Virus record (IMG/VR): IMGVR_UViG_3300047455_000250
Span: 1 to 43,592 of that record
Origin: a virus
Reading direction: 5' to 3' (one strand)
Length of the DNA stretch: 43,592 bases
Shown: positions 1 to 43,592 of the stretch, piece after piece
How positions within the stretch are numbered: position 1 is the first letter of the stretch
How the letters are laid out: every line of letters starts with the position of its first letter
Program-made: the position numbers and the translations under genes
Notes under the pieces: generated by a model
Databases searched by the model: none
The model's input: the letters and a program-made list of their open reading frames with translations, nothing else
Told to the model about the DNA's origin: nothing

Positions 1-127
1 GCGAAATAATACTATCTAGCGAGCCAGTGTCACAGGGAGGAAGCGAGCTTGCGAGCGACCCTTGACACGATAGGCGAAGCTAGTAGTAATATGAGCGATT
101 AGTAGGCTGAGCGGTATTATATCCGCC
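1..127. repeat. Terminal direct repeat, left copy
   Basis: Bases 1-127 are identical to 43466-43592, so the two ends of the contig overlap by exactly 127 bases. This is seen directly. An overlap of 127 equals a common largest assembler word size, so the simplest reading is a circular assembly of a complete phage genome of 43,465 unique bases. A true short terminal repeat, as in T7-like phages, would look the same. The repeat holds the end of a small gene (stop at 7-9) and a long hairpin (10-88). Confidence 0.95.
10..88 (+). ncRNA. Candidate structured RNA, hairpin A before portal
   Basis: A long interrupted hairpin begins right after the stop codon at 7-9. Paired arms from outside in are TACTA/TAGTA (10-14 with 84-88), CTAGC/GCTAG (16-20 with 79-83), GCC/GGC (23-25 with 73-75), GTGTCA/TGACAC (27-32 with 63-68) and AGGG/CCCT (34-37 with 59-62). 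The 21-base terminal loop (38-58) starts AGGAAGCGA and ends GAGCGA. The same loop frame appears in the hairpin at 33128-33257, whose stems are different. No T-run follows, so it is not an ordinary terminator. It lies in the late transcript upstream of the portal gene. A role in RNA processing, translation control or packaging is conjecture. Confidence 0.5.
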
Positions 128-164
128 AACACTAAATACACACTATAAATTAGGGATACTGGTA

Positions 165-2024
165 ATGCCTAACAAGAGTTATACCCTACTAAGAAAGGCA
201 CAACAGAATGTAGCACATTTTACTCGTGCCAGAATAAACTCATTTGATTTTAGTCAGCGCAGACGTCGTATGGAGATAATCGACCAAGCGTTGCAACTAG
301 AACACGCAAAGCGCAGTATTGATGATAAGAAAGACCGCAGACGTGACTACTACGACAGTATTGAAACTGCTCAAATTAGTCCTGCTATTGATACTATCCA
401 AGGGTTCCTAGTGGATTTATTCCTGTCTACTACTCCAATCTTTCCTGCTGTTAGTAATAGTAAAACTGACACCAGTATTGTTCACCAAGTAGATGCTATC
501 AATGAAGAACATGGTCGTCGTTATGGTTGGGCACGCCACTACGCACTGTTCTTTCGTGACCTTGCTAAGTACAACATTGGTGCTACTGAAGTGTCATGGT
601 ACAGTGACCAACAACGTGAACTAGCTCCAAGTTCTACTTCAGCAGAATACAATCAATCGGAAGTGCCACTACAAGATGTTGTAGTATCGGGTAACAGTAT
701 TAAACGTCTTGACCTCTATAACACTTTCTATGATGACAGTGTGCCAGTGTCAGAAATTCACGAGCGTGGGGAGCACGGTGGTTACATTGAGCGCCTTACA
801 TTAGTAGAACTGGTTCGCCGCATTCGCAGTATGAAAACTGGTGGTGGCAAGGTGATGAATGAATCACTAGCACTACAACGTGGGGCTGGCACTACTAGTG
901 AGGAGTTCTTCGTTCCTGACGTGATGCCAAGTGTTGCTCGTGAAAGTACTCAGAATCAGGATGGTAACTGGGAAAACTTTTTCTCAGAGATAGCAGGAGG
1001 TGCTGAACGTAAGTACCAAAGTGCTAGTCTTAGAAGTCTGTATGAAGTCACTACTATCTATGCTCGCATCATTCCTAGTATGTTTGGCATCAACAATGTT
1101 CCAGAGAAGAACACATTACAAATCTGGAAATTTGTTATTGTTGGTGAGGACATAGTACTATTTGCACAGCGACTTGAAAATGTTCACAGCTACTTGCCAG
1201 TAGTATTTGGTCAACTCCGTGAAGATGGTATTGGAGAGCAAGTTAAAAGTACTGCTGAATTACTAGTTCCATTGCAGAACCTTAGCAGTAAACTGTACGA
1301 TGCACGACTAGCAGCCTTAGCTCGAATGAACAACGACCGCATGGCATATATGGATGGTATTGTTGATAGTGCCACTGTCAATAGTAATAATCCTACTAGT
1401 AAGATAAAGGTTCGTCCTAGTGCATTTGTGAAAGATATACGTCAAGCACTGTACCCAATACCGTGGCGTGATGAAATCGGTCCTACTATTATTAACGAAC
1501 TCCAAAATGTTAACAACATGAGTGAGCGTGTTACTCGCCTTAATCGTCCACAACTAGGACAGTTCCAACGAGGTAACAAAACTTTAGGTGAGTTCCAGAC
1601 AGTAATGGCAAATGCTAATGCTGAACTGCGAGTGATGGGATTGCTCATTGAGAATGCAGTACTGCATCCAACTAAGACTATCCTCAAGTACAACATCATG
1701 CAGTTTCAGCCAGTTACTACTGTTAACACTCGTGAGAATGGTGAAGTCAGTGTTAATCCTAATGAGCTTCGCAGTAATAACATCGAGTTCAAACTAGCAG
1801 ATGGACTTGTTACTCGTGATGAACTGTCTGACGCTTCACTAGTACGTGAGATGCTTATGGACTTACGTAGTGACCCTAATGCTGCTATGGAATATGACCT
1901 TAATAAACTACGTGAGTACTTATACGGTCAAGCAGGTATTGACGTAACTCCGTTCCATTTATCTGCTGAAGAAAAAGAGCAGAAACGTCAACAACTAATA
2001 GCACAGCAAGCAGGGAGAAATTAA
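165..2024 (+). CDS. Portal protein (head-to-tail connector)
   Basis: This 619-residue protein would form the dodecameric ring at the head vertex through which DNA is packaged and ejected. The call rests on size, on its position two genes after the large terminase across the contig junction and before scaffold and capsid, and on general resemblance to podovirus portals: a basic helical start, a mixed alpha/beta middle, and a long helical C-terminal half ending in a charged glutamine-rich tail. No single catalytic motif exists to confirm it. The ATG at 165 has only a weak purine-rich stretch (AGGGA) upstream. The stop overlaps the next ATG by one base (TAATG), implying coupled translation. Confidence 0.85.
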   Translation: MPNKSYTLLRKAQQNVAHFTRARINSFDFSQRRRRMEIIDQALQLEHAKRSIDDKKDRRRDYYDSIETAQISPAIDTIQGFLVDLFLSTTPIFPAVSNSKTDTSIVHQVDAINEEHGRRYGWARHYALFFRDLAKYNIGATEVSWYSDQQRELAPSSTSAEYNQSEVPLQDVVVSGNSIKRLDLYNTFYDDSVPVSEIHERGEHGGYIERLTLVELVRRIRSMKTGGGKVMNESLALQRGAGTTSEEFFVPDVMPSVARESTQNQDGNWENFFSEIAGGAERKYQSASLRSLYEVTTIYARIIPSMFGINNVPEKNTLQIWKFVIVGEDIVLFAQRLENVHSYLPVVFGQLREDGIGEQVKSTAELLVPLQNLSSKLYDARLAALARMNNDRMAYMDGIVDSATVNSNNPTSKIKVRPSAFVKDIRQALYPIPWRDEIGPTIINELQNVNNMSERVTRLNRPQLGQFQRGNKTLGEFQTVMANANAELRVMGLLIENAVLHPTKTILKYNIMQFQPVTTVNTRENGEVSVNPNELRSNNIEFKLADGLVTRDELSDASLVREMLMDLRSDPNAAMEYDLNKLREYLYGQAGIDVTPFHLSAEEKEQKRQQLIAQQAGRN

Positions 2025-2365
2025 TGTCATCCACCGCCACAGACTCAACACTAACAATGTCCCTTGATACTATGACAATAGAAGAGGGAATAAATAATGT
2101 TCAACTGATAGTAGAAAACTTCAATAAAGTAGATAGTGCTAAGATTCGATTCAATAGTGCTACTGCTAGTGAGATTAGAAAACTTAGAGCTGCTGCTATC
2201 TGTGACTATGGCAAGCTCAAGTTAATGGAAGGTACTGATAAAGACAAGGAAGCACAACTGCAAATTGACTTGCAAGTTCAAAGTGCTATTATCCAAGTCT
2301 ATGAGTATCTATTAGATTTACACAACACTACCACAACAGATAGTAAGGAAAGCAACAATGTTTAA
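2024..2365 (+). CDS. Hypothetical protein between portal and scaffold
   Basis: A 113-residue acidic, largely helical protein that I do not recognise. Its start codon overlaps the portal stop (TAATG), and GGGAG upstream is a good ribosome-binding site. Its last eight bases overlap the start of the scaffold gene. The central part (about residues 20-100) is rich in Ile, Leu, Lys and Glu spaced as in helices, and both ends are Ser/Thr-rich. Its place in the head-morphogenesis cluster suggests a head assembly role, but nothing in the sequence identifies one. Confidence 0.7.
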   Translation: MSSTATDSTLTMSLDTMTIEEGINNVQLIVENFNKVDSAKIRFNSATASEIRKLRAAAICDYGKLKLMEGTDKDKEAQLQIDLQVQSAIIQVYEYLLDLHNTTTTDSKESNNV

Positions 2366-3323
2366 ACATAATCGTATTTTTGTACGCTACCAACAAAACG
2401 ACCCTTTCATGCAAAGCGGTGGTGGAGGTACACCAAACATTTTTGACCAAGCACAAAATCGTGGACGTCAGGAAAGTAGTACTATGCCAGAAGGTATGCC
2501 AAGTCATCCTCCTCGTGGTGCTACTGACCCTTCACGTAATCAACAGAGCCAACAGCGTCAACAGTATGAGCAACAAGGTGGTACTGGCTACCAACAAGAC
2601 CCTAATGACAACGTTATCAACGGTAATGGTGACGGTAGTAATAATCAGGGTGGCTCTCTACTGGACAAATATCGCTCTAGCCCTGATAATGGTCAACAGT
2701 CAAACGGCAATAACCAACGCCAACAGTCTTCTACTGGAAGTAGCGATAATGGCAATGGTGGACAGCAGCAACAACAGCAGTCTGGTAGTGATAACAATCA
2801 ACAATCCCAAGACTACTTTAACTTAGGTGCTGACCACTACGCTAGTGCTTTCGGACAGCGTAACTTCCTGGATGGTATTGACAAGCAGAAGATAAGCGCA
2901 GCACTAGAAGGTGATGCAGATGCTTTTACTGAAGTAATCAATGCCGCTGTTCGTAACGGTGCTACTTCCAGTAGTTTCCTTTCTCAGCAAGTAGCAAAAC
3001 GTGGAAGTCAGGGACTACTAGATGGTTTCCGTAGTGAGTTACCAGACCATGTTCGTAAGCAACAAATTAACGATATGTGGCAGAGTAATAAGAAATCACT
3101 AATGCAAGACCCTGCAATGCGTCCAGTAGCAGAAGCAATTCTGCAACAGGTGCAAAGCAAGAATCCAAATGCTACTCCTGCTGAAATTAACGCAGAAGCT
3201 GAACAGTATCTTCAAGAAGCCTTTGGTGCTATCGGCGGTAACTTTGCTGACAGTGCTAACAAAGAGGAAGATAATGATGACAGTAATGCACAAGATATGT
3301 CATCAGTGTTTGACTTCAATTAA
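2358..3323 (+). CDS. Probable scaffolding protein
   Basis: A 321-residue protein directly before the major capsid gene, the standard place for the internal scaffold that shapes the procapsid and then leaves. About residues 15-155 are extremely rich in Gln, Asn, Gly and Ser and are probably disordered. The C-terminal half (about 155-321) is helical and charged, ending in an acidic tail. This two-part layout fits podovirus scaffold proteins, which are recognised by position more than by sequence. GGAAAG precedes the ATG, and the gene overlaps the preceding one by eight bases. A hairpin follows its stop at 3337-3356. Confidence 0.65.
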   Translation: MFKHNRIFVRYQQNDPFMQSGGGGTPNIFDQAQNRGRQESSTMPEGMPSHPPRGATDPSRNQQSQQRQQYEQQGGTGYQQDPNDNVINGNGDGSNNQGGSLLDKYRSSPDNGQQSNGNNQRQQSSTGSSDNGNGGQQQQQQSGSDNNQQSQDYFNLGADHYASAFGQRNFLDGIDKQKISAALEGDADAFTEVINAAVRNGATSSSFLSQQVAKRGSQGLLDGFRSELPDHVRKQQINDMWQSNKKSLMQDPAMRPVAEAILQQVQSKNPNATPAEINAEAEQYLQEAFGAIGGNFADSANKEEDNDDSNAQDMSSVFDFN

Positions 3324-3336
3324 GTTTCACAACAGT

Positions 3337-3356
3337 GCCTCACTTAGTAGTGGGGC
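3337..3356 (+). terminator. Hairpin between scaffold and capsid genes
   Basis: GCCTCACT (3337-3344) pairs with AGTGGGGC (3349-3356) around a four-base TAGT loop, giving eight pairs with one G-U. Only three T bases follow, so at best it is a weak terminator. It may instead be an RNA-processing or mRNA-stability site that protects the capsid message. Confidence 0.45.
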
Positions 3357-3386
3357 TTTCAACTACAAACAAGTGGGGTAACAACC

Positions 3387-4610
3387 ATGCGCTTTTATGG
3401 CTCTAACGACTTACCGCAAGATTTAGCGAAAAAGTCATTTGCTGCTAATATCGCACGAGTAATGCCTAATGGTACTGCACCATTGTATGCTCTTAGTGGT
3501 ATGGCAAAGAAACGTACGTGTCTGGATATCGAACATGGATACTGGACTAAGAAAATGCAGTTTTTGCATATCACTCTTGATACTGCTATTGCTGACGGTA
3601 CTACAACTACCTTCTCAGTAAACTCTACTGACGGTGTATTGAAGAATCAGATTATCCGCATTCCTAAAGCGTTTAACTCTGGCTCATATGTTCCACCTGA
3701 ATTTGCTCGTGTTACCAGTGTTGACTACGGGAACAACAACATCACAGTTGAGCGTGGATTCGGTAACACTACTGCGGCAACTTCTATTGCTTCTGGTACT
3801 AAGTTAGCAGTACCTTTCAACGCACAGCCTGAAGGTTCACCAAAACCTGCTAGTCGTGCAGTAGTTCCAGAACGTGTAATGAACTACACTCAAATCTTCC
3901 GTAATGCTTGGTCACAATCTCGTACATTGGCAGCTATCAAGCAAGTGGTAGGTAATGGTACTGTTGCGGAAAACAAAGAAGATGCTATCACTTTCCACTC
4001 TCAGGAAATTGAATATGCTACACTGTTTGGTCGCAAGTACATCGGTACTGATAGTGAAACTGGTGAGCCTATTCACATGATGGATGGTTTGGAAGCTGTT
4101 ATTGAAGAACACTCTCCTAGCAACTTACGTGAAGCAGGTGCTACTACTAACTATGAACAGTTGGAAGAAATGCTTGACCCAGTCCTTGACTTCAAAACAC
4201 AGTCTATGTCTGGTAACAGTCGTACTATCTTCTGTGGTAAGCAAGCACTGAAAACTATCAATAACATCGGTCGTTTATCTGGTGAGTACCAGTTGCAAGA
4301 TGATCAGACTAACTTTGGTCTGTCATTTAAAACCTTCAGCACTACTCGTGGACGTTTCAACTTAGTGGAGCATCCATTGCTTAATACCAATGATGACTAC
4401 GCTAAAATGGCGTTTGTAGTAGACTTGTCACAGTTTGACTTCCTATCACTAGAAGGTCGTGATACTCAAGTTGAGTACATTAACGGTGATATGAAATCTA
4501 CTGACGGTCAAGACGCAACTGGTGGTATCTTTACTACTGAGTTGACTACTGAGATTATGAACCCATTTGCTCATGGTGTTATCTATAACCTGACAGCAGC
4601 ATCTGCATAA
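3387..4610 (+). CDS. Major capsid protein
   Basis: A 407-residue protein following the scaffold gene and flanked by a hairpin upstream and a strong terminator downstream, as expected for the most highly expressed head gene. The N-terminal run with TAPLYALSGMAKK recalls the SU10-like/DUF5309 group of HK97-fold capsid proteins. Residues about 50-140 look like a beta-rich insertion, and the C-terminal part carries the long conserved-looking domain. The family match is from memory and is less certain than the role. GGGGT lies upstream of the ATG. One of the genome's five GATC sites is here, at 4302. Confidence 0.85.
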   Translation: MRFYGSNDLPQDLAKKSFAANIARVMPNGTAPLYALSGMAKKRTCLDIEHGYWTKKMQFLHITLDTAIADGTTTTFSVNSTDGVLKNQIIRIPKAFNSGSYVPPEFARVTSVDYGNNNITVERGFGNTTAATSIASGTKLAVPFNAQPEGSPKPASRAVVPERVMNYTQIFRNAWSQSRTLAAIKQVVGNGTVAENKEDAITFHSQEIEYATLFGRKYIGTDSETGEPIHMMDGLEAVIEEHSPSNLREAGATTNYEQLEEMLDPVLDFKTQSMSGNSRTIFCGKQALKTINNIGRLSGEYQLQDDQTNFGLSFKTFSTTRGRFNLVEHPLLNTNDDYAKMAFVVDLSQFDFLSLEGRDTQVEYINGDMKSTDGQDATGGIFTTELTTEIMNPFAHGVIYNLTAASA

Positions 4611-4644
4611 TGCAGTAGTATTTCACAAGTTTTTGTGGCGGTGG

Positions 4645-4689
4645 AGCGCACCTTTAGTACCAGTCTAGGTGCTACTGGTGCGCTTTTTT
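4645..4689 (+). terminator. Rho-independent terminator after capsid gene
   Basis: AGCGCACC (4645-4652) pairs with GGTGCGCT (4677-4684). Inside it TAGTACC pairs with GGTGCTA (one G-U), giving a long two-part stem closed by a six-base loop. A run of six T bases follows (4684-4689). It lies 35 bases after the capsid stop, so it probably reduces transcription into the tail genes and sets a high capsid-to-tail ratio. Confidence 0.85.
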
Positions 4690-4713
4690 CGTTCTAGGCA
4701 TTAGGTAATTATT

Positions 4714-5307
4714 ATGAACTTAGATGCAATAGTAGACGCAGTTGTAGAGGAAGTGGGCAGACCTCATCAACGTACTAGAATAATCAGAGCAGTGCGAGCT
4801 ACTGTTGTAGCAGCACACAGTTTTGAAAGATTTGCCCAAGATTTACTTGAGGATGTGATACTGCTTGAAGCTCCAGAATCCACTATGAAGATTCCACTAC
4901 CTCCTCGTTTTCGTGGTATCAAGTCATTACGTCCTCTTACTAAGAACGGAGCACCAATACGTATCAGCACTCAAGATGGATACTATGAGTTAGTGGAGCC
5001 AAAGGACATTATTACTGAAGCAGGCAATGACCTCTATGATATTATGTATATTGCAGGTAACAGCTTAGTAGTACGCAGTTCTGTTATTCCTTCTAAGCTG
5101 TTCATCCAGTACTTTCAAGTTCCCGACGTATCACTAGGAACACTGGAAACTTGGTTAATGGCATCCTATCCTGAAACCATTATAAATGGTGCTACTGCTA
5201 GATTCTATCGAGGTGTTCGCCAGTCTAATGATGCTCGTGAGTATGATGCTATGTATCGTGAAGATATGGTTAACATTGCTCAAACTCATATTGCTATTTG
5301 GGGGTAA
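4714..5307 (+). CDS. Head-tail adaptor (tail tube A-like)
   Basis: A 197-residue protein placed just after the capsid gene, as the T7 gp11-type adaptor ring is in podoviruses. The helical N-terminus (residues 1-50), a beta-rich centre, and a helical C-terminal part rich in Tyr, Arg and Asp fit that type of protein. Assignment depends on position and general shape. The gene stops in TAATG with the next gene. Confidence 0.6.
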   Translation: MNLDAIVDAVVEEVGRPHQRTRIIRAVRATVVAAHSFERFAQDLLEDVILLEAPESTMKIPLPPRFRGIKSLRPLTKNGAPIRISTQDGYYELVEPKDIITEAGNDLYDIMYIAGNSLVVRSSVIPSKLFIQYFQVPDVSLGTLETWLMASYPETIINGATARFYRGVRQSNDAREYDAMYREDMVNIAQTHIAIWG

Positions 5308-5525
5308 TGACAATGATTACAGAAACTCCAGAGGAACGACTAGCAAGACTAGGGCGAACAGTTCCAGTAACCCAAGCCACTCCTTTTGGTAATGTTGTAA
5401 CTCCTCCTGCTACCTACCTAGTGCAAGAATGGAAACAACAACAGATAGTATCTATTATAGGTAAGGTTCCAGAAGATGCTGATGGACTTGGATATGATTT
5501 AACTCCTATTACTTCTGAGGTATAA
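5307..5525 (+). CDS. Small hypothetical protein before tail fibre
   Basis: A 72-residue protein that I do not recognise. The ATG at 5307 overlaps the upstream stop (TAATG), and a GGGGG run lies just upstream. A second in-frame ATG at 5313 is possible. It starts with a charged helix (ETPEERLARLG), followed by a Pro/Thr-rich stretch and a short hydrophobic segment. Its place between the adaptor and the fibre suggests a minor tail component. Confidence 0.6.
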   Translation: MTMITETPEERLARLGRTVPVTQATPFGNVVTPPATYLVQEWKQQQIVSIIGKVPEDADGLGYDLTPITSEV

Positions 5526-5528
5526 CTC

Positions 5529-8500
5529 ATGGCTATTGAAAATGAAGGAATAAATGAAAACGAATTACTAGGTCGTGACTATCGGTGGCAGTATCTTCAG
5601 AATATTGGTGTGAAGCGGATTAGTGGTACACAACTTCTTACTGAAGGTATGGAACCTAAATGGCTGTACTTCATTACTAGTATTGATTCTTTAGCAGTAT
5701 TAGTAAAAGACACTGTTGAAACATATTGGGCAGGGGCTTTTGGACAACCAGTTGCAGGTAGTAATACTCTTCGTGACACCTTGATACCATTTGAAGAACA
5801 ACGCTATTACAGCACTGAAGATAATGTGGCATACATTTATCGTGGAGGTAGTTGGGTAGGTGTATCTGACGGCAGCACCAATATCCGCAGTCCTGAGTAC
5901 GTCAGTATTGATAGTAGTCGTACTGTTGCGGTAGGTCGTAAGTACATTGTTACTGATGATGCCACTATCACACTTCCAACTGATGAAGTTGAAGATGGTC
6001 ATGTAGTAGAAATTGAGCCAGTTAATGGTGCCAATGTTGATATTGCAGGTACTCTTTATTTTGATGGTTCCAACGAGTCAGTGATTGATACTACTGGCAG
6101 TGCTATCTATCGCTGTATCTGGAGTGTTGATAAGTGGTACATTTTCACTAGTCTTATCCCTAGTGATGAAATTGAAGCAGCAGTATCTCAATGTACCATT
6201 TCCGCACAAACAGCACTTGATGCAGCGGAAGCAGCGGAAATGTCAGAGTTTAATTCTGCTGACCATGCAGCCACTGCACAAGAAGCCGCAGCAGTTGCCA
6301 GTAGTCCCCTTGTCTACTACGGTGCTTGGGATGCTAGCGGTGGTACACTTCCTAGTGCTCCAACTAGTGGTAACGGTGTGTGGCTTATTAGTGTTGCAGG
6401 TGACCTTACAGGTGCAAGTCCCTATACCAATGCAGCAGTTGGTCACACACTTGTCTATCGTGAGGCTGACACAAGTTGGACATTACTTCCTACTAATATC
6501 AGTGTCCAGTCTGTTAATGGCAAAACTGGTGCAGTAACTCTCACTGCTAGTGATGTAGGTGCATTACCTGATAGTAATGTAGTAGGTCCTAATGGTGCTC
6601 CAGTAATGTTAGAAGGCGCTTTTGGGGGTCCTACTGGAAGCCAGACATTCTTCCATACTGGCAACTTCACTCCTAGTAATTATGTTACATGGGCAGCAGC
6701 AGGTACCAGTGGACGTGCTGTATTTGAAGCTGCAACAGTAGCGGACATTAAAGCACTTCTACAATATGGAACTGCTGCAAGCCGAAATGTCGGCACTGCT
6801 AATAGCACAAACATTCCTGATATTGCAATACTGAATCAGCGACTTGGGACTACTGGTAACTTATCAGAAGCAGCATCCCGTGCAGTTACTGGTACTGGCG
6901 CTTTGATGACAGTAGGATTTGAAGGCTTCGGGGGTACAGCCATTGAGGAAAGTTGGGATGAAGCTGTCACTGGTAATGGTTTCCGTTACAGTGTCAGTGC
7001 GTCACCCCTCACTGGTCGCAGCTTTAGCGGACTTAATGTACTAGGTAATGAACGTGGGTTCCAGTTTAACGCTGAGAACAGTCGTTGGTTTGGACGTACA
7101 TTTACTAGTGGTAGTGGATTCACTCCTGATAATTGGTATGAATTTGCTACTATTGACGGCACTCGTGACAATTTGCGAGTGGACGTTCATGGTGGTGATG
7201 CCGATAACTATATCTATCTTGGCAGTTTCAATGTAACCTCCAGTGTTGCCAATTTACCCATAGCACTTGATGGAGAGTTGGATGTTGGTGGTGTTGACAG
7301 TGATGCTAGTGGTGGAGGACGTTGTGTTCAGAAATTCGTACCATTTAGTAACACTGGTGTTGAGTTCTATGTTCGTAGTAAGCTCAATGGCACATTTAGT
7401 CCATGGCGTAAGTACAGTAACCTAGGCACACTAGGCAGTGCTGCGGAAGAGGATGTTACCACTTTTGTCGCAGGAAGTTGGGAAGCTGTTGATGCTGCAA
7501 GTTTCCGTAGTTATATGGGACATGGCACTGCCAGTACGTATAATGTAGGCACAGCAGAAGATGAACTTGTTACTAATGCTACACTTGACAGCAAGATTGG
7601 CACACTTGGTACAGCAGCATCTAAAAATGTTGGCACTGCGGCAGGTGAAGTTCCTCTTAACAGTGACCTCAATATTAGTAATTGGAACACAGCTTATGGA
7701 TGGGGTAATCATGCCAGTGCAGGATATGCAGTTGCCAGTAATTTAGGAAATTTGGCTACTAGAGATACTATCAATAATGCTCACTGGTTAGGTACTGACC
7801 TCAGTGTTGCCAATGGTGGTACTGGAGCTAGTACACAATCAGGCGCACGTAGTAACCTAGGATTAAAAAGTGCAGCTACTAGGGATGTTGGTACTAATAG
7901 CGGGGATGTCGTTACTCAAAACGGAACGCTTATCTCGGGTTATCAACAGCTTTACTTTACTGGGATCACTTACGTTGGCGACTGGGGTGTTGATTTAAAC
8001 AATTCTGACATTATTGGTGCAAATTCAATAATCTTTGCTGATGAATCATCTGGAGTTAATGAGGGGTTGTTATTCCCCAAATCTGGCAGTGCGACACAAA
8101 CATTGTCTGACTACTCTAGGATTTCCTCTTATGGATCGGAGCTGGTATTCTCTCCGACTGCTGGAGGGTCGGATTATAATATTTGGGGAAAGCACAACCT
8201 TTCTAGCCCAATGACAACTAATACTAATCAAACGGTTGCAGGAGATAAAAAATTTACGGGATTAGTAGGGATAGGTGAAACTGTTGCACATGTAGCATTT
8301 AATTTAGACTATGCGCCTCCTAGTGGATTTGCAGCAGCTATATTTAGACACAGAGGAGAGGGAAATGCTAATGGTTACATATTTGATATAGATAACATTG
8401 GAGGGTCATATTTAGTTGACTTCAGGCGAGGCAACTCAAGCGTTGCAAGAATTGAAGCAACAGGTAATGTGATAGCAGCCAACTACTATCCAACTTCCTC

Positions 8501-8825
8501 TGACCAACGCCTGAAAAACAAACTACGTCCAGTAGTGATTAACTACCGTCAGGCAGCAGCACTACAAAGTTGGGTGTTCCAGTGGAAAGACATTGAAGCA
8601 GTGCTAGAGAGTCAACGAGGTAAACTGGAAATTGGTCTTATGGCGCAGGAAGTAATGGAAGTATTTCCTCCTAGTGAATATCCATCACTGGTAATTAAAA
8701 AGGACAATGGCTACTACACTATTGACCCTGATAAAATCCTGATGATGCGAGTATTTGCTAAAGTTGAGCCTCGACTAGTAACGTGGTTCAAAGACTTCAA
8801 GCGTTGGCTGAAAGGAGGTGCATAA
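5529..8825 (+). CDS. Tail fibre with self-cleaving S74 chaperone domain
   Basis: This 1,098-residue protein is the receptor-binding fibre. The N-terminal part (about 1-220) is the probable attachment region. The middle contains repeated fibre-type units such as LGTAASKNVGTA around residues 410-790. The C-terminus is a peptidase S74 intramolecular chaperone: SSDQRLK at 990-996 gives Ser991 and Lys996, matching the Ser-Lys dyad that cuts the chaperone off after trimer folding in endosialidase-type fibres. Residues about 785-985 (bases 7,880-8,480) use TCN serine codons rather than the genome's favoured AGT and hold two of the five GATC sites, so this segment looks recently acquired. The stop overlaps the next start. 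Confidence 0.9.
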   Translation: MAIENEGINENELLGRDYRWQYLQNIGVKRISGTQLLTEGMEPKWLYFITSIDSLAVLVKDTVETYWAGAFGQPVAGSNTLRDTLIPFEEQRYYSTEDNVAYIYRGGSWVGVSDGSTNIRSPEYVSIDSSRTVAVGRKYIVTDDATITLPTDEVEDGHVVEIEPVNGANVDIAGTLYFDGSNESVIDTTGSAIYRCIWSVDKWYIFTSLIPSDEIEAAVSQCTISAQTALDAAEAAEMSEFNSADHAATAQEAAAVASSPLVYYGAWDASGGTLPSAPTSGNGVWLISVAGDLTGASPYTNAAVGHTLVYREADTSWTLLPTNISVQSVNGKTGAVTLTASDVGALPDSNVVGPNGAPVMLEGAFGGPTGSQTFFHTGNFTPSNYVTWAAAGTSGRAVFEAATVADIKALLQYGTAASRNVGTANSTNIPDIAILNQRLGTTGNLSEAASRAVTGTGALMTVGFEGFGGTAIEESWDEAVTGNGFRYSVSASPLTGRSFSGLNVLGNERGFQFNAENSRWFGRTFTSGSGFTPDNWYEFATIDGTRDNLRVDVHGGDADNYIYLGSFNVTSSVANLPIALDGELDVGGVDSDASGGGRCVQKFVPFSNTGVEFYVRSKLNGTFSPWRKYSNLGTLGSAAEEDVTTFVAGSWEAVDAASFRSYMGHGTASTYNVGTAEDELVTNATLDSKIGTLGTAASKNVGTAAGEVPLNSDLNISNWNTAYGWGNHASAGYAVASNLGNLATRDTINNAHWLGTDLSVANGGTGASTQSGARSNLGLKSAATRDVGTNSGDVVTQNGTLISGYQQLYFTGITYVGDWGVDLNNSDIIGANSIIFADESSGVNEGLLFPKSGSATQTLSDYSRISSYGSELVFSPTAGGSDYNIWGKHNLSSPMTTNTNQTVAGDKKFTGLVGIGETVAHVAFNLDYAPPSGFAAAIFRHRGEGNANGYIFDIDNIGGSYLVDFRRGNSSVARIEATGNVIAANYYPTSSDQRLKNKLRPVVINYRQAAALQSWVFQWKDIEAVLESQRGKLEIGLMAQEVMEVFPPSEYPSLVIKKDNGYYTIDPDKILMMRVFAKVEPRLVTWFKDFKRWLKGGA

Positions 8826-9451
8826 TGGCTACTGGTTATCATTTCCGTGATGGTGCTGACTTTGACAGCAGGTGCGCAACTCGTGATGGTGGCTCTCTCC
8901 CTATTAGTGAGAGTGCCTACCGTCTTGCTAATAACAGCCAGTTAATGCACAGATATGCTTCTACTGATGTTGGACCATCTGCACTGTCAGTATTTGGTGA
9001 GAGCGGGTTTCATGCTAGTAATGGTAATGATATAGCATCGGGGTTGTGTGCTAGGCTGAGAAATTGTATACCTGCTAATGTTCCAAGTGCAATAGCCGTC
9101 ACAACTCAGCAACTTTCTGCTTATGCTAATATCACTTTCATGAACGATGGTAGAGTACGAAGAACAGTGGGAGATTCTAGCGCTCCCAGTACTACTACTA
9201 CATACCCTACCCGTTGGGGTAACTCTCAGGTTAGTGGAGGAAGTTTTCAAGTTAGATTCACATTACTATCAGGAAACGTTAGTGGATCTTTTGGGAGTTG
9301 GCTTTCTCTTAGCTCCAGTAGAGGAGTGTCCTGTAATGTATCACCAGGAAGATCACAGGGAGGCAGGGTTCGTGCTGAGTGGCGTTATGGTGGTTTCGGT
9401 ACTATCTTCTCAGATGAATTTGATGTTGAAGCTACCAGTGGAATAAAATAA
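8825..9451 (+). CDS. Fibre-associated tip protein (probable)
   Basis: A 208-residue protein starting at the ATG that overlaps the fibre stop (TAATG) behind a strong AAAGGAGG site. A longer reading from 8783 has no such site. The first 55 residues use the genome's normal codons. From about residue 60 the codon use changes and GATC sites appear at 9285 and 9351. The C-terminal 60 residues, with GSFGSWLSLSSSRG followed by short beta strands, recall a small beta-sandwich module found in phage tail and fibre proteins (from memory). A conserved anchor with an exchanged tip is the best reading, and it may contact the receptor or assist the fibre. Confidence 0.6.
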   Translation: MATGYHFRDGADFDSRCATRDGGSLPISESAYRLANNSQLMHRYASTDVGPSALSVFGESGFHASNGNDIASGLCARLRNCIPANVPSAIAVTTQQLSAYANITFMNDGRVRRTVGDSSAPSTTTTYPTRWGNSQVSGGSFQVRFTLLSGNVSGSFGSWLSLSSSRGVSCNVSPGRSQGGRVRAEWRYGGFGTIFSDEFDVEATSGIK

Positions 9452-9491
9452 TATAACTAATAATTAAAAACACCAGACAACTGGAGGACTT

Positions 9492-9785
9492 ATGGCTGAG
9501 CCAGCGGCAGCAGTATCCCTTACCATCTACCAAGTCATTATGATAGTTGGTATTGTTATTGCTGCCTTTTGGGTATTGCACATGGCAATAGTCAATCACA
9601 AGATTAACGCTATTAATGACAAAATCAAAGGTGTTGAAGACAATGTATTTTCTAAGTTGAGGGAAGTTAACAGTCAGCTTGAAGGAATCAACACTACTAT
9701 TACTGAAGTTCACACTTTGTACCATGATTTAGACAAGCAGGTTGCAGTATCAGAAGCAACAAAACAGAGAGGCAAAGATGCGTAG
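9492..9785 (+). CDS. Membrane-anchored coiled-coil protein, inner spanin-like
   Basis: A 97-residue protein with one N-terminal membrane segment (about residues 9-33, rich in Ile, Val and Ala) followed by a long coiled-coil with regular hydrophobic spacing. This single-anchor plus coiled-coil layout matches inner-membrane spanins, which join the membranes at the last step of lysis of Gram-negative hosts. A clear GGAGG site lies ten bases before the ATG. The endolysin is further downstream on the same strand. No outer-membrane partner is obvious next to it. A minor tail or holin-like role is the alternative. Confidence 0.5.
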   Translation: MAEPAAAVSLTIYQVIMIVGIVIAAFWVLHMAIVNHKINAINDKIKGVEDNVFSKLREVNSQLEGINTTITEVHTLYHDLDKQVAVSEATKQRGKDA

Positions 9786-10251
9786 CAAAGACACTACTAT
9801 TGTAAGTATTCATGACAAGTCTATGACTGTGAGTGTATTCAGAGAAGCACTAGAGCGGGAAGGATTTAATGTTAGGGATATTGATTATGAGGACTTTGTA
9901 GCTCATAAATGTCCGTTACCTGTTGATACTGCGTGTGTTCTTATAGATGCTGACAATCTCAACGTGGAAGGTGTAGTCAAACAAGTTGATATGATATTCC
10001 CTGATACTACCATAGTTGTGGTGAGTGGGAAGTTTACTACTGATGACTATGGACCGATAGCAGGGATTAAGGTTATCAAAGTTCGGAAACCTGTTAGTGA
10101 CCACACCATTGCACGAATTGTGGATACCACTACTAAATACAGGGCAGTAACTCAGAGTATGCGCCTAGTGCATATAAGTACTGCTAAACTTCAAGACTAT
10201 ATCAAAGGAGTCACTGATGAGCACGACTCGGATAAAGTTAGCAGTAGATAA
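9778..10251 (+). CDS. Receiver-domain-like protein (CheY fold, degenerate)
   Basis: A 157-residue protein starting at the ATG behind AGAGAGG and overlapping the previous gene by eight bases. A longer start at 9742 lacks a site. Residues 7-118 follow the order of a response-regulator receiver domain: first strand and acidic pocket (TIVSIHDK, only Asp13 kept), second helix (FREALEREGF), phosphoacceptor strand (VLIDAD, Asp57 or Asp59), the Ser/Thr position (VVVSGK, Ser83), and the Lys-Pro pair (KVRKPV, Lys104-Pro105). Residues 120-157 are an extra helical tail. The missing second acidic-pocket residue suggests it may not be phosphorylated. A receiver-like protein among tail genes is unusual, and its role is unknown. 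Confidence 0.55.
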   Translation: MRSKDTTIVSIHDKSMTVSVFREALEREGFNVRDIDYEDFVAHKCPLPVDTACVLIDADNLNVEGVVKQVDMIFPDTTIVVVSGKFTTDDYGPIAGIKVIKVRKPVSDHTIARIVDTTTKYRAVTQSMRLVHISTAKLQDYIKGVTDEHDSDKVSSR

Positions 10252-12013
10252 GCGTGGGAAGTTTGTTGCAGCCGAGTTGCAGGGGCAGGAGATTCAAACC
10301 TCCTACTCCTCACCCTCTCTGCAAACACAGCCAGAAGTTATCTACACTCGCAACTTAGTGCCACTTCCTAATGGAATCCGCAGTCTTAATGAGATTGCGG
10401 AATTTGATGATAGCGGCAATCTCATGCCAACTATTAAGAATGGCTACGGTAACAATGTTCACAACGGTAAGCCACTAGGTCTACACTCCTTCATTGATGG
10501 AGAAGGTCGGTATCGGTATTACTTCGTGGAAATGGCAGCAAGTACTAATGATACTCTTCATGGATACTTTTATCACTTAGGCAACAATCTACTAGAGAAG
10601 TTCATGGAGCGTCCTTATGATAGTGAGGATGATGACCCTGACCTTCGCCATACTATCTTCCAGACACGCAGCCTGTTCTTAAAGGATGCAAGCACTACTT
10701 TGACTTGGCCTACTGGTGCTGTCCTTGAAGGTGATACTACTGCGGATGAAGCATTCATTGAAATCAGTGGTGATGCTCCTACTGTTACATACTACGCTCC
10801 TTCTGGAATTATCTTTGACCCTCAAGAAACACCTGATGAAACAGTCAAGGGTGGTATTAGTAGCTTCGGCAACTACCTACTCACGTGGGATGAAAATCGT
10901 ATCTACTGGTGTAATCCACTGGACTTTACTGATTGGACTATCAGTAATGCAGGAGGTGGTAGCACTCAGATAAGTGAAGCACGTGGAGCTATCCTGACAG
11001 TAGTTCCTGCTACTGATGGTATCATGGTGTACTGCAAAGGTAATGTAGTGTATGGAGCCTTTAGTGGAGATGCTACCAATCCATGGATATTCAGCGAGGT
11101 GGAAGGCAGTGGTGGACTCATTGCAGTAGGGGGCAACAAGCTAGTAACACGTGACCCTGAAACTAGTACACAAATTGCACTGACTACAAAGGGAATGATA
11201 CAGATACAGCAGGACAGAGCACAGGCACTTCCTCCGGAAATCAACTATTTCCTTAGTGGCAACAGTGTTGACTTTAAACCTGACGGCAGTATCACCGTCG
11301 AGAAGCTCCAAATAGATAGTGGTGCAGGTGTAGCACGTACTATTGTTCGTAATTTATTTCTACGGCAGAACACACTACTAATCTATTGCGGTGAAGTTGT
11401 CCCTAAAGTGGATAACATTGAAAACTCACGGTTACTGATATACAATTTAGATACTGGTTCAGTCGGAGTAATAGAAGGTGACATTCCTGCGCTCTCTCAA
11501 CGAGTAGATGTAACTCGATTATCAGATGTTACTGATGCGCAAAATGCTTCACTTCCTGGATTACTATCGCATCAATTTGCAATGGTGAAGCGTATTGTTA
11601 CCAATCCTAATCAGGACGGTAATTTCCAGTATGAGATAGCAATGAGGATTCTTGACCTTGCTAATACTAGCTTACCACAACCTCCAATGGCAGAAGGTCA
11701 GGAAATTTTTGGATTTGCTCCTAGTCAGGTAGTGATAGGTGACATTAGTGTTAGTCCTGACAGGCTTACTGAAATCCACAGTGTTCGCATTATTGGACAG
11801 AACACTGATAAATTCGGAAATCATCCTGCTACTGTTAGAGTTTACAGTGAAGAGGAATATGGTGCTACTGCTCCTGTCACTTTCTACTGGAATGCAGACC
11901 GCAAGCTGTATCAAGGCTATGCTACTGGCGGTGATTTGCGTATTGAGATTGAAGGTTACTACCTTTACGTCACACATATTGAAGTAGAAATATCCAGAGG
12001 TGCTAGTAGATGA
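10217..12013 (+). CDS. Tail hub/nozzle beta-propeller protein (tail tube B-like)
   Basis: A 598-residue beta-rich protein in the position of podovirus tail tube B or DNA-stabilisation hub proteins. Repeated short strands with tryptophan and tyrosine (for example YLLTWDENRIYWCNP near residues 220-235) suggest a propeller that plugs the tail nozzle. The start is set by AAAGGAG seven bases upstream and overlaps the previous gene. The stop overlaps the next start (ATGA). Confidence 0.6.
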   Translation: MSTTRIKLAVDKRGKFVAAELQGQEIQTSYSSPSLQTQPEVIYTRNLVPLPNGIRSLNEIAEFDDSGNLMPTIKNGYGNNVHNGKPLGLHSFIDGEGRYRYYFVEMAASTNDTLHGYFYHLGNNLLEKFMERPYDSEDDDPDLRHTIFQTRSLFLKDASTTLTWPTGAVLEGDTTADEAFIEISGDAPTVTYYAPSGIIFDPQETPDETVKGGISSFGNYLLTWDENRIYWCNPLDFTDWTISNAGGGSTQISEARGAILTVVPATDGIMVYCKGNVVYGAFSGDATNPWIFSEVEGSGGLIAVGGNKLVTRDPETSTQIALTTKGMIQIQQDRAQALPPEINYFLSGNSVDFKPDGSITVEKLQIDSGAGVARTIVRNLFLRQNTLLIYCGEVVPKVDNIENSRLLIYNLDTGSVGVIEGDIPALSQRVDVTRLSDVTDAQNASLPGLLSHQFAMVKRIVTNPNQDGNFQYEIAMRILDLANTSLPQPPMAEGQEIFGFAPSQVVIGDISVSPDRLTEIHSVRIIGQNTDKFGNHPATVRVYSEEEYGATAPVTFYWNADRKLYQGYATGGDLRIEIEGYYLYVTHIEVEISRGASR

Positions 12014-12183
12014 TACGTTCTAATATGGTAAAGCAACTTCCTCCACGACACAAACTTACCAATAGTGAGGAGGAATCACAACAGCTTCTTAAAATTGTTA
12101 ATCAGCAGACTACTTTAATAAAGGCATTAGTAGCTGATGTTAAGGAGCTTGAGCAGCGAATACAGACACTGGAGAATCCTTAA
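12010..12183 (+). CDS. Small coiled-coil protein, 57 residues
   Basis: A short gene that fits exactly between its neighbours: its ATG overlaps the upstream stop (ATGA at 12010-12013) and its TAA overlaps the downstream ATG (TAATG at 12181-12185). The protein begins MIRSNMVKQLPPRHKL. From residue 20 it is a likely coiled coil with leucine and isoleucine at heptad spacing, ending VKELEQRIQTLENP. I do not recognise it. Its place between the tail hub and the endolysin suggests a tail needle, lysis accessory or minor tail part, with no direct evidence for any. Confidence 0.7.
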   Translation: MIRSNMVKQLPPRHKLTNSEEESQQLLKIVNQQTTLIKALVADVKELEQRIQTLENP

Positions 12184-12668
12184 TGATAGAATTTAATCCA
12201 AACAATCGTTACAGCAAGAGCAGTGCTGATAAGTTGGAAGGAGCCGCAGTACCACTTCAAAACATTTTCCGTGAGCTTCTACATTACCTAGACCACGGTA
12301 TTATTGAAACGGAGCGCAGTGATGAAAAGCAACTTGAACTGTATAATAGTGGGCTGTCACACATTAAGTCTGGTGGCAAACACAACCAATCACCTAGTAG
12401 AGCCGTTGACTTTTACTTGTGGTACGCACCATTTAAAACATATCTTACAACTGACCAGAAAGTTCTCGATAAGATTACTTCTATCACTGGAAGTAGTGAA
12501 GAAGAAGTTCGGGAGTGGATTCGCAGTATGTATGGTATGGCTTATGCACTACTATCACTGTTCGCCCAAGCTGAAGGTGTTACCATCAGATGGGGAGGCA
12601 AGTGGAATAAGCACGGTATTATTGACCAAGAGTTTGATGACTTCTTCCATATAGAACTAGTAGATTAA
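12183..12668 (+). CDS. Endolysin, M15-family peptidoglycan peptidase
   Basis: This 161-residue enzyme would cut the peptide stems of host peptidoglycan at lysis. The zinc-binding frame of M15 (VanY/L-alanyl-D-glutamate peptidase) endolysins is visible: His67 and Asp76 in KHNQSPSRAVDFY, and His156 in FFHIEL. The length is typical of single-domain M15 endolysins. There is no signal peptide, so it needs a holin. The best holin candidate (23836-24414) is on the other strand. Its ATG overlaps the stop of the small coiled-coil gene. Confidence 0.87.
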   Translation: MIEFNPNNRYSKSSADKLEGAAVPLQNIFRELLHYLDHGIIETERSDEKQLELYNSGLSHIKSGGKHNQSPSRAVDFYLWYAPFKTYLTTDQKVLDKITSITGSSEEEVREWIRSMYGMAYALLSLFAQAEGVTIRWGGKWNKHGIIDQEFDDFFHIELVD

Positions 12669-12678
12669 GGAGCTAGTA

Positions 12679-13200
12679 ATGAGTACTACCATCGCCACAC
12701 AAGACTCTTCTACTGGGATTTCATTAGATGAACGTCTTAGTACCAGAGAAAAGATACAAAAACTCATAGATGCATTAGACCAACTTGTACCTAATTGCAG
12801 GGAAATTGCTAAGTCTTATCCTCTTAAGCATAACTTCTTTCGAGGTGTGTATATGAGAGAGATAAAACTTCCTGCGCATCACCTAGTAATAGGAAAGATG
12901 CATCGCAAAGAGAATGTAACAACTATCAAATCTGGTATGGCAGTAGTAGTGTCAGAAAATAACCCTACACCTACTATTGTTAAAGCAGGGGACCAGTTCA
13001 TTGTTCCTGCATATAACGCTAATGTAATACTCACGTTTACTGATGTAGTGTGGACTACTATTCATCCTGACACTAAAGCCACTAATGTTGATGATGCTGA
13101 AACTGAAATTATAGTAGAAGGTCAGAAACAATTAGAGCGTGAGTTCTACGACTACTTAAAAGACAAAGATACTAAGTGTATCGAGAGAGGTGAATCATGA
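12679..13200 (+). CDS. Cupin-like protein in late operon
   Basis: A 173-residue protein with a good AGGAG site. Residues about 60-135 have the alternating strands and His/Gly spacing of a single cupin barrel: PAHHLVIGKMH, then VKAGDQFIVPA, then TTIHP. The helical N-terminus and charged helical C-terminus flank it. Such cupin-like proteins occur beside structural genes of other podoviruses, but the function is not known. Histidines that could bind a metal are present, though a full metal site cannot be confirmed by eye. It overlaps the next gene by four bases (ATGA). Confidence 0.5.
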   Translation: MSTTIATQDSSTGISLDERLSTREKIQKLIDALDQLVPNCREIAKSYPLKHNFFRGVYMREIKLPAHHLVIGKMHRKENVTTIKSGMAVVVSENNPTPTIVKAGDQFIVPAYNANVILTFTDVVWTTIHPDTKATNVDDAETEIIVEGQKQLEREFYDYLKDKDTKCIERGES

Positions 13201-14498
13201 CTTTCGGAATGAGTGGTGCTGCATTTGGTACAATGGTAGCAGGTATTGCTGGTGCTGGAGCTACCATGTATAGTGCCAATAAGAGTGCAGGGGCAGCAGG
13301 AGCTTCAGAGAAAGACTACCGCAATACACAGTTCACTGATGAACAAAGTTCACAGTTATCAGAAATGCTATCAAGCATGGACAAGGATGTTGCGGAAGAA
13401 ATCTTTGGCACTGAAACTTTGCAGCAGCTTCAACAAAGTGTATCACAACAGCAGCAATCCACTACTGGGCAGCAATCACAGCAGCAGCAACAGGAACAGC
13501 AACAACAAACTAGTACTGACCAGACTACACAAGGTCAGACTGACACTACCAGTCAGCAGCAACAGGAAACTACAACTACTACGCAGCTAGGTGATGAGCA
13601 AACACGACAACGATTGTCTGATGTACTCAATACTCTAGGTGGGGGTAGTAGCGCTGATGATGCTATGGATGTTGCAATGCAGCAAGTTCTTCGTAGTGGT
13701 GCTCCTGCTATTGCTAATGTAGGTAATCGTAGTGGTACTTTCGGCAGTACAGCAGAAGCACAGTTGCAAAATGACCTTATCACTAAGGCAGCAGAAGCAG
13801 GTACTACTGCTAGACTTGACCAACAGAACACTGAGATGAATCAGTTGCTTCAAGCTATTCAAGCAGGTCAACAAGGCACTGCTACTGAAGTTGGTACAGG
13901 CACTACTACTGGTCAGGAATCTACACAAAGTCAACAACAGATGCAGCAAATGCAGGACTTGGTATCTAGCCTGTTCGGTCAAACTGATACTACTACTCAA
14001 CAAGACTCCACTACTCAAACTAGTGAAGAAACTTCTACTGATAGCACAAGCACTAGTGAGCAACAGCGTAATGCTAGTGAGCAAACTACTCAGGAACAGC
14101 AGCAATCACAAGAGTCTTCCAGTCAAAGCGGTAGTGACCAGTATTTCAACACTAACATTGAAGACAGGAATCAAAGAGGTGCTGCTCCTGGGATTGCTAG
14201 AGGTATAGCTCCTAATGCTATCTTAGATGAAGGCAGTGGTAATGGTGCTATGAGTCAAGTAACTCCTGGTAGTAACTGGAGCGTATCTGACCCTAGAGGT
14301 GGAGGAGGTGGAGGTTCTATGGGTCGTAGAACTATGAACTCTCAGCCGCAGGTAAACCTAGCAAACCTTATGCAGCCCGCAGTAATGAATCCACAGGATA
14401 TGCCTAAAGTTGCAGGTACTCCTCAAGGCGGTCCTAGTGTTGGTAACAATCAACCAGTCATGAATCCAGAACTTCTGGCACTACTTGATACTTTATAA
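13197..14498 (+). CDS. Internal virion protein, Gln-rich (probable ejection protein)
   Basis: A 433-residue protein with an N-terminal hydrophobic, glycine/alanine-rich segment (about residues 1-30) that could insert in a membrane. Long Gln/Ser/Thr runs follow (about 80-145 and 225-310). Its place as the first of three large genes before the late terminator matches the trio of T7-type internal core proteins that are ejected to form a channel through the host envelope. Start ATG overlaps the upstream stop (ATGA). The repeated CAG/CAA and ACT codons make frame-shifted readings appear open, but those are shadows. Confidence 0.55.
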   Translation: MTFGMSGAAFGTMVAGIAGAGATMYSANKSAGAAGASEKDYRNTQFTDEQSSQLSEMLSSMDKDVAEEIFGTETLQQLQQSVSQQQQSTTGQQSQQQQQEQQQQTSTDQTTQGQTDTTSQQQQETTTTTQLGDEQTRQRLSDVLNTLGGGSSADDAMDVAMQQVLRSGAPAIANVGNRSGTFGSTAEAQLQNDLITKAAEAGTTARLDQQNTEMNQLLQAIQAGQQGTATEVGTGTTTGQESTQSQQQMQQMQDLVSSLFGQTDTTTQQDSTTQTSEETSTDSTSTSEQQRNASEQTTQEQQQSQESSSQSGSDQYFNTNIEDRNQRGAAPGIARGIAPNAILDEGSGNGAMSQVTPGSNWSVSDPRGGGGGGSMGRRTMNSQPQVNLANLMQPAVMNPQDMPKVAGTPQGGPSVGNNQPVMNPELLALLDTL

Positions 14499-14509
14499 GG
14501 AGTAACACC

Positions 14510-16399
14510 ATGGCACAGGAATTTGTACCACTGGAGGACTTGTTAGCACAAATGGGTTCTCCTCAACCATACAGCTCTGAGCAGATAGACACTGCTCGGA
14601 GTTCTGTTGATTCTCAGACACAGCAAGCTAGTACTAATGCGCAAACAGTAGCTAAGCAAACGCCTACACTGATTAACATTAGTACTGACAGTTTTCAGAA
14701 AATTGACAAAGCCTTACAGCAGCAACAAGAGCTTGTTCCTAAAGTAGTGGAACAGCGCAAGAAAACTCAGAAGATGACTAGTGCGATGAATGAGCAAGCA
14801 ACGGAGCAGTACCAACGTGCTGTAATGTCAGAAGATGCTCAGAAATCTTATCAAGAAGCTAAAGAGAAACTGCTGACAGCTCAGAATGCTATGTATGAGA
14901 AACAGGATGCTATTAACAATGGTAATGTTTGGCAAAGATTTGTAGCCCGCATGACATTGGACGGCACACAGCAGGAGCTTGCAGTAGCACAACAGAATTT
15001 CCAAAACATACAGCGGATGCAGGTAACATCTGCGAATGCCTACGCCACTCAACTTGAAGCTAATGCAGCAGTAGTACAAAACAAAACTGCTGAGGAACGT
15101 ATTCAACTTGAGTCACAGCAGTCAATGATTGATGGTATTATCAAGACTGCGCAAGACCGTAGCAAGAATGTCAGCCGTGTCATTGGTGAATATAGTGCAG
15201 CACTAGGACTTGATGACCAAGCTACTAATGCACTAGTAAAACGTGTAAGTGCTATGGAAAATGCCAATGCTGCCAATACTCAGTCAGTACTACAAGCATT
15301 GCAACTTGAGCACAGTACTATGCAATTACGTAGTATGAAAGAGCAGTCTAAGAAAAGTGAGGAAGCTCGTGAACAGTACAAGGCAATGTATGAAGGTTTC
15401 GCTGAGAGTCGTGGTATGGAAGAAGGTGAGTATGTACCGTTCGATATATTCATGAAACGTAGTGCTCAAGAAAACATGTATGACAACTTCACTGCTAACT
15501 TCCTTAACTACACTAGTGCTCAAGGTGCTGATAGTGCTATGCAACCATTCACTCGCCTCAATAAACTGGTGGAAAGTGGTGCGGAACTATCACCAAAAGA
15601 GCAACGGGAATTGCAGAACATGGGTAACATTGTAGCTGCTCATAACCGTGGTGCTGAATCTCGTGCGCTTCGTGCAGTAGGACTACCAGAAGACCAAGGA
15701 CCTCCTGCTCCTGGTACTCAAAAATACGACGCCTATCAGGAAGCACTTAAAAGGGAAACTATCAATCTTAGTAATCCTGAGTCTTATGACATGGTAGACC
15801 AGTTAGTAGTATCAAAACGTAAAGCTACTAGAAAGGATGGTGGTATTGCTATTCGTGACGGTGTTACTAAAGTAGGACGTCCAGAAGATGCAATGAAATC
15901 TCCTAGTTTCCGTGAGAAGTTCCTATCGAAACTACCTCCTGCACTACGGGCAGATGTTGAGAATGGTAACATTCCTGAAAACCTTGAGATTGATACTACC
16001 AACTATGAATCCAAAACTAATGATGTAGCAGCTTCTACTATTGATAGCATCATTGAAGCAGTTGAGGCTGCTGGTGCTGGCGATTGGAAAACTCAGATGC
16101 CAGAAGTGGAGCGTCGCATTGAACAGGAAGCGCAGAAGATTGGAGCATATTACAGTGCGCAGGAAGAAACTATCAAAGCGGAGAATCCATTTGTTGGTGA
16201 CTTGAAACTTCCTGATACCAATTCCACTAACAGTAACATTGGCACTGCGAGCAGTAAGATTGATATCACTAGTAGTGGTGATTGGCAAGTGAAGTTGAAG
16301 CAACGTCTTATGCAGTTGCGATTGAAGAGTCTTCCACAAAATACTAGTGCTGACCAGTTCCGCGCAACTCAAGCTCAGCGTCAACTAGGCAACAACTAA
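14510..16399 (+). CDS. Internal virion protein, coiled-coil
   Basis: A 629-residue, mostly helical protein with long Gln/Glu/Ala-rich coiled-coil stretches (about residues 30-300), behind a clear AAGGAG site. It is the middle gene of the internal-protein trio and is comparable in place to T7 gp15. No enzyme motif is visible. Role by position: part of the internal core ejected with the DNA. Confidence 0.55.
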   Translation: MAQEFVPLEDLLAQMGSPQPYSSEQIDTARSSVDSQTQQASTNAQTVAKQTPTLINISTDSFQKIDKALQQQQELVPKVVEQRKKTQKMTSAMNEQATEQYQRAVMSEDAQKSYQEAKEKLLTAQNAMYEKQDAINNGNVWQRFVARMTLDGTQQELAVAQQNFQNIQRMQVTSANAYATQLEANAAVVQNKTAEERIQLESQQSMIDGIIKTAQDRSKNVSRVIGEYSAALGLDDQATNALVKRVSAMENANAANTQSVLQALQLEHSTMQLRSMKEQSKKSEEAREQYKAMYEGFAESRGMEEGEYVPFDIFMKRSAQENMYDNFTANFLNYTSAQGADSAMQPFTRLNKLVESGAELSPKEQRELQNMGNIVAAHNRGAESRALRAVGLPEDQGPPAPGTQKYDAYQEALKRETINLSNPESYDMVDQLVVSKRKATRKDGGIAIRDGVTKVGRPEDAMKSPSFREKFLSKLPPALRADVENGNIPENLEIDTTNYESKTNDVAASTIDSIIEAVEAAGAGDWKTQMPEVERRIEQEAQKIGAYYSAQEETIKAENPFVGDLKLPDTNSTNSNIGTASSKIDITSSGDWQVKLKQRLMQLRLKSLPQNTSADQFRATQAQRQLGNN

Positions 16400-16409
16400 G
16401 GAAACTATT

Positions 16410-19400
16410 ATGGGACTTTATATTGAACAGCCTACCAGTTTACATAAAGCAGTAGAGCTTGATGAAGCTGAATCCATGGGCGACCAAATAGTAGACTTTG
16501 CTAAATATGGTATCACTGGTGCTCTTACCAGTGGTGCTGTATCCTTTGTGAATACTGGCAAGGCATTTGCTAATATGTTCGGCAGTGAATATGAGTACAC
16601 TGAAACTGCTGACGTTCTTCGTAATAGTGGCTGGGATAATGCAGCATCATACTATGAGGAGCACAAGACTGCCCTTGACATGGTAGGACTAGTTGCAACC
16701 AGTTTCGTTCCTGGTGCTGTTGGCATAAAGGCAGCACGTGCAGTACAAGCAGGACTTAAAGCTGCGGGCAGTAATAGCCGTGCAGTAGTAGGATTGCGTA
16801 AAGCACTGGTTCCTGATGATATGGCTAAGAAATACGCACAGCGATTGCAAACAGAAGGACGGTATTTTGATAAAGACTACCGTTATATGCTCGACGCTGC
16901 TAAACAGGGAATGCACCAACAAGCAGTGGAAACAGCATTTGCAGAAGCAGCCATTCTTACTACTATGAACCAGAACCCTACTCTTACTGGGAAGGACTTA
17001 GACTATCTAGGAGCTATTAAGGAAAACCTTAGCAGCGCAGGATTTGGTCTTGTTCTTGGTACTGGTATTGCAGGTACTATGGATGCCGCCAAGAATTATA
17101 AGGTATTACGAAGCATTGTTAACAATGACATTAAGCGCAGTAATGAATTGATTAACATTGGTGATGTTGACAGTAGTTCTGCCCGTCTTCACATTGCTGA
17201 GGGTGACCGCATATCAATGCTTGCTGCTAATGAGGAAGAAGCTCGTAAAAATCTTGCTCGTGCTGAAAGTGGTGACATTGAAGCTAGCCGTAACAATGTT
17301 CGTGAAATTAAGTCACGGTTGAAGCAACTGGATACGGAACTGGAAGAGCACCTAGCAGTACTAGCATCAGACCCTGTTGGCACACCTGCTGCACTTAAAA
17401 TTGATAGCAGCACACTAACTCCTGCACTCAAGAAAGTGTATAAGCAACTGGAGCCAGAGGATAGACAGAATCTGTTTAGTGGTCTTAAGCGTGCTACCTT
17501 ATATGGTGAAGATGAAATGCTGATGGAGCCTGCTAGTAATCCTGTGAAGTTCTTGGATAACAGTGAGCTTGAGGATTTCTATACCAATAATATCCTAGGT
17601 CTTCCTTCTGGCACTAAACCTGACAGAGCACAGAAACTAGCAGCCAAGAAGTTTGCTGAGGAAACTAAGCTGAATCCAGATGGTACTGGTGTTCGTGGGT
17701 TCACTTTCCCTAATCTAAACAATGGTAACATTGGTACAGGAATTAACAAGAAACTACTGGAAGGAGATAAGGCTACTGCACTTGCGGTAATGCGTCATGA
17801 GTTCGGGCACAACAATACTGACCGCATTGCAAAAGTATTTGAAACTAAGTATGGTAGTCAGATTAAAGACCAACTAGTAGAACTGTCACGCAAAGCACGT
17901 CCTAGCCAGTGGGCATTAGTTGACCGTTCCAAAGGTATCAGGGAAGGAATGCTTCAACGTCTGTCTAAGATGGAAACTCCTGATGATGTACTACTGAAGG
18001 AACTGGGAGAAGTGGAAGATTTCATAGCTAAGTCTGAAACTTACCTTAATCGTCCTGAGGAGTTACTAGCAGATAGTTGGGCAGTAATGAATGACCCTAC
18101 TCAAATCAATGACTTAGTGGAACAGTACAAGGATATCTACACTGTCTTTGCACGTAACAATGCTATCCGTTCTCGTGTTGGTGATACTGAAACATTACTA
18201 GATTTGCGTACTGGTCAAGCATTCACTATGGCAGACCGTGCTCCTACCATTCGTGACCTTGGCAAAGTGGAAATGATTGGTAAGAAATCTGTACGTCATG
18301 CTCGTGGTGTTACTAATGTTACCAAGAAGTTTGACCCTGAGAACATTAACTTTGTAGATGCTTCTGCTCACTACTATGCAGCTGCACGTAATCCTATCAT
18401 TACTGGGAAGGTAAACTTTGAAGCTACTGAGTTGCCAACATTCCTTAAGCTAATGAAAGGTGCTAAACGTGCAGCGGATGATGGTGTGAAGTTTGACCCA
18501 GTAGTATCACTTAAAGATATTGATGGTAACACTCGTACCTTTGACTTCAAAACTGCTCGTGAAGTTGGTAACACTGATGAAGTACTGGCAGAGTTGCGCA
18601 AGGAAATGGTACGTACTAAAGGAGTACTTGCTAATAGACTTGCTAATCGCAAGGAAAATAAACTTGGTGATAGTGATATCAGTCGCATCCTTGATACTGA
18701 CTATGAGTTCAGTGCTTCCAAAGGTATAGACCAGAGTGCTGCTGAGAGTTGGTCTGAGGTATATGACCCTGCTCGTCCTACTGTTGCTAAACTTCGTTAT
18801 GCTAGTAGAGATGTTGCCACTGATGAAGAAATGCGGACTATTGCAGCTACTCAGCACCGTATTAGTGAGGAATACAAACACGCTAATATGCAGGTTGATA
18901 CGTTTCTCGGTAAGTACTTTGGTGATAGCATACAATTCCCTGACAATGCGCAACTGTCACGCACTAACACCATGACGGAGATTACTGATATTACCAATAC
19001 CAATGGTATCGCTCGTAGTTTCCAAGGTGATTATGATGCTATGTCTAAGGTACAGCAGATTGGTGCTACTGATGCTAAGCTTCAACGTGAAGGTCTTAAG
19101 AGAATTGAGCGTGAAGTAGAAGCTACTGCTCACAATGTCCGTATTGATAAGGACGCTCTATATGAGTACAGCGCACTAGATGCTAAACTGCGTCAGGCTA
19201 AATACTTTGAATTACCTAAAGGTGTTAGTTTCCTTGACCATGTATTCAGTGAGTATGCTGCACCTCTTGGTATTACTAGGGAAACATTGCTTGAGAAATT
19301 TGCCCCTATGCAGGACACACTCAAGACTCTCAGTACTAAGCTTGGAGGTAATCAGGCAGCAAATCTAATGTCGAAAGACCTTGAAGCTGTCATTGAGAAG

Positions 19401-21917
19401 TTAGTCACTAGCAAACGTGTTAGTGGCAGTATGCGTACACGCTTTGAGGAACTAGTGGAATCTGATGTTGTAGCTGTCAAAAACAACAACCTTGCACAAT
19501 TCATGCGTAGTGCTAACAAAGCTAACGGACTAGTTCGTGATGCAGATGAAACTGTCAAAACTGCACGTGGGCTTACCAGTACTATCGACAGCCGTGTATG
19601 GTATCCAGGACCACTAGACCGCAGCCGCTATAAGCACATACTGTATGTTACTCCTAAGCGTGAGGGTATCTTCAGTACTAATAAGCCTGCTATCATAGGT
19701 GCTCCTGATGAAGATGCACTAATGGTGAAGCGTCAACAAGTACTGGATTCCTTTGGTGAAGATGTTAACATTCGTACTGCGGAGGAACAAAAGGAATACT
19801 TCAGACGTATTGGTGAGTATGACCCTGATGAAGCTATCAATGAGTTCAATGTCAACAGTACCATGAAGAACCGTGGTATTGCATGGGATGTTGCACCAGA
19901 GCCAACACCTCAGATGGTGGATTCATTAGTGCAGGGTATCCGCAATCAGTGGATAGGCAAAGCTCGCCAACTTACACGACTTAAATACAGTGAGGAGTTT
20001 GCAACACTGGAATCACTTGATAAGTACAAGCGACTGACAAGTGAAAGTGTTCCCGGTCGTAGTAAGAAGGAAGCACCTCCTAGTAGTTACCAACAAATCA
20101 TGGACACTATGCTCAACGTTACTAACAGTGGCAAGTTTGCTAAGTGGCTTGAAGGTCAGGAAAACCTTGACCGTGCATTTAGTGGTATGATTAACGGCTT
20201 CACTAGTATGTTCAAGAGTGCTAAGGAGCCACTGGATTTCCAGAAGCTCAATGAAATACGTAAGCAGTATGGAATGCCAGAGGTATATAATGACACTATC
20301 AAGGACTACATAGTACAAACGGAAAAGGTTAATGACCGCATTCTGGCTAGTACCATTCCTATGATGAACACAGTGGCAGGTTCACTGATGCTGCGGCTGG
20401 ACTTGATACAGCCAGTAGTCAACGTGTTGTCATTACCAATACTAGCAGTTCCTGAAATGAAGCACGTGTATGACTCACTGCCTGACATTCAGAAACGACA
20501 AATGGATGACTTGGTAACAGTGCGGAATCCTGCTGTTGAAGGTGCTAGTGAGCAATCTAATACCCGACTGTTGTACCAAGCTGCTAAGGATTTCTGGAAA
20601 CGGAAGGACTTACGGGAGGAGTATGAGAACCTTGACCTCACTGGTACTATGCTTCGGGAGTTCCATGATGCAGTAGACAGTGTTAGCTTCACTCCTAAGG
20701 ACATGGGGAATCTCCAGAAAGTTAAGGACGGCACTAAGAAAGTAGTGGATATGCTGTCGCAGCCTGCTGATAAAACGGAACAGTTTGTGCGTTTTGTAGC
20801 AGCACGTATGGCAGACATTACACTGGAGCGTGGAGGAGTTACCAATAAGTCACTGCGTGCAGAAGTAATGCGTACCTTTGTTAACCGTACCATTGGTAAC
20901 TACACCTATGCACAGCGTCCTGCTATGTTTCAGGGTTTCGCAGGTCAAGCAGTAGGACTGTTCCAAACCTATCAGTTCAACTTGATACAGCAAATGCTAC
21001 GTCACATGGGAACTGACAATGCTAGAGCAGGTGCTATGATGGCACTACAAGGTGGTATCTTTGGGGCGCAATCAGTACCAGGATTTGAGTTACTCAACCA
21101 ACACATTGCTGACAGAAGCACAGGTGATTACAATGATTTCTTCACAGGTGCTAATGACCTACTAGGTGATGACCTATCACAATGGCTGTTGTATGGTGCA
21201 GCTAGTAACTTCACTAAGCCCATTACTGGTGACGGTATTGCACTGTATACCCGTGGTAACTTGAACCCTCGGACTCCTACGATTATACCAACATCACTTG
21301 ATGAGGTTCCTGCATACAGTATGACTACTAAGTTCCTCGGTAGTATCATGACTGCTGCGGATAAACTGGCAGAAGGTGCTCCAGCAGGGCAAGTGTTCGC
21401 AAATGCACTAGCACAGAATGGTGTCAACAGACCACTGTCAGGCTTAGGTCAGATGCTATCAGGTGGCAGAACTACACGACAGGGTTCATTGCTATTAGCA
21501 ACTGATGACCTTAGTTGGTGGCAGAAGGCTACTAGACTTGCAGGTGCTAAAGGACTTGATGAGTCTATTGCTGTTCAGAACTTCTACCGATTGAAGCAGT
21601 ATGAGTCAGTGCGGCAGGAGCGTGTTAATAGCATGGGACAGGCTGTGAAGGATATGATTCGTGGAGGTACTTGGGACAATGAGGAGTACAGCAAGTTCTA
21701 TCGTAAGTACACGGAGCAAGGTGGTAGTCCTGACTACTTCTCACGTTGGGTAACTAACCAAGCAATGGGAGCTAATCAATCACAGATACATAAGCTGTAC
21801 CGTAATCATAATAGTAGTGAAGGACGTTACTTGCAGCGGATTATGGGAAGTGATATTGAGTCTTACATTGACCCTATGTATACTAGTGCAGGTGAAACTG
21901 CTACTCCTATGCAATAG
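16410..21917 (+). CDS. Giant internal virion protein with HEXXH peptidase motif
   Basis: At 1,835 residues this is the largest gene, and it closes the late operon just before the bidirectional terminator. A zinc-peptidase motif HEFGH lies at residues 463-467. EELLAD at 550-555 supplies an ExxxD pair (Glu551, Asp555) of the kind that completes gluzincin sites. Hydrophobic segments occur near the N-terminus (about 35-110) and around residues 1315-1350. The rest is mostly helical. By size and place it is the counterpart of T7 gp16-type ejected proteins, which carry an envelope-degrading activity. Here the activity may be proteolytic, but that is inference. AAGGAAA precedes the ATG. Confidence 0.7.
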   Translation: MGLYIEQPTSLHKAVELDEAESMGDQIVDFAKYGITGALTSGAVSFVNTGKAFANMFGSEYEYTETADVLRNSGWDNAASYYEEHKTALDMVGLVATSFVPGAVGIKAARAVQAGLKAAGSNSRAVVGLRKALVPDDMAKKYAQRLQTEGRYFDKDYRYMLDAAKQGMHQQAVETAFAEAAILTTMNQNPTLTGKDLDYLGAIKENLSSAGFGLVLGTGIAGTMDAAKNYKVLRSIVNNDIKRSNELINIGDVDSSSARLHIAEGDRISMLAANEEEARKNLARAESGDIEASRNNVREIKSRLKQLDTELEEHLAVLASDPVGTPAALKIDSSTLTPALKKVYKQLEPEDRQNLFSGLKRATLYGEDEMLMEPASNPVKFLDNSELEDFYTNNILGLPSGTKPDRAQKLAAKKFAEETKLNPDGTGVRGFTFPNLNNGNIGTGINKKLLEGDKATALAVMRHEFGHNNTDRIAKVFETKYGSQIKDQLVELSRKARPSQWALVDRSKGIREGMLQRLSKMETPDDVLLKELGEVEDFIAKSETYLNRPEELLADSWAVMNDPTQINDLVEQYKDIYTVFARNNAIRSRVGDTETLLDLRTGQAFTMADRAPTIRDLGKVEMIGKKSVRHARGVTNVTKKFDPENINFVDASAHYYAAARNPIITGKVNFEATELPTFLKLMKGAKRAADDGVKFDPVVSLKDIDGNTRTFDFKTAREVGNTDEVLAELRKEMVRTKGVLANRLANRKENKLGDSDISRILDTDYEFSASKGIDQSAAESWSEVYDPARPTVAKLRYASRDVATDEEMRTIAATQHRISEEYKHANMQVDTFLGKYFGDSIQFPDNAQLSRTNTMTEITDITNTNGIARSFQGDYDAMSKVQQIGATDAKLQREGLKRIEREVEATAHNVRIDKDALYEYSALDAKLRQAKYFELPKGVSFLDHVFSEYAAPLGITRETLLEKFAPMQDTLKTLSTKLGGNQAANLMSKDLEAVIEKLVTSKRVSGSMRTRFEELVESDVVAVKNNNLAQFMRSANKANGLVRDADETVKTARGLTSTIDSRVWYPGPLDRSRYKHILYVTPKREGIFSTNKPAIIGAPDEDALMVKRQQVLDSFGEDVNIRTAEEQKEYFRRIGEYDPDEAINEFNVNSTMKNRGIAWDVAPEPTPQMVDSLVQGIRNQWIGKARQLTRLKYSEEFATLESLDKYKRLTSESVPGRSKKEAPPSSYQQIMDTMLNVTNSGKFAKWLEGQENLDRAFSGMINGFTSMFKSAKEPLDFQKLNEIRKQYGMPEVYNDTIKDYIVQTEKVNDRILASTIPMMNTVAGSLMLRLDLIQPVVNVLSLPILAVPEMKHVYDSLPDIQKRQMDDLVTVRNPAVEGASEQSNTRLLYQAAKDFWKRKDLREEYENLDLTGTMLREFHDAVDSVSFTPKDMGNLQKVKDGTKKVVDMLSQPADKTEQFVRFVAARMADITLERGGVTNKSLRAEVMRTFVNRTIGNYTYAQRPAMFQGFAGQAVGLFQTYQFNLIQQMLRHMGTDNARAGAMMALQGGIFGAQSVPGFELLNQHIADRSTGDYNDFFTGANDLLGDDLSQWLLYGAASNFTKPITGDGIALYTRGNLNPRTPTIIPTSLDEVPAYSMTTKFLGSIMTAADKLAEGAPAGQVFANALAQNGVNRPLSGLGQMLSGGRTTRQGSLLLATDDLSWWQKATRLAGAKGLDESIAVQNFYRLKQYESVRQERVNSMGQAVKDMIRGGTWDNEEYSKFYRKYTEQGGSPDYFSRWVTNQAMGANQSQIHKLYRNHNSSEGRYLQRIMGSDIESYIDPMYTSAGETATPMQ

Positions 21918-21924
21918 GCAAACA

Positions 21925-21960
21925 AAAACCCCTAACATCGTAACTGGTGCTAGGGGTTTT
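21925..21960. terminator. Bidirectional terminator between convergent blocks
   Basis: AAAACCCCTA (21925-21934) pairs perfectly with TAGGGGTTTT (21951-21960) around a 16-base loop. T-rich sequence follows on both strands (TTTTCTTTTA rightward, TTTTTGTTTG leftward). It lies between the end of the rightward late block and the end of the leftward block, so it would stop transcription from both sides. Confidence 0.9.
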
Positions 21961-21963
21961 CTT

Positions 21964-22044
21964 TTATTCGTACTTCATCCAGAACTCACTGTAAGGAGTG
22001 TAGAGTTGGACACGAATGGTGTAGGCTAGTAGTGTTACTTTCAT
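21964..22044 (-). CDS. Tiny 26-residue ORF at end of leftward operon
   Basis: An ATG at 22044-22042 overlaps the upstream stop (TAATG), with GGGAG about ten bases before it, the same layout as many real gene pairs in this genome. It reads MKVTLLAYTIRVQLYTPYSE and ends FWMKYE, stopping just before the terminator stem. The first nine residues resemble, from memory, starts of some ThyX proteins, but the peptide is far too short to be an enzyme and the likeness may be chance. It is either a real micro-protein or a remnant. Confidence 0.45.
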   Translation of the reverse strand: MKVTLLAYTIRVQLYTPYSEFWMKYE

Positions 22045-22547
22045 TAGTCTTTATCTCCCTGTTGCTTTGCCTTACGTGCAGCAATCTTTTCTGCCGCAGT
22101 CATAGGATGGGACTCACCACTACCAGCTCCCTCTGGCTTCGGAGAACCGTAATTCTCCCCTCCGGTACTGCTGTCATCACCACTGTCTTGCCCTTTTTCG
22201 GTACTGCTGCGTCCACCGTCATCTTCTGACTTGGATGTGTTACTTCCTGCCGTTGACGTTTCCGTTGCTGACGACGTTTCTTTTGACGTGCCTTGTTCTT
22301 CTTGTTGCATTTCGCCATTACTTTCCTCCGAGGTGCTACGAGCTGCTAAGAAATATTCCAAGTTGTCAAACTCCTTACGTAGCATTCCTACCTTCTCACG
22401 TAGTGCGCGAGCAAGCATTGGATTACCACGATTGACATTGGTGATACCAGAATCTAATTCACTGGAAATGATACGAATCTTTAACAGTGACTGCTTTGCA
22501 TCTTGCAAAGTTACAATGTTTTCATTGGTACTAGTGTCATTACTCAT
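22044..22547 (-). CDS. Hypothetical protein with acidic disordered tail
   Basis: A 167-residue protein that I do not recognise. Residues 10-75 look helical (TLQDAKQSLLKIRII and following). Residues 75-150 are Ser/Glu/Gly/Thr-rich and probably disordered, and the last 15 are basic. Its start overlaps the stop of the ATPase gene upstream (ATGA) with GGAG before it. It is near the end of the leftward block. Confidence 0.65.
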   Translation of the reverse strand: MSNDTSTNENIVTLQDAKQSLLKIRIISSELDSGITNVNRGNPMLARALREKVGMLRKEFDNLEYFLAARSTSEESNGEMQQEEQGTSKETSSATETSTAGSNTSKSEDDGGRSSTEKGQDSGDDSSTGGENYGSPKPEGAGSGESHPMTAAEKIAARKAKQQGDKD

Positions 22548-23806
22548 GATGGTTTCTCCGATTTGTAGTTAGTTTCTCTGAGCAGAGAGAAGTCTACGTG
22601 TGGTAGGTCTGCATCTTCCTGCTCTTTTAGTGGGATAAGTGTGCCATGACTACTGGCAGTAATCTTTCCTGCTGACCTTAATTTCTGCACTACAACACCA
22701 AGCTCTTTCATGTCACGAAACTCGGTGCTAGTTATGCGAAACAAGTCTTGAAGTTTAATACCTGTTTTGGGATACTTCTTGATAACACTGTAAGCGTAAT
22801 CAGTCTGTTGACTGTTATCACTACGACCAAACTCACCTAATGCTTTTGGCATTAACTGTTCCGCATGGTGTAACACACTGTTGGCATACACTGCATCTTC
22901 CTCATTTATTTCAGTGCGTTGGTCAGCAGCAGCTATTATCATGCAAAGTTTGTAGTAGTGGTTATGACGCCTACTCCAGTAAGATTCCAATCTGCGGTCT
23001 TGGTGTCCCATATCGTGCTTGTATATGTCATCCCAAATTTTCTCCGCAGTTTCATTGACAGTGAACTCACCTTTCACCAGTTCCCGTGTTGCTTTAAGTT
23101 GCATTACTATTGCTTCCCACAACTCAGGATTAGGTGCAGGAGGTTTAGTGATACGAGTTCTAGCACCACCCCCATATATCAACAACATTCTACTAAGCAT
23201 ACCTTGTCCCATAATCTCAGGAGGGAATACATTGGCAAATGTTGTAGGAGTACAACCACCTATCATTGATACTGTTGGCTTAGGAACAAATATATCCTTG
23301 CCTGTCATCTTACTGTGTTCGTACTTATCAAGGTTATCCCAAAGGTTTGTTAATAGTGATATGAATCCAGTGTCACCACTGCCTAGAAAGTCCTCTAGTT
23401 CCCCTGCACATATTAGTGCTTCGGACGGGTCTGCTAGTGAAATGTCTAGTAGCTGCTCCACTTCATCATCACCACCTTGTTCTGATATTAAGTCAAAGCC
23501 TTTACCTAAGTCAGCAAGAAATTTCTCTTTTGAGGTACGTTCTCTGGAAAATTTACGATACCCTGACTGCTCCAATAACTTACGGATAACACTGATAGAG
23601 GAACTTTTCCTACTACCAGCAGTACCCATAAGACAAACATATTGATTAGGATACAGGGTATCAAATCCAAATTGTAGTGAAGCCTGTCTACCTAGCATTG
23701 CGCCAATACCACTAAGCAGTGCCCATCTGTGATAAATGAACGGACTCTCACTACTGGGTTCTACCATATCAAAGTAGTCCTCAAAGATATTTTCCATCTT
23801 TGCCAT
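22544..23806 (-). CDS. DUF3987-like P-loop ATPase (replicative helicase candidate)
   Basis: A 420-residue protein with an N-terminal segment typical of DUF3987 ATPases (PFIYHRWALLSGIGAMLGRQ, residues 22-41). A Walker A loop GTAGSRKS at 61-68 and an acidic Walker B-like stretch (LICAGELEDFL) follow. The C-terminal 80 residues look like a winged-helix region. DUF3987 proteins are found with phage polymerases and primases and are thought to serve as replicative helicases or loaders. That function is by family association, not proven. No other DnaB-type helicase or primase is recognisable in this window, which makes this gene a good candidate for that job. Confidence 0.6.
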   Translation of the reverse strand: MAKMENIFEDYFDMVEPSSESPFIYHRWALLSGIGAMLGRQASLQFGFDTLYPNQYVCLMGTAGSRKSSSISVIRKLLEQSGYRKFSRERTSKEKFLADLGKGFDLISEQGGDDEVEQLLDISLADPSEALICAGELEDFLGSGDTGFISLLTNLWDNLDKYEHSKMTGKDIFVPKPTVSMIGGCTPTTFANVFPPEIMGQGMLSRMLLIYGGGARTRITKPPAPNPELWEAIVMQLKATRELVKGEFTVNETAEKIWDDIYKHDMGHQDRRLESYWSRRHNHYYKLCMIIAAADQRTEINEEDAVYANSVLHHAEQLMPKALGEFGRSDNSQQTDYAYSVIKKYPKTGIKLQDLFRITSTEFRDMKELGVVVQKLRSAGKITASSHGTLIPLKEQEDADLPHVDFSLLRETNYKSEKPS

Positions 23807-23835
23807 TGTAAACCCTTAGGATAGGAGTGAATGTA

Positions 23836-24414
23836 TTACTTCTTTACTGATTTAGTAAAGGCTGACTTAATACTATCTTTAGCTTTACTTCCAAGACTGC
23901 TACCAAAGTAGAATGATAACACCTTAGTACGCTCTTGAAGAAGGTTGCCAACAACGATACCAACAAGGTTAGCAATCAATGCCAGTAGGTTGGCACGTTC
24001 CTGTAAGTAAAACATACAGACAACTTGGATGCCTACTGCAATCAACACAAAGAATATGTTATAGCGCATTACATTCTTTGCGAGTGCGTTGGTAGTAGGG
24101 TTGTTAGTCTGCTCATACATTTCACGAGCGTCAGCAACATCTTGTAAGTACTTCACTTCAAGGTCATGTTTATGAGTAGCGTACAGTTTCTGGAGTTGTG
24201 CCTGTGCCTCACTACTGGCTTCAAGCTGCCGCTGTATCTCCTCAGGGTCACGGTAAGTTTTACCAGTAGCAGCAGCAACAGCACGACTACCTAAGTCAAC
24301 TACATCCTTTGCTACTTCTGCTTTGGACTTATTATCCTTACCATCAAACAGGTCAATAACATCTGGTATTAGCTTAGCTATACCTAATGCACCACTTATA
24401 ATTCCTAGTGCCAT
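23836..24414 (-). CDS. Holin, three-transmembrane GTA-type (probable)
   Basis: A 192-residue protein with two clear membrane segments (about 118-137 and 142-159) and a possible N-terminal hydrophobic helix (1-20). The amphipathic helical middle and the ending SFYFGSSLGSK (167-177) recall the 3TM holin family first noted in gene transfer agents (PF11351, from memory). It would open the inner membrane for the endolysin at lysis. It is encoded leftward, more than 11 kb from the endolysin and on the opposite strand, which is uncommon. AGGAG lies before the ATG. Confidence 0.65.
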   Translation of the reverse strand: MALGIISGALGIAKLIPDVIDLFDGKDNKSKAEVAKDVVDLGSRAVAAATGKTYRDPEEIQRQLEASSEAQAQLQKLYATHKHDLEVKYLQDVADAREMYEQTNNPTTNALAKNVMRYNIFFVLIAVGIQVVCMFYLQERANLLALIANLVGIVVGNLLQERTKVLSFYFGSSLGSKAKDSIKSAFTKSVKK

Positions 24415-24437
24415 GAGATTCTCCTAGTAGTTTGAGT

Positions 24438-24689
24438 TTATAGGTTCTGCATTGAAGCCAAACTAGCTGACTGTTCTACCAGTCGTTCTGCCATTTGGGT
24501 TTTATTGTTGATAATGTTGTTGATAATTTCTGTTACCTTATTAGCAGAGTCAACACATTCATCTATCTGTGTCGGTAACAGTGCTGCACAATTACTTTTA
24601 CGCAACTGCTCAAGGTCATCACGCACTGAGGTGAATTGTGTGACCATATTATCTACTGCGGCAGTTGCCTGTTCTATTGTCATAGTCAT
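24438..24689 (-). CDS. Small helical hypothetical protein
   Basis: An 83-residue acidic helical protein with a good AGGAAAGGAAA site. Heptad-like spacing runs through most of the protein (IEQATAAVDNMVTQF, then TEIINNIINNKTQM). Two cysteines at about 34 and 45. It lies between the polymerase and the holin genes. I do not recognise it, and a regulatory partner of the holin is only a positional guess. Confidence 0.6.
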   Translation of the reverse strand: MTMTIEQATAAVDNMVTQFTSVRDDLEQLRKSNCAALLPTQIDECVDSANKVTEIINNIINNKTQMAERLVEQSASLASMQNL

Positions 24690-24713
24690 TTTCCTTTCCT
24701 CTTGTTTCTGGTA

Positions 24714-27080
24714 TCAGTCCTTCAAGTTGCCCCAACAATAGTCCATACCACCACCATCATTAGGTATTATTAACTCTCTGCCACGAATTACTACTGGTCG
24801 TGCCATAAGATTTGATAGTGCTTCTTTGGTAATCTCCGAATAGATAGGAGAGAAGATACCACGTTCCTCTACCATTGCAAATGGGAGTTCACCAAACCGT
24901 ACTGTTACATACTCACTACGTACCTGATATACTATCTCATCATGCACCTGTGCTTTCAGTCGCACTAGTCCACGCTTGATTTGATACTCATACCAAAACT
25001 CAAACAGTGCATCATCTACCATCATTACTGATAGTGACTGTGGCAAGTGTGACACATATTCATTGAGGTGCTTCTTGTCCTTACGATGACGGCTAGGTTT
25101 ACCAAAGCAGAAACGAGTCCATTTGAACCGAGAGTCATCAGTTGGAATAGTAAGCCTTGAGTTAGTCTGTATCCAGTCAATTACTTCATCGTAGTACTTG
25201 CCTTTAATATCAGGATAAGTCTTAATGAAAGTTCGCAGTAGTGCTGCACAAACATCGAGTGCTTTGAAATGGTCAGGCATTTTCAGTAGCCGCTTAGCTT
25301 CCATCACATTCTCATGCCCCATTGTTTCTAGTAGCATAAACTCACTCATGTTGTAGTTACTGCCATGGTTCACACGCTTTGATAGTGTTCGTATTGGCTT
25401 CTCAATTTGCTCTTCTGGAATACCAAAGAACAGGGAAGCATTACGAGTGTGGAAGTCAGGAGCAGTTTCTACTGTGTGCATCAGGTTTTCATCTTCACTA
25501 ATGTATGCAGTCGTACGAGATTCCGCTTGGCTACCATCACAGTTAGCAATAACATAACCTTCATCAGCTACATACATATCACGCAGCTTGTTATCTTGGT
25601 TCTGTATCTGTGTACCAGTCCAAAGGTTAGATGCTTTACTGGCACTACGACCACTAACAGTGCCACCTGCGTTTAGTTCATACAGTAGGCGACCACAATA
25701 CTGGCGAGCGTCAATGAATGTTGACAGTGCTTTTGATACTTCACGATACTCCTGCAATAAGTCGCCAATGACAGCACAGATAGGATTGACACTCTTCCAC
25801 TTCTCAAGGTTTTTGTCATCACTAGATTTAAACACACGAGGTTTTGATAGTGCATTCATTACTGACAGTACTTGCTTCGGACTATTAGGATTGAAACCTT
25901 TGGCTATAAGAGTTTCCAGTCTTTCTAGTGCTGCGTTCTTCCTAGCAGTATAAGTGTCATGGAGTTTCTTCTGTGTTTCCTGTTCAACTTTAAGACCTTC
26001 CAATCCCATAGTAAGATTAGGAAACAGTTTACGAAACTCTATTACATAATTGTCCCTTGCCCACTGTGGTATCTCCATGATGATAGCAACAAATGCCCAC
26101 AGTGTAGCATGGGTATCCATTGCGTTATAGAAGTCAGGGTCACTACTAGCAAGGTCTTTCCAGTACTGGTAGTTAGGCAGGAAATACCCTGCAATAAAAT
26201 CTAGTGTCCGTGGGAGTTCCGCATACCAACTGTGCATGAGGTGGAATGTATCCCACAGGTAATTGTTGAGTGGTGCGTTGTATCGTGCAAAGTAGGTACA
26301 GTCATAACCACCATTCTGCATTATCTTCTCTGCACCGTTCATATTAACACGACGCATACAGTTGATAGCACTCATGGTGTCAGTGTACAGTACATAGGAG
26401 TGTGACACCAGTTTCCCATCTATGTTCCAGAGTCCAGTGTAACCTACTACTTCCATGATAGGAGCACCAAGAAAGGTAGCCTTGCCAGACTTCTTTTTCA
26501 TAGTAGCATAGATACCTTGCAATTCATGGAGCCGTCCTTCATGTTCATATGCTGCTAGTACTCTCTCATTCACTGGCTTCTGCAATGTTTCCACATCCAC
26601 TGCAATTAAGGAAGCAGTACTAAGACGTTCCTCCATCTTCTTCATCTTCTCCACTTCATTACCTTTTATTACTTCATAGGTAAGGTCTGGTACTTTGAAT
26701 GCAGGATATAGATTTTTGTAAACATGACGACGGAAGATAGCTTTACCAGTAGGAGTGGTATTTATCTGCATGAATCCACGAGTGATTATTACTTTCACAC
26801 CACTAACGTTGAATGACGCACCTGCCCACTGGTGGCAACCTACCTTTTTCTTACTGTTAGGATTTATCATCTTCAAGATTGATAACATCTGAACTAACAG
26901 GTTGTCATCACAGGTAATGATAATATCAATACCATGCTTTTTGCAGTTGGAGATATAATGCACTAAGGCTTTATGGTGAGTAGTAGGAAGCCATACATCA
27001 AGACCATCAAGAGAATATCTTGCTGCCTGATACCCACTCTTGTTCTTTCTATCTCCTGCTACTAGTAATGCCTTAGCCAT
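24714..27080 (-). CDS. Family A DNA polymerase with 3'-5' exonuclease
   Basis: This 788-residue enzyme would replicate the phage genome. The exonuclease domain shows Asp162 and Glu164 in AVDVETLQ, and an ExoIII-like YNAMDTHAT. The polymerase domain has motif A (CDGSQAESR, near residue 511), motif B (SKRVNHGSNYNMS, near 570) and motif C (QVHDEIV, near 711). All match the T7/Pol I family. There is no 5'-3' exonuclease domain, as in other phage polymerases. AGGAG precedes the ATG. A terminator lies upstream at 27136-27172, so it may have its own promoter (27105-27132). Confidence 0.95.
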   Translation of the reverse strand: MAKALLVAGDRKNKSGYQAARYSLDGLDVWLPTTHHKALVHYISNCKKHGIDIIITCDDNLLVQMLSILKMINPNSKKKVGCHQWAGASFNVSGVKVIITRGFMQINTTPTGKAIFRRHVYKNLYPAFKVPDLTYEVIKGNEVEKMKKMEERLSTASLIAVDVETLQKPVNERVLAAYEHEGRLHELQGIYATMKKKSGKATFLGAPIMEVVGYTGLWNIDGKLVSHSYVLYTDTMSAINCMRRVNMNGAEKIMQNGGYDCTYFARYNAPLNNYLWDTFHLMHSWYAELPRTLDFIAGYFLPNYQYWKDLASSDPDFYNAMDTHATLWAFVAIIMEIPQWARDNYVIEFRKLFPNLTMGLEGLKVEQETQKKLHDTYTARKNAALERLETLIAKGFNPNSPKQVLSVMNALSKPRVFKSSDDKNLEKWKSVNPICAVIGDLLQEYREVSKALSTFIDARQYCGRLLYELNAGGTVSGRSASKASNLWTGTQIQNQDNKLRDMYVADEGYVIANCDGSQAESRTTAYISEDENLMHTVETAPDFHTRNASLFFGIPEEQIEKPIRTLSKRVNHGSNYNMSEFMLLETMGHENVMEAKRLLKMPDHFKALDVCAALLRTFIKTYPDIKGKYYDEVIDWIQTNSRLTIPTDDSRFKWTRFCFGKPSRHRKDKKHLNEYVSHLPQSLSVMMVDDALFEFWYEYQIKRGLVRLKAQVHDEIVYQVRSEYVTVRFGELPFAMVEERGIFSPIYSEITKEALSNLMARPVVIRGRELIIPNDGGGMDYCWGNLKD

Positions 27081-27104
27081 TAGTTACTCCTAATTGTTAT
27101 TGAT

Positions 27105-27132
27105 ATTATCACTTCATCGAACTGGAAGTTAA
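27105..27132 (-). promoter_or_regulatory. Possible promoter for DNA polymerase gene
   Basis: On the leftward strand, TTAACT (27132-27127) and GATAAT (27110-27105) are separated by 16 bases, a partial sigma70 match (4/6 and 5/6). It starts right behind the terminator at 27136-27172 and 25 bases before the polymerase ATG, which is where a promoter would be needed. Confidence 0.35.
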
Positions 27133-27135
27133 AAC

Positions 27136-27172
27136 AAAAATAGCCCCACAAGTAGTTACACCTATGGGGCTA
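27136..27172 (-). terminator. Leftward terminator after ssb-like gene
   Basis: On the leftward strand TAGCCCCA (27172-27165) pairs with TGGGGCTA (27148-27141), with further pairing inside the loop, followed by TTTTTG. It separates the single-strand-binding-type gene from the DNA polymerase gene. Confidence 0.85.
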
Positions 27173-27211
27173 CTGTTACATTACATACAATCTACTAAGC
27201 AGTAGCTAACC

Positions 27212-27712
27212 TTAGTGCCACTCTACTGATTGTACTACCAAGTTATTGACAGTCATTTCAACGTCATTGTCATTGGTGTACTGACGCTTAGCAACAATAC
27301 CTGAACCTTGCATTCCTGGTAGTGCTTCGATAAGTTGGCTAGCAGTCATGCTTTCACCATCTTCAATAGTAGCACCAAGCGTTAAGAATTGGCGGATACC
27401 AAAACCATCTTTAGCTTTTACCATGTAAACACATTTAAGTTCTGCTGGAAGTTCAGGCATATCTTCCTGTTCTTCTGGCTTCTCAAAGGTTTCAGGGTTC
27501 ACATCATTAAGAGTAAGCACTAATACTACCGCAGGTTTTTTCTCTTTACCTGCTTCATCAAGTGCGCACGACTTAACAGTGAAGTCATACTCTGCTGTTG
27601 GGAATGGGCGATAGTCTTCAATATGTTGGACTTCGCCTGACTGCAACTCAAGTAAGTCTTCTACTGATAAGTTGTTTAACTCTTCATTACTGATGCGATT
27701 TTCTTGTGACAT
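27212..27712 (-). CDS. Single-stranded DNA-binding-type protein (probable)
   Basis: A 166-residue acidic protein. Residues about 35-165 have the beta-rich look of phage OB-fold single-strand-binding proteins, with strands such as AEYDFTVKSCALD and AVVLVLTLNDVN and an ending VNNLVVQSVEWH. It lies between the Sak4-like ATPase and the polymerase, the usual place for such a protein in phages that pair Sak4 with an ssDNA-binding partner. There is no acidic C-terminal tail. GGAG lies upstream of the ATG. A 20-base tandem repeat and a terminator flank it, so its dose may be set separately. Confidence 0.5.
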   Translation of the reverse strand: MSQENRISNEELNNLSVEDLLELQSGEVQHIEDYRPFPTAEYDFTVKSCALDEAGKEKKPAVVLVLTLNDVNPETFEKPEEQEDMPELPAELKCVYMVKAKDGFGIRQFLTLGATIEDGESMTASQLIEALPGMQGSGIVAKRQYTNDNDVEMTVNNLVVQSVEWH

Positions 27713-27750
27713 AATAATTCTCCAAAGAATTTAAGATAAGATTAAGGATT

Positions 27751-27790
27751 AAGAAATAAGAACTAGTACTAAGAAATAAGAACTAGGACT
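27751..27790. repeat. Tandem 20-base repeat upstream of ssb-like gene
   Basis: Two adjacent 20-base units (27751-27770 and 27771-27790) begin AAGAAATAAGAACTAG and differ at one base. The second overlaps the stop region of the Sak4-like gene. They lie in the leader of the ssb-like gene, so an operator or translational control site is possible. Confidence 0.7.
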
Positions 27791-28679
27791 CGGTAGTGCT
27801 TGTTTTACTTTTGGCTTTATTAAGCCTATCTCTGACAGAGGAGCCTGCACTACTAGACTCTCCTGCATTCTTAGAAGCATTGACACTGCTGCCTTTACCT
27901 CTAAAAATATCTAGTATCGTTGCAGCATCTTCACTAACATCAATGTCAGTACGAGAGCCTGTAACAATACGTGCGTTGTCAGTTGTGTTACTGCTACGCT
28001 TATGTTTCTTGTTGGTCACACTGCAATAAATAATATGACCGAAATACTTTGCAACCTTACGGCTAAAGTTTTTAGTACCACCAGCGGGCATGATTTTCTC
28101 ACCACCAGTTTCCTGCTCAATACCCTCTTCATGCGTTATCATTATTACATTGAAGTTAGCATTCTGGCAGAAGTCCAGTACCTTCTCTAAGTAGATACCT
28201 TGCATACGCCAGTGGTCAAATTCAAACTTACCATCTTCTTTAAGGTCACGACCTGCATGAGCATTAGCACTATTGGCAAGCTGTGTGAAACTGTCCACTA
28301 CTACAATGTCCTTACTAACATCAAGGTCATTTAGTTTTATGTGGCTACTAGTAGATTCCTTATCACGTTTACAATCCATGCAAGAAGTCTTGCCATGCTT
28401 GTCACATACAGTGTACGGACCACCACTAAGAACTTTCATCATGGTGTTAATAGCATTAGGATTGTCTTTATTATCCAGTATGCGGTGCAAGTCAATTCGC
28501 TTTTGCCAGTCAGTAGGCAACTTCTTCAAAGTAATGAAACCATTTTCCAAGTCGAACCAGTGGAGATTGAACTCCGATGCTAGTTGCCCTACTAGTTCTG
28601 TCTTACCAGACTTGGGCGCACCATATACTAACACTGATTGTGGTGATGCACTAACATCAACCGTATCAAGTGAAGGCAT
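27783..28679 (-). CDS. Sak4-like RecA-fold ATPase with zinc insert
   Basis: A 298-residue ATPase that in related phages promotes single-strand annealing or recombination. Walker A GAPKSGKT is at 20-27 and Walker B DIVVVDS at 124-130. Between them lies C92-x2-H95-x4-C100-x2-C103, a probable zinc knuckle. The tail (about 255-298) is Ser-rich and ends with a basic motif SVRDRLNKAK (281-290) that also appears in two other proteins here. AGGAG before the ATG at 28679 sets the start. An upstream in-frame start at 28772 would run back over the nuclease gene and has no site. Confidence 0.8.
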   Translation of the reverse strand: MPSLDTVDVSASPQSVLVYGAPKSGKTELVGQLASEFNLHWFDLENGFITLKKLPTDWQKRIDLHRILDNKDNPNAINTMMKVLSGGPYTVCDKHGKTSCMDCKRDKESTSSHIKLNDLDVSKDIVVVDSFTQLANSANAHAGRDLKEDGKFEFDHWRMQGIYLEKVLDFCQNANFNVIMITHEEGIEQETGGEKIMPAGGTKNFSRKVAKYFGHIIYCSVTNKKHKRSSNTTDNARIVTGSRTDIDVSEDAATILDIFRGKGSSVNASKNAGESSSAGSSVRDRLNKAKSKTSTTES

Positions 28680-28716
28680 GATAGTAACTCCTAAAAGTAA
28701 AGTGAATATAATACGC

Positions 28717-29796
28717 TTAAAGTACACGCACGTCAAGTAGCATATCAACTTCTGTGTCAGTAGCACTGGCATATTTTTCTACTTGCTGCTGACGCTCTAA
28801 CAGTTCATCAATATGAAACATGAAAGTTGGTTCTTCCAGTTTGGAGTAGATAACTTCATCACTATCTTCACTGACTTCCATACTGCGTAGCATATCATCA
28901 GGAAGATGACACTTGCCGTAGTACTCACAGCGACGGAAATAGTTGTAGCAACTCTGACCATGCATAGGATAGAAACCGTTGTCCTCATATAACTGGACAC
29001 GTTCTTTTTCCAGTAGCATTCCCATCAGGAAGTTAGCCTTATCCAGTGGTGTCTTAGTGAAAGGCATTGGTAGCATTTCCTGTGTCTTACTCTTGCCTAT
29101 TAGGTATAGTACATCAAGACTACTACTAGCTTTAAGGTTCCCTGCAATGTTATCAATGACAACACTGTACCCAATGGGCTGCCCACTGTTACGGAACTGC
29201 GCTTCATCAATGTTATTAGCATTGGAAGTTTTAAGTTCCAGTACCATGTAACGGTCTTTGCGTGGGTTGTATAGTACTAGGTCAATATGTCCTTCATAAG
29301 TGTAGCCGTCACCGAGGTCTATTACAAAGGTAAGCTCTACACCACTGAGAGTTTCACCGTCCTTCTGGAACTTAGCAACTTCCCAACCTCGCAGATAGTG
29401 AAGCTCACCCTCATTGTATAAGTGCCAGAACCTACGAACAAATGCTAGTGCGTGCCACATTGATTTGTTAGATAGCTGTTCACTAGTATTACCAACCTTG
29501 TCAATGTCGTAGTCGTACTCAAGCATGGTGAACATTAGTGTACGTTCCTCACTCATACCTGATATTGCAGCTTGTACTCCTGCACCAACAGCATGACCAT
29601 ATGCAAAAGTAACACTACCTTTACGTGCTTTCAGGCGGTACTTGGAATCGAGTTCAAACTTACGAGGGCAAGCATCAAGTGCCATTTGTCTACTGTGACT
29701 AAGACCTGTGTAGCTGCGGTTGTAGTAGTCAAGTTGAGCAGTAGTTCTACGATTAGATAGTAGGTCTGCTCTACTGGTATCAAGAGTAATTTCCAT
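28717..29796 (-). CDS. Cas4/RecB-like Fe-S exonuclease (PD-(D/E)XK)
   Basis: A 359-residue nuclease. Active-site motifs GHIDLVL (Asp172) and VLELKTS (Glu187, Lys189) are those of the PD-(D/E)XK fold. Cys43 near the N-terminus with Cys283, Cys290 and Cys296 near the C-terminus form the four-cysteine iron-sulphur clasp seen in Cas4 and AddB. Such enzymes resect DNA ends for recombination, and the gene sits directly before the Sak4-like ATPase, making a recombination module. There is no Cas1 or Cas2, so it is not part of a CRISPR system. GAGGT precedes the ATG. Confidence 0.85.
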   Translation of the reverse strand: MEITLDTSRADLLSNRRTTAQLDYYNRSYTGLSHSRQMALDACPRKFELDSKYRLKARKGSVTFAYGHAVGAGVQAAISGMSEERTLMFTMLEYDYDIDKVGNTSEQLSNKSMWHALAFVRRFWHLYNEGELHYLRGWEVAKFQKDGETLSGVELTFVIDLGDGYTYEGHIDLVLYNPRKDRYMVLELKTSNANNIDEAQFRNSGQPIGYSVVIDNIAGNLKASSSLDVLYLIGKSKTQEMLPMPFTKTPLDKANFLMGMLLEKERVQLYEDNGFYPMHGQSCYNYFRRCEYYGKCHLPDDMLRSMEVSEDSDEVIYSKLEEPTFMFHIDELLERQQQVEKYASATDTEVDMLLDVRVL

Positions 29797-29798
29797 AA

Positions 29799-30281
29799 TT
29801 AACCTCGACCTTTCTGGTCTTGTTGCTTACTTAGTTCTATCAGTTCACCTATTGTGTAGGAACTAGTGAAGCGATGCACTGATAGTACTATTGAGTTTCT
29901 GTCATAGATAGAGTCACCAACATCAAACGGAACTTCATCAGCAAGAGTAGGGTGAGGGTCAGTTTGTATTTCCAACTTCGCATGGTAAGTACGAGCTGCC
30001 TTTACAAATCCCATCATCATTTTGTGATTAGGAAACTCACCTGACACTATCACTATCTTCGTACCTGCTAGCAGTTGACGCTTAGCTTCCTGTTGCATCC
30101 ACCAGTAGGAGTCACGCCACTGATGATTACTGATACTGTTGACTCCATGACGTTTAATGATAGGACTGAGAAAGTACTCAACTGGTAGTATTACTAAGTC
30201 AGTTCCTGCATAAGGAGTACTAGCATCTTTGGTGCGGTATCCATGAGGAGCACGAATAATTCTTAGTGTTTGCTTAGCCAT
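29799..30281 (-). CDS. Hypothetical protein resembling a degenerate P-loop kinase
   Basis: A 160-residue protein (start at 30281 behind GGGAG; an in-frame ATG at 30293 overlaps the upstream stop and cannot be excluded). The order of segments resembles AAA_33-type small kinases such as the T4 Pnk kinase domain: a first strand and loop (LRIIRAPHGYR), then a strand-helix (LVILPVEYFL), then a long helix and strand (AKRQLLAGTKIVIVSG) followed by a helix and strand. However, the Gly-Lys-Ser/Thr loop is absent, so ATP binding is unlikely. The resemblance is by eye and tentative. Confidence 0.6.
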   Translation of the reverse strand: MAKQTLRIIRAPHGYRTKDASTPYAGTDLVILPVEYFLSPIIKRHGVNSISNHQWRDSYWWMQQEAKRQLLAGTKIVIVSGEFPNHKMMMGFVKAARTYHAKLEIQTDPHPTLADEVPFDVGDSIYDRNSIVLSVHRFTSSYTIGELIELSKQQDQKGRG

Positions 30282-30292
30282 TAGTACTCCCA

Positions 30293-30850
30293 TTAAAAGT
30301 CATCAAGTGAAACTTCCTGTGCTTTAGATTTAAGGTCAGCAAGTCCTTTACTCTTAGCACTGTTTTTAATTTCTACCTTAGCAGTAAGGAGTGCGGAACC
30401 AGTAATGATTGATAGCTGTTCATCACTAAGCAAGTGTACTAGTTCCTCATGCTGTCGCATTTCCTTGATAGTAGCTTGGCACAATCTCGGTAACTCAGGA
30501 GTACGAGTCAGTTGTGCCATTCGCAGTGTCTCCAGTTTATCCATAAATTCATCAGGATTAACTTCATCTGGTACTGCGTCAACTTTACTGAACTTGAAGA
30601 GTCCGTTGTCCTTTTCTTTGTGGAACTGCTCTTCCGCACTAGTAACAGCACGCTTGGCTTTACTAAGTGCGTCAACTTTCACACCAGTCTTACCAGTAGT
30701 AGTTGCAGCAGAACCTCGGACACTAGCACGTTCCTCTACCTCATTGTTCTTTACTGCTTCCTCAGTAGTAGTGGCTTCGTCCTTTGCACGTTTCTCTGCA
30801 CGACGACGAGCTAATCGTTCCCGTACTGATTCTAATTTATCACTGCTCAT
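30293..30850 (-). CDS. Hypothetical protein with N-terminal basic motif
   Basis: A 185-residue protein of unknown function. The N-terminus has SVRERLARRR at residues 8-17, followed by a Lys/Arg-rich helix. Residues 35-75 are low-complexity. The C-terminal half (95-185) is helical. The basic motif matches ones in the SF1 helicase and Sak4-like ATPase, hinting that it belongs to the replication-recombination complex. GAGGA lies upstream of the ATG. Confidence 0.65.
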   Translation of the reverse strand: MSSDKLESVRERLARRRAEKRAKDEATTTEEAVKNNEVEERASVRGSAATTTGKTGVKVDALSKAKRAVTSAEEQFHKEKDNGLFKFSKVDAVPDEVNPDEFMDKLETLRMAQLTRTPELPRLCQATIKEMRQHEELVHLLSDEQLSIITGSALLTAKVEIKNSAKSKGLADLKSKAQEVSLDDF

Positions 30851-30859
30851 AGTGAGTCC

Positions 30860-31126
30860 TCACAATTCATCTAATGTTAGAGGGCGATTAAGTTTTAGTA
30901 CAAGTGAGATGTATGTACCTTCAACAGTACTCTCAATAGTAGCATGGGGAAACTCATACTTGAAGTCTTCGTCCATGTACTTTTCTTTTTGTACTGCCTT
31001 ACGAAATGTTTTTACGTTGCGAGCTATTACTGTTGGCTCTTCACTATTAGTTAGCTTTACCTTTAAGTAACCACGTTCTTTTAACAGTTGCCAACAACTC
31101 TCATACTTCCTCATTTTCCTTGCCAT
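30860..31126 (-). CDS. Small hypothetical protein, possible paralogue of its neighbour
   Basis: An 88-residue basic protein that overlaps the end of the upstream gene by 26 bases. Two starts are possible: 31126, or an in-frame ATG four codons in. The pattern LLKERGYLKVKL followed by FRKAV and two beta strands resembles the neighbouring protein (31101-31409), with SILQERDAPITIKI and LRKAI. This may be an old tandem duplication. Function unknown. Confidence 0.6.
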   Translation of the reverse strand: MARKMRKYESCWQLLKERGYLKVKLTNSEEPTVIARNVKTFRKAVQKEKYMDEDFKYEFPHATIESTVEGTYISLVLKLNRPLTLDEL

Positions 31127-31409
31127 TGTCAGTGCCTACTATTTCAAAATTAAACTTAGGTTTGAACTTAGTGTCACTAACGGCATCACTATCAACTAAC
31201 TCTACTGTGATTGAGTTGTCAGGATTTTCTTTCACTGATGCAACTCTGCTCTCATTAGGTAGTTCTAGTATATCTGCGGTAGCATTGAAATTAGTAATGG
31301 CTTTGCGTAATCCTTTGCGGACTGCGCTAGTGGTAGTATTGATTTTAATAGTGATAGGAGCGTCACGCTCTTGTAATATACTCAATAAGTTTTCATATTC
31401 ACTACTCAT
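31101..31409 (-). CDS. Small hypothetical protein, possible paralogue of its neighbour
   Basis: A 102-residue protein with AAGGAAG before the ATG, overlapping the stop region of the zinc-ribbon gene upstream by eight bases. It shares a helix-strand-helix pattern with the next protein downstream (30860-31126). The C-terminus is acidic (NGKENEEV). Function unknown. Confidence 0.6.
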   Translation of the reverse strand: MSSEYENLLSILQERDAPITIKINTTTSAVRKGLRKAITNFNATADILELPNESRVASVKENPDNSITVELVDSDAVSDTKFKPKFNFEIVGTDNGKENEEV

Positions 31410-31953
31410 TGGTTACTTCCTTATTTTGTGTAGCTACTTTAACATGGGGTGCATCCCCCTGCAAGCAAATTCTTTCATTTAATTTTGCCAGTACTGCGTT
31501 CAACAAGTCTATCTCTGGGTCAGTATATCCTTGCCACTGGTGAGCTAAAGGATTCTGGTAGTAGTGACGTGTTGGTATGCGAGCATTACAATTTGCACAA
31601 GTATTGACAATGAAATCAGTAGCACCAATAGGAGAATGGTACACTTTCCTACATAGTGGACAACACTGGTAAAAGAAAGGCTTTGTAGATTTAACTGCTT
31701 CCACTTCTGCCATTGTGTACGGGTAAGCCATGTCACCATTACTAGTAGATACATCACCAGTGCCAGCATTACCCAATAATGATAATAGTCCATAGTAGTT
31801 CTGCCTTCTTGTTGACTTAGGTTGAGTTCGTCCGAGGAACATTGCCAGTGCCACTACAATATGAGCATCAGCTTCACAAGTAATGAACACTGGCTCCTCC
31901 ACTACTACCTGCCGTTTGTTGATAGGTACATCACTGGTATGAAGGAGCCGCAT
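31402..31953 (-). CDS. Zinc-ribbon hypothetical protein
   Basis: A 183-residue protein. A four-cysteine zinc ribbon is visible, CPLC followed about 18 residues later by CANC, near residues 98-121. The N-terminal 60 residues are beta-rich and the C-terminus is charged. No catalytic motif. It lies directly after the dUTPase gene, which also carries zinc ribbons. GAGGT precedes the ATG. Probably binds nucleic acid or protein. Confidence 0.65.
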   Translation of the reverse strand: MRLLHTSDVPINKRQVVVEEPVFITCEADAHIVVALAMFLGRTQPKSTRRQNYYGLLSLLGNAGTGDVSTSNGDMAYPYTMAEVEAVKSTKPFFYQCCPLCRKVYHSPIGATDFIVNTCANCNARIPTRHYYQNPLAHQWQGYTDPEIDLLNAVLAKLNERICLQGDAPHVKVATQNKEVTNE

Positions 31954-31969
31954 TGTTAGTTACCTCAGG

Positions 31970-32722
31970 TTAAAGCAACGCAATAGTAGCATTGACAGCA
32001 CCACAAGCAGGACAGTTTCTGTGGTAGCCTTCTACTCTAGCACCGCAAGCATGGCACACTAGTTTAGGTTTTTCATACAGTCCTTTAGTTGCTAGTTTAT
32101 CTACTTTACGTTTGTGTGCTACTGCACCACAGTTGATACACTTATAGTAGTCAGTGACTTCATCACCGTCGTCAATAACACTTCGCACAAATTGGTGAGG
32201 TTGTCCACTAGCTCCACAGGATTCCTTGATAGTATCAGTGCTACCGAATCCACCATCACCACGAGCAGTGGTGCCAAGCTCTTCCACGCTATCAACCTGC
32301 TTCACTTTCATCTGGCTGTAATCAGCACAAGGCATTAGTACCAGTTGACATAGACGAGTACCCGCAGGAATGGTCTGCATGTATTTGTTGTCTACTACTG
32401 GCGCCATGATAATGTTTGCCATTACTTCACCACGATAGTCACTGTCAATGACACCAATGGTGTTGGCTAGTGATAACCGATACTTCTTAAATGTACTGCT
32501 ACGAGGAACTAATAGTCCTACCCATCCCTTTGGAATAGCAATATGGAATCCTAGCGATACCAGTAATGGATTCATTTGGGTGTGAGGTCGTAGTTCAATG
32601 TCACTAAGATTGAAACAATCCAATCCTGCTGCACCGTCACTTCCTATTACTGGCATCTGCCCATTCTTTGTTACCTGAATCTGCACTTCATCAGGCAGTG
32701 TTACTAGTTGTGTAAAGTCCAT
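31970..32722 (-). CDS. dut: dUTPase with C-terminal zinc-ribbon extension
   Basis: This 250-residue enzyme converts dUTP to dUMP, keeping uracil out of phage DNA and supplying a dTMP precursor. All five trimeric dUTPase motifs are present: GSDGAAGLD (27-35), PRSST (73-77), GVIDSDYRGE (90-99), RLCQLVLMP (123-131) and GDGGFGSTD (155-163). Usual enzymes end just after motif five, but here about 85 more residues follow, with cysteine pairs C195/C198, C223/C226 and C237/C240. GGAG before 32722 sets this start. The frame stays open up to an ATG at 32821 (TAATG with the upstream gene), adding 33 residues with a CxxxC...CxC pattern, so a longer form is possible. Confidence 0.9.
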   Translation of the reverse strand: MDFTQLVTLPDEVQIQVTKNGQMPVIGSDGAAGLDCFNLSDIELRPHTQMNPLLVSLGFHIAIPKGWVGLLVPRSSTFKKYRLSLANTIGVIDSDYRGEVMANIIMAPVVDNKYMQTIPAGTRLCQLVLMPCADYSQMKVKQVDSVEELGTTARGDGGFGSTDTIKESCGASGQPHQFVRSVIDDGDEVTDYYKCINCGAVAHKRKVDKLATKGLYEKPKLVCHACGARVEGYHRNCPACGAVNATIALL

Positions 32723-32820
32723 GTTCTTTCTCCGAAGTTGGTATTTAAAATTAGCACAAGTACATTGCCCCTTAGTGATACAAGTTTCACGACAGGGACT
32801 AGTAGGATACACGGTGAACA

Positions 32821-33078
32821 TTACTCATCACCATATTCCATTTCACTAGGGCGGTCAGCAGGTGCAGGTGGTACTAGTGGAAATGTACGATTAACTTTGG
32901 CAAGTTCAATAGCACTATCAATGTTATTAAGTGCTGCTTCCAGTTCTGACTTAGCACGTATCAATCGCAGTGTTACTTCATCATGTTTAATGTCATCACC
33001 GATAGTGACAATGGTATCACCTATGTTGTGAAGTTGCTGACTAATGCTGTGCTTTGCTGCAAATAAGTGTGATAGCAT
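32821..33078 (-). CDS. Small helical hypothetical protein after hairpin B
   Basis: An 85-residue protein. The start at 33078 is chosen for its strong AGGAGG site. The frame stays open to 33171, but that longer start has no site and runs into the hairpin at 33128-33257. Residues 1-65 are helical (SELEAALNNIDSAIELAK) and the end is Pro-rich and acidic. Function unknown. It is the first gene downstream of the structured element, which may control it. Confidence 0.65.
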   Translation of the reverse strand: MLSHLFAAKHSISQQLHNIGDTIVTIGDDIKHDEVTLRLIRAKSELEAALNNIDSAIELAKVNRTFPLVPPAPADRPSEMEYGDE

Positions 33079-33127
33079 AGTGCTACCTCCTATTAGTAGT
33101 TGATTGTTATTGTGGTAGTGGTGCGGA

Positions 33128-33257
33128 ATTTTCCTCGGTGTCAGGATTGCGACCGTATCACCACTGCTCACGTATCAACACTCGCTCCTTCGTCGCTTCC
33201 TGTGTTGACACTAGTTCGCAGATGCTGATGACTGGGTCGCGCCACCTTGCGGAAAAT
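33128..33257 (-). ncRNA. Candidate structured RNA, hairpin B in early region
   Basis: A 130-base interrupted hairpin lies between two leftward genes. Arms from outside in (leftward sense): ATTTTCC/GGAAAAT, GGTG/CACC, GCGACC/GGTCGC, GT-ATCA/TGAT-AC, CTGC/GCAG, and a ten-pair inner stem GTGTCAACAC/GTGTTGATAC (33211-33202 with 33181-33172). The 20-base loop (33182-33201) begins AGGAAGCGA and ends GAGCGA, as in hairpin A. One inner pair is G-U in the leftward RNA but would be A-C in the other strand's RNA, favouring a leftward transcript. It lacks a T-run. Function unknown. Confidence 0.55.
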
Positions 33258-33268
33258 ATACGCTAGCG

Positions 33269-33679
33269 TTATACAGTGGTATCTATGTGAGTGCCTTTAG
33301 CAGTACCGATAGGAGTACCTCCTACACTAGTGCGCCACAGTCTTTCAACGTGCGTGTTGATAGTATTCCAGAACTGCGCATACTCATTAGATTTAAGTTG
33401 TGGTACTGAAACCGCATCCCACCAGAAGGCGGCTCCAATGTTCCTTTTACCTGCTAGGTTTCGCACTTGGTGCTGTACTCCATCGATAAAGTCTTCGTTG
33501 TTACTATCTTCCAGTATGCCACGACTGATAGCACAACACATTTGACGGTAACTAATGCGAGTACCGAACTTAGCGTTTGCCAGTGCTAGTGCATGGTCAT
33601 AGCGTTGCTTTACTCTCGGTGAGTTCAGTACTACATGGATGCCGTGAACATCCTCAGATTTACGATTGCCTTTATACAT
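33269..33679 (-). CDS. Hypothetical protein
   Basis: A 136-residue basic protein that I do not recognise. GAGGAG lies before the ATG, which overlaps the upstream stop (TAATG). It has a helical middle with Cys-Cys at about 48-49 and a Trp pair (AAFWWDAV) near residue 85. It is the last gene before hairpin B. Confidence 0.65.
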   Translation of the reverse strand: MYKGNRKSEDVHGIHVVLNSPRVKQRYDHALALANAKFGTRISYRQMCCAISRGILEDSNNEDFIDGVQHQVRNLAGKRNIGAAFWWDAVSVPQLKSNEYAQFWNTINTHVERLWRTSVGGTPIGTAKGTHIDTTV

Positions 33680-34392
33680 TAGTAATGCTCCTCACTTGCG
33701 TTGCCACTACCAAAGCCTTGACCTTTAGTGTAGTCAATTTTTATGTAGTGGATAGTGTTAAGTCCATGATACATACCAGTGTTCTGCCACCTCTTACCAC
33801 CTGCACTACGACTACTAGGTGCAGTAGGTTGACGGAAGTACCGACACAGTGCCTTGCTGATAGTATTAAGACCGTCTGACAGCGTCAATCTACGGTCAAG
33901 ATTATACTTGCTGCCTTGTGGTAGAAGTGTGTATCTCTGCAATAAGTTGAACAACTCCCGCAGTACTACCTTTAACATACCTCCACGACCAAGTGGGAAG
34001 TAATCCACCAGTACCTGATTACTCCCTACTCGCATCAGGAATACACTTGGTGCAGCACTAATTCGATGACGCTCCTGTATATCAGGAAGTGATTCTACTA
34101 TGGAGTGCTTCGGCATTATTGTTTCACATTCCCGCTCAACTTGTGTCATCAGGATACTTTCAGAGCTATGGGTGTGTGACATTACTATATGAAAGACTTT
34201 CACCAGTTGCTCCGCTAGGGCATTCTCGTTCATTAGTAGTAATGATAGTTCCTCCCACTCACCATAAGGAAGTTCCCCCTGTGTGTACATATAGCGGCAA
34301 TGTTCTAGCACTATGTGTAAGGTCTTACCGAAGCCTTCCTTCAATTCCCTTACCACACTAACATCAACATCTTCTGTTATCAATGTTGCCAT
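33679..34392 (-). CDS. Hypothetical protein
   Basis: A 237-residue mostly helical protein of unknown function with a strong GGAGGAG site, coupled to both neighbours by TAATG overlaps. Residues 1-115 are acidic and helical. The second half is basic, ending in a Ser/Gly-rich stretch. No catalytic or binding motif is evident. Confidence 0.65.
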   Translation of the reverse strand: MATLITEDVDVSVVRELKEGFGKTLHIVLEHCRYMYTQGELPYGEWEELSLLLMNENALAEQLVKVFHIVMSHTHSSESILMTQVERECETIMPKHSIVESLPDIQERHRISAAPSVFLMRVGSNQVLVDYFPLGRGGMLKVVLRELFNLLQRYTLLPQGSKYNLDRRLTLSDGLNTISKALCRYFRQPTAPSSRSAGGKRWQNTGMYHGLNTIHYIKIDYTKGQGFGSGNASEEHY

Positions 34393-34877
34393 TACTCCTC
34401 CCCACTAGCGAATGCTATTAGTTCGTCATCAACAGTGATACCAAGTTGCCCTAGCTCTTCCACAATGTCAGCAACACGTTCTACTATTAGCTGCTGCGCT
34501 AGTGAGCTGAGCCGCTCTTCGGCATTATAAGGCAATGAGATATTGCGTGGGAATAGTTCCTTACTAGTCACACCTAGACTACCACCACTAGTATCATTGA
34601 CAATGTTAATAACAGGTTGGTAGTTGGCTGCTTGATAGGATGCACGTTCAAGGTCACGTAGTTCCGTGAACAGTGTCACTACCTTCTTCAAGTTTTCAGA
34701 GTCACTGGTAGCACTGGTAGGAGTAGGAATGCGATTTGGGATAGTGCCATCACCAATAGGTTCCTGTGATGCTCGGAACTTGTATCCACCACTCTCTTCA
34801 TTACTTAATTCAAGAGGTATACCATCATTTAGTTTTGCATAATCTTCACTAATCTGAGTGTCAGATTTCTTAGTCAT
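34392..34877 (-). CDS. Hypothetical protein
   Basis: A 161-residue acidic protein. The ATG at 34877, nine bases after GGAG, is preferred over an upstream TTG. Residues 1-55 appear disordered, 60-85 form a likely helix (LKKVVTLFTELRDLERAS), and 115-150 form another helical part. Function unknown. It lies between the SF1 helicase gene and the 237-residue protein. Confidence 0.65.
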   Translation of the reverse strand: MTKKSDTQISEDYAKLNDGIPLELSNEESGGYKFRASQEPIGDGTIPNRIPTPTSATSDSENLKKVVTLFTELRDLERASYQAANYQPVINIVNDTSGGSLGVTSKELFPRNISLPYNAEERLSSLAQQLIVERVADIVEELGQLGITVDDELIAFASGEE

Positions 34878-34898
34878 AATCAATTCTCCTTGCCCTTA

Positions 34899-37106
34899 CT
34901 AGAAGGGCGTATCAGTTTGTGGGTTGGTGTTGTAGCTATTGCTACCATTTGCATTACTGCTATTAAACAGTGTAGGCTGCGACGGCTTGGTACTAGCTGC
35001 TTTAGCACTAGCTTCTTTCGTAGCAACTACACTTGCATGACTATCAATAATGGAACGAACCTCCTCGCTCTTTTCTGCTAGTTTAAGTTTATCTCGGAAG
35101 TAGTGGAGCTTGTCCTTAACAGTAGCACCTGGTACTACTTGGGACAGGATACCACCAACAAAGGTAGCGTTCTTAGGAGATTTCACTGCGTTCTCACAAC
35201 TACACATCACTACTAGGTTATGTCTAGCACGAGTAACACCAGTGTAGAGTGTCTCCCTGTTACGCTGCTTTCCATGAGTGTGGTGCATTACTAAGTACAC
35301 GTTGCTCCACTCACTACCTTGTGACTTATATACTGTTAGTGCATAGGTGAATATAATCTCATTGATTTGTCCGTTGCTGTTGATTTTAATATCATACAGC
35401 TCACCATTAGGACTACTGCTACCAGTGGCACTATCACGGTTTTCCACTCTCCGCAGGTAAAGCTCATGCGTTGCCTTACTACTACCTTCACGCAGTTCAT
35501 CAGCACTGGCTTCCATTAGTGCTTCAATCTCTGCTTCACTTTCTGCTACTTGATTGTGTAGGACATGGGCTTGCAGTGATTCCCTTTCTTCCTCTGCCCA
35601 CTGGCGCTGCTGTTCCGATTCTATCTTCCGTAGTCTGCCCCATCTGTCCATTAGTCGTGAAGCAGGTCGTGCTTTCTTACTACCAACATAGGTTTTATTT
35701 TCCTCTATATCTACTATCTCATAGAAGTTCTTAGCATACATGATGCGGTCGCCAATACTGAAATAGTGTTCCTCACGTCCTGATACTACATGGTGGACAT
35801 AGTGACCGTGTAAGTCAGTGAAACCTTGTGCTATGTGTCGGTTAAGCTCAATAGTACCAAATTGTTTGTTGTAGGGTATCAGTACTACATCTTCATCAGG
35901 GTTGAAGTCCTCACTCACTACTTTGTTGTAGAAGTGACGACCATAAGAACGGACAGCCTTTTCAGGTTCCAGTTTCTTAGCAAATGGTAGTATCTTCACA
36001 CTACCAGTGTCATCACTACGCCCCGACCATTCCATTAGTTCGTCTTTACGAATAGGACGCCCTTCCAGTATCCGGTGAGCAAACTTAGTAATGATACCAA
36101 CGTTCCGATACGCAATGTTAAGTTCCACTATTGGTAGTGACAGTAACATATAACCTAGTATTCCATCACCAAATGCTGGTGGTAACTGGTTAAGGTCTCC
36201 AAGGAATATAAAGGTGGTATCCTTCGGATGTGGTAGTGCTGATATCAATGTCTTAAATAGATACACTGGCACACTACCTGCTTCCTCTATTATCACTAGG
36301 TCAAGGTGTGGCAGTTTCTCCATACCACCAAGACCACTACCACCATCAGTTTCAGGTTCCATTCCGTAGCGTGGCACGAATCGTTGTAGTGACTTAGTTT
36401 CACCAGTTGGGATACCATCACTATCAACTTCATCTTCATCGAAGTCCTCTGGATGATATTCTAACAAGTTGTGCATAGTGGAACAGTGACTAGCAAACTT
36501 CTGTGGTAGCACTTCACGTATATTCCTTACCGCTACGTTGGTGTAGGATAGCACTGCTGCACGAGGTCCGCCACTTTGTAATAGCTTCTCAGTAAACTCT
36601 CCTTCACCAAGAGTGCCGATTTTATTGTGCTGTGATAGTTGCTGCGTTAGTAGTCGCACTGTTGTTGTTTTACCATAACCTGCCGCACCAATAAGACAGA
36701 AACTGTCACCTTCCTCACCAAGTTTAATTGCTAGTTTCTGCTTCTCATTAAGCATGTCAAAGGTAATGTCACCCTTGCCGAGGTCACTAGCAACAGCACT
36801 ACTGGTTGCAGATTTGTTTATGCTAGAAGTTGCCGCTGCCTTGCGCCTTAGTTCTAGCTTCTCTTTCCAAGACAGTCCCGCAGTATTAGGACTGGTGGTA
36901 CTGCCGCTGCCAGTAGTGTTAGTATTGGAACTAGAAGTAGCAAGCTTTCTCTCATTATTGCTACCACTGCTATTAGTATCAATACTGCCACTATTATTAC
37001 TAGGATTGTTAGTGCCATTATTGCCCAAATCTTCTCTGCTCGTACCGTCATCATTAAGTCCTGCCCTTCTATTAGCTAGTCGTGATTTCAATGATAGTTT
37101 AGTCAT
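34899..37106 (-). CDS. SF1 DNA helicase (RecD2/Dda-like)
   Basis: A 735-residue helicase. Walker A GAAGYGKTT (140-148), Walker B-like LVIIEEAGS, motif III FLGDLNQLPP, motif IV LNIAYRN, motif V TVYKSQGSEW and motif VI YTGVTRARHNL appear in the right order for superfamily 1B helicases. About 110 N-terminal residues are Asn/Ser/Gly/Thr-rich and disordered, with two copies of a basic motif (SLKSRLANRR at 5-14, SWKEKLELRR at 79-88). The C-terminus is also Asn/Ser-rich. It would unwind DNA for replication or recombination. AAGGAG precedes the ATG, which overlaps the upstream gene by eight bases. Confidence 0.92.
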   Translation of the reverse strand: MTKLSLKSRLANRRAGLNDDGTSREDLGNNGTNNPSNNSGSIDTNSSGSNNERKLATSSSNTNTTGSGSTTSPNTAGLSWKEKLELRRKAAATSSINKSATSSAVASDLGKGDITFDMLNEKQKLAIKLGEEGDSFCLIGAAGYGKTTTVRLLTQQLSQHNKIGTLGEGEFTEKLLQSGGPRAAVLSYTNVAVRNIREVLPQKFASHCSTMHNLLEYHPEDFDEDEVDSDGIPTGETKSLQRFVPRYGMEPETDGGSGLGGMEKLPHLDLVIIEEAGSVPVYLFKTLISALPHPKDTTFIFLGDLNQLPPAFGDGILGYMLLSLPIVELNIAYRNVGIITKFAHRILEGRPIRKDELMEWSGRSDDTGSVKILPFAKKLEPEKAVRSYGRHFYNKVVSEDFNPDEDVVLIPYNKQFGTIELNRHIAQGFTDLHGHYVHHVVSGREEHYFSIGDRIMYAKNFYEIVDIEENKTYVGSKKARPASRLMDRWGRLRKIESEQQRQWAEEERESLQAHVLHNQVAESEAEIEALMEASADELREGSSKATHELYLRRVENRDSATGSSSPNGELYDIKINSNGQINEIIFTYALTVYKSQGSEWSNVYLVMHHTHGKQRNRETLYTGVTRARHNLVVMCSCENAVKSPKNATFVGGILSQVVPGATVKDKLHYFRDKLKLAEKSEEVRSIIDSHASVVATKEASAKAASTKPSQPTLFNSSNANGSNSYNTNPQTDTPF

Positions 37107-38211
37107 TGCTACTATCTCCTTTCTGCAAATTAGTGCTACCTTTGGCGCTACTATATGCTGCCATTCGTGCTTTCATTCGTTCCACTGGGTCGCTGATACT
37201 ATCAACGTCCACCTTGTTTACTGCTGCTACTGCCTCTTTATTTACTGGTATATCGTCAACAACTTTTGTCCGTGTGCTGTACTTGTTACCAGTACCTTTG
37301 GAAGTGGTGAGGTCATCTTCCAGTACTATGAAGCCAAGTTCCTCTTCTTCCTTATACAGTGTTTCAAGGCGATGCTGTAAGTGACGCAATACTAGTGATG
37401 ACTTAGTGCGAGTAGCTTCATCTATAAATTCAAGATTGTTTCTAACAAGTTCTATTGCTTCTTTTAGTAGTTCACGGCGTAGCTTTTGGTCATCAGCACT
37501 AAGGCAAAATTGAACCATTGCTACCTGCGGCTGCGGCACTTCCGCTGCTCTTAGTTGGCGTATTGCCCACTTGCCAAGCTGACTGGTGTATCGTTGCACT
37601 TTGCCGTAGTTTTGGAGCATTCCTTGTAATTCACGTTCAAGGTCTATCTGTGATAGTAACTCTCCATCATTGCGACGTGTTACTGTTGATAGTTGTTCTT
37701 CCAGTAATGTGTCGTGTATCACTTCTCTGGTATTCAGTAGCAGTTGTTTGATAGCCTTACCATCACTAGCATTTTCTACTGTTACTCGATAGCGTGGAAG
37801 TTGCATATCACGTGCTACTAGTTGCGAGCCGTACTTCTGGAGCATTGACAGTAGTGTATCACGATATTTATTGAACTGTTGCTCTTCCATATACAGACCA
37901 CAGCAACCAATACCAGTAGTAATTATCATACCAGTTTTAACCATGATTGCCGTTGTCAGTAGATATTGTTCCGTCCAAGTTAGTTGCTTCTCTGTTACTA
38001 ATGTTTCCAGTATCTTCGCAGTAGGCACACTAAAGATTGGATGTTCACTTGCTACTGCTGTGCCACTGATAGCAGTTTTATGAAACTGATTGCTAGTTAC
38101 TAACTTAACATGAGTATGACAACAATATGAAACCATGCCGCTGTAATGCTGTCTGATAGTGCGAGGTAGTTTCTTGTATTGACCTGCGCTGTTACTTTGA
38201 AATTCATTCAT
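37099..38211 (-). CDS. Hypothetical protein coupled to the helicase
   Basis: A 370-residue protein that I do not recognise. An N-terminal region with several Cys and His residues (SGMVSYCCHTHVKL) is followed by hydrophobic helices (about 65-110), long charged helices (115-300) and a flexible tail. Near the end DPVERMKARMAAY weakly recalls the basic motif in the helicase N-terminus. The start has only a weak GGGA site. Overlap with the helicase gene suggests co-translation and a shared process. Confidence 0.65.
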   Translation of the reverse strand: MNEFQSNSAGQYKKLPRTIRQHYSGMVSYCCHTHVKLVTSNQFHKTAISGTAVASEHPIFSVPTAKILETLVTEKQLTWTEQYLLTTAIMVKTGMIITTGIGCCGLYMEEQQFNKYRDTLLSMLQKYGSQLVARDMQLPRYRVTVENASDGKAIKQLLLNTREVIHDTLLEEQLSTVTRRNDGELLSQIDLERELQGMLQNYGKVQRYTSQLGKWAIRQLRAAEVPQPQVAMVQFCLSADDQKLRRELLKEAIELVRNNLEFIDEATRTKSSLVLRHLQHRLETLYKEEEELGFIVLEDDLTTSKGTGNKYSTRTKVVDDIPVNKEAVAAVNKVDVDSISDPVERMKARMAAYSSAKGSTNLQKGDSSND

Positions 38212-38259
38212 TGTTACTAATTCCCGTTGTCTTATTAGTGGGTAGTCTTATTAAGTGTA

Positions 38260-38880
38260 TTACTCTGCGGTGTTGGTGCTGCTTGCGCTACTGGTTGCTG
38301 CCGTTGCTGTGAAATATCCTGCTTTGTGCATTGCTGCTAGTGTCATCCACAAATGGTTATTAACGTCCTTTCCGTAGTGTTTCAGGAATGCAAAGCGCAT
38401 AAAGAATCTACGACGGCAACCTTTTGGAAAATCTACTGGAGCCAATAAAAAATAAGGCAAGTCATCTGGAAGGATAACACCACCACTAGCAAGGGCAGTG
38501 ACTTGCGCATTGGTATTGTTAATCTCACTAGTCCAGAAGTCCTGCAATTCACGTAGAATACTAGCACTGGTAGTGGCTGCAAACATTGTTAGTAGTGACA
38601 CACCAAACTCCTGAATGAAACTGTCATTTACTTGCGTTAGTTTCGCAATAGCACAGTCAACCGGCTTTTCATGTGCTATTCCATTAGTTGTGCGTTGCGC
38701 TTGTGTGTTCGTGAACACTGTTAGATTGTGAGCTTGTGCTATTAGACTGCGGCGCTCTTCTGCTTCCTGTTTCAATGTCATATCTTTATGTATCCTATCA
38801 GTAGCTAAACGTGTACGGTGGTGTGCTGCTGCTTCATGTGCAAGATTGTTGCTAATGGTATCAATATCAAAAGTGTTCAT
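38260..38880 (-). CDS. Hypothetical protein, first gene of main early operon
   Basis: A 206-residue protein of unknown function and the first gene downstream of the strong leftward promoter at 38974-39002. A helical, charged N-terminus (1-60), a middle with hydrophobic helices (about 90-160) and an Ala/Thr/Ser-rich end. First-position early genes often encode host-takeover or regulatory proteins, but nothing here identifies one. Confidence 0.65.
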   Translation of the reverse strand: MNTFDIDTISNNLAHEAAAHHRTRLATDRIHKDMTLKQEAEERRSLIAQAHNLTVFTNTQAQRTTNGIAHEKPVDCAIAKLTQVNDSFIQEFGVSLLTMFAATTSASILRELQDFWTSEINNTNAQVTALASGGVILPDDLPYFLLAPVDFPKGCRRRFFMRFAFLKHYGKDVNNHLWMTLAAMHKAGYFTATAATSSASSTNTAE

Positions 38881-38886
38881 AGTTAT

Positions 38887-38922
38887 TATTCCTATTAGTA
38901 GTAAGAGATATTCCTATTAGTA
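38887..38922. repeat. 14-base direct repeat in early leader
   Basis: TATTCCTATTAGTA occurs at 38887-38900 and again at 38909-38922 (22-base period). On the leftward strand the copy nearest the gene supplies the AGGA ribosome-binding site at 38880. The second copy could be a decoy or a regulator site. Confidence 0.6.
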
Positions 38923-38973
38923 CTGGCAACGTGTGCCAAATGTGCGACCTAGAATCCTTAGCCACAGAAACCC

Positions 38974-39002
38974 ATCCTACCATAAATAGTGCGAAAAGTC
39001 AA
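38974..39002 (-). promoter_or_regulatory. Strong leftward early promoter
   Basis: On the leftward strand TTGACT (39002-38997), a 17-base spacer and TAGGAT (38979-38974) make a good sigma70 promoter, with an A-rich run upstream of the -35 box. It reads into the main early operon starting at 38880. The GGAACG repeat array at 39037-39101 lies just upstream of it. Confidence 0.75.
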
Positions 39003-39036
39003 GCGTTTTTTACTACTGCGGAAATGTAATCCCTAT

Positions 39037-39101
39037 GGAACGGCAACACTGACAGCGCATGAAGTGGAACGACAAGGAATGGAAAAGAACATGAGGAACG
39101 T
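39037..39101 (+). repeat. GGAACG iteron array, left arm
   Basis: Four copies of a 7-base unit on the rightward strand: GGAACGG 39037, GGAACGA 39066, GGAATGG 39076, GGAACGT 39095. Start spacings are 29, 10 and 19 bases, close to whole turns of the helix, so bound proteins would lie on one face. It mirrors the array at 39465-39520. Confidence 0.6.
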
Positions 39102-39464
39102 GCGACCCCTCCACCGATACCCTAACCTACACCCCCTCATAATGTATCCGCAGTACTACTATCTAACACCTACTGCACAAGTGGCGTGTGCAAGGGTAAA
39201 GTGTGGGTAGTAGTACAGCCTCGCATATTGCTCTTACCCTTTTATTTTAGGGGGGTATCAAATTTGAACTTATTTAAAAATTGGGTATACCCTATACTAC
39301 TAACAACTATATATGATAATACTAGCCACTACTAGCATATCAACACTACCTACTACTGGTGTGGTATTACTACCTGATACTGGTGGTGGAATGTGGGCTA
39401 TTAGTACTACGGGATACTATAACATATGATATAGGGGGGTGGGCATGGGCTGTACACGCTCCTT
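39102..39464. other. AT-rich gene-free centre, possible replication origin
   Basis: No convincing gene is present. The stretch is flanked by facing GGAACG arrays. It contains two perfect 10-base palindromes, TCAAATTTGA (39258-39267) and GGGTATACCC (39283-39292), and a TATATATGATAAT-type AT-rich run near 39310. G-runs of TAGGGGGG form occur at 39249 and 39432. Iterons beside an easily melted region are typical of origins bound by an initiator protein. An alternative is a control region for the leftward promoter at 38974-39002. Confidence 0.45.
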
Positions 39465-39520
39465 CCGTTCCTTTCCGTTCCACTTTACGCAAAACCGTTC
39501 CACAATGGTTTATCCATTCC
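39465..39520 (-). repeat. GGAACG iteron array, right arm (inverted)
   Basis: Read on the rightward strand the units are CCGTTCC at 39465, 39475 and 39495, and CCATTCC at 39514, with spacings of 10, 20 and 19 bases. On the leftward strand these are GGAACGG-type units pointing at the left array. The core of both arms reads AAGTGGAACG then AAGGAA, an imperfect inverted repeat about 400 bases apart. Confidence 0.6.
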
Positions 39521-39585
39521 ACAGGGATTGCATACTAGCTACTACTAATAACCACAATACCTTACAATCTACTGACAGCCAGACA

Positions 39586-39616
39586 CAAAAAAGCCCCACT
39601 CATAAGAGCGAGGCTT
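39586..39616 (-). terminator. Leftward terminator after isolated early gene
   Basis: On the leftward strand AAGCCTCGCTC (39616-39606) pairs with GAGTGGGGCTT (39601-39591), eleven pairs including two G-U, around a TTAT loop and followed by six T. It ends the single-gene transcript of 39646-40401 before the iteron region. Confidence 0.88.
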
Positions 39617-39645
39617 GTTATTGTTACCTGTGACTACTGACTGAA

Positions 39646-40401
39646 CTATTCAGTTTCAAACAAATCTACGTCAATGTCATCATCAGCAGGTTCCAGTGCT
39701 TTCTTCAGGTTATCCAACCACAGATTGAACACCGCACTATGCTGTACTTGCTCTGGCTCACCTTCCAGTTGCTGATAACTTTCCAGTACCAGTGTCTGAA
39801 TGCGCTCCAGTACTTCAGGCTTAGCAGTCTTACAAGCCGCAGCACCAAATTTGCGCTGTGCCAAGTCCGTCATATATTCACGGGCTTTTTCTTTCGTGCC
39901 AAGTGCTTCCAGTACTTCACTAAGAACTTTAGTAGCTTCCTCAACTTGTTCTTTAGTGACCTTAGTTGAAGCCTTGCGTTTACTGAAATCAGCGTTAAAG
40001 ATTGCTGACCAGTGTTGCAAGTTACCAGTAGCATTATCAACGTCCTCACGTTGGCTATCTTCAATGTACTTGTTGATAAGCTCTTGCAAGTGTTGCTTCA
40101 TCTTAGGAGTGAAACCAACGTCATCACGAATGAATGACTCGACAACTGGCACTTCCATTACAACGCTCTGTGATTTGCGCTTAACTACTGGTGTTCCGTC
40201 ATCACGTTTATCACGGTTAATGTCATCTTCCGACAACTTACCAGCACTAACCAATTCCATCAGATTGTTAAAGCCTTTGTTGCTCTTATCTTCTGGGAAT
40301 GACTTGTAATGGTACATTGCTTCATGTGGACGCTGTTCTACGTTAAGACCTTCAACAGCACCAGTGATTGCTTCATTAGTATTTGCTTGTTCTTGTGACA
40401 T
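39646..40401 (-). CDS. Isolated early gene, unknown (candidate regulator or initiator)
   Basis: A 251-residue protein alone in its own unit, with promoters upstream and a strong terminator downstream. GAGGG precedes the ATG. The protein is acidic and mostly helical: a flexible start (1-25), a Lys/Asp-rich middle, long helices (about 95-235) and a very acidic end (DDDIDVDLFETE) like the tails that recruit partner proteins. I do not recognise a DNA-binding motif. Its place beside the GGAACG arrays makes it a candidate for the protein that binds them, but that is inference only. Confidence 0.7.
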   Translation of the reverse strand: MSQEQANTNEAITGAVEGLNVEQRPHEAMYHYKSFPEDKSNKGFNNLMELVSAGKLSEDDINRDKRDDGTPVVKRKSQSVVMEVPVVESFIRDDVGFTPKMKQHLQELINKYIEDSQREDVDNATGNLQHWSAIFNADFSKRKASTKVTKEQVEEATKVLSEVLEALGTKEKAREYMTDLAQRKFGAAACKTAKPEVLERIQTLVLESYQQLEGEPEQVQHSAVFNLWLDNLKKALEPADDDIDVDLFETE

Positions 40402-40443
40402 GATTATGTCCCTCTAGTTAGTTAACATTTAATTAAGTGTTAT

Positions 40444-40483
40444 CACCTGTGACGGTGAGAAAGTATCTTACCAAACACCTGTG
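40444..40483. promoter_or_regulatory. Paired CACCTGTG operator-like sites
   Basis: CACCTGTG occurs at 40444-40451 and 40476-40483, start to start 32 bases (about three turns). One lies between the -35 and -10 boxes of the leftward promoter at 40465-40493 and the other just after its likely start point. The second runs into TGTGCCAAATG (40480-40490), which recurs at 38932-38942 near the other early promoter. Confidence 0.45.
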
Positions 40484-40493
40484 CCAAATGCAA
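40465..40493 (-). promoter_or_regulatory. Leftward promoter for isolated early gene
   Basis: On the leftward strand TTGCAT (40493-40488), a 17-base spacer and TAAGAT (40470-40465) form a plausible sigma70 promoter about 65 bases before the ATG at 40401. CACCTGTG sites overlap it. Confidence 0.55.
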
Positions 40494-40690
40494 CAAGTCT
40501 TTCTCATACTTTCCACTGTTAATACTAGCAAACATTTCCAACTAATGCCAGTACTAACAGCAAATAAAATTGTAAAGATTGCCATTGTTGTTACTACTAC
40601 CACACCACAGAAAATGTTAGGTGGGAATGAGTATGATTCGTATTAGTGATAGGGGGTAGGAACTTTTTTACCTTGTGCGCCTAGAGTCCT

Positions 40691-40718
40691 ATATTAGCTC
40701 CCCGTAAAATTTTCTAAA
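40691..40718 (-). promoter_or_regulatory. Possible second leftward promoter
   Basis: TTTAGA (40718-40713), 16 bases, TAATAT (40696-40691) on the leftward strand. The sequence just after it, AGGACTCTAGG then CGCACA, closely resembles AGGATTCTAGG then TCGCACA just after the promoter at 38974-39002. The shared segment supports both being early promoters. Confidence 0.35.
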
Positions 40719-40864
40719 GTTTTGTGGGTTTCCCCCAGTACTAGTAACACACTATGCAGTATGCTGTGGAAGTGGCAAGAAGTCGCACTCTCTTAGTAGC
40801 ACACACACAACTCACCATTAGGTTAGTGGTGGCACAGAAAGTCCACTCCCTTCGGTAGAAAAAG

Positions 40865-40893
40865 TTGGTAGTGAGGGTTGATTTTGATATGAT
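40865..40893 (+). promoter_or_regulatory. Probable rightward late promoter before terminase genes
   Basis: TTGGTA (40865-40870), a 17-base spacer and TATGAT (40888-40893) give a reasonable -10 box with a weak -35 box, about 70 bases before the small terminase ATG. A weak -35 would fit a late promoter that needs help from a phage protein. An alternating purine-pyrimidine tract follows. Confidence 0.45.
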
Positions 40894-40903
40894 AATGGTA
40901 TAT

Positions 40904-40935
40904 CACGCGCGCGCACGCACACACGCGCATATATA
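40904..40935. other. 32-base alternating purine-pyrimidine tract (Z-DNA-prone)
   Basis: Every base from 40904 to 40935 alternates pyrimidine and purine: mostly CG and CA steps, then TA steps at the end. Such tracts can flip to left-handed DNA under supercoiling. It lies between the likely late promoter and the small terminase gene, in what would be the late mRNA leader. Confidence 0.8.
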
Positions 40936-40961
40936 AAGGAAGGGGCATAAGGGGTAATGGT

Positions 40962-41534
40962 ATGGCTTCACAGGACACAACAGACATGATGGTTGAGCTG
41001 CTAGGCAAGGGCTATCGTCAGGTGGAAGTGGCAAGGCTCATGGGCATCAGTGAAAGTGCAGTAGCACAAATAGCTGATACGTATAAGGACAGAATACAGG
41101 AAACTCGTATTGAAAGTACTGTTGCCACTCGTGCTATTGACCAAGATATTGATGAAGCAGAGCAGTTAGCACTAGATAGGCTCATGAAGCAGTTGGCATT
41201 TGAGGTTGATACTAATAAGTTGACTCGTGCTTTTAGTGCTCTCAATGGTGCGAAGCGTCGAGCACTGCCAATGGATGATATTACCAAAGGCAGCAGTGCG
41301 ATTGCGGAAGTAACACTACCAGCACACTTGCAGCAGAATATAACTTATGTTCACAATACTCATAACCAGATAGTGCAAATCAATGATAAGTCACTATCAA
41401 CTGCTAGTAATAAGCAGGTGGACAGTCTTCTGGAGAAACACCGGAATCGGATACTAGAATCACCTAATGGTGAGGGAGGTAGTAATGAGATATCAGCAGC
41501 GGATTTTGAAACAGAAACTAGCGAACCTGAGTGA
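40962..41534 (+). CDS. terS: Terminase small subunit
   Basis: A 190-residue protein that would recognise the packaging site and hand DNA to the large subunit. A helix-turn-helix is visible at about residues 18-38 (YRQVEVARLMGISESAVAQI), followed by a long helical oligomerisation region and an acidic, flexible C-terminus. It is the first gene of the late block, directly before the terminase large subunit. The ATG at 40962 follows AAGGGG by seven bases. Confidence 0.8.
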   Translation: MASQDTTDMMVELLGKGYRQVEVARLMGISESAVAQIADTYKDRIQETRIESTVATRAIDQDIDEAEQLALDRLMKQLAFEVDTNKLTRAFSALNGAKRRALPMDDITKGSSAIAEVTLPAHLQQNITYVHNTHNQIVQINDKSLSTASNKQVDSLLEKHRNRILESPNGEGGSNEISAADFETETSEPE

Positions 41535-41661
41535 GGTTAACACTAATACTGCTGCCTTCACTCACAATGCTAACAGAGCCAGTGCGCTTCACACCACAAT
41601 GCGTAAGAAAGTAGCAGCACTTGACAGTCGTAATACTAATACAGAAAAGAGAGGGAAATAG
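41485..41661 (+). CDS. Small basic protein between terminase subunits
   Basis: A 58-residue basic protein whose ATG at 41485 follows GGGAGG, overlapping the end of the small terminase gene by 50 bases in another frame. A longer start at 41467 lacks spacing to that site. It begins MRYQQRILKQKLANL, a likely amphipathic helix, and ends in Lys/Arg-rich sequence. It ends two bases before the large terminase ATG. Not recognised; it may aid packaging. Confidence 0.55.
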   Translation: MRYQQRILKQKLANLSEVNTNTAAFTHNANRASALHTTMRKKVAALDSRNTNTEKRGK

Positions 41662-41663
41662 TA

Positions 41664-43253
41664 ATGGATGCTCCATCGCCACCACCATCTTCTACTAGCC
41701 CAGTAGCTCTCAATACTGACAACTTTAAGCAACTGTTGCGCACCTCACTAGATTATCTAGGAGGAACAGCACTACCAGATGTTTGTACTGTTGCATTCTC
41801 AGATTTGCACAATAACATTTGGGAACTACTACGAAACTCATGTGAAAGTGAGGTAATGGAATACCTGCGTTTCGCAATAGGTCTACCTCGTGGTCATGCT
41901 AAAACACAAATCATAAAGCTACTGATAATGTGGATAGTCTTCTACACTGATAGACGATTCATACTAGTAGTGTCCAATACTGCTGGCGCTGCACAGAACA
42001 TTATCAATGATGTTTGTGACATGATGAGTGAGCCTAACATTGTTAATGTGTTTGGTGACTGGCGACATGACATTGAGAAGAATAATGCGGAACTGACAAT
42101 ATTCAACTTTAATGGTCGCAAGGTAATACTAAAGCCAATGGGTATTGGTAGTAGTGTTCGTGGTACTAACATTAACAACCGTCGTCCTGAAGTAATAATA
42201 TGTGATGATGCGCAGGACAAGGAAGAAGCTATGAGTCCTGAGATAGCACGGAAGCAGTTGCAGTGGTTCTTGGGTACACTACTAAAGGCACGCTCACCTC
42301 AACGCTGTACTGTTATCTACATTGGTAATATGTACCCTGATATTGAAATTGGTGATAAAGGTAGTGGTGTCTATGGCTGCATCCTTCGGAACCTGCAACT
42401 TAATAGTGAATGGCGTTCATGGATTACTGGTGCAATACAGGAAGATGGTACAGCACTATGGCCTGAGGTACACTCGCTGCAATCACTACTATCAGACCTA
42501 GCACAAGATAGTGATATGGGAGAAGCTGACATTTGGCACGCAGAAGTGCAGAACAATCCCAATCCTAACATTAACAAGTTCCTCGACTTTGATAAGATAC
42601 CGGAATATCCATATGATGAAGCTGACCCAGTAATAGGAAAGTTCATCATGATTGACCCATCACTAGGTAAGAAAACCAGTGATAACCAGATAGTAATGCT
42701 GTTCTATGTATATGATGACAAAGGACCAGTAGCACGAGAATTCCGAGTAATGCAGAATGATGCACCAACAGTAGTAAAGGAAACAATCCAGTGGGCATTG
42801 GAGGAACGTGTGCCATTAGTGTGCAGTGAGAACTATGCTTATCAGGCATCACTACTGCAATGGTTCGTGTTCGTGATGAAAAATATCCAAGTGCCAGAAC
42901 AGGAGATACAATTCGTTGGGATTAACAGAGGTGCCAGAAAGGGCGGCAATACTAAGAACACAGCAATCATTAGTAGCTTCCGCCAGATAATGAAAGGCAG
43001 CTTGATACTACATCCTAATGTCCTGTCACCATATAAGACAGAAGCGCAACTATTCAATCCTACTACTGACAAGAACGTGGATGACGTACTGGATACTACT
43101 GAATATGGACTTCATATATTCCGTGACTACACTAGTGAATATCTTCTGGACACTCCCTTGTTGATAGGTGAGAGCTATGGTATAACTGATGCTACTAAAC
43201 ACGATGATGACTTTGACCCAACATCTTATGACTTTAGTGGAGGACTAAACTAA
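41664..43253 (+). CDS. terL: Terminase large subunit (packaging ATPase-nuclease)
   Basis: A 529-residue motor that pumps DNA into the head and cuts it. The ATPase domain shows a variant Walker A GLPRGHAKT (73-81), a typical terminase form, then a strand FILVVSNTAGAAQNI, and Walker B VIICDDAQ (177-184). The C-terminal nuclease domain begins at FIMIDPS (Asp331), with a second acidic site near VCSENYAY. Size is normal. GAGAGGG precedes the ATG. The stop overlaps the next start (TAATG). Confidence 0.93.
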   Translation: MDAPSPPPSSTSPVALNTDNFKQLLRTSLDYLGGTALPDVCTVAFSDLHNNIWELLRNSCESEVMEYLRFAIGLPRGHAKTQIIKLLIMWIVFYTDRRFILVVSNTAGAAQNIINDVCDMMSEPNIVNVFGDWRHDIEKNNAELTIFNFNGRKVILKPMGIGSSVRGTNINNRRPEVIICDDAQDKEEAMSPEIARKQLQWFLGTLLKARSPQRCTVIYIGNMYPDIEIGDKGSGVYGCILRNLQLNSEWRSWITGAIQEDGTALWPEVHSLQSLLSDLAQDSDMGEADIWHAEVQNNPNPNINKFLDFDKIPEYPYDEADPVIGKFIMIDPSLGKKTSDNQIVMLFYVYDDKGPVAREFRVMQNDAPTVVKETIQWALEERVPLVCSENYAYQASLLQWFVFVMKNIQVPEQEIQFVGINRGARKGGNTKNTAIISSFRQIMKGSLILHPNVLSPYKTEAQLFNPTTDKNVDDVLDTTEYGLHIFRDYTSEYLLDTPLLIGESYGITDATKHDDDFDPTSYDFSGGLN

Positions 43254-43474
43254 TGTCTTTACTTGAACTACTAATAGCAGGAGTAATACTGGCACTGTTC
43301 CTGTGTCCTCCTGCACGTGATACCAGTGATGCAGATGCCATTAATGATGCGGGTCATCCTTTTGGCAGGGATGAGGATGTAGTAGATGAAAGTATCAATG
43401 GTAATACTACTGCCACATCAACCACCACTGATACACCCGAAGGGTATAATCCGCCGAAGCCTGCCGCGAAATAA
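43253..43474 (+). CDS. Small membrane-anchored protein before portal
   Basis: A 73-residue protein with an N-terminal hydrophobic segment (LLELLIAGVILALFLC, residues 3-18), then a polar Asp/Thr/Asn/Pro-rich tail. The cysteine after the hydrophobic run followed by Pro-Pro could be a lipid site, but LFLC is not a standard lipobox, so a simple membrane anchor is more likely. Its stop falls inside the terminal repeat, just before hairpin A. An outer-spanin role is possible but unproven. Confidence 0.6.
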   Translation: MSLLELLIAGVILALFLCPPARDTSDADAINDAGHPFGRDEDVVDESINGNTTATSTTTDTPEGYNPPKPAAK

Positions 43475-43592
43475 TACTATCTAGCGAGCCAGTGTCACAG
43501 GGAGGAAGCGAGCTTGCGAGCGACCCTTGACACGATAGGCGAAGCTAGTAGTAATATGAGCGATTAGTAGGCTGAGCGGTATTATATCCGCC
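43466..43592. repeat. Terminal direct repeat, right copy
   Basis: Exact copy of bases 1-127. It includes the last nine bases of the small membrane protein gene and a second view of hairpin A at 43475-43553. On the circular genome this is the same locus as the left end. Confidence 0.95.

Follow-up and report, generated by a model that had tools for sequence, protein, structure and literature searches.

The window analysed here is the whole of the IMG/VR virus record IMGVR_UViG_3300047455_000250, a stretch of 43,592 bases that carries an exact direct repeat at both ends. These 127-bp direct terminal repeats mark it as the complete genome of a podovirus. In addition to the features listed below, it codes for an endolysin, and the primase, DNA polymerase, recombination and helicase genes are found on the opposite strand.

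1..127, no strand: left copy of the terminal repeat, 127 bp, exact and direct
165-2024: portal gene
3387-4610: SU10-type major capsid gene (Pfam PF17236, E 2e-40)
5529..8825, plus strand: tail fibre of 1098 aa with an S74 (endosialidase-type) chaperone domain (PHROG tail-fibre matches, PF13884)
8783..9451, plus strand: ORF of 222 aa with a GTG start, 3' of the fibre and presumed to be fibre-associated by position
16410-21917: presumed internal virion protein of 1835 aa, one of several
43466..43592, no strand: right copy of the terminal repeat, 127 bp, exact and direct

The nearest named relative of the window is Aeromonas phage P5 (OM519319), whose capsid protein is ~48-53% identical, followed by Polaromonas phage Tiera, EBPR podovirus 3 and the Pseudomonas PaP2/119X group (Fredfastierviridae, Jamesmcgillvirus). 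The portal, SU10-type capsid, primase and terminase of the PaP2/P5-like phages all have homologues in the window in conserved order; for PaP2/119X, the likeness covers portal, capsid, primase and a similar gene order. The window is a distant relative of PaP2 and Aeromonas phage P5. No close relative was found by DNA, nor by the portal protein in viral contigs.

The first-pass annotation had reported that GATC is nearly absent from the window, with five sites, and an exact count returned the same five.

4302..4305: GATC site 1, in the major capsid gene (3387-4610), at codons Asp306-Gln307 (GAT followed by CAG)
7964..7967: GATC site 2, in the distal part of the tail-fibre gene
8134..8137: GATC site 3, in the distal part of the tail-fibre gene
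9285..9288: GATC site 4, in the ORF at 8783-9451
9351..9354: GATC site 5, in the ORF at 8783-9451
9355..43592: longest GATC-free run, 34.2 kb (P ~1e-44 at Markov density)

The annotation had also proposed comparing tetramer counts with a Markov expectation. Under a second-order Markov model of the whole genome, 129 GATC sites are expected, and the z-score of -13.8 is the most extreme and the lowest among the 256 tetramers. We then shuffled synonymous codons in 37 genes, holding each protein and its codon usage fixed. The 200 shuffles gave an expectation of 114 sites and never fewer than 94. Intergenic DNA has none, with ~9 expected. The choice of codon depends on the neighbouring base: Asp is written as GAT in 1/109 cases ahead of a codon starting with C and in 442/706 (63%) elsewhere (p 6e-40), and Ile is written as ATC in 1/124 cases behind a codon ending with G and in 182/602 (30%) elsewhere (p 4e-16). 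Therefore, selection acted on the DNA word, and it is this selection that cleared GATC from the genome. We found nothing in favour of the idea that the depletion is a by-product of mutation bias, codon usage or amino-acid composition, and the shuffles and the codon-context tests leave it practically no chance of being right. An alignment of two sister relatives, G026 and G031, speaks against mutation bias as well: GATC was kept at 0/49 aligned sites, compared with 32% for other tetramers, and the words that took its place are varied, none of them predominating. We also regard an assembly artefact as implausible, as the signal is genome-wide and recurs in contigs of many samples and in isolates.

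Four of the five sites lie within 1387 bp (7964-9351; P = 0.0006, or 0.002 when corrected over cluster sizes), and the remaining 42 kb of the genome holds one GATC, in the capsid gene. Two features bear on this cluster.

7791..7913, plus strand: fibre hinge motif, residues 755-795 (41 aa), 74% identical to Klebsiella phage L-shaped fibres
7791..9451, plus strand: probable imported receptor-binding cassette, 4 GATC observed

The cassette is undepleted, since its 4 sites compare with 3.4 expected at fixed codon usage and 6.2 under the Markov model. The hinge adjoins the first fibre GATC site on the upstream side and is likely a recombination point. The N-terminal ~200 aa of the fibre are common to relatives (tblastn against G001, G002 and G006). 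Beyond these residues, no relatives of the fibre or of the ORF at 8783-9451 were found in phage or IMG/VR collections except for the hinge and the S74 domain, and a search of both collections for a donor of segment 7791-9451 matched the hinge alone. Because of the undepleted GATC density, the lack of relatives and the hinge directly upstream, recent import of the cassette is plausible. The cluster is most simply read as a recent exchange of the receptor-binding part, although its recency is something we infer: the cassette around 7964-9351 would have entered by recombination just after a widely shared fibre hinge, too late for purging.

The four clustered sites may instead be functional and kept on purpose, or be chance survivors, which we consider unlikely. 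Such an origin would agree with the composition of the cassette, which does not look foreign. The trinucleotides of 7.5-9.75 kb are ordinary (ranks 21st-116th among 169 segments), and the codon use of 7791-9451 falls in the top 6%, while the stretch of the fibre gene upstream of it, free of GATC, is more unusual still (top 1%). Thus, the earlier suggestion that distinct codon use marks the exceptions is not supported. The residual clusters of relatives also lie outside fibres, which again suits retention or chance. On the other hand, a density equal to the undepleted expectation (4 vs 3.4), a segment with no homologue in any relative and the position of the hinge all argue for import. GGCC, CGCG and CCGG are absent from the cassette too, which is uninformative with ~1-2 expected each.

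The first-pass annotation had placed four of the five sites in fibre and fibre-tip genes and explained the exceptions as recent imports. The placement of these four in a variable fibre region holds, at undepleted density. The fifth lies in the conserved major capsid gene; import is plausible for the fibre cassette and leaves the capsid site unexplained. As a general rule, the location in fibres fails when sites are mapped in relatives. The residual GATC of G001, G002, G007 and Aeromonas phage P5 are scattered, unclustered and not concentrated in fibres, and the three of P5 lie outside its fibre genes, a difference from the window. G022 and G046 show weak clusters (P ~0.03) in genes other than fibres. 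G031 retains only two GATC sites, and one of them (33565) falls inside an ORF for a collagen-like fibre of 1055 aa (G031:32768-35935, L171) that is missing in its sister G026.

GATC is not the sole avoided word in the window, but the strongest case within a broader palindrome avoidance. The observed and expected counts are 2/39 for GGCC, 7/38 for CCGG, 0/25 for CTGCAG, 1/20 for CAGCTG, 11/62 for CCWGG and, in coding DNA, 2/57 for CGCG. All six-base palindromes together number 297, compared with 527 expected, and GANTC is normal (108/96). Several palindromic restriction words are thus depleted and non-palindromes are not, as in type II restriction avoidance. Half of the genome's eight CGCG sites are located at 40906-40927, in non-coding DNA upstream of a putative small terminase gene. 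The window shares its loss of GGCC with G002 (0/31), G006 (0/20) and G046, and the word is normal in G001 and Aeromonas phage P5 (168/169). Therefore, the avoided words differ among near relatives. Restriction is the likeliest cause of the GGCC loss in the window, G002 and G006. P5 resembles the window in GATC (3/154) and CCWGG (22/108) and differs from it in its normal GGCC, CCGG and CGCG.

To place the loss of GATC in the family, relatives were gathered from IMG/VR through capsid and primase, and the longer records were retrieved. The tree, built quickly from portal, capsid and primase, contains 114 records, some as long or partial rows. GATC is near expectation in most relatives, and almost or fully missing at many separate places in the tree. 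The counts are 0/109 in G015, 0/94 in G023, 0/120 in G043, 2/134 in G031 and 10/80 in G001. Pseudomonas PaP2/119X differs from the window in keeping GATC near expectation (188/239), and its host group is not known to have MutH. We estimated at least 9-10 changes between the depleted and the normal state on this tree, an approximate and threshold-dependent figure in which gains and losses are not separable. Even sisters differ: G031 has 2/134 and G026 73/168, and L121 has 0/38 and G030 97/169. Only palindromes ever fall below 0.2 of expectation among the tetramers, GATC in 16/114 records and the next, GGCC, in 5/92; in G023, G031 and P5, GATC is the only lost tetramer.

The gene differences between G031 and G026 lie mostly in tail and fibre genes and reveal no evident methylase gene. 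We rejected the idea that phages switch between GATC states through a Dam or MutH-like enzyme of their own, on the basis of Pfam scans of the relatives: Dam-type PF05869 matched 0/51 records, PF02086 1/50 and PF01555 only 5 distant outgroup records, and no phage MutH was found in 10 records. It is possible, though we think it rather doubtful, that GATC content is a fast and reversible record of host history, wiped at least nine times, and within no more than the divergence between sister genomes, as fibre swaps brought Dam/MutH hosts. GATC-bearing cassettes would then be the latest swaps and could be dated.

We next compared GATC among phages with named hosts. The panel (n=24) is small and hand-picked, and consists of 6 relatives and 18 mainly T7-like podoviruses. 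Enterobacterales, Vibrio and Aeromonas were counted as Dam/MutH groups, a status that we assume from general knowledge. GATC is low (<0.35 of expectation) in 10 of the 11 phages of these groups and in 1 of the 13 others (Fisher p 6e-5, with relatedness ignored). A single T7-like subfamily contains both states, as Vibrio phage VP4 (L237-L238) has 0/180 and gh-1 of Pseudomonas putida (L241-L242) has 230/248; P5, from the Dam/MutH-group host Aeromonas, is depleted, and Vibrio phage ABTNL-3 keeps 94/172. VP4 has also lost CTAG (0/79). With GATC normal, gh-1 has CCWGG at 0/111, CTAG at 0/27 and six-base palindromes at 0.17 of expectation. Among 14 control genomes, the MutH model matched in E. coli only. 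The search for a host through bacterial genomes carrying relatives gave three weak matches in metagenome bins and indicated no host.

Because GATC loss follows Dam/MutH host groups in the panel, we rank Dam/MutH first for the window. The first-pass annotation had invoked Dam-type methylation or GATC-cutting restriction together. These are two separate explanations, and the host comparison favours Dam/MutH without proving it. We lean towards counterselection by Dam/MutHLS as the cause, with the agent and the host group inferred. In the window, GATC is far below the codon and composition expectations and no recognised phage methylase is present, whether a D12-class or a phage-type Dam (PF02086, PF05869 and PF01555 all negative, which covers recognisable types), as in phages of the Dam/MutHLS type. 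A search for GATC-directed defence or nuclease genes with Pfam and PADLOC gave only a gene of the PD-(D/E)XK exonuclease type and some marginal matches. A 370-aa protein on the minus strand (37099-38211) has a weak likeness to KwaB (PADLOC E 0.002), probably by chance. The agent would be the methyl-directed mismatch-repair machinery of the host. In hosts that have both Dam and MutHLS, rapidly replicated phage DNA is under-methylated and MutH nicks unmethylated GATC, so that each site costs progeny if the phage lacks a Dam of its own. Over time, almost all GATC that can be changed silently would be removed. Type II restriction may have acted alongside, leading to the loss of GGCC, CCWGG and many six-base palindromes in the same lineage.

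Evidence from phiX174 bears on this mechanism on both sides. Like earlier studies of enterobacterial phages, work on phiX174 connects the loss of GATC with the Dam/MutHLS system of the host. The phage has zero GATC, and methylation reaches only about half in phage DNA into which GATC has been introduced (PMC5014478); citing Deschavanne and Radman 1991, the same paper states that phage yields tend to be lower when the cells are dam- mutH+ (PMC5014478). However, GATC-bearing phiX174 mutants showed normal short-term growth, which counts against a Dam/MutHLS cost (PMC5014478). The same phage gives rise to another proposal, in which GATC avoidance is favoured for evolvability, as escape from mismatch repair raises the phage mutation rate; phiX174 with added GATC does mutate about eightfold less (PMC5014478). 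We consider this very improbable for the window, where second-order selection would be needed to remove ~125 sites, and the phiX174 study found that some absent GATCs leave the mutation rate unchanged and that the mutation-rate effect vanishes under stress (PMC5014478).

The main rival to Dam/MutHLS is type II restriction in hosts or alternative hosts, by enzymes of the DpnII/MboI/Sau3AI kind, which cut unmethylated GATC, or of the DpnI kind, which cut the methylated word, with GATC as one of several purged words. We place it second, as a real possibility that we judge the less probable. The other words depleted in the window, from GGCC to CCWGG and the six-base palindromes, are what it predicts, and so are the restriction of tetramer loss to palindromes across the 114 relatives and the switching of GGCC between G002 or G006 and P5. 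Two Pelagibacter podoviruses, HTVC019P (L268-L269; 0/89) and HTVC011P (L273-L274; 0/81), are free of GATC, and their host group (SAR11) is not known to have MutH; therefore, causes other than MutH are possible too. Both also lack CCWGG, GGCC and almost all GANTC, a multi-word loss that looks like restriction, and in HTVC010P GATC and GANTC are normal. A survey reported GANTC loss in pelagiphages and found no restriction system in SAR11 (PMC9516812). Against restriction stand the three phages that lost GATC alone among tetramers, the far more frequent loss of GATC than of any other tetramer, and the host-group association, which scattered restriction systems do not predict.

Counterselection by Dam/MutHLS, which we favour, can be set beside known systems. 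The annotation's appeal to T7 fits, as the same count gives 6/141. T7, T3, K11 and K1F are likewise podoviruses of ~40 kb with direct terminal repeats, GATC at 2-9% of expectation, depleted CCWGG, normal GANTC and no phage Dam. However, these enterobacterial phages belong to another family with another gene set, and keep the GGCC, CCGG and CGCG that the window has lost. phiX174 shares the complete avoidance of GATC, with an experimental link to Dam/MutHLS (PMC5014478), but is an unrelated 5.4-kb single-stranded phage. The pelagiphages with GANTC depletion (PMC9516812) also show clade-specific loss of a methylation word, whereas GANTC is intact in the window.

Word avoidance in phages has long been known, and the window is a clear new instance of it; what is new is its extent and recurrence in the PaP2/P5-like family and the comparison of host groups. 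GATC avoidance has been argued for decades from few enterobacterial phages, and MutH cutting and restriction were never cleanly separated. With many independent losses, including those within the sister pairs G031/G026 and L121/G030, the PaP2/P5-like family makes the cause testable by comparison. A phage without GATC and without Dam, with GANTC intact, probably has a gammaproteobacterial host of the Dam/MutH type, and this pattern may thus offer a host-group prediction for uncultured phages such as the window.

Follow-up and report, generated by a model that had tools for sequence, protein, structure and literature searches.

A putative CheY-like receiver gene behind a gene for a membrane-tethered coiled coil in the late operon of a virus, and similar gene pairs in Alteromonas phages

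The late operon of virus record IMGVR_UViG_3300047455_000250, which was analysed over its whole stretch of 43,592 nucleotides (the window), carries a 157-codon gene directly behind a short gene for a predicted membrane-tethered coiled coil, and gene pairs of this form recur in unrelated marine phages, in most of which they have lysis genes as neighbours. The best explanation that we can offer, and one for which we see even chances, is that the product is a divergent stand-alone CheY-like receiver which would act with the coil as a switch on the lysis machinery. The parts of this reading differ in strength: a receiver fold for the 157-residue protein is probable, the view that the window pair is of the same kind as the pairs of Alteromonas phages is somewhat favoured, and control of lysis by the pair is proposed tentatively. 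The strongest evidence for the reading is gene context. Phage lysis timing is usually ascribed to holins and their inhibitors; the pair may help to determine the timing of host lysis and, if the reading is true, a receiver tied to a membrane coil would be a direct line from the phosphorylation state of the host to the moment of lysis.

The genes concerned, all on the plus strand of the window, are the following.

5529-8825, plus strand: tail fibre of 1098 residues with a C-terminal Peptidase_S74 chaperone (Pfam E 1.1e-7; PHROGs tail fibre E 6.8e-10).
8783-9451, plus strand: protein of 222 residues after the fibre, in a GTG frame with an in-frame ATG at 8825; no family match in Pfam or PHROGs.
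9492-9785, plus strand: partner protein of 97 residues, predicted N-out/C-in, in which one N-terminal transmembrane (TM) helix at residues 16-34 precedes a charged coiled coil (hydropathy, charge).
9767-9772, plus strand: GAGAGG, probable ribosome-binding site of the receiver-like gene, within the end of the upstream gene (sequence read).
9778-10251, plus strand: receiver-like protein of 157 residues (translation, in-frame codon usage, receiver profiles, phmmer against the PDB).
10217-12013, plus strand: late protein of 598 residues, virion structural protein phrog_3287 (PHROGs E 3.9e-5, homologues in relatives).
12183-12668, plus strand: endolysin-like protein, phrog_465 (PHROGs E 2.4e-17).

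Positions 9778-10251 are a real late gene, because codon usage there is specific to the frame, a ribosome site precedes it and it overlaps its neighbours tightly on both sides. Translation confirmed the open frame of 157 codons described in an earlier note on this DNA, from the ATG at 9778 to the stop at 10249-10251; codon usage scores +0.096 per codon in this frame and -0.16 to -0.34 in the other five, and GAGAGG lies 5 bases before the ATG. The gene shares 8 bases at its start with the preceding 97-residue gene and 35 bases at its end with the one that follows (ATG 10217), the downstream start being backed by relatives, whose homologues start alike.

The residues to which the earlier note had pointed (Asp13, Asp57, Asp59, Ser83 and Lys104-Pro105) are all present, and Asp13 is the sole residue of the acidic pocket, as it had said. 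The positions of interest are these.

9814-9816, plus strand: codon of Asp13, the only acidic-pocket residue kept, residue 12 being His (translation, alignment register).
9946-9948, plus strand: codon of Asp57, which follows strand 3 (VLID) and is the candidate phospho-acceptor (alignment register).
10024-10026, plus strand: codon of Ser83, at the receiver Thr/Ser position (alignments).
10087-10092, plus strand: codons of Lys104-Pro105, the receiver Lys-Pro (alignments).

After strand 1, where a receiver has two acids, the protein has one of the two (His12-Asp13); a Thr/Ser after strand 4 and a Lys-Pro after strand 5 are both there (Ser83, Lys104-Pro105), which alone does not discriminate. Asp57 stands in register with the invariant receiver Asp in two alignments and is displaced in a small MAFFT alignment. 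Judged by these residues, the protein is perhaps impaired in phosphorylation. As proof of a receiver the residue register was rejected: the protein matches 7 of 13 near-invariant receiver columns (MAFFT), a count equalled or exceeded by 61/300 shuffles and 32/300 phage ORFs, and it is not evidence because shuffled sequences align equally well. Also rejected was a hand-made spacing motif, defined after the protein had been seen and not relied on, which admitted 19 of 100,000 shuffles and one of 7,871 ORFs from the window together with related phages (the window's own), yet let through only 20 of 89 receivers from cells and 4 of 52 from viruses.

Curated families in Pfam, NCBIfam and PHROGs gave no receiver match for the 157-residue protein. 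The Pfam receiver family PF00072 returned no row at E up to 1, its gathering score not being reached, and a scan of the whole window with it gave no match, the control genomes being matched in 14/14 cases. A known tail-protein family, the kind of match that the earlier note had set against its own reading, was found in neither PHROGs nor Pfam; the only row was phrog_31584, of unknown function, at E 0.013. The closest PDB sequence by phmmer (177,635 sequences) was the response regulator 2qxy, over residues 6-128, at E 0.1.

Five receiver profiles (rec, rec2, a5, mod and mod2) were made, and results are given for all. On a general profile of 89 cellular receivers (sources: eight E. coli proteins and 80 loci of bacteria and archaea), the protein scored 9.8 bits and ranked first of the 7,871 ORFs; this score was reached by 7/20,000 shuffles and, with two variants of the profile, the protein's score by 8 and 11 of 20,000. 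In a set of 708 E. coli ORFs, PyrR, a true receiver, scored 66.7 and the unrelated CaiC 9.8, a tie with our protein; the general profile therefore has a false-positive rate on real proteins that is too high to neglect. With a profile made from 12 phage receivers of the paired type described below, the protein scored 12.2 bits, a value attained by one of 20,000 shuffles, and again rank 1 of 7,871, with a close runner-up at 11.0 and all E. coli non-receivers at or below 5.8. An earlier phage profile of 9 rows was poorer (73/20,000 shuffles equalled or exceeded the protein, as did three other ORFs), and one of 10 rows did not detect it under ordinary search filters. HHalign against the paired phage receivers gave a probability of 8% and E 0.004, the weak alignments to receivers spanning residues 3-90 or 7-115, and identity to the receivers of phages A5 and V22 is 19-23%. 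By sequence, the receiver likeness of the protein appears weakly above chance. The label "receiver-like protein" given in the earlier note is thus probably right on the profiles and the gene context; the sequence evidence for it is weak, and the register on which it had leaned is uninformative.

The earlier note had proposed structure prediction followed by a fold search. AlphaFold without an alignment returned a pLDDT of 39.2, and a structure search with that model, which matched no receiver, was discarded as meaningless. Supplied with 49 receivers as its alignment, AlphaFold gave a pLDDT of 88.6 and a pTM of 0.76; in this model the strands and helices follow one another as they do in a receiver, and residues 108-150 form a long helix at the C-terminal side. 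With this second model Foldseek placed receivers at the top of the PDB, with 2qxy fifth, and V22 gp30 third in BFVD; VIA-align against 3crn gave Z 17.0 and rmsd 2.0 over 120 aligned residues. The model is circular, since receivers served as its alignment, and it counts as compatibility only. Its best viral structural match, BFVD A0A516LRC2, is a protein of 153 residues, nameless in the tables, that may be another such phage receiver.

The absence of a family match and the poor single-sequence model both fit a different account, namely that the protein is no receiver but an accessory protein of alpha/beta type, an orphan whose gene fills a variable slot after the fibre genes. We regard this as rather unlikely: on receiver profiles the protein comes out at the top of 7,871 ORFs, the PDB sequence closest to it belongs to a receiver, and an N-terminal TM coil as its partner is what known phage receivers have, an arrangement seldom seen elsewhere.

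A TM-coil gene followed by a gene for a stand-alone receiver was found in Alteromonas phages V22, A5, R9Y1, R8W, H4/4 and V19, and the pair follows the tail-fibre genes in all of these except V19. That phages have CheY-like genes is already known. In the accessible parts of the published descriptions, such a gene stands behind the tail fibre and its chaperone in V22, a myovirus, and in A5, of podoviral morphology (PMC10579305, PMC7289586); with the podoviruses R8W and H4/4 in addition, the earlier statement that receivers are not normal podovirus tail genes was too strong. The TM-coil and receiver pair as such was not mentioned in the literature searched, which was covered in part, nor does the available portion of the R9Y paper (PMC9430817) mention the pair, receivers or holins.

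The other pairs that were measured (12/12) consist of a TM-coil gene of 93-125 residues placed -11 to +4 bases from a receiver gene of 147-153 residues, and the window pair also lies within this spacing (13/13). A charge pattern for N-out/C-in, with an N-terminal tail of net 0 or below and +1 or more past the TM helix, is likewise present in 13/13, the window partner having -1 in its N-terminal tail and +1 in the next 15 residues. Several of the 13 pairs are closely related. Pairs are not independent counts: locus L267 duplicates L266, and loci L268 and L269 are near-duplicates of R9Y1. Viral contigs with the pair are L262, L264, L265, L266, L267, L268 and L269, of which all except L267 entered the measurement; 10 contig loci had matched and the surroundings of 8 were examined, L261 being the V22 genome itself and L263 repeating the match of L262. 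L270 has an OmpR-type gene without the pair. Under criteria chosen after the pairs had been seen, a comparable TM-coil gene lies upstream of 3 of 421 other ORFs of 110-200 residues in related phages.

The 97-residue partner answers to the same description, being the gene directly upstream, of 93-125 residues, with one N-terminal TM helix and a charged coil. The earlier note had called it spanin-like; that label was dropped because the Rz match in PHROGs is weak (E 0.16) and the predicted topology places the coil in the cytoplasm, and a membrane-tethered cytoplasmic coil, predicted N-out/C-in, describes the protein better. It has no significant sequence similarity to any of five other partners with which it was compared, and no common family spanning the TM-coil partners was found. 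A scan with cellular receivers gave 52 distinct receivers on viral contigs, of which 2 stand alone, and neither of these two has the coil; a general link between phage receivers and coils was rejected on this count, and the pairing therefore belongs to the Alteromonas-phage type. A further scan for more pair-bearing lineages found no phages beyond those given above.

In most of these phages there are lysis genes near the pair. In V22 an Rz-type spanin gene (PHROGs 7e-6) overlaps the receiver gene by 32 bases and is followed by a small membrane protein that we read as a holin, PHROGs giving it only unknown function (2.6e-4); A5 has counterparts, by sequence, of these genes that follow the V22 receiver, and an annotated endolysin further on. 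The order in R9Y1 is fibre, 121-residue TM-coil, 150-residue receiver and GH108 lysozyme, and in the Foturviruses R8W and H4/4 (Autographiviridae) it is fibre, holin, 98-residue one-TM protein, 153-residue receiver, another membrane protein and terminase. The V19 pair (L273:4227-4950) is an isolated unit on the strand opposite to its neighbours, among which no lysis gene was recognised. In the window the endolysin-like gene lies 1.9 kb downstream of the receiver-like gene, with the virion gene (10217-12013) in between. Of the three roles suggested earlier for the protein (signalling decoy, morphogenesis factor, lysis-timing regulator), the one related to lysis fits best because five isolates have the receiver gene in or beside lysis genes; a structural role obtained no supporting result.

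Elsewhere in the window, outside the late operon, positions 23836-24414 on the minus strand encode a membrane protein of 192 residues (phrog_1544, unknown function, E 2.4e-18) that by eye is a possible holin. Before the fibre gene of V22 and of one contig (L258:8908-9231 and L262:2168-2488) there are small lipoprotein-like proteins with a HELMH motif, metalloprotease-like by eye.

A full acidic pocket, Asp, Ser and Lys are kept in 11/12 of the paired receivers. This conservation favours a view in which a phage receiver, soluble or held at the membrane, acts late in infection on a histidine kinase or phosphorelay of the host, draining or blocking it, as a decoy or auxiliary metabolic gene (AMG), and in the parts of the publications at hand V22 gp30 and A5 gp11 are indeed treated as class II AMGs and R8W gp48 as "PhoB". 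That view, which we consider unlikely though a little less so than the orphan protein discussed above, does not explain why the receivers are strictly paired with a membrane coil or why lysis genes lie close by, and V19, without a phospho-acceptor, and the window protein, without one acid, would be poor phosphate sinks. Some of the published labels are themselves doubtful because the proteins are too short: V22 ORF30 (L258:11750-12199) has 149 residues and R8W gp48 (L271:6001-6462) has 153, both being receivers without space for a kinase or DNA-binding domain, which suggests that "hybrid sensor histidine kinase" for the first and "DNA-binding PhoB" for the second are wrong. In the V19 receiver the phospho-Asp and the Lys are gone, and its PF00072 score is 29.9 bits against a cut-off of 30.2; decay therefore does occur within such pairs.

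The window's terminase, capsid and portal are 41, 53 and 32% identical to those of Aeromonas phage P5, and by the same proteins the window is more distantly related to Pseudomonas phage PaP2 (Fredfastierviridae). The 157-residue protein has no homologue in 82 other loci (the best 80 of 217 capsid relatives, P5 and PaP2; best E 0.61), a distribution that also favours the orphan-protein account, as does the fact that its slot in relatives holds unrelated genes, among them holin-like ones by eye. Nor was a homologue found in six related records searched whole, among phages at E up to 0.01 (three chance-level records appear at E up to 10), among plasmids at E up to 10, or among viral and genome contigs, where the scans require exact 8-residue matches and miss distant relatives. 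The 97-residue partner has a homologue in the relative L004 (E 2.1e-4), and there the next late gene follows it immediately, without an intervening receiver gene. The receiver-like gene would thus be an addition at, or a loss from, the slot behind the fibre genes, because the nearest relatives are without it and the L004 coil homologue abuts the next late gene.

This distribution also bears on a role in tail or fibre morphogenesis, for which a protein with a receiver-like fold would serve as an assembly chaperone or as a minor component of the virion. The position of the gene does suit such a role, since in the late operon it has the fibre gene on one side and on the other a virion gene that it overlaps by 35 bases; the nearest relatives with the homologous downstream gene, however, all lack the 157-residue gene, and in V22 and A5, as far as the partial published accounts go, the receivers are beside the fibre chaperone gene yet separate from it, so that we consider such a role very improbable.

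Several other contents of the slot, or of the region just behind the fibre, were noted in relatives: in P5 a TM-coil gene just behind the fibre (L003:27421-27798) is followed by a repeat-rich protein of 193 residues that is not a receiver, L006:15266-16469 encodes a HELGH-motif protein, metalloprotease-like by eye, and a phospholipase-A2-like protein, also by eye, and L067:13118-13588 encodes a protein of 156 residues that is sigma-factor-like by eye.

In the explanation that we prefer, a receiver and coil switching lysis, the coil would contact the receiver and hold it at the inner membrane, and the pair would set when or whether holin, endolysin or spanins act. Host phosphodonors would tune the pair if its active site is intact; in copies with a decayed site, binding alone would do so. 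The phospho-acceptor lost from V19 and the acid lost from the window protein suggest that phosphotransfer is not essential in every copy. Counting against this explanation are the lack of a family match, the failed alignment-free model, the CaiC tie, His in place of the first acid, the register shift of Asp57, the dissimilarity of the partner to other partners, the L004 partner homologue without a receiver, the virion gene that comes next in the window and the V19 pair without a lysis neighbour. The widest form of the explanation, in which at least four unrelated groups of tailed phages carry a transferable TM-coil and receiver unit coupling host phosphorylation to lysis, the window's copy being far diverged and that of V19, with its decayed active site, working by binding alone, is somewhat doubtful, more so than lysis control by the pair itself.

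Among known systems the nearest are the Alteromonas phage receivers (V22 gp30, A5 gp11, R9Y1_12, R8W gp48, H4/4 gp44 and V19_00010), which have 147-153 residues, comprise a receiver domain and a tail of about 30 residues and, like the window's protein, are encoded directly behind a short gene for an N-terminal TM coiled coil. Unlike the receivers of V22, R9Y1, R8W and A5, which score 63-83 bits on PF00072 (79, 83, 77 and 63), with V19 at 29.9, the window protein goes undetected by Pfam. The Thermotoga maritima response regulator 2qxy is its closest PDB sequence, but at E 0.1, and is cellular. The releasin of phage Mu, gp25 (DUF2730), is described in the accessible text as a membrane-tethered cytoplasmic protein of 99 residues, N-out/C-in, that is needed for endolysin release (PMC9239132), and it shares with the 97-residue partner a single N-terminal TM helix and a cytoplasmic domain in the N-out/C-in arrangement, the releasin being in the lysis region. 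Unlike the releasin, the partner has no DUF2730 match (Pfam, E up to 1) and its tail is a coiled coil; no SAR endolysin was recognised in the window, in contrast to the Mu system, and that text mentions no receiver partner for Mu (PMC9239132). Finally, the divergent cREC receivers of jumbo phages, according to the part of the source available, act outside histidine-kinase systems and are linked to NAD/ADP-ribose enzymes (PMC7824862); they resemble the window in placing a receiver-type domain in a phage outside such systems, whereas the neighbours of the window's gene are a fibre, a TM-coil and virion genes.

Follow-up and report, generated by a model that had tools for sequence, protein, structure and literature searches.

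The genome of a phage (IMG/VR record IMGVR_UViG_3300047455_000250, 43,592 nucleotides, the whole of which was analysed and is termed the window here) contains two long hairpins, A and B, and raises the question of what these structures are and in which nucleic acid they may act. In the preliminary description they had been regarded as hairpins with one common terminal loop on unrelated stems. The loop pattern AGGAAGCGA-N(3..9)-GAGCGA is indeed present at both, with three matches in the window (38-58 and 43503-43523 on the plus strand, 33182-33201 on the minus strand) and none in 100 shuffles. The window is a complete circular record the ends of which overlap by 127 bp, positions 1-127 being exactly identical to 43466-43592. 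The two plus-strand matches are therefore a single copy, and hairpin A reaches beyond positions 10-88, to which it had been assigned: the hairpin is real but its extent was wrong (Table 1; RNA minimum free energy -66.8 kcal/mol, z -6.3 versus shuffles for a fold of 43440-43592). Hairpin B folds as originally described, including the G-U pair that had been pointed out. Hairpin A is flanked by a 73-aa open reading frame following terL on one side and the portal gene on the other, and its 5' arm shares sequence with the final ~11 codons of ORF 43253-43474, while hairpin B sits between ORF 33269-33679 and an ORF with its ATG at 33078, both on the minus strand. Each hairpin is thus located between genes of the same transcription direction and, as had been stated, lies in the sense of local transcription: the coding strand folds better than the opposite one with RNA as well as with DNA parameters (DNA-parameter energies of -28.5 vs -22.0 for A and -25.0 vs -17.5 for B). 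It was also correct that no T-run directly follows either stem; a single terminator-like match near B is situated outside the hairpin. A search for tRNAs found none. The 136-aa ORF upstream of B (33269-33679) has a Pfam match to an aldehyde dehydrogenase fragment that barely clears the cut-off and is probably spurious or a remote relic. An ordinary terminator-like hairpin with a T-run (GGTGCGC...GCGCTTTTTT) is found behind the capsid gene at 4611-4713.

Table 1. Positions of hairpins A and B, their promoter-like boxes and the genes downstream of them in the window
Feature	Position	Strand	Evidence or remark
Hairpin A, full extent, 149 nt	43442-43590	+	fold, z -6.3 as RNA, -3.4 as DNA
Hairpin A, second reading of most of it (end overlap, no separate copy)	1-125	+	1-127 identical to 43466-43592
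Hairpin A apex, AGGAAGCGA-GCTTGC-GAGCGA	43503-43523	+	
Hairpin A -35-like TTGACA, 3' arm, adjoining apex	43527-43532	+	
Hairpin A -10-like TAATAT, 3' arm, spacing 19 (TTGACA-19-TAATAT), weak	43552-43557	+	missed by strict 16-18 scan
Hairpin B	33122-33257	-	fold, z -3.3 as RNA, -2.6 as DNA
Hairpin B apex, AGGAAGCGA-CGAAG-GAGCGA; C-GAA-G triloop with G.A/A.G on flanks	33182-33201	-	
Hairpin B -35-like TTGATA, 3' arm, adjoining apex	33173-33178	-	
Hairpin B -10-like TACGGT, 3' arm, spacing 15 (TTGATA-15-TACGGT), weak	33152-33157	-	missed by strict scan
Portal gene (SU10-type), downstream of A	165-2024	+	Pfam PF23899
Small ORF downstream of B; RBS GGAGG at ~33088-33092	32821-33078	-	sequence, ORF list

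The assertion that the stems are unrelated did not hold. A and B share GTGTCA...TTGAYAC adjoining the loop, which is itself less widely conserved than this element. Exact copies of the loop string are rare; when it was taken as the defining feature in a scan of IMG/VR, at least 120 matches emerged, and those inspected were random occurrences not embedded in such a hairpin, so that this definition was abandoned. Within long hairpins, the form GGGAGGAAGCGA...CCCTTG was found only in the related genome G001 (two copies) and in contig L350. What the elements have in common is a core, GTCAA(GGG)...(CCC)TTGAC, on both sides of the apex, the loop being variable and that of the window representing one variant. 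A search of IMG/VR with TGTCAAGGG-N-CCCTTGACA brought up many more long hairpins in other contigs. Very long and very stable ones around TGTCAAGGG...CCCTTGACA occur in contigs L320, L344, L366, L369, L338, L342 and L359, none of which yielded a homologue of the query proteins; the hairpin family may be much wider. Three copies lie within 8.5 kb of L359, accompanied by TTGACA-17-TATAGT / TACTAT boxes on either strand. In IMG/VR contigs L321, L323, L339, L340 and L365 a separate repeated pattern was noted, TGTCAAGGGTAAAYAARCG...CGCCCTTGACA, the apex of which is short.

Judged by terminase and capsid, the virus is close to the isolate Aeromonas phage P5 (terL 38%, capsid 48-53% identity), and members of the Pseudomonas PaP2/119X group are more distant relatives on the basis of the same proteins. 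A single-sequence terL search of IMG/VR gave no matches; alignments of the major capsid protein (MCP) and terL succeeded as queries and led to three close relatives, G001, G002 and G003, with capsid identities of 63%, 58% and 54%, respectively. As whole-genome sliding-window folding was dominated by coding regions and proved too permissive, a scanner for long inverted repeats was adopted. It detected three hairpins each in G001 and G002, two in G003 and eight in P5; contig L211 holds four elements and other contigs single ones. The hairpins of the relatives, two to eight per genome, are situated between genes and reach energies down to about -110 kcal/mol. None of the eight P5 copies appears in the annotation of that phage, and a blastn search of GenBank phages with a P5 hairpin returned P5 itself only. 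The P5 hairpin at 8401-8589 (L124) falls within the 3' end of CDS P5_0037 as annotated, and the reading frame of this CDS passes through it; the gene has been annotated too long or, alternatively, the hairpin element is translated. Our catalogue comprises 29 elements from 13 records, elements of one genome not being independent of each other, and in 28 of the 29 the strand that codes for the flanking genes was defined as "sense". The exception is L211_2, for which the more stable strand, antisense to the neighbours, was taken as sense. The four L211 hairpins (5334-5519, 6277-6466, 9799-9986 and 16434-16613) are all related, and one of them runs antisense to its neighbouring genes. They feature conserved asymmetric loops, ATTAAGAA / TTCGGTT and AGAAGTTG / GTATACTT, and TTGNNA-17-TAATGT-like boxes, the latter on the strand that folds less well. 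Hairpins A and B are therefore members of a multi-copy family of long, fast-changing and always self-pairing elements. The original observation is real and larger in scope than first noted, and its prediction that relatives would contain more intergenic copies with compensating stem changes was strongly confirmed in the IMG/VR relatives and P5.

Among copies of the same genome, compensated pairs amount to 13/43 in G001, 20/52 in G002, 15/38 in L211 and 6/35 in G003, compared to 0-4 in slid controls; for P5 and the cross-genome sets the automatic alignment was too poor for judging such pairs. The copies upstream of portal from different genomes are too diverged for alignment and yield 9 consensus pairs. 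Mean identity is 0.48 for copies within one genome, 0.35 for the same junction in different genomes and 0.34 for any two elements from different genomes, indicating concerted evolution within genomes. An element occupies the gap directly upstream of the portal gene in the window (G000), G001, G002 and G003, none is present there in P5, and most relatives identified by terL have no gap at this site; it follows that junctions can acquire or lose an element. The greater similarity of same-genome copies and the variation of junctions between phages could also be expected from a mobile palindromic element of the ERIC, REP or MITE kind that spreads in phage genomes without a function for its host. 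Such an origin appears improbable to us, since the arms are not repeat-like between genomes, the orientation tracks the genes, the proteins scanned include no transposase and the junction upstream of portal is common to four genomes.

The apex GCGNAGC is found on the coding strand of 14 of the 29 elements and on the opposite strand of two, with 0.8 expected from shuffles. This sequence corresponds to a DNA mini-hairpin with a C-GNA-G turn, and DNA mini-hairpins with GNA loops are reported to be extraordinarily stable (PMC4686876). In a strand-neutral alignment of the 29 elements, the arms of the sense strand exhibit 54 G.T versus 24 A.C mismatches (p 9e-4) and 69 G.A versus 18 C.T mismatches (p 3e-8), pointing at selection of one strand for folding, and the DNA-parameter energy is lower on the sense strand in 26 of the 29. 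In their loops and mismatches the elements resemble DNA more than RNA, although this falls short of proof. Had the elements been selected as structured RNAs within polycistronic transcripts, be it for RNase III processing or protection of mRNA, as in T7, or for antitermination, their intergenic location in the transcribed sense (28 of 29), their stems of ~40-60 pairs, the better folding of the sense strand and the preference for G-U over A-C would all be accounted for. GNRA and UNCG tetraloops are, however, nearly missing (one each among the 29 elements) where DNA-type C-GNA-G apices are common, G.A mismatches outnumber G.U, the window has no Rfam match at the gathering threshold, and neither the promoter signature nor the footprint-sized stem described below is predicted by a role in RNA, which we consider distinctly unlikely. 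T7 RNase III processing sites are intergenic hairpins in the transcribed sense, as are the phage elements, but they are shorter, lack an embedded promoter geometry and are not built on C-GNA-G apices. Of the two options offered in the preliminary description, a DNA hairpin or a structured RNA with a conserved loop, the former is favoured. The latter is not the best reading: the loop varies, and what is conserved is TTGAC next to the apex, the C-GNA-G mini-hairpins, the excess of G.A over G.U and a stem that matches a polymerase footprint in length, as does that of Frpo, a promoter of the F plasmid. Still, the hairpins may have a role as RNA.

The TTGAC of the core resembles a -35 box, and a -10-like TAnnnT (or TAnnAC) follows it after 15-19 nt on the sense strand of 16 of 24 elements, as opposed to a mean of 1.9 and a maximum of 8 in 2000 shuffles and to 6 of 21 on the antisense strand, in a test that was framed after part of these elements had already been seen. 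When pairing is plotted from the first base of TTGAC, this box is unpaired in very few elements, internal loops concentrate at offsets of about 9-12, 23-28 and 32-34, and pairing drops at an offset of ~55. If the -35 box is placed at about -36, the stem extends to ~+20, matching the footprint of RNA polymerase. In the window, the boxes are weak: a strict -35/-10 scan of A and B gave no match on the coding strand, and the best strict match in A is on the opposite strand. The promoter case accordingly rests on the family. TTGACA pairs without a hairpin in the contigs found with TGTCAAGGG-N-CCCTTGACA also possess -10-like boxes (25/54 arms); these many sites preclude a clean specificity test, and this set of contigs does not link the promoter signal to hairpins. 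Does the family then simply consist of ordinary double-stranded promoters of the downstream genes, in which the inverted left arm is regulatory (binding a repressor or activator, for instance, or forming part of divergent promoters)? The boxes aim at the downstream gene, several elements (P5 copies) end just short of its Shine-Dalgarno sequence, and -10 boxes also accompany TTGACA pairs that have no hairpin. Left unexplained are 60-70 bp of self-complementarity held by compensated changes, the G.T/G.A bias of one strand and the C-GNA-G apices, so that we judge this explanation unlikely, albeit worth serious consideration. As the boxes in double-stranded DNA point at the downstream gene as well, a plain promoter role may coexist with one in single-stranded DNA.

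Single-stranded-DNA promoters of conjugative plasmids turn on anti-defence genes and prime second-strand synthesis. As a positive control we subjected the leading region of the F plasmid to the same scanner and folding procedure as the phage elements, which recovered Frpo1 (189 nt) and Frpo2 (187 nt, upstream of ssb). In both, TGTCC.GGG...CCC.TGGACA adjoins the apex, loops occur at offsets 5-13 and 24-33, and the stem ends at ~55-62. The Frpo stem-loop rebuilds -10 and -35 boxes, and the two copies in F are reported to be 92% identical (PMC9849209); lagging-strand synthesis is primed by Frpo/ssi transcripts, which double as mRNA (PMC7736820), and Frpo-like promoters are widespread in leading regions of plasmids (PMC11541004). 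A limited literature search found no report of such promoters in tailed phages. The phage elements resemble Frpo1/Frpo2 (ssiD) of F and ssi2/ssi3 of ColIb-P9 in being long imperfect hairpins of one strand, and they share with Frpo a GGG/CCC clamp and a -35-like box adjoining the apex, a comparable spacing of loops and a stem end at ~+20. Boxes rebuilt within a long hairpin, the feature expected of a single-strand promoter, are found in the family and, weakly, in the copies of the window. Common sequence is limited, by direct comparison, to the short core TGTC(C/A)..GGG...CCCT(G/T)GACA, and the pairing profiles of Frpo and phage elements correlate modestly (r 0.31, rank 4 of 53 shifts). Unlike Frpo/ssi, the elements reside in tailed double-stranded phages, number up to eight per genome (two Frpo in F) and occur on both strands, following the direction of transcription. 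Moreover, the genes expressed in F use the folded strand as their template, whereas in nearly all phage copies this strand is the coding one for the genes on either side.

Other hairpin promoters offer less complete parallels. The single-strand origin (sso) of rolling-circle plasmids is a long imperfect hairpin used as a promoter by host RNA polymerase, which thereby makes a primer (PMC4595007). The phage elements are likewise long imperfect hairpins and candidate primer promoters, but they occur on both strands, which argues against a single rolling-circle strand, and no rolling-circle replicon was seen. Promoter hairpins of the N4 virion RNA polymerase have a loop with a sheared G.A pair (PMC4496689); they differ by stems of 5-7 bp with a 3-nt loop and by their use of a phage polymerase, as compared to ~45-60 pairs and sigma-70-like boxes here. 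An N4-type promoter was rejected in view of these far longer stems and of a 1835-aa virion protein in which Pfam and PHROGs reveal no polymerase domain.

With slightly better than even confidence, we interpret the family as folded-DNA promoters of the Frpo kind, which act on single-stranded DNA and probably prime lagging-strand synthesis. From the computed family, strand bias, promoter signature, geometry and match to Frpo we infer that the coding strand would become single-stranded in the cell, most likely as the lagging-strand template during replication, and would fold into a hairpin of ~150-190 nt, the arms of which would form an artificial double-stranded promoter of the sigma-70 type. 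The apex, often a C-GNA-G DNA mini-hairpin, would be placed directly upstream of the -35 box (TTGAC) in the apex-proximal part of the 3' arm, with the -10 box 15-19 nt further out and the stem ending at ~+20. Host RNA polymerase would initiate with the 5' arm as template, leave through the base of the hairpin and continue into the single-stranded DNA 5' of it. The RNA made in this way would run antisense to the upstream gene and act as a primer, just as the Frpo transcripts do besides being mRNA. Since the folded strand in the phages is the coding strand of the neighbouring genes and the RNA would be antisense, only the primer role fits here.

The layout of the window agrees with this priming function under one assumption. 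Early and late genes diverge from a gap at ~40.4-40.96 kb, and GC and AT skew flip sign with the coding direction. Should the origin lie in this gap, the coding strand would be the lagging-strand template on both sides, making the elements lagging-strand start sites; this location of the origin is assumed, and the same skew could arise from coding bias alone. The divergent gap itself (40402-40961, 560 nt) is strongly folded, contains TTGATTTTGATATGATAAT near its end and is a candidate origin and early promoter region. The gene at 22544-23806 matches a PHROG called DNA primase, a DUF3987 protein matching a PHROG of that name, and a missing primase is therefore no part of our argument. Hairpins on the presumed lagging-strand template with apices of the GCGAAGC type might also be initiation sites for a primosome or primase in the style of phiX174 or G4, acting independently of RNA polymerase. 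This we regard as very improbable because the -35/-10 signature and the footprint-sized stem would be left without an explanation.

Aeromonas phage P5, which is cultured and carries eight copies, allows a direct test of the reading as folded single-stranded promoters. It is conceivable, at somewhat less than even confidence, that a group of tailed double-stranded phages possesses dispersed, fixed second-strand start sites at which host RNA polymerase primes both forks and the stems of which evolve in concert. To our knowledge, such a replication strategy has so far been described only for plasmids and single-stranded phages. If true, members of this group would expose and use folded single strands in the cell, and host RNA polymerase may prime the replication of these phages.

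Follow-up and report, generated by a model that had tools for sequence, protein, structure and literature searches.

Facing repeat arrays around a conserved AT-rich core: a candidate bidirectional replication origin in podoviruses related to Jamesmcgillvirus

What is the function of a non-coding region (hereafter the gap) that separates the leftward early genes of a podovirus from its terminase genes and carries two facing arrays of a short repeat? The gap lies near 39 kb of the window, i.e., the whole stretch of 43,592 bases analyzed here. An exact 127-bp repeat is present at both ends of the window; since its size is that of an assembly k-mer, the assembly is circular, with a length of 43,465 bp, and the ends of the window thus have no biological meaning. 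The large terminase resembles those of the Aeromonas phage P5 (38%) and of PaMx41, PaP2, and 119X (35%), Pseudomonas phages of the genus Jamesmcgillvirus, with further resemblance to the terminases of the Polaromonas phage Tiera and EBPR podovirus 3. Within this Fredfastierviridae-like group, the window matches PaMx41 in both terminase homology and gene order. Judged by its sequence, the phage is a podovirus related to Jamesmcgillvirus (Fredfastierviridae).

Structural genes follow rightward from the terminase, and the leftward block encodes a family A polymerase, a DUF3987 protein, an AAA ATPase, a PD-(D/E)XK nuclease, and a RecD2/Dda-like helicase; the replication gene set is complete in the window. 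The genes and signals around the gap are as follows.

22544–23806, minus strand: DUF3987 protein, candidate replicative primase/helicase
24714–27080, minus strand: family A DNA polymerase
34899–37106, minus strand: RecD2/Dda-like helicase
37099–38211, minus strand: 370-aa gene between the arrays and the helicase, with homologues in the nearest relatives
38260–38880, minus strand: 206-aa gene left of the arrays, for which no homologue was found
39591–39616, minus strand: intrinsic terminator, stopping the leftward p251 transcript ahead of the right arm
39646–40401, minus strand: p251 gene (251 aa, acidic C-terminal tail), member of a large family assigned to phrog_15550 in most relatives
40650–40726, plus strand: second conserved non-coding element (about 80 nt), upstream of the small terminase gene and outside the arrays
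40962–41534, plus strand: small terminase (TerS), with a weak N-terminal HTH match
41664–43253, plus strand: large terminase (TerL)

The facing repeats reported in the first-pass annotation were confirmed. Each arm carries four GGAA(C/T)G units, as listed below.

39024–39107, plus strand: left arm, with the outer boundary AATCCCTATGGAACGG
39037–39042, plus strand: unit L1, GGAACG
39066–39071, plus strand: unit L2, GGAACG
39076–39081, plus strand: unit L3, GGAATG variant
39095–39100, plus strand: unit L4, GGAACG
39455–39533, minus strand: right arm, with the outer boundary AATCCCTGTGGAATGG read on the minus strand
39466–39471, minus strand: unit R1, GGAACG
39476–39481, minus strand: unit R2, GGAACG
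39496–39501, minus strand: unit R3, GGAACG
39515–39520, minus strand: unit R4, GGAATG variant

The left-arm starts given earlier (39037, 39066, 39076, and 39095) proved exact. The right-arm units are also present, but their starts had been placed one base too early, since the 7-mer GGAACGG was read there, and the unit GGAACG is exact in six of the eight cases, the copies at 39076 and 39515 being GGAATG. The arms do form an imperfect inverted repeat, as had been proposed: positions 39057–39084 match 39463–39490 at 82%, positions 39024–39043 match 39514–39533 at 85%, and the outer boundaries of the two arms correspond in this alignment. The proposed helical phase is likewise borne out in the window, with a best period of 9.7 bp and a fit reached by only 4 of 20,000 random placements. 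The window contains 23 exact copies of GGAACG, where shuffles predict 6.7, and the clusters of GGAA(C/T)G are unique, as no second 70-bp stretch of the whole window contains two same-strand copies. A second peak of inverted words, at 36.2 kb within the helicase gene, contained no real inverted repeats, and a search of Rfam yielded no match.

The interior had been described as AT-rich; however, positions 39101–39464 contain 56.9% AT as compared with 57.1% for the genome, and strong AT enrichment is limited to positions 39255–39320. The two perfect 10-nt palindromes claimed for the interior were found at 39258 and 39283 and constitute 2 of the 17 in the genome. The features of the interior are:

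39245–39290, minus strand: conserved core, an AT-rich tract abutting TACCCCCCTA (G-run at 39250–39255 on the plus strand), candidate unwinding element
39255–39320, no strand: 66-bp stretch of 77% AT, close to the highest AT content of any 66-mer in the genome
39258–39267, no strand: 10-nt palindrome TCAAATTTGA
39283–39292, no strand: 10-nt palindrome GGGTATACCC

The best 66-mer of the gap reaches 79% AT, equal to the highest value of the record, which is also attained near 27.7 kb, and in the window this AT-rich candidate unwinding element adjoins the unit arrays.

Direct DNA and protein searches with the gap and its neighbours against known phages yielded no match, and single-sequence scans of viral contigs with TerL and the helicase had no success; a TerL profile alone worked, and retrieved 80 viral contigs and 7 loci in assembled genomes. 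In nearly all of these relatives, the leftward helicase and a gene of 300–480 aa are followed by a gap of 450–800 bp or more, a p251-family gene, TerS, and TerL. In the gap of the closest relative, G001 (TerL identity 50%), an 8-bp unit, ATACCTAG/AAACCTGA (ATACCTGA-type), is repeated in tandem to form two facing arrays about 320 bp apart; between them lies GGGGTATTGAAATTTTTAATAAATAATAATACTACTACTA, which is close to GGGGGGTATCAAATTTGAACTTATTTAAAAATT of the window core. The Pseudomonas phages carry facing arrays of CAAGGT units in the same gap, and in other relatives the gap contains inverted repeats 60–160 bp long and 90–430 bp apart. The first-pass annotation had looked to conservation of unit and spacing in relatives, and neither is conserved: each lineage has a unit of its own, and in G001 the units follow one another at a spacing of 7–8 bp rather than 10. 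These differences indicate that the unit was fully replaced while the layout was retained, the latter comprising the facing repeats, a core that combines high AT content with a G/C-run box, and a location flanked by the early leftward block on one side and the p251 and terminase genes on the other.

The core is alignable across relatives as an AT tract with TACCCCCCTA immediately after it, on a strand that varies between them. In seven Pseudomonas phage records the core and the right arm are 98–100% identical, although non-coding. Unit clusters are confined to the gap in the window and PaMx41, and none were found elsewhere in the parts of G001 that were searched. The gene to the right of the gap flips its orientation among relatives, and the layout is unchanged.

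Several further observations were made on these records. In the right part of the Tiera gap (L004, 43930–44075), a segment of about 72 bp is perfectly duplicated in tandem. The words TAGTAGTA/TACTACTA are abundant on both strands in non-coding regions of the three closest relatives (the window gap and the gaps of L093 and G001). A 119-kb contig filed as Rhodospirillaceae (PBMU01000004.1, loci L093/L094) contains the terminase region twice, at an interval of 45,645 bp, and probably represents a phage contig, either concatemeric or mis-assembled, that was placed in a bacterial bin.

The facing arrangement was quantified by counting 7-mers of the left half of a gap that recur as reverse complements in its right half, in comparison with dinucleotide shuffles, and this statistic was backed by a genome-wide control. 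Facing pairs strongly exceeded shuffles in the window (z = 6.6), G001 (11.7), PaMx41 (5.0), Tiera (6.8), L071 (13.9), and L087 (10.1), and a strong excess was also observed for the gaps of Neko, L092, L050, and L065. By the same statistic, the gaps of P5, L066, and L075 have no facing repeats, and the same-strand (direct) recurrence of 7-mers in gaps is usually at chance. In a sliding scan, the best inverted-repeat segment of the record fell in or beside the gap in about half of 32 records. The neighbourhood of the p251 gene was the sole best inverted-repeat zone in 13 of 28 records (Fisher 6e-12, a value that is indicative only, as the records are related); for the window itself this coarse zone test was not significant (p = 0.069). 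In 14 of 31 records, the 66-mer with the highest AT content of the whole record is located in the gap, as compared with 1.2 expected from length, a test weakened by the general tendency of intergenic regions to be AT-rich. The words CCCCCC and AAAAATT occur in 18 and 19 of 31 gaps, respectively (2.7 and 3.3 expected), and GTTGACA, a −35-like word, is found in relatives' gaps more often than expected (12 as compared with 2.5).

Several known systems share parts of this layout. In iteron-type origins, such as the phage lambda ori and those of iteron plasmids, short, roughly helically spaced units lie beside an AT-rich stretch. The likeness to the window consists in the clustered short units and the adjoining AT-rich stretch, but in such origins there is usually a single array of direct repeats, placed to one side, whereas the core in the window is flanked by two arrays in facing orientation. 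In origins of the herpes oriS type, inverted initiator sites flank an AT-rich spacer, which resembles the inverted units on both sides of the core; this is an analogy of layout only, since the arms considered here are much longer (60–160 bp) with several units each, the interior is larger, and the replication proteins are unrelated. The intergenic region of the Jamesmcgillvirus phages PaMx41, PaP2, and 119X has the same position and layout and a comparable core, but its unit is CAAGGT instead of GGAACG, and no DNA similarity to the window is detectable. In the literature searched, no origin or initiator was described for this widespread group of podoviruses.

The element upstream of TerS, about 1.1 kb from the arrays, contains a G-run, a T-run, TCCTATAT, and TAAAATTTTCTAAA and is present in nearly every member in one orientation (in G001, locus L101, positions 222–310). 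The Tiera record both starts and ends inside it; the authors of that genome sought its ends with PhageTerm, and the end type for Tiera is unstated (PMC9959647). The PaP2-like Pseudomonas phage Shea was found to be terminally redundant by PhageTerm (PMC13348215), a call that we consider weak because the short-read library was made by tagmentation. Assemblies continue through both the gap and the TerS-upstream element, and the ends of near-complete contigs are mostly overlaps of k-mer size (127, 123, and similar), hence uninformative on physical ends. The element is a better candidate for a genome-end or packaging site than the arrays, a late promoter being the alternative.

This bears on the possibility that the gap is a T7-like packaging site or concatemer junction, with the terminase acting on the arrays and cutting in the core, which we regard as quite improbable. 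The SRL and SRR arrays of T7, also a podovirus, resemble the locus in their 6–8 bp units, which flank a few hundred bases and the terminal repeat on either side; moreover, the terminase genes lie 1.5–2 kb from the gap, and the linear GenBank entries for PaP2, 119X, and PaMx41 begin within the core. However, in our T7 control the units are all on one strand, mostly at a 13-bp spacing, whereas the arrays in the window face each other, and symmetric sites would package both ways. The PaP2-type openings have no terminal repeat and look copied from one record, and the sequence around them is among the least conserved of the Pseudomonas gap. The T7 control and the conserved, single, directional element upstream of TerS, distant from the arrays, have thus cost the concatemer-junction model ground.

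Control of transcription, possible though rather unlikely, would involve a regulator that binds both arrays and loops the interior, thereby switching the early leftward promoters, perhaps as an immunity or carrier-state switch. The arrays lie directly upstream of the leftward early block; their helical phase in the window, the enrichment of GTTGACA in relatives, and the turbid plaques and episomal carrier persistence of Shea (PMC13348215) all agree with such a role. Against it, the leftward promoter proposed at 38974–39002 is only a 9-of-12 match, and promoter-like sites in the window are no commoner than in shuffles (8 and 7.3, respectively). The units are absent from all other promoters of the genome, the layout is constant while the right-hand gene changes its orientation, and a looped pair of operators needs no conserved AT tract and G/C-run box between its arms. 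Iteron clusters in plasmids often serve partition or handcuffing, and a centromere-like or copy-control site of the episomal carrier state, acting in either of these ways rather than in initiation, would fit the persistence of Shea (PMC13348215). This we consider very improbable, since an AT-rich core is unexpected for a partition site and no ParA/ParB-type protein was found among the searched proteins near the locus.

The most likely reading, which we hold to be somewhat more probable than all others taken together, is that positions 39024–39533 constitute a bidirectional origin of DNA replication; it is favoured by the conserved layout, the AT-rich core, and the uniqueness of the units, all of them comparative lines of evidence. 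The first-pass annotation had also suggested an origin, and this reading now has the strongest support, though on other grounds than those stated there; by the criterion set in that annotation, conservation of units and spacing in relatives, it would fail. The GC-skew check proposed for it did reveal a sign change near 40 kb; however, the switch tracks gene orientation and provides no independent evidence for an origin. A phage-encoded initiator would bind both facing arrays cooperatively, and the two resulting nucleoprotein complexes would act symmetrically on the interior, melting the AT-rich core at 39249–39320. The replication machinery, comprising the DUF3987 primase/helicase, the RecD2-like helicase, and the family A polymerase, would then be loaded outward in both directions, one fork moving leftward through the early genes and the other rightward through the terminase and structural genes. 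The arrays with their inverted arrangement, the conserved core, and the group-wide persistence of the layout are observations, whereas binding, melting, initiation, and its direction are inferred.

One potential binder is the p251 family, of which most of the group have a member adjacent to the gap or in its vicinity, in one orientation or the other. Forty-two members were aligned, 31 of them in phrog_15550 (function unknown), and in 24 of the 42 the C-terminal tail is acidic and its last residue hydrophobic. Single-strand binding proteins have a similar tail, and the likeness of p251 to them lies in this tail. The predicted structure of p251 has a confident helical C-terminal half; comparison of the model with solved structures gave no fold match, and no DNA-binding fold was recognized. 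The structure of the 370-aa protein was predicted poorly. The L087 record apparently contains two p251-family genes (3823–4455 on the minus strand and 7983–8666 on the plus strand).

A further proposal, which we consider unlikely, is that the locus represents a large undescribed class of phage origins, in which facing arrays and a core of G/C-run and AT tract are kept throughout the group while the unit is entirely swapped between lineages together with a co-diverging new initiator family, possibly p251/phrog_15550; such turnover could separate the origins of co-infecting phages. The comparison delimits both a site and its core and narrows the candidate proteins to a few, all testable in cultivable relatives infecting Pseudomonas aeruginosa. 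If the origin reading is true, these podoviruses would provide a clear case of conserved origin architecture with turnover of the recognition sequence, in which the co-evolution of origin and initiator would be directly testable.
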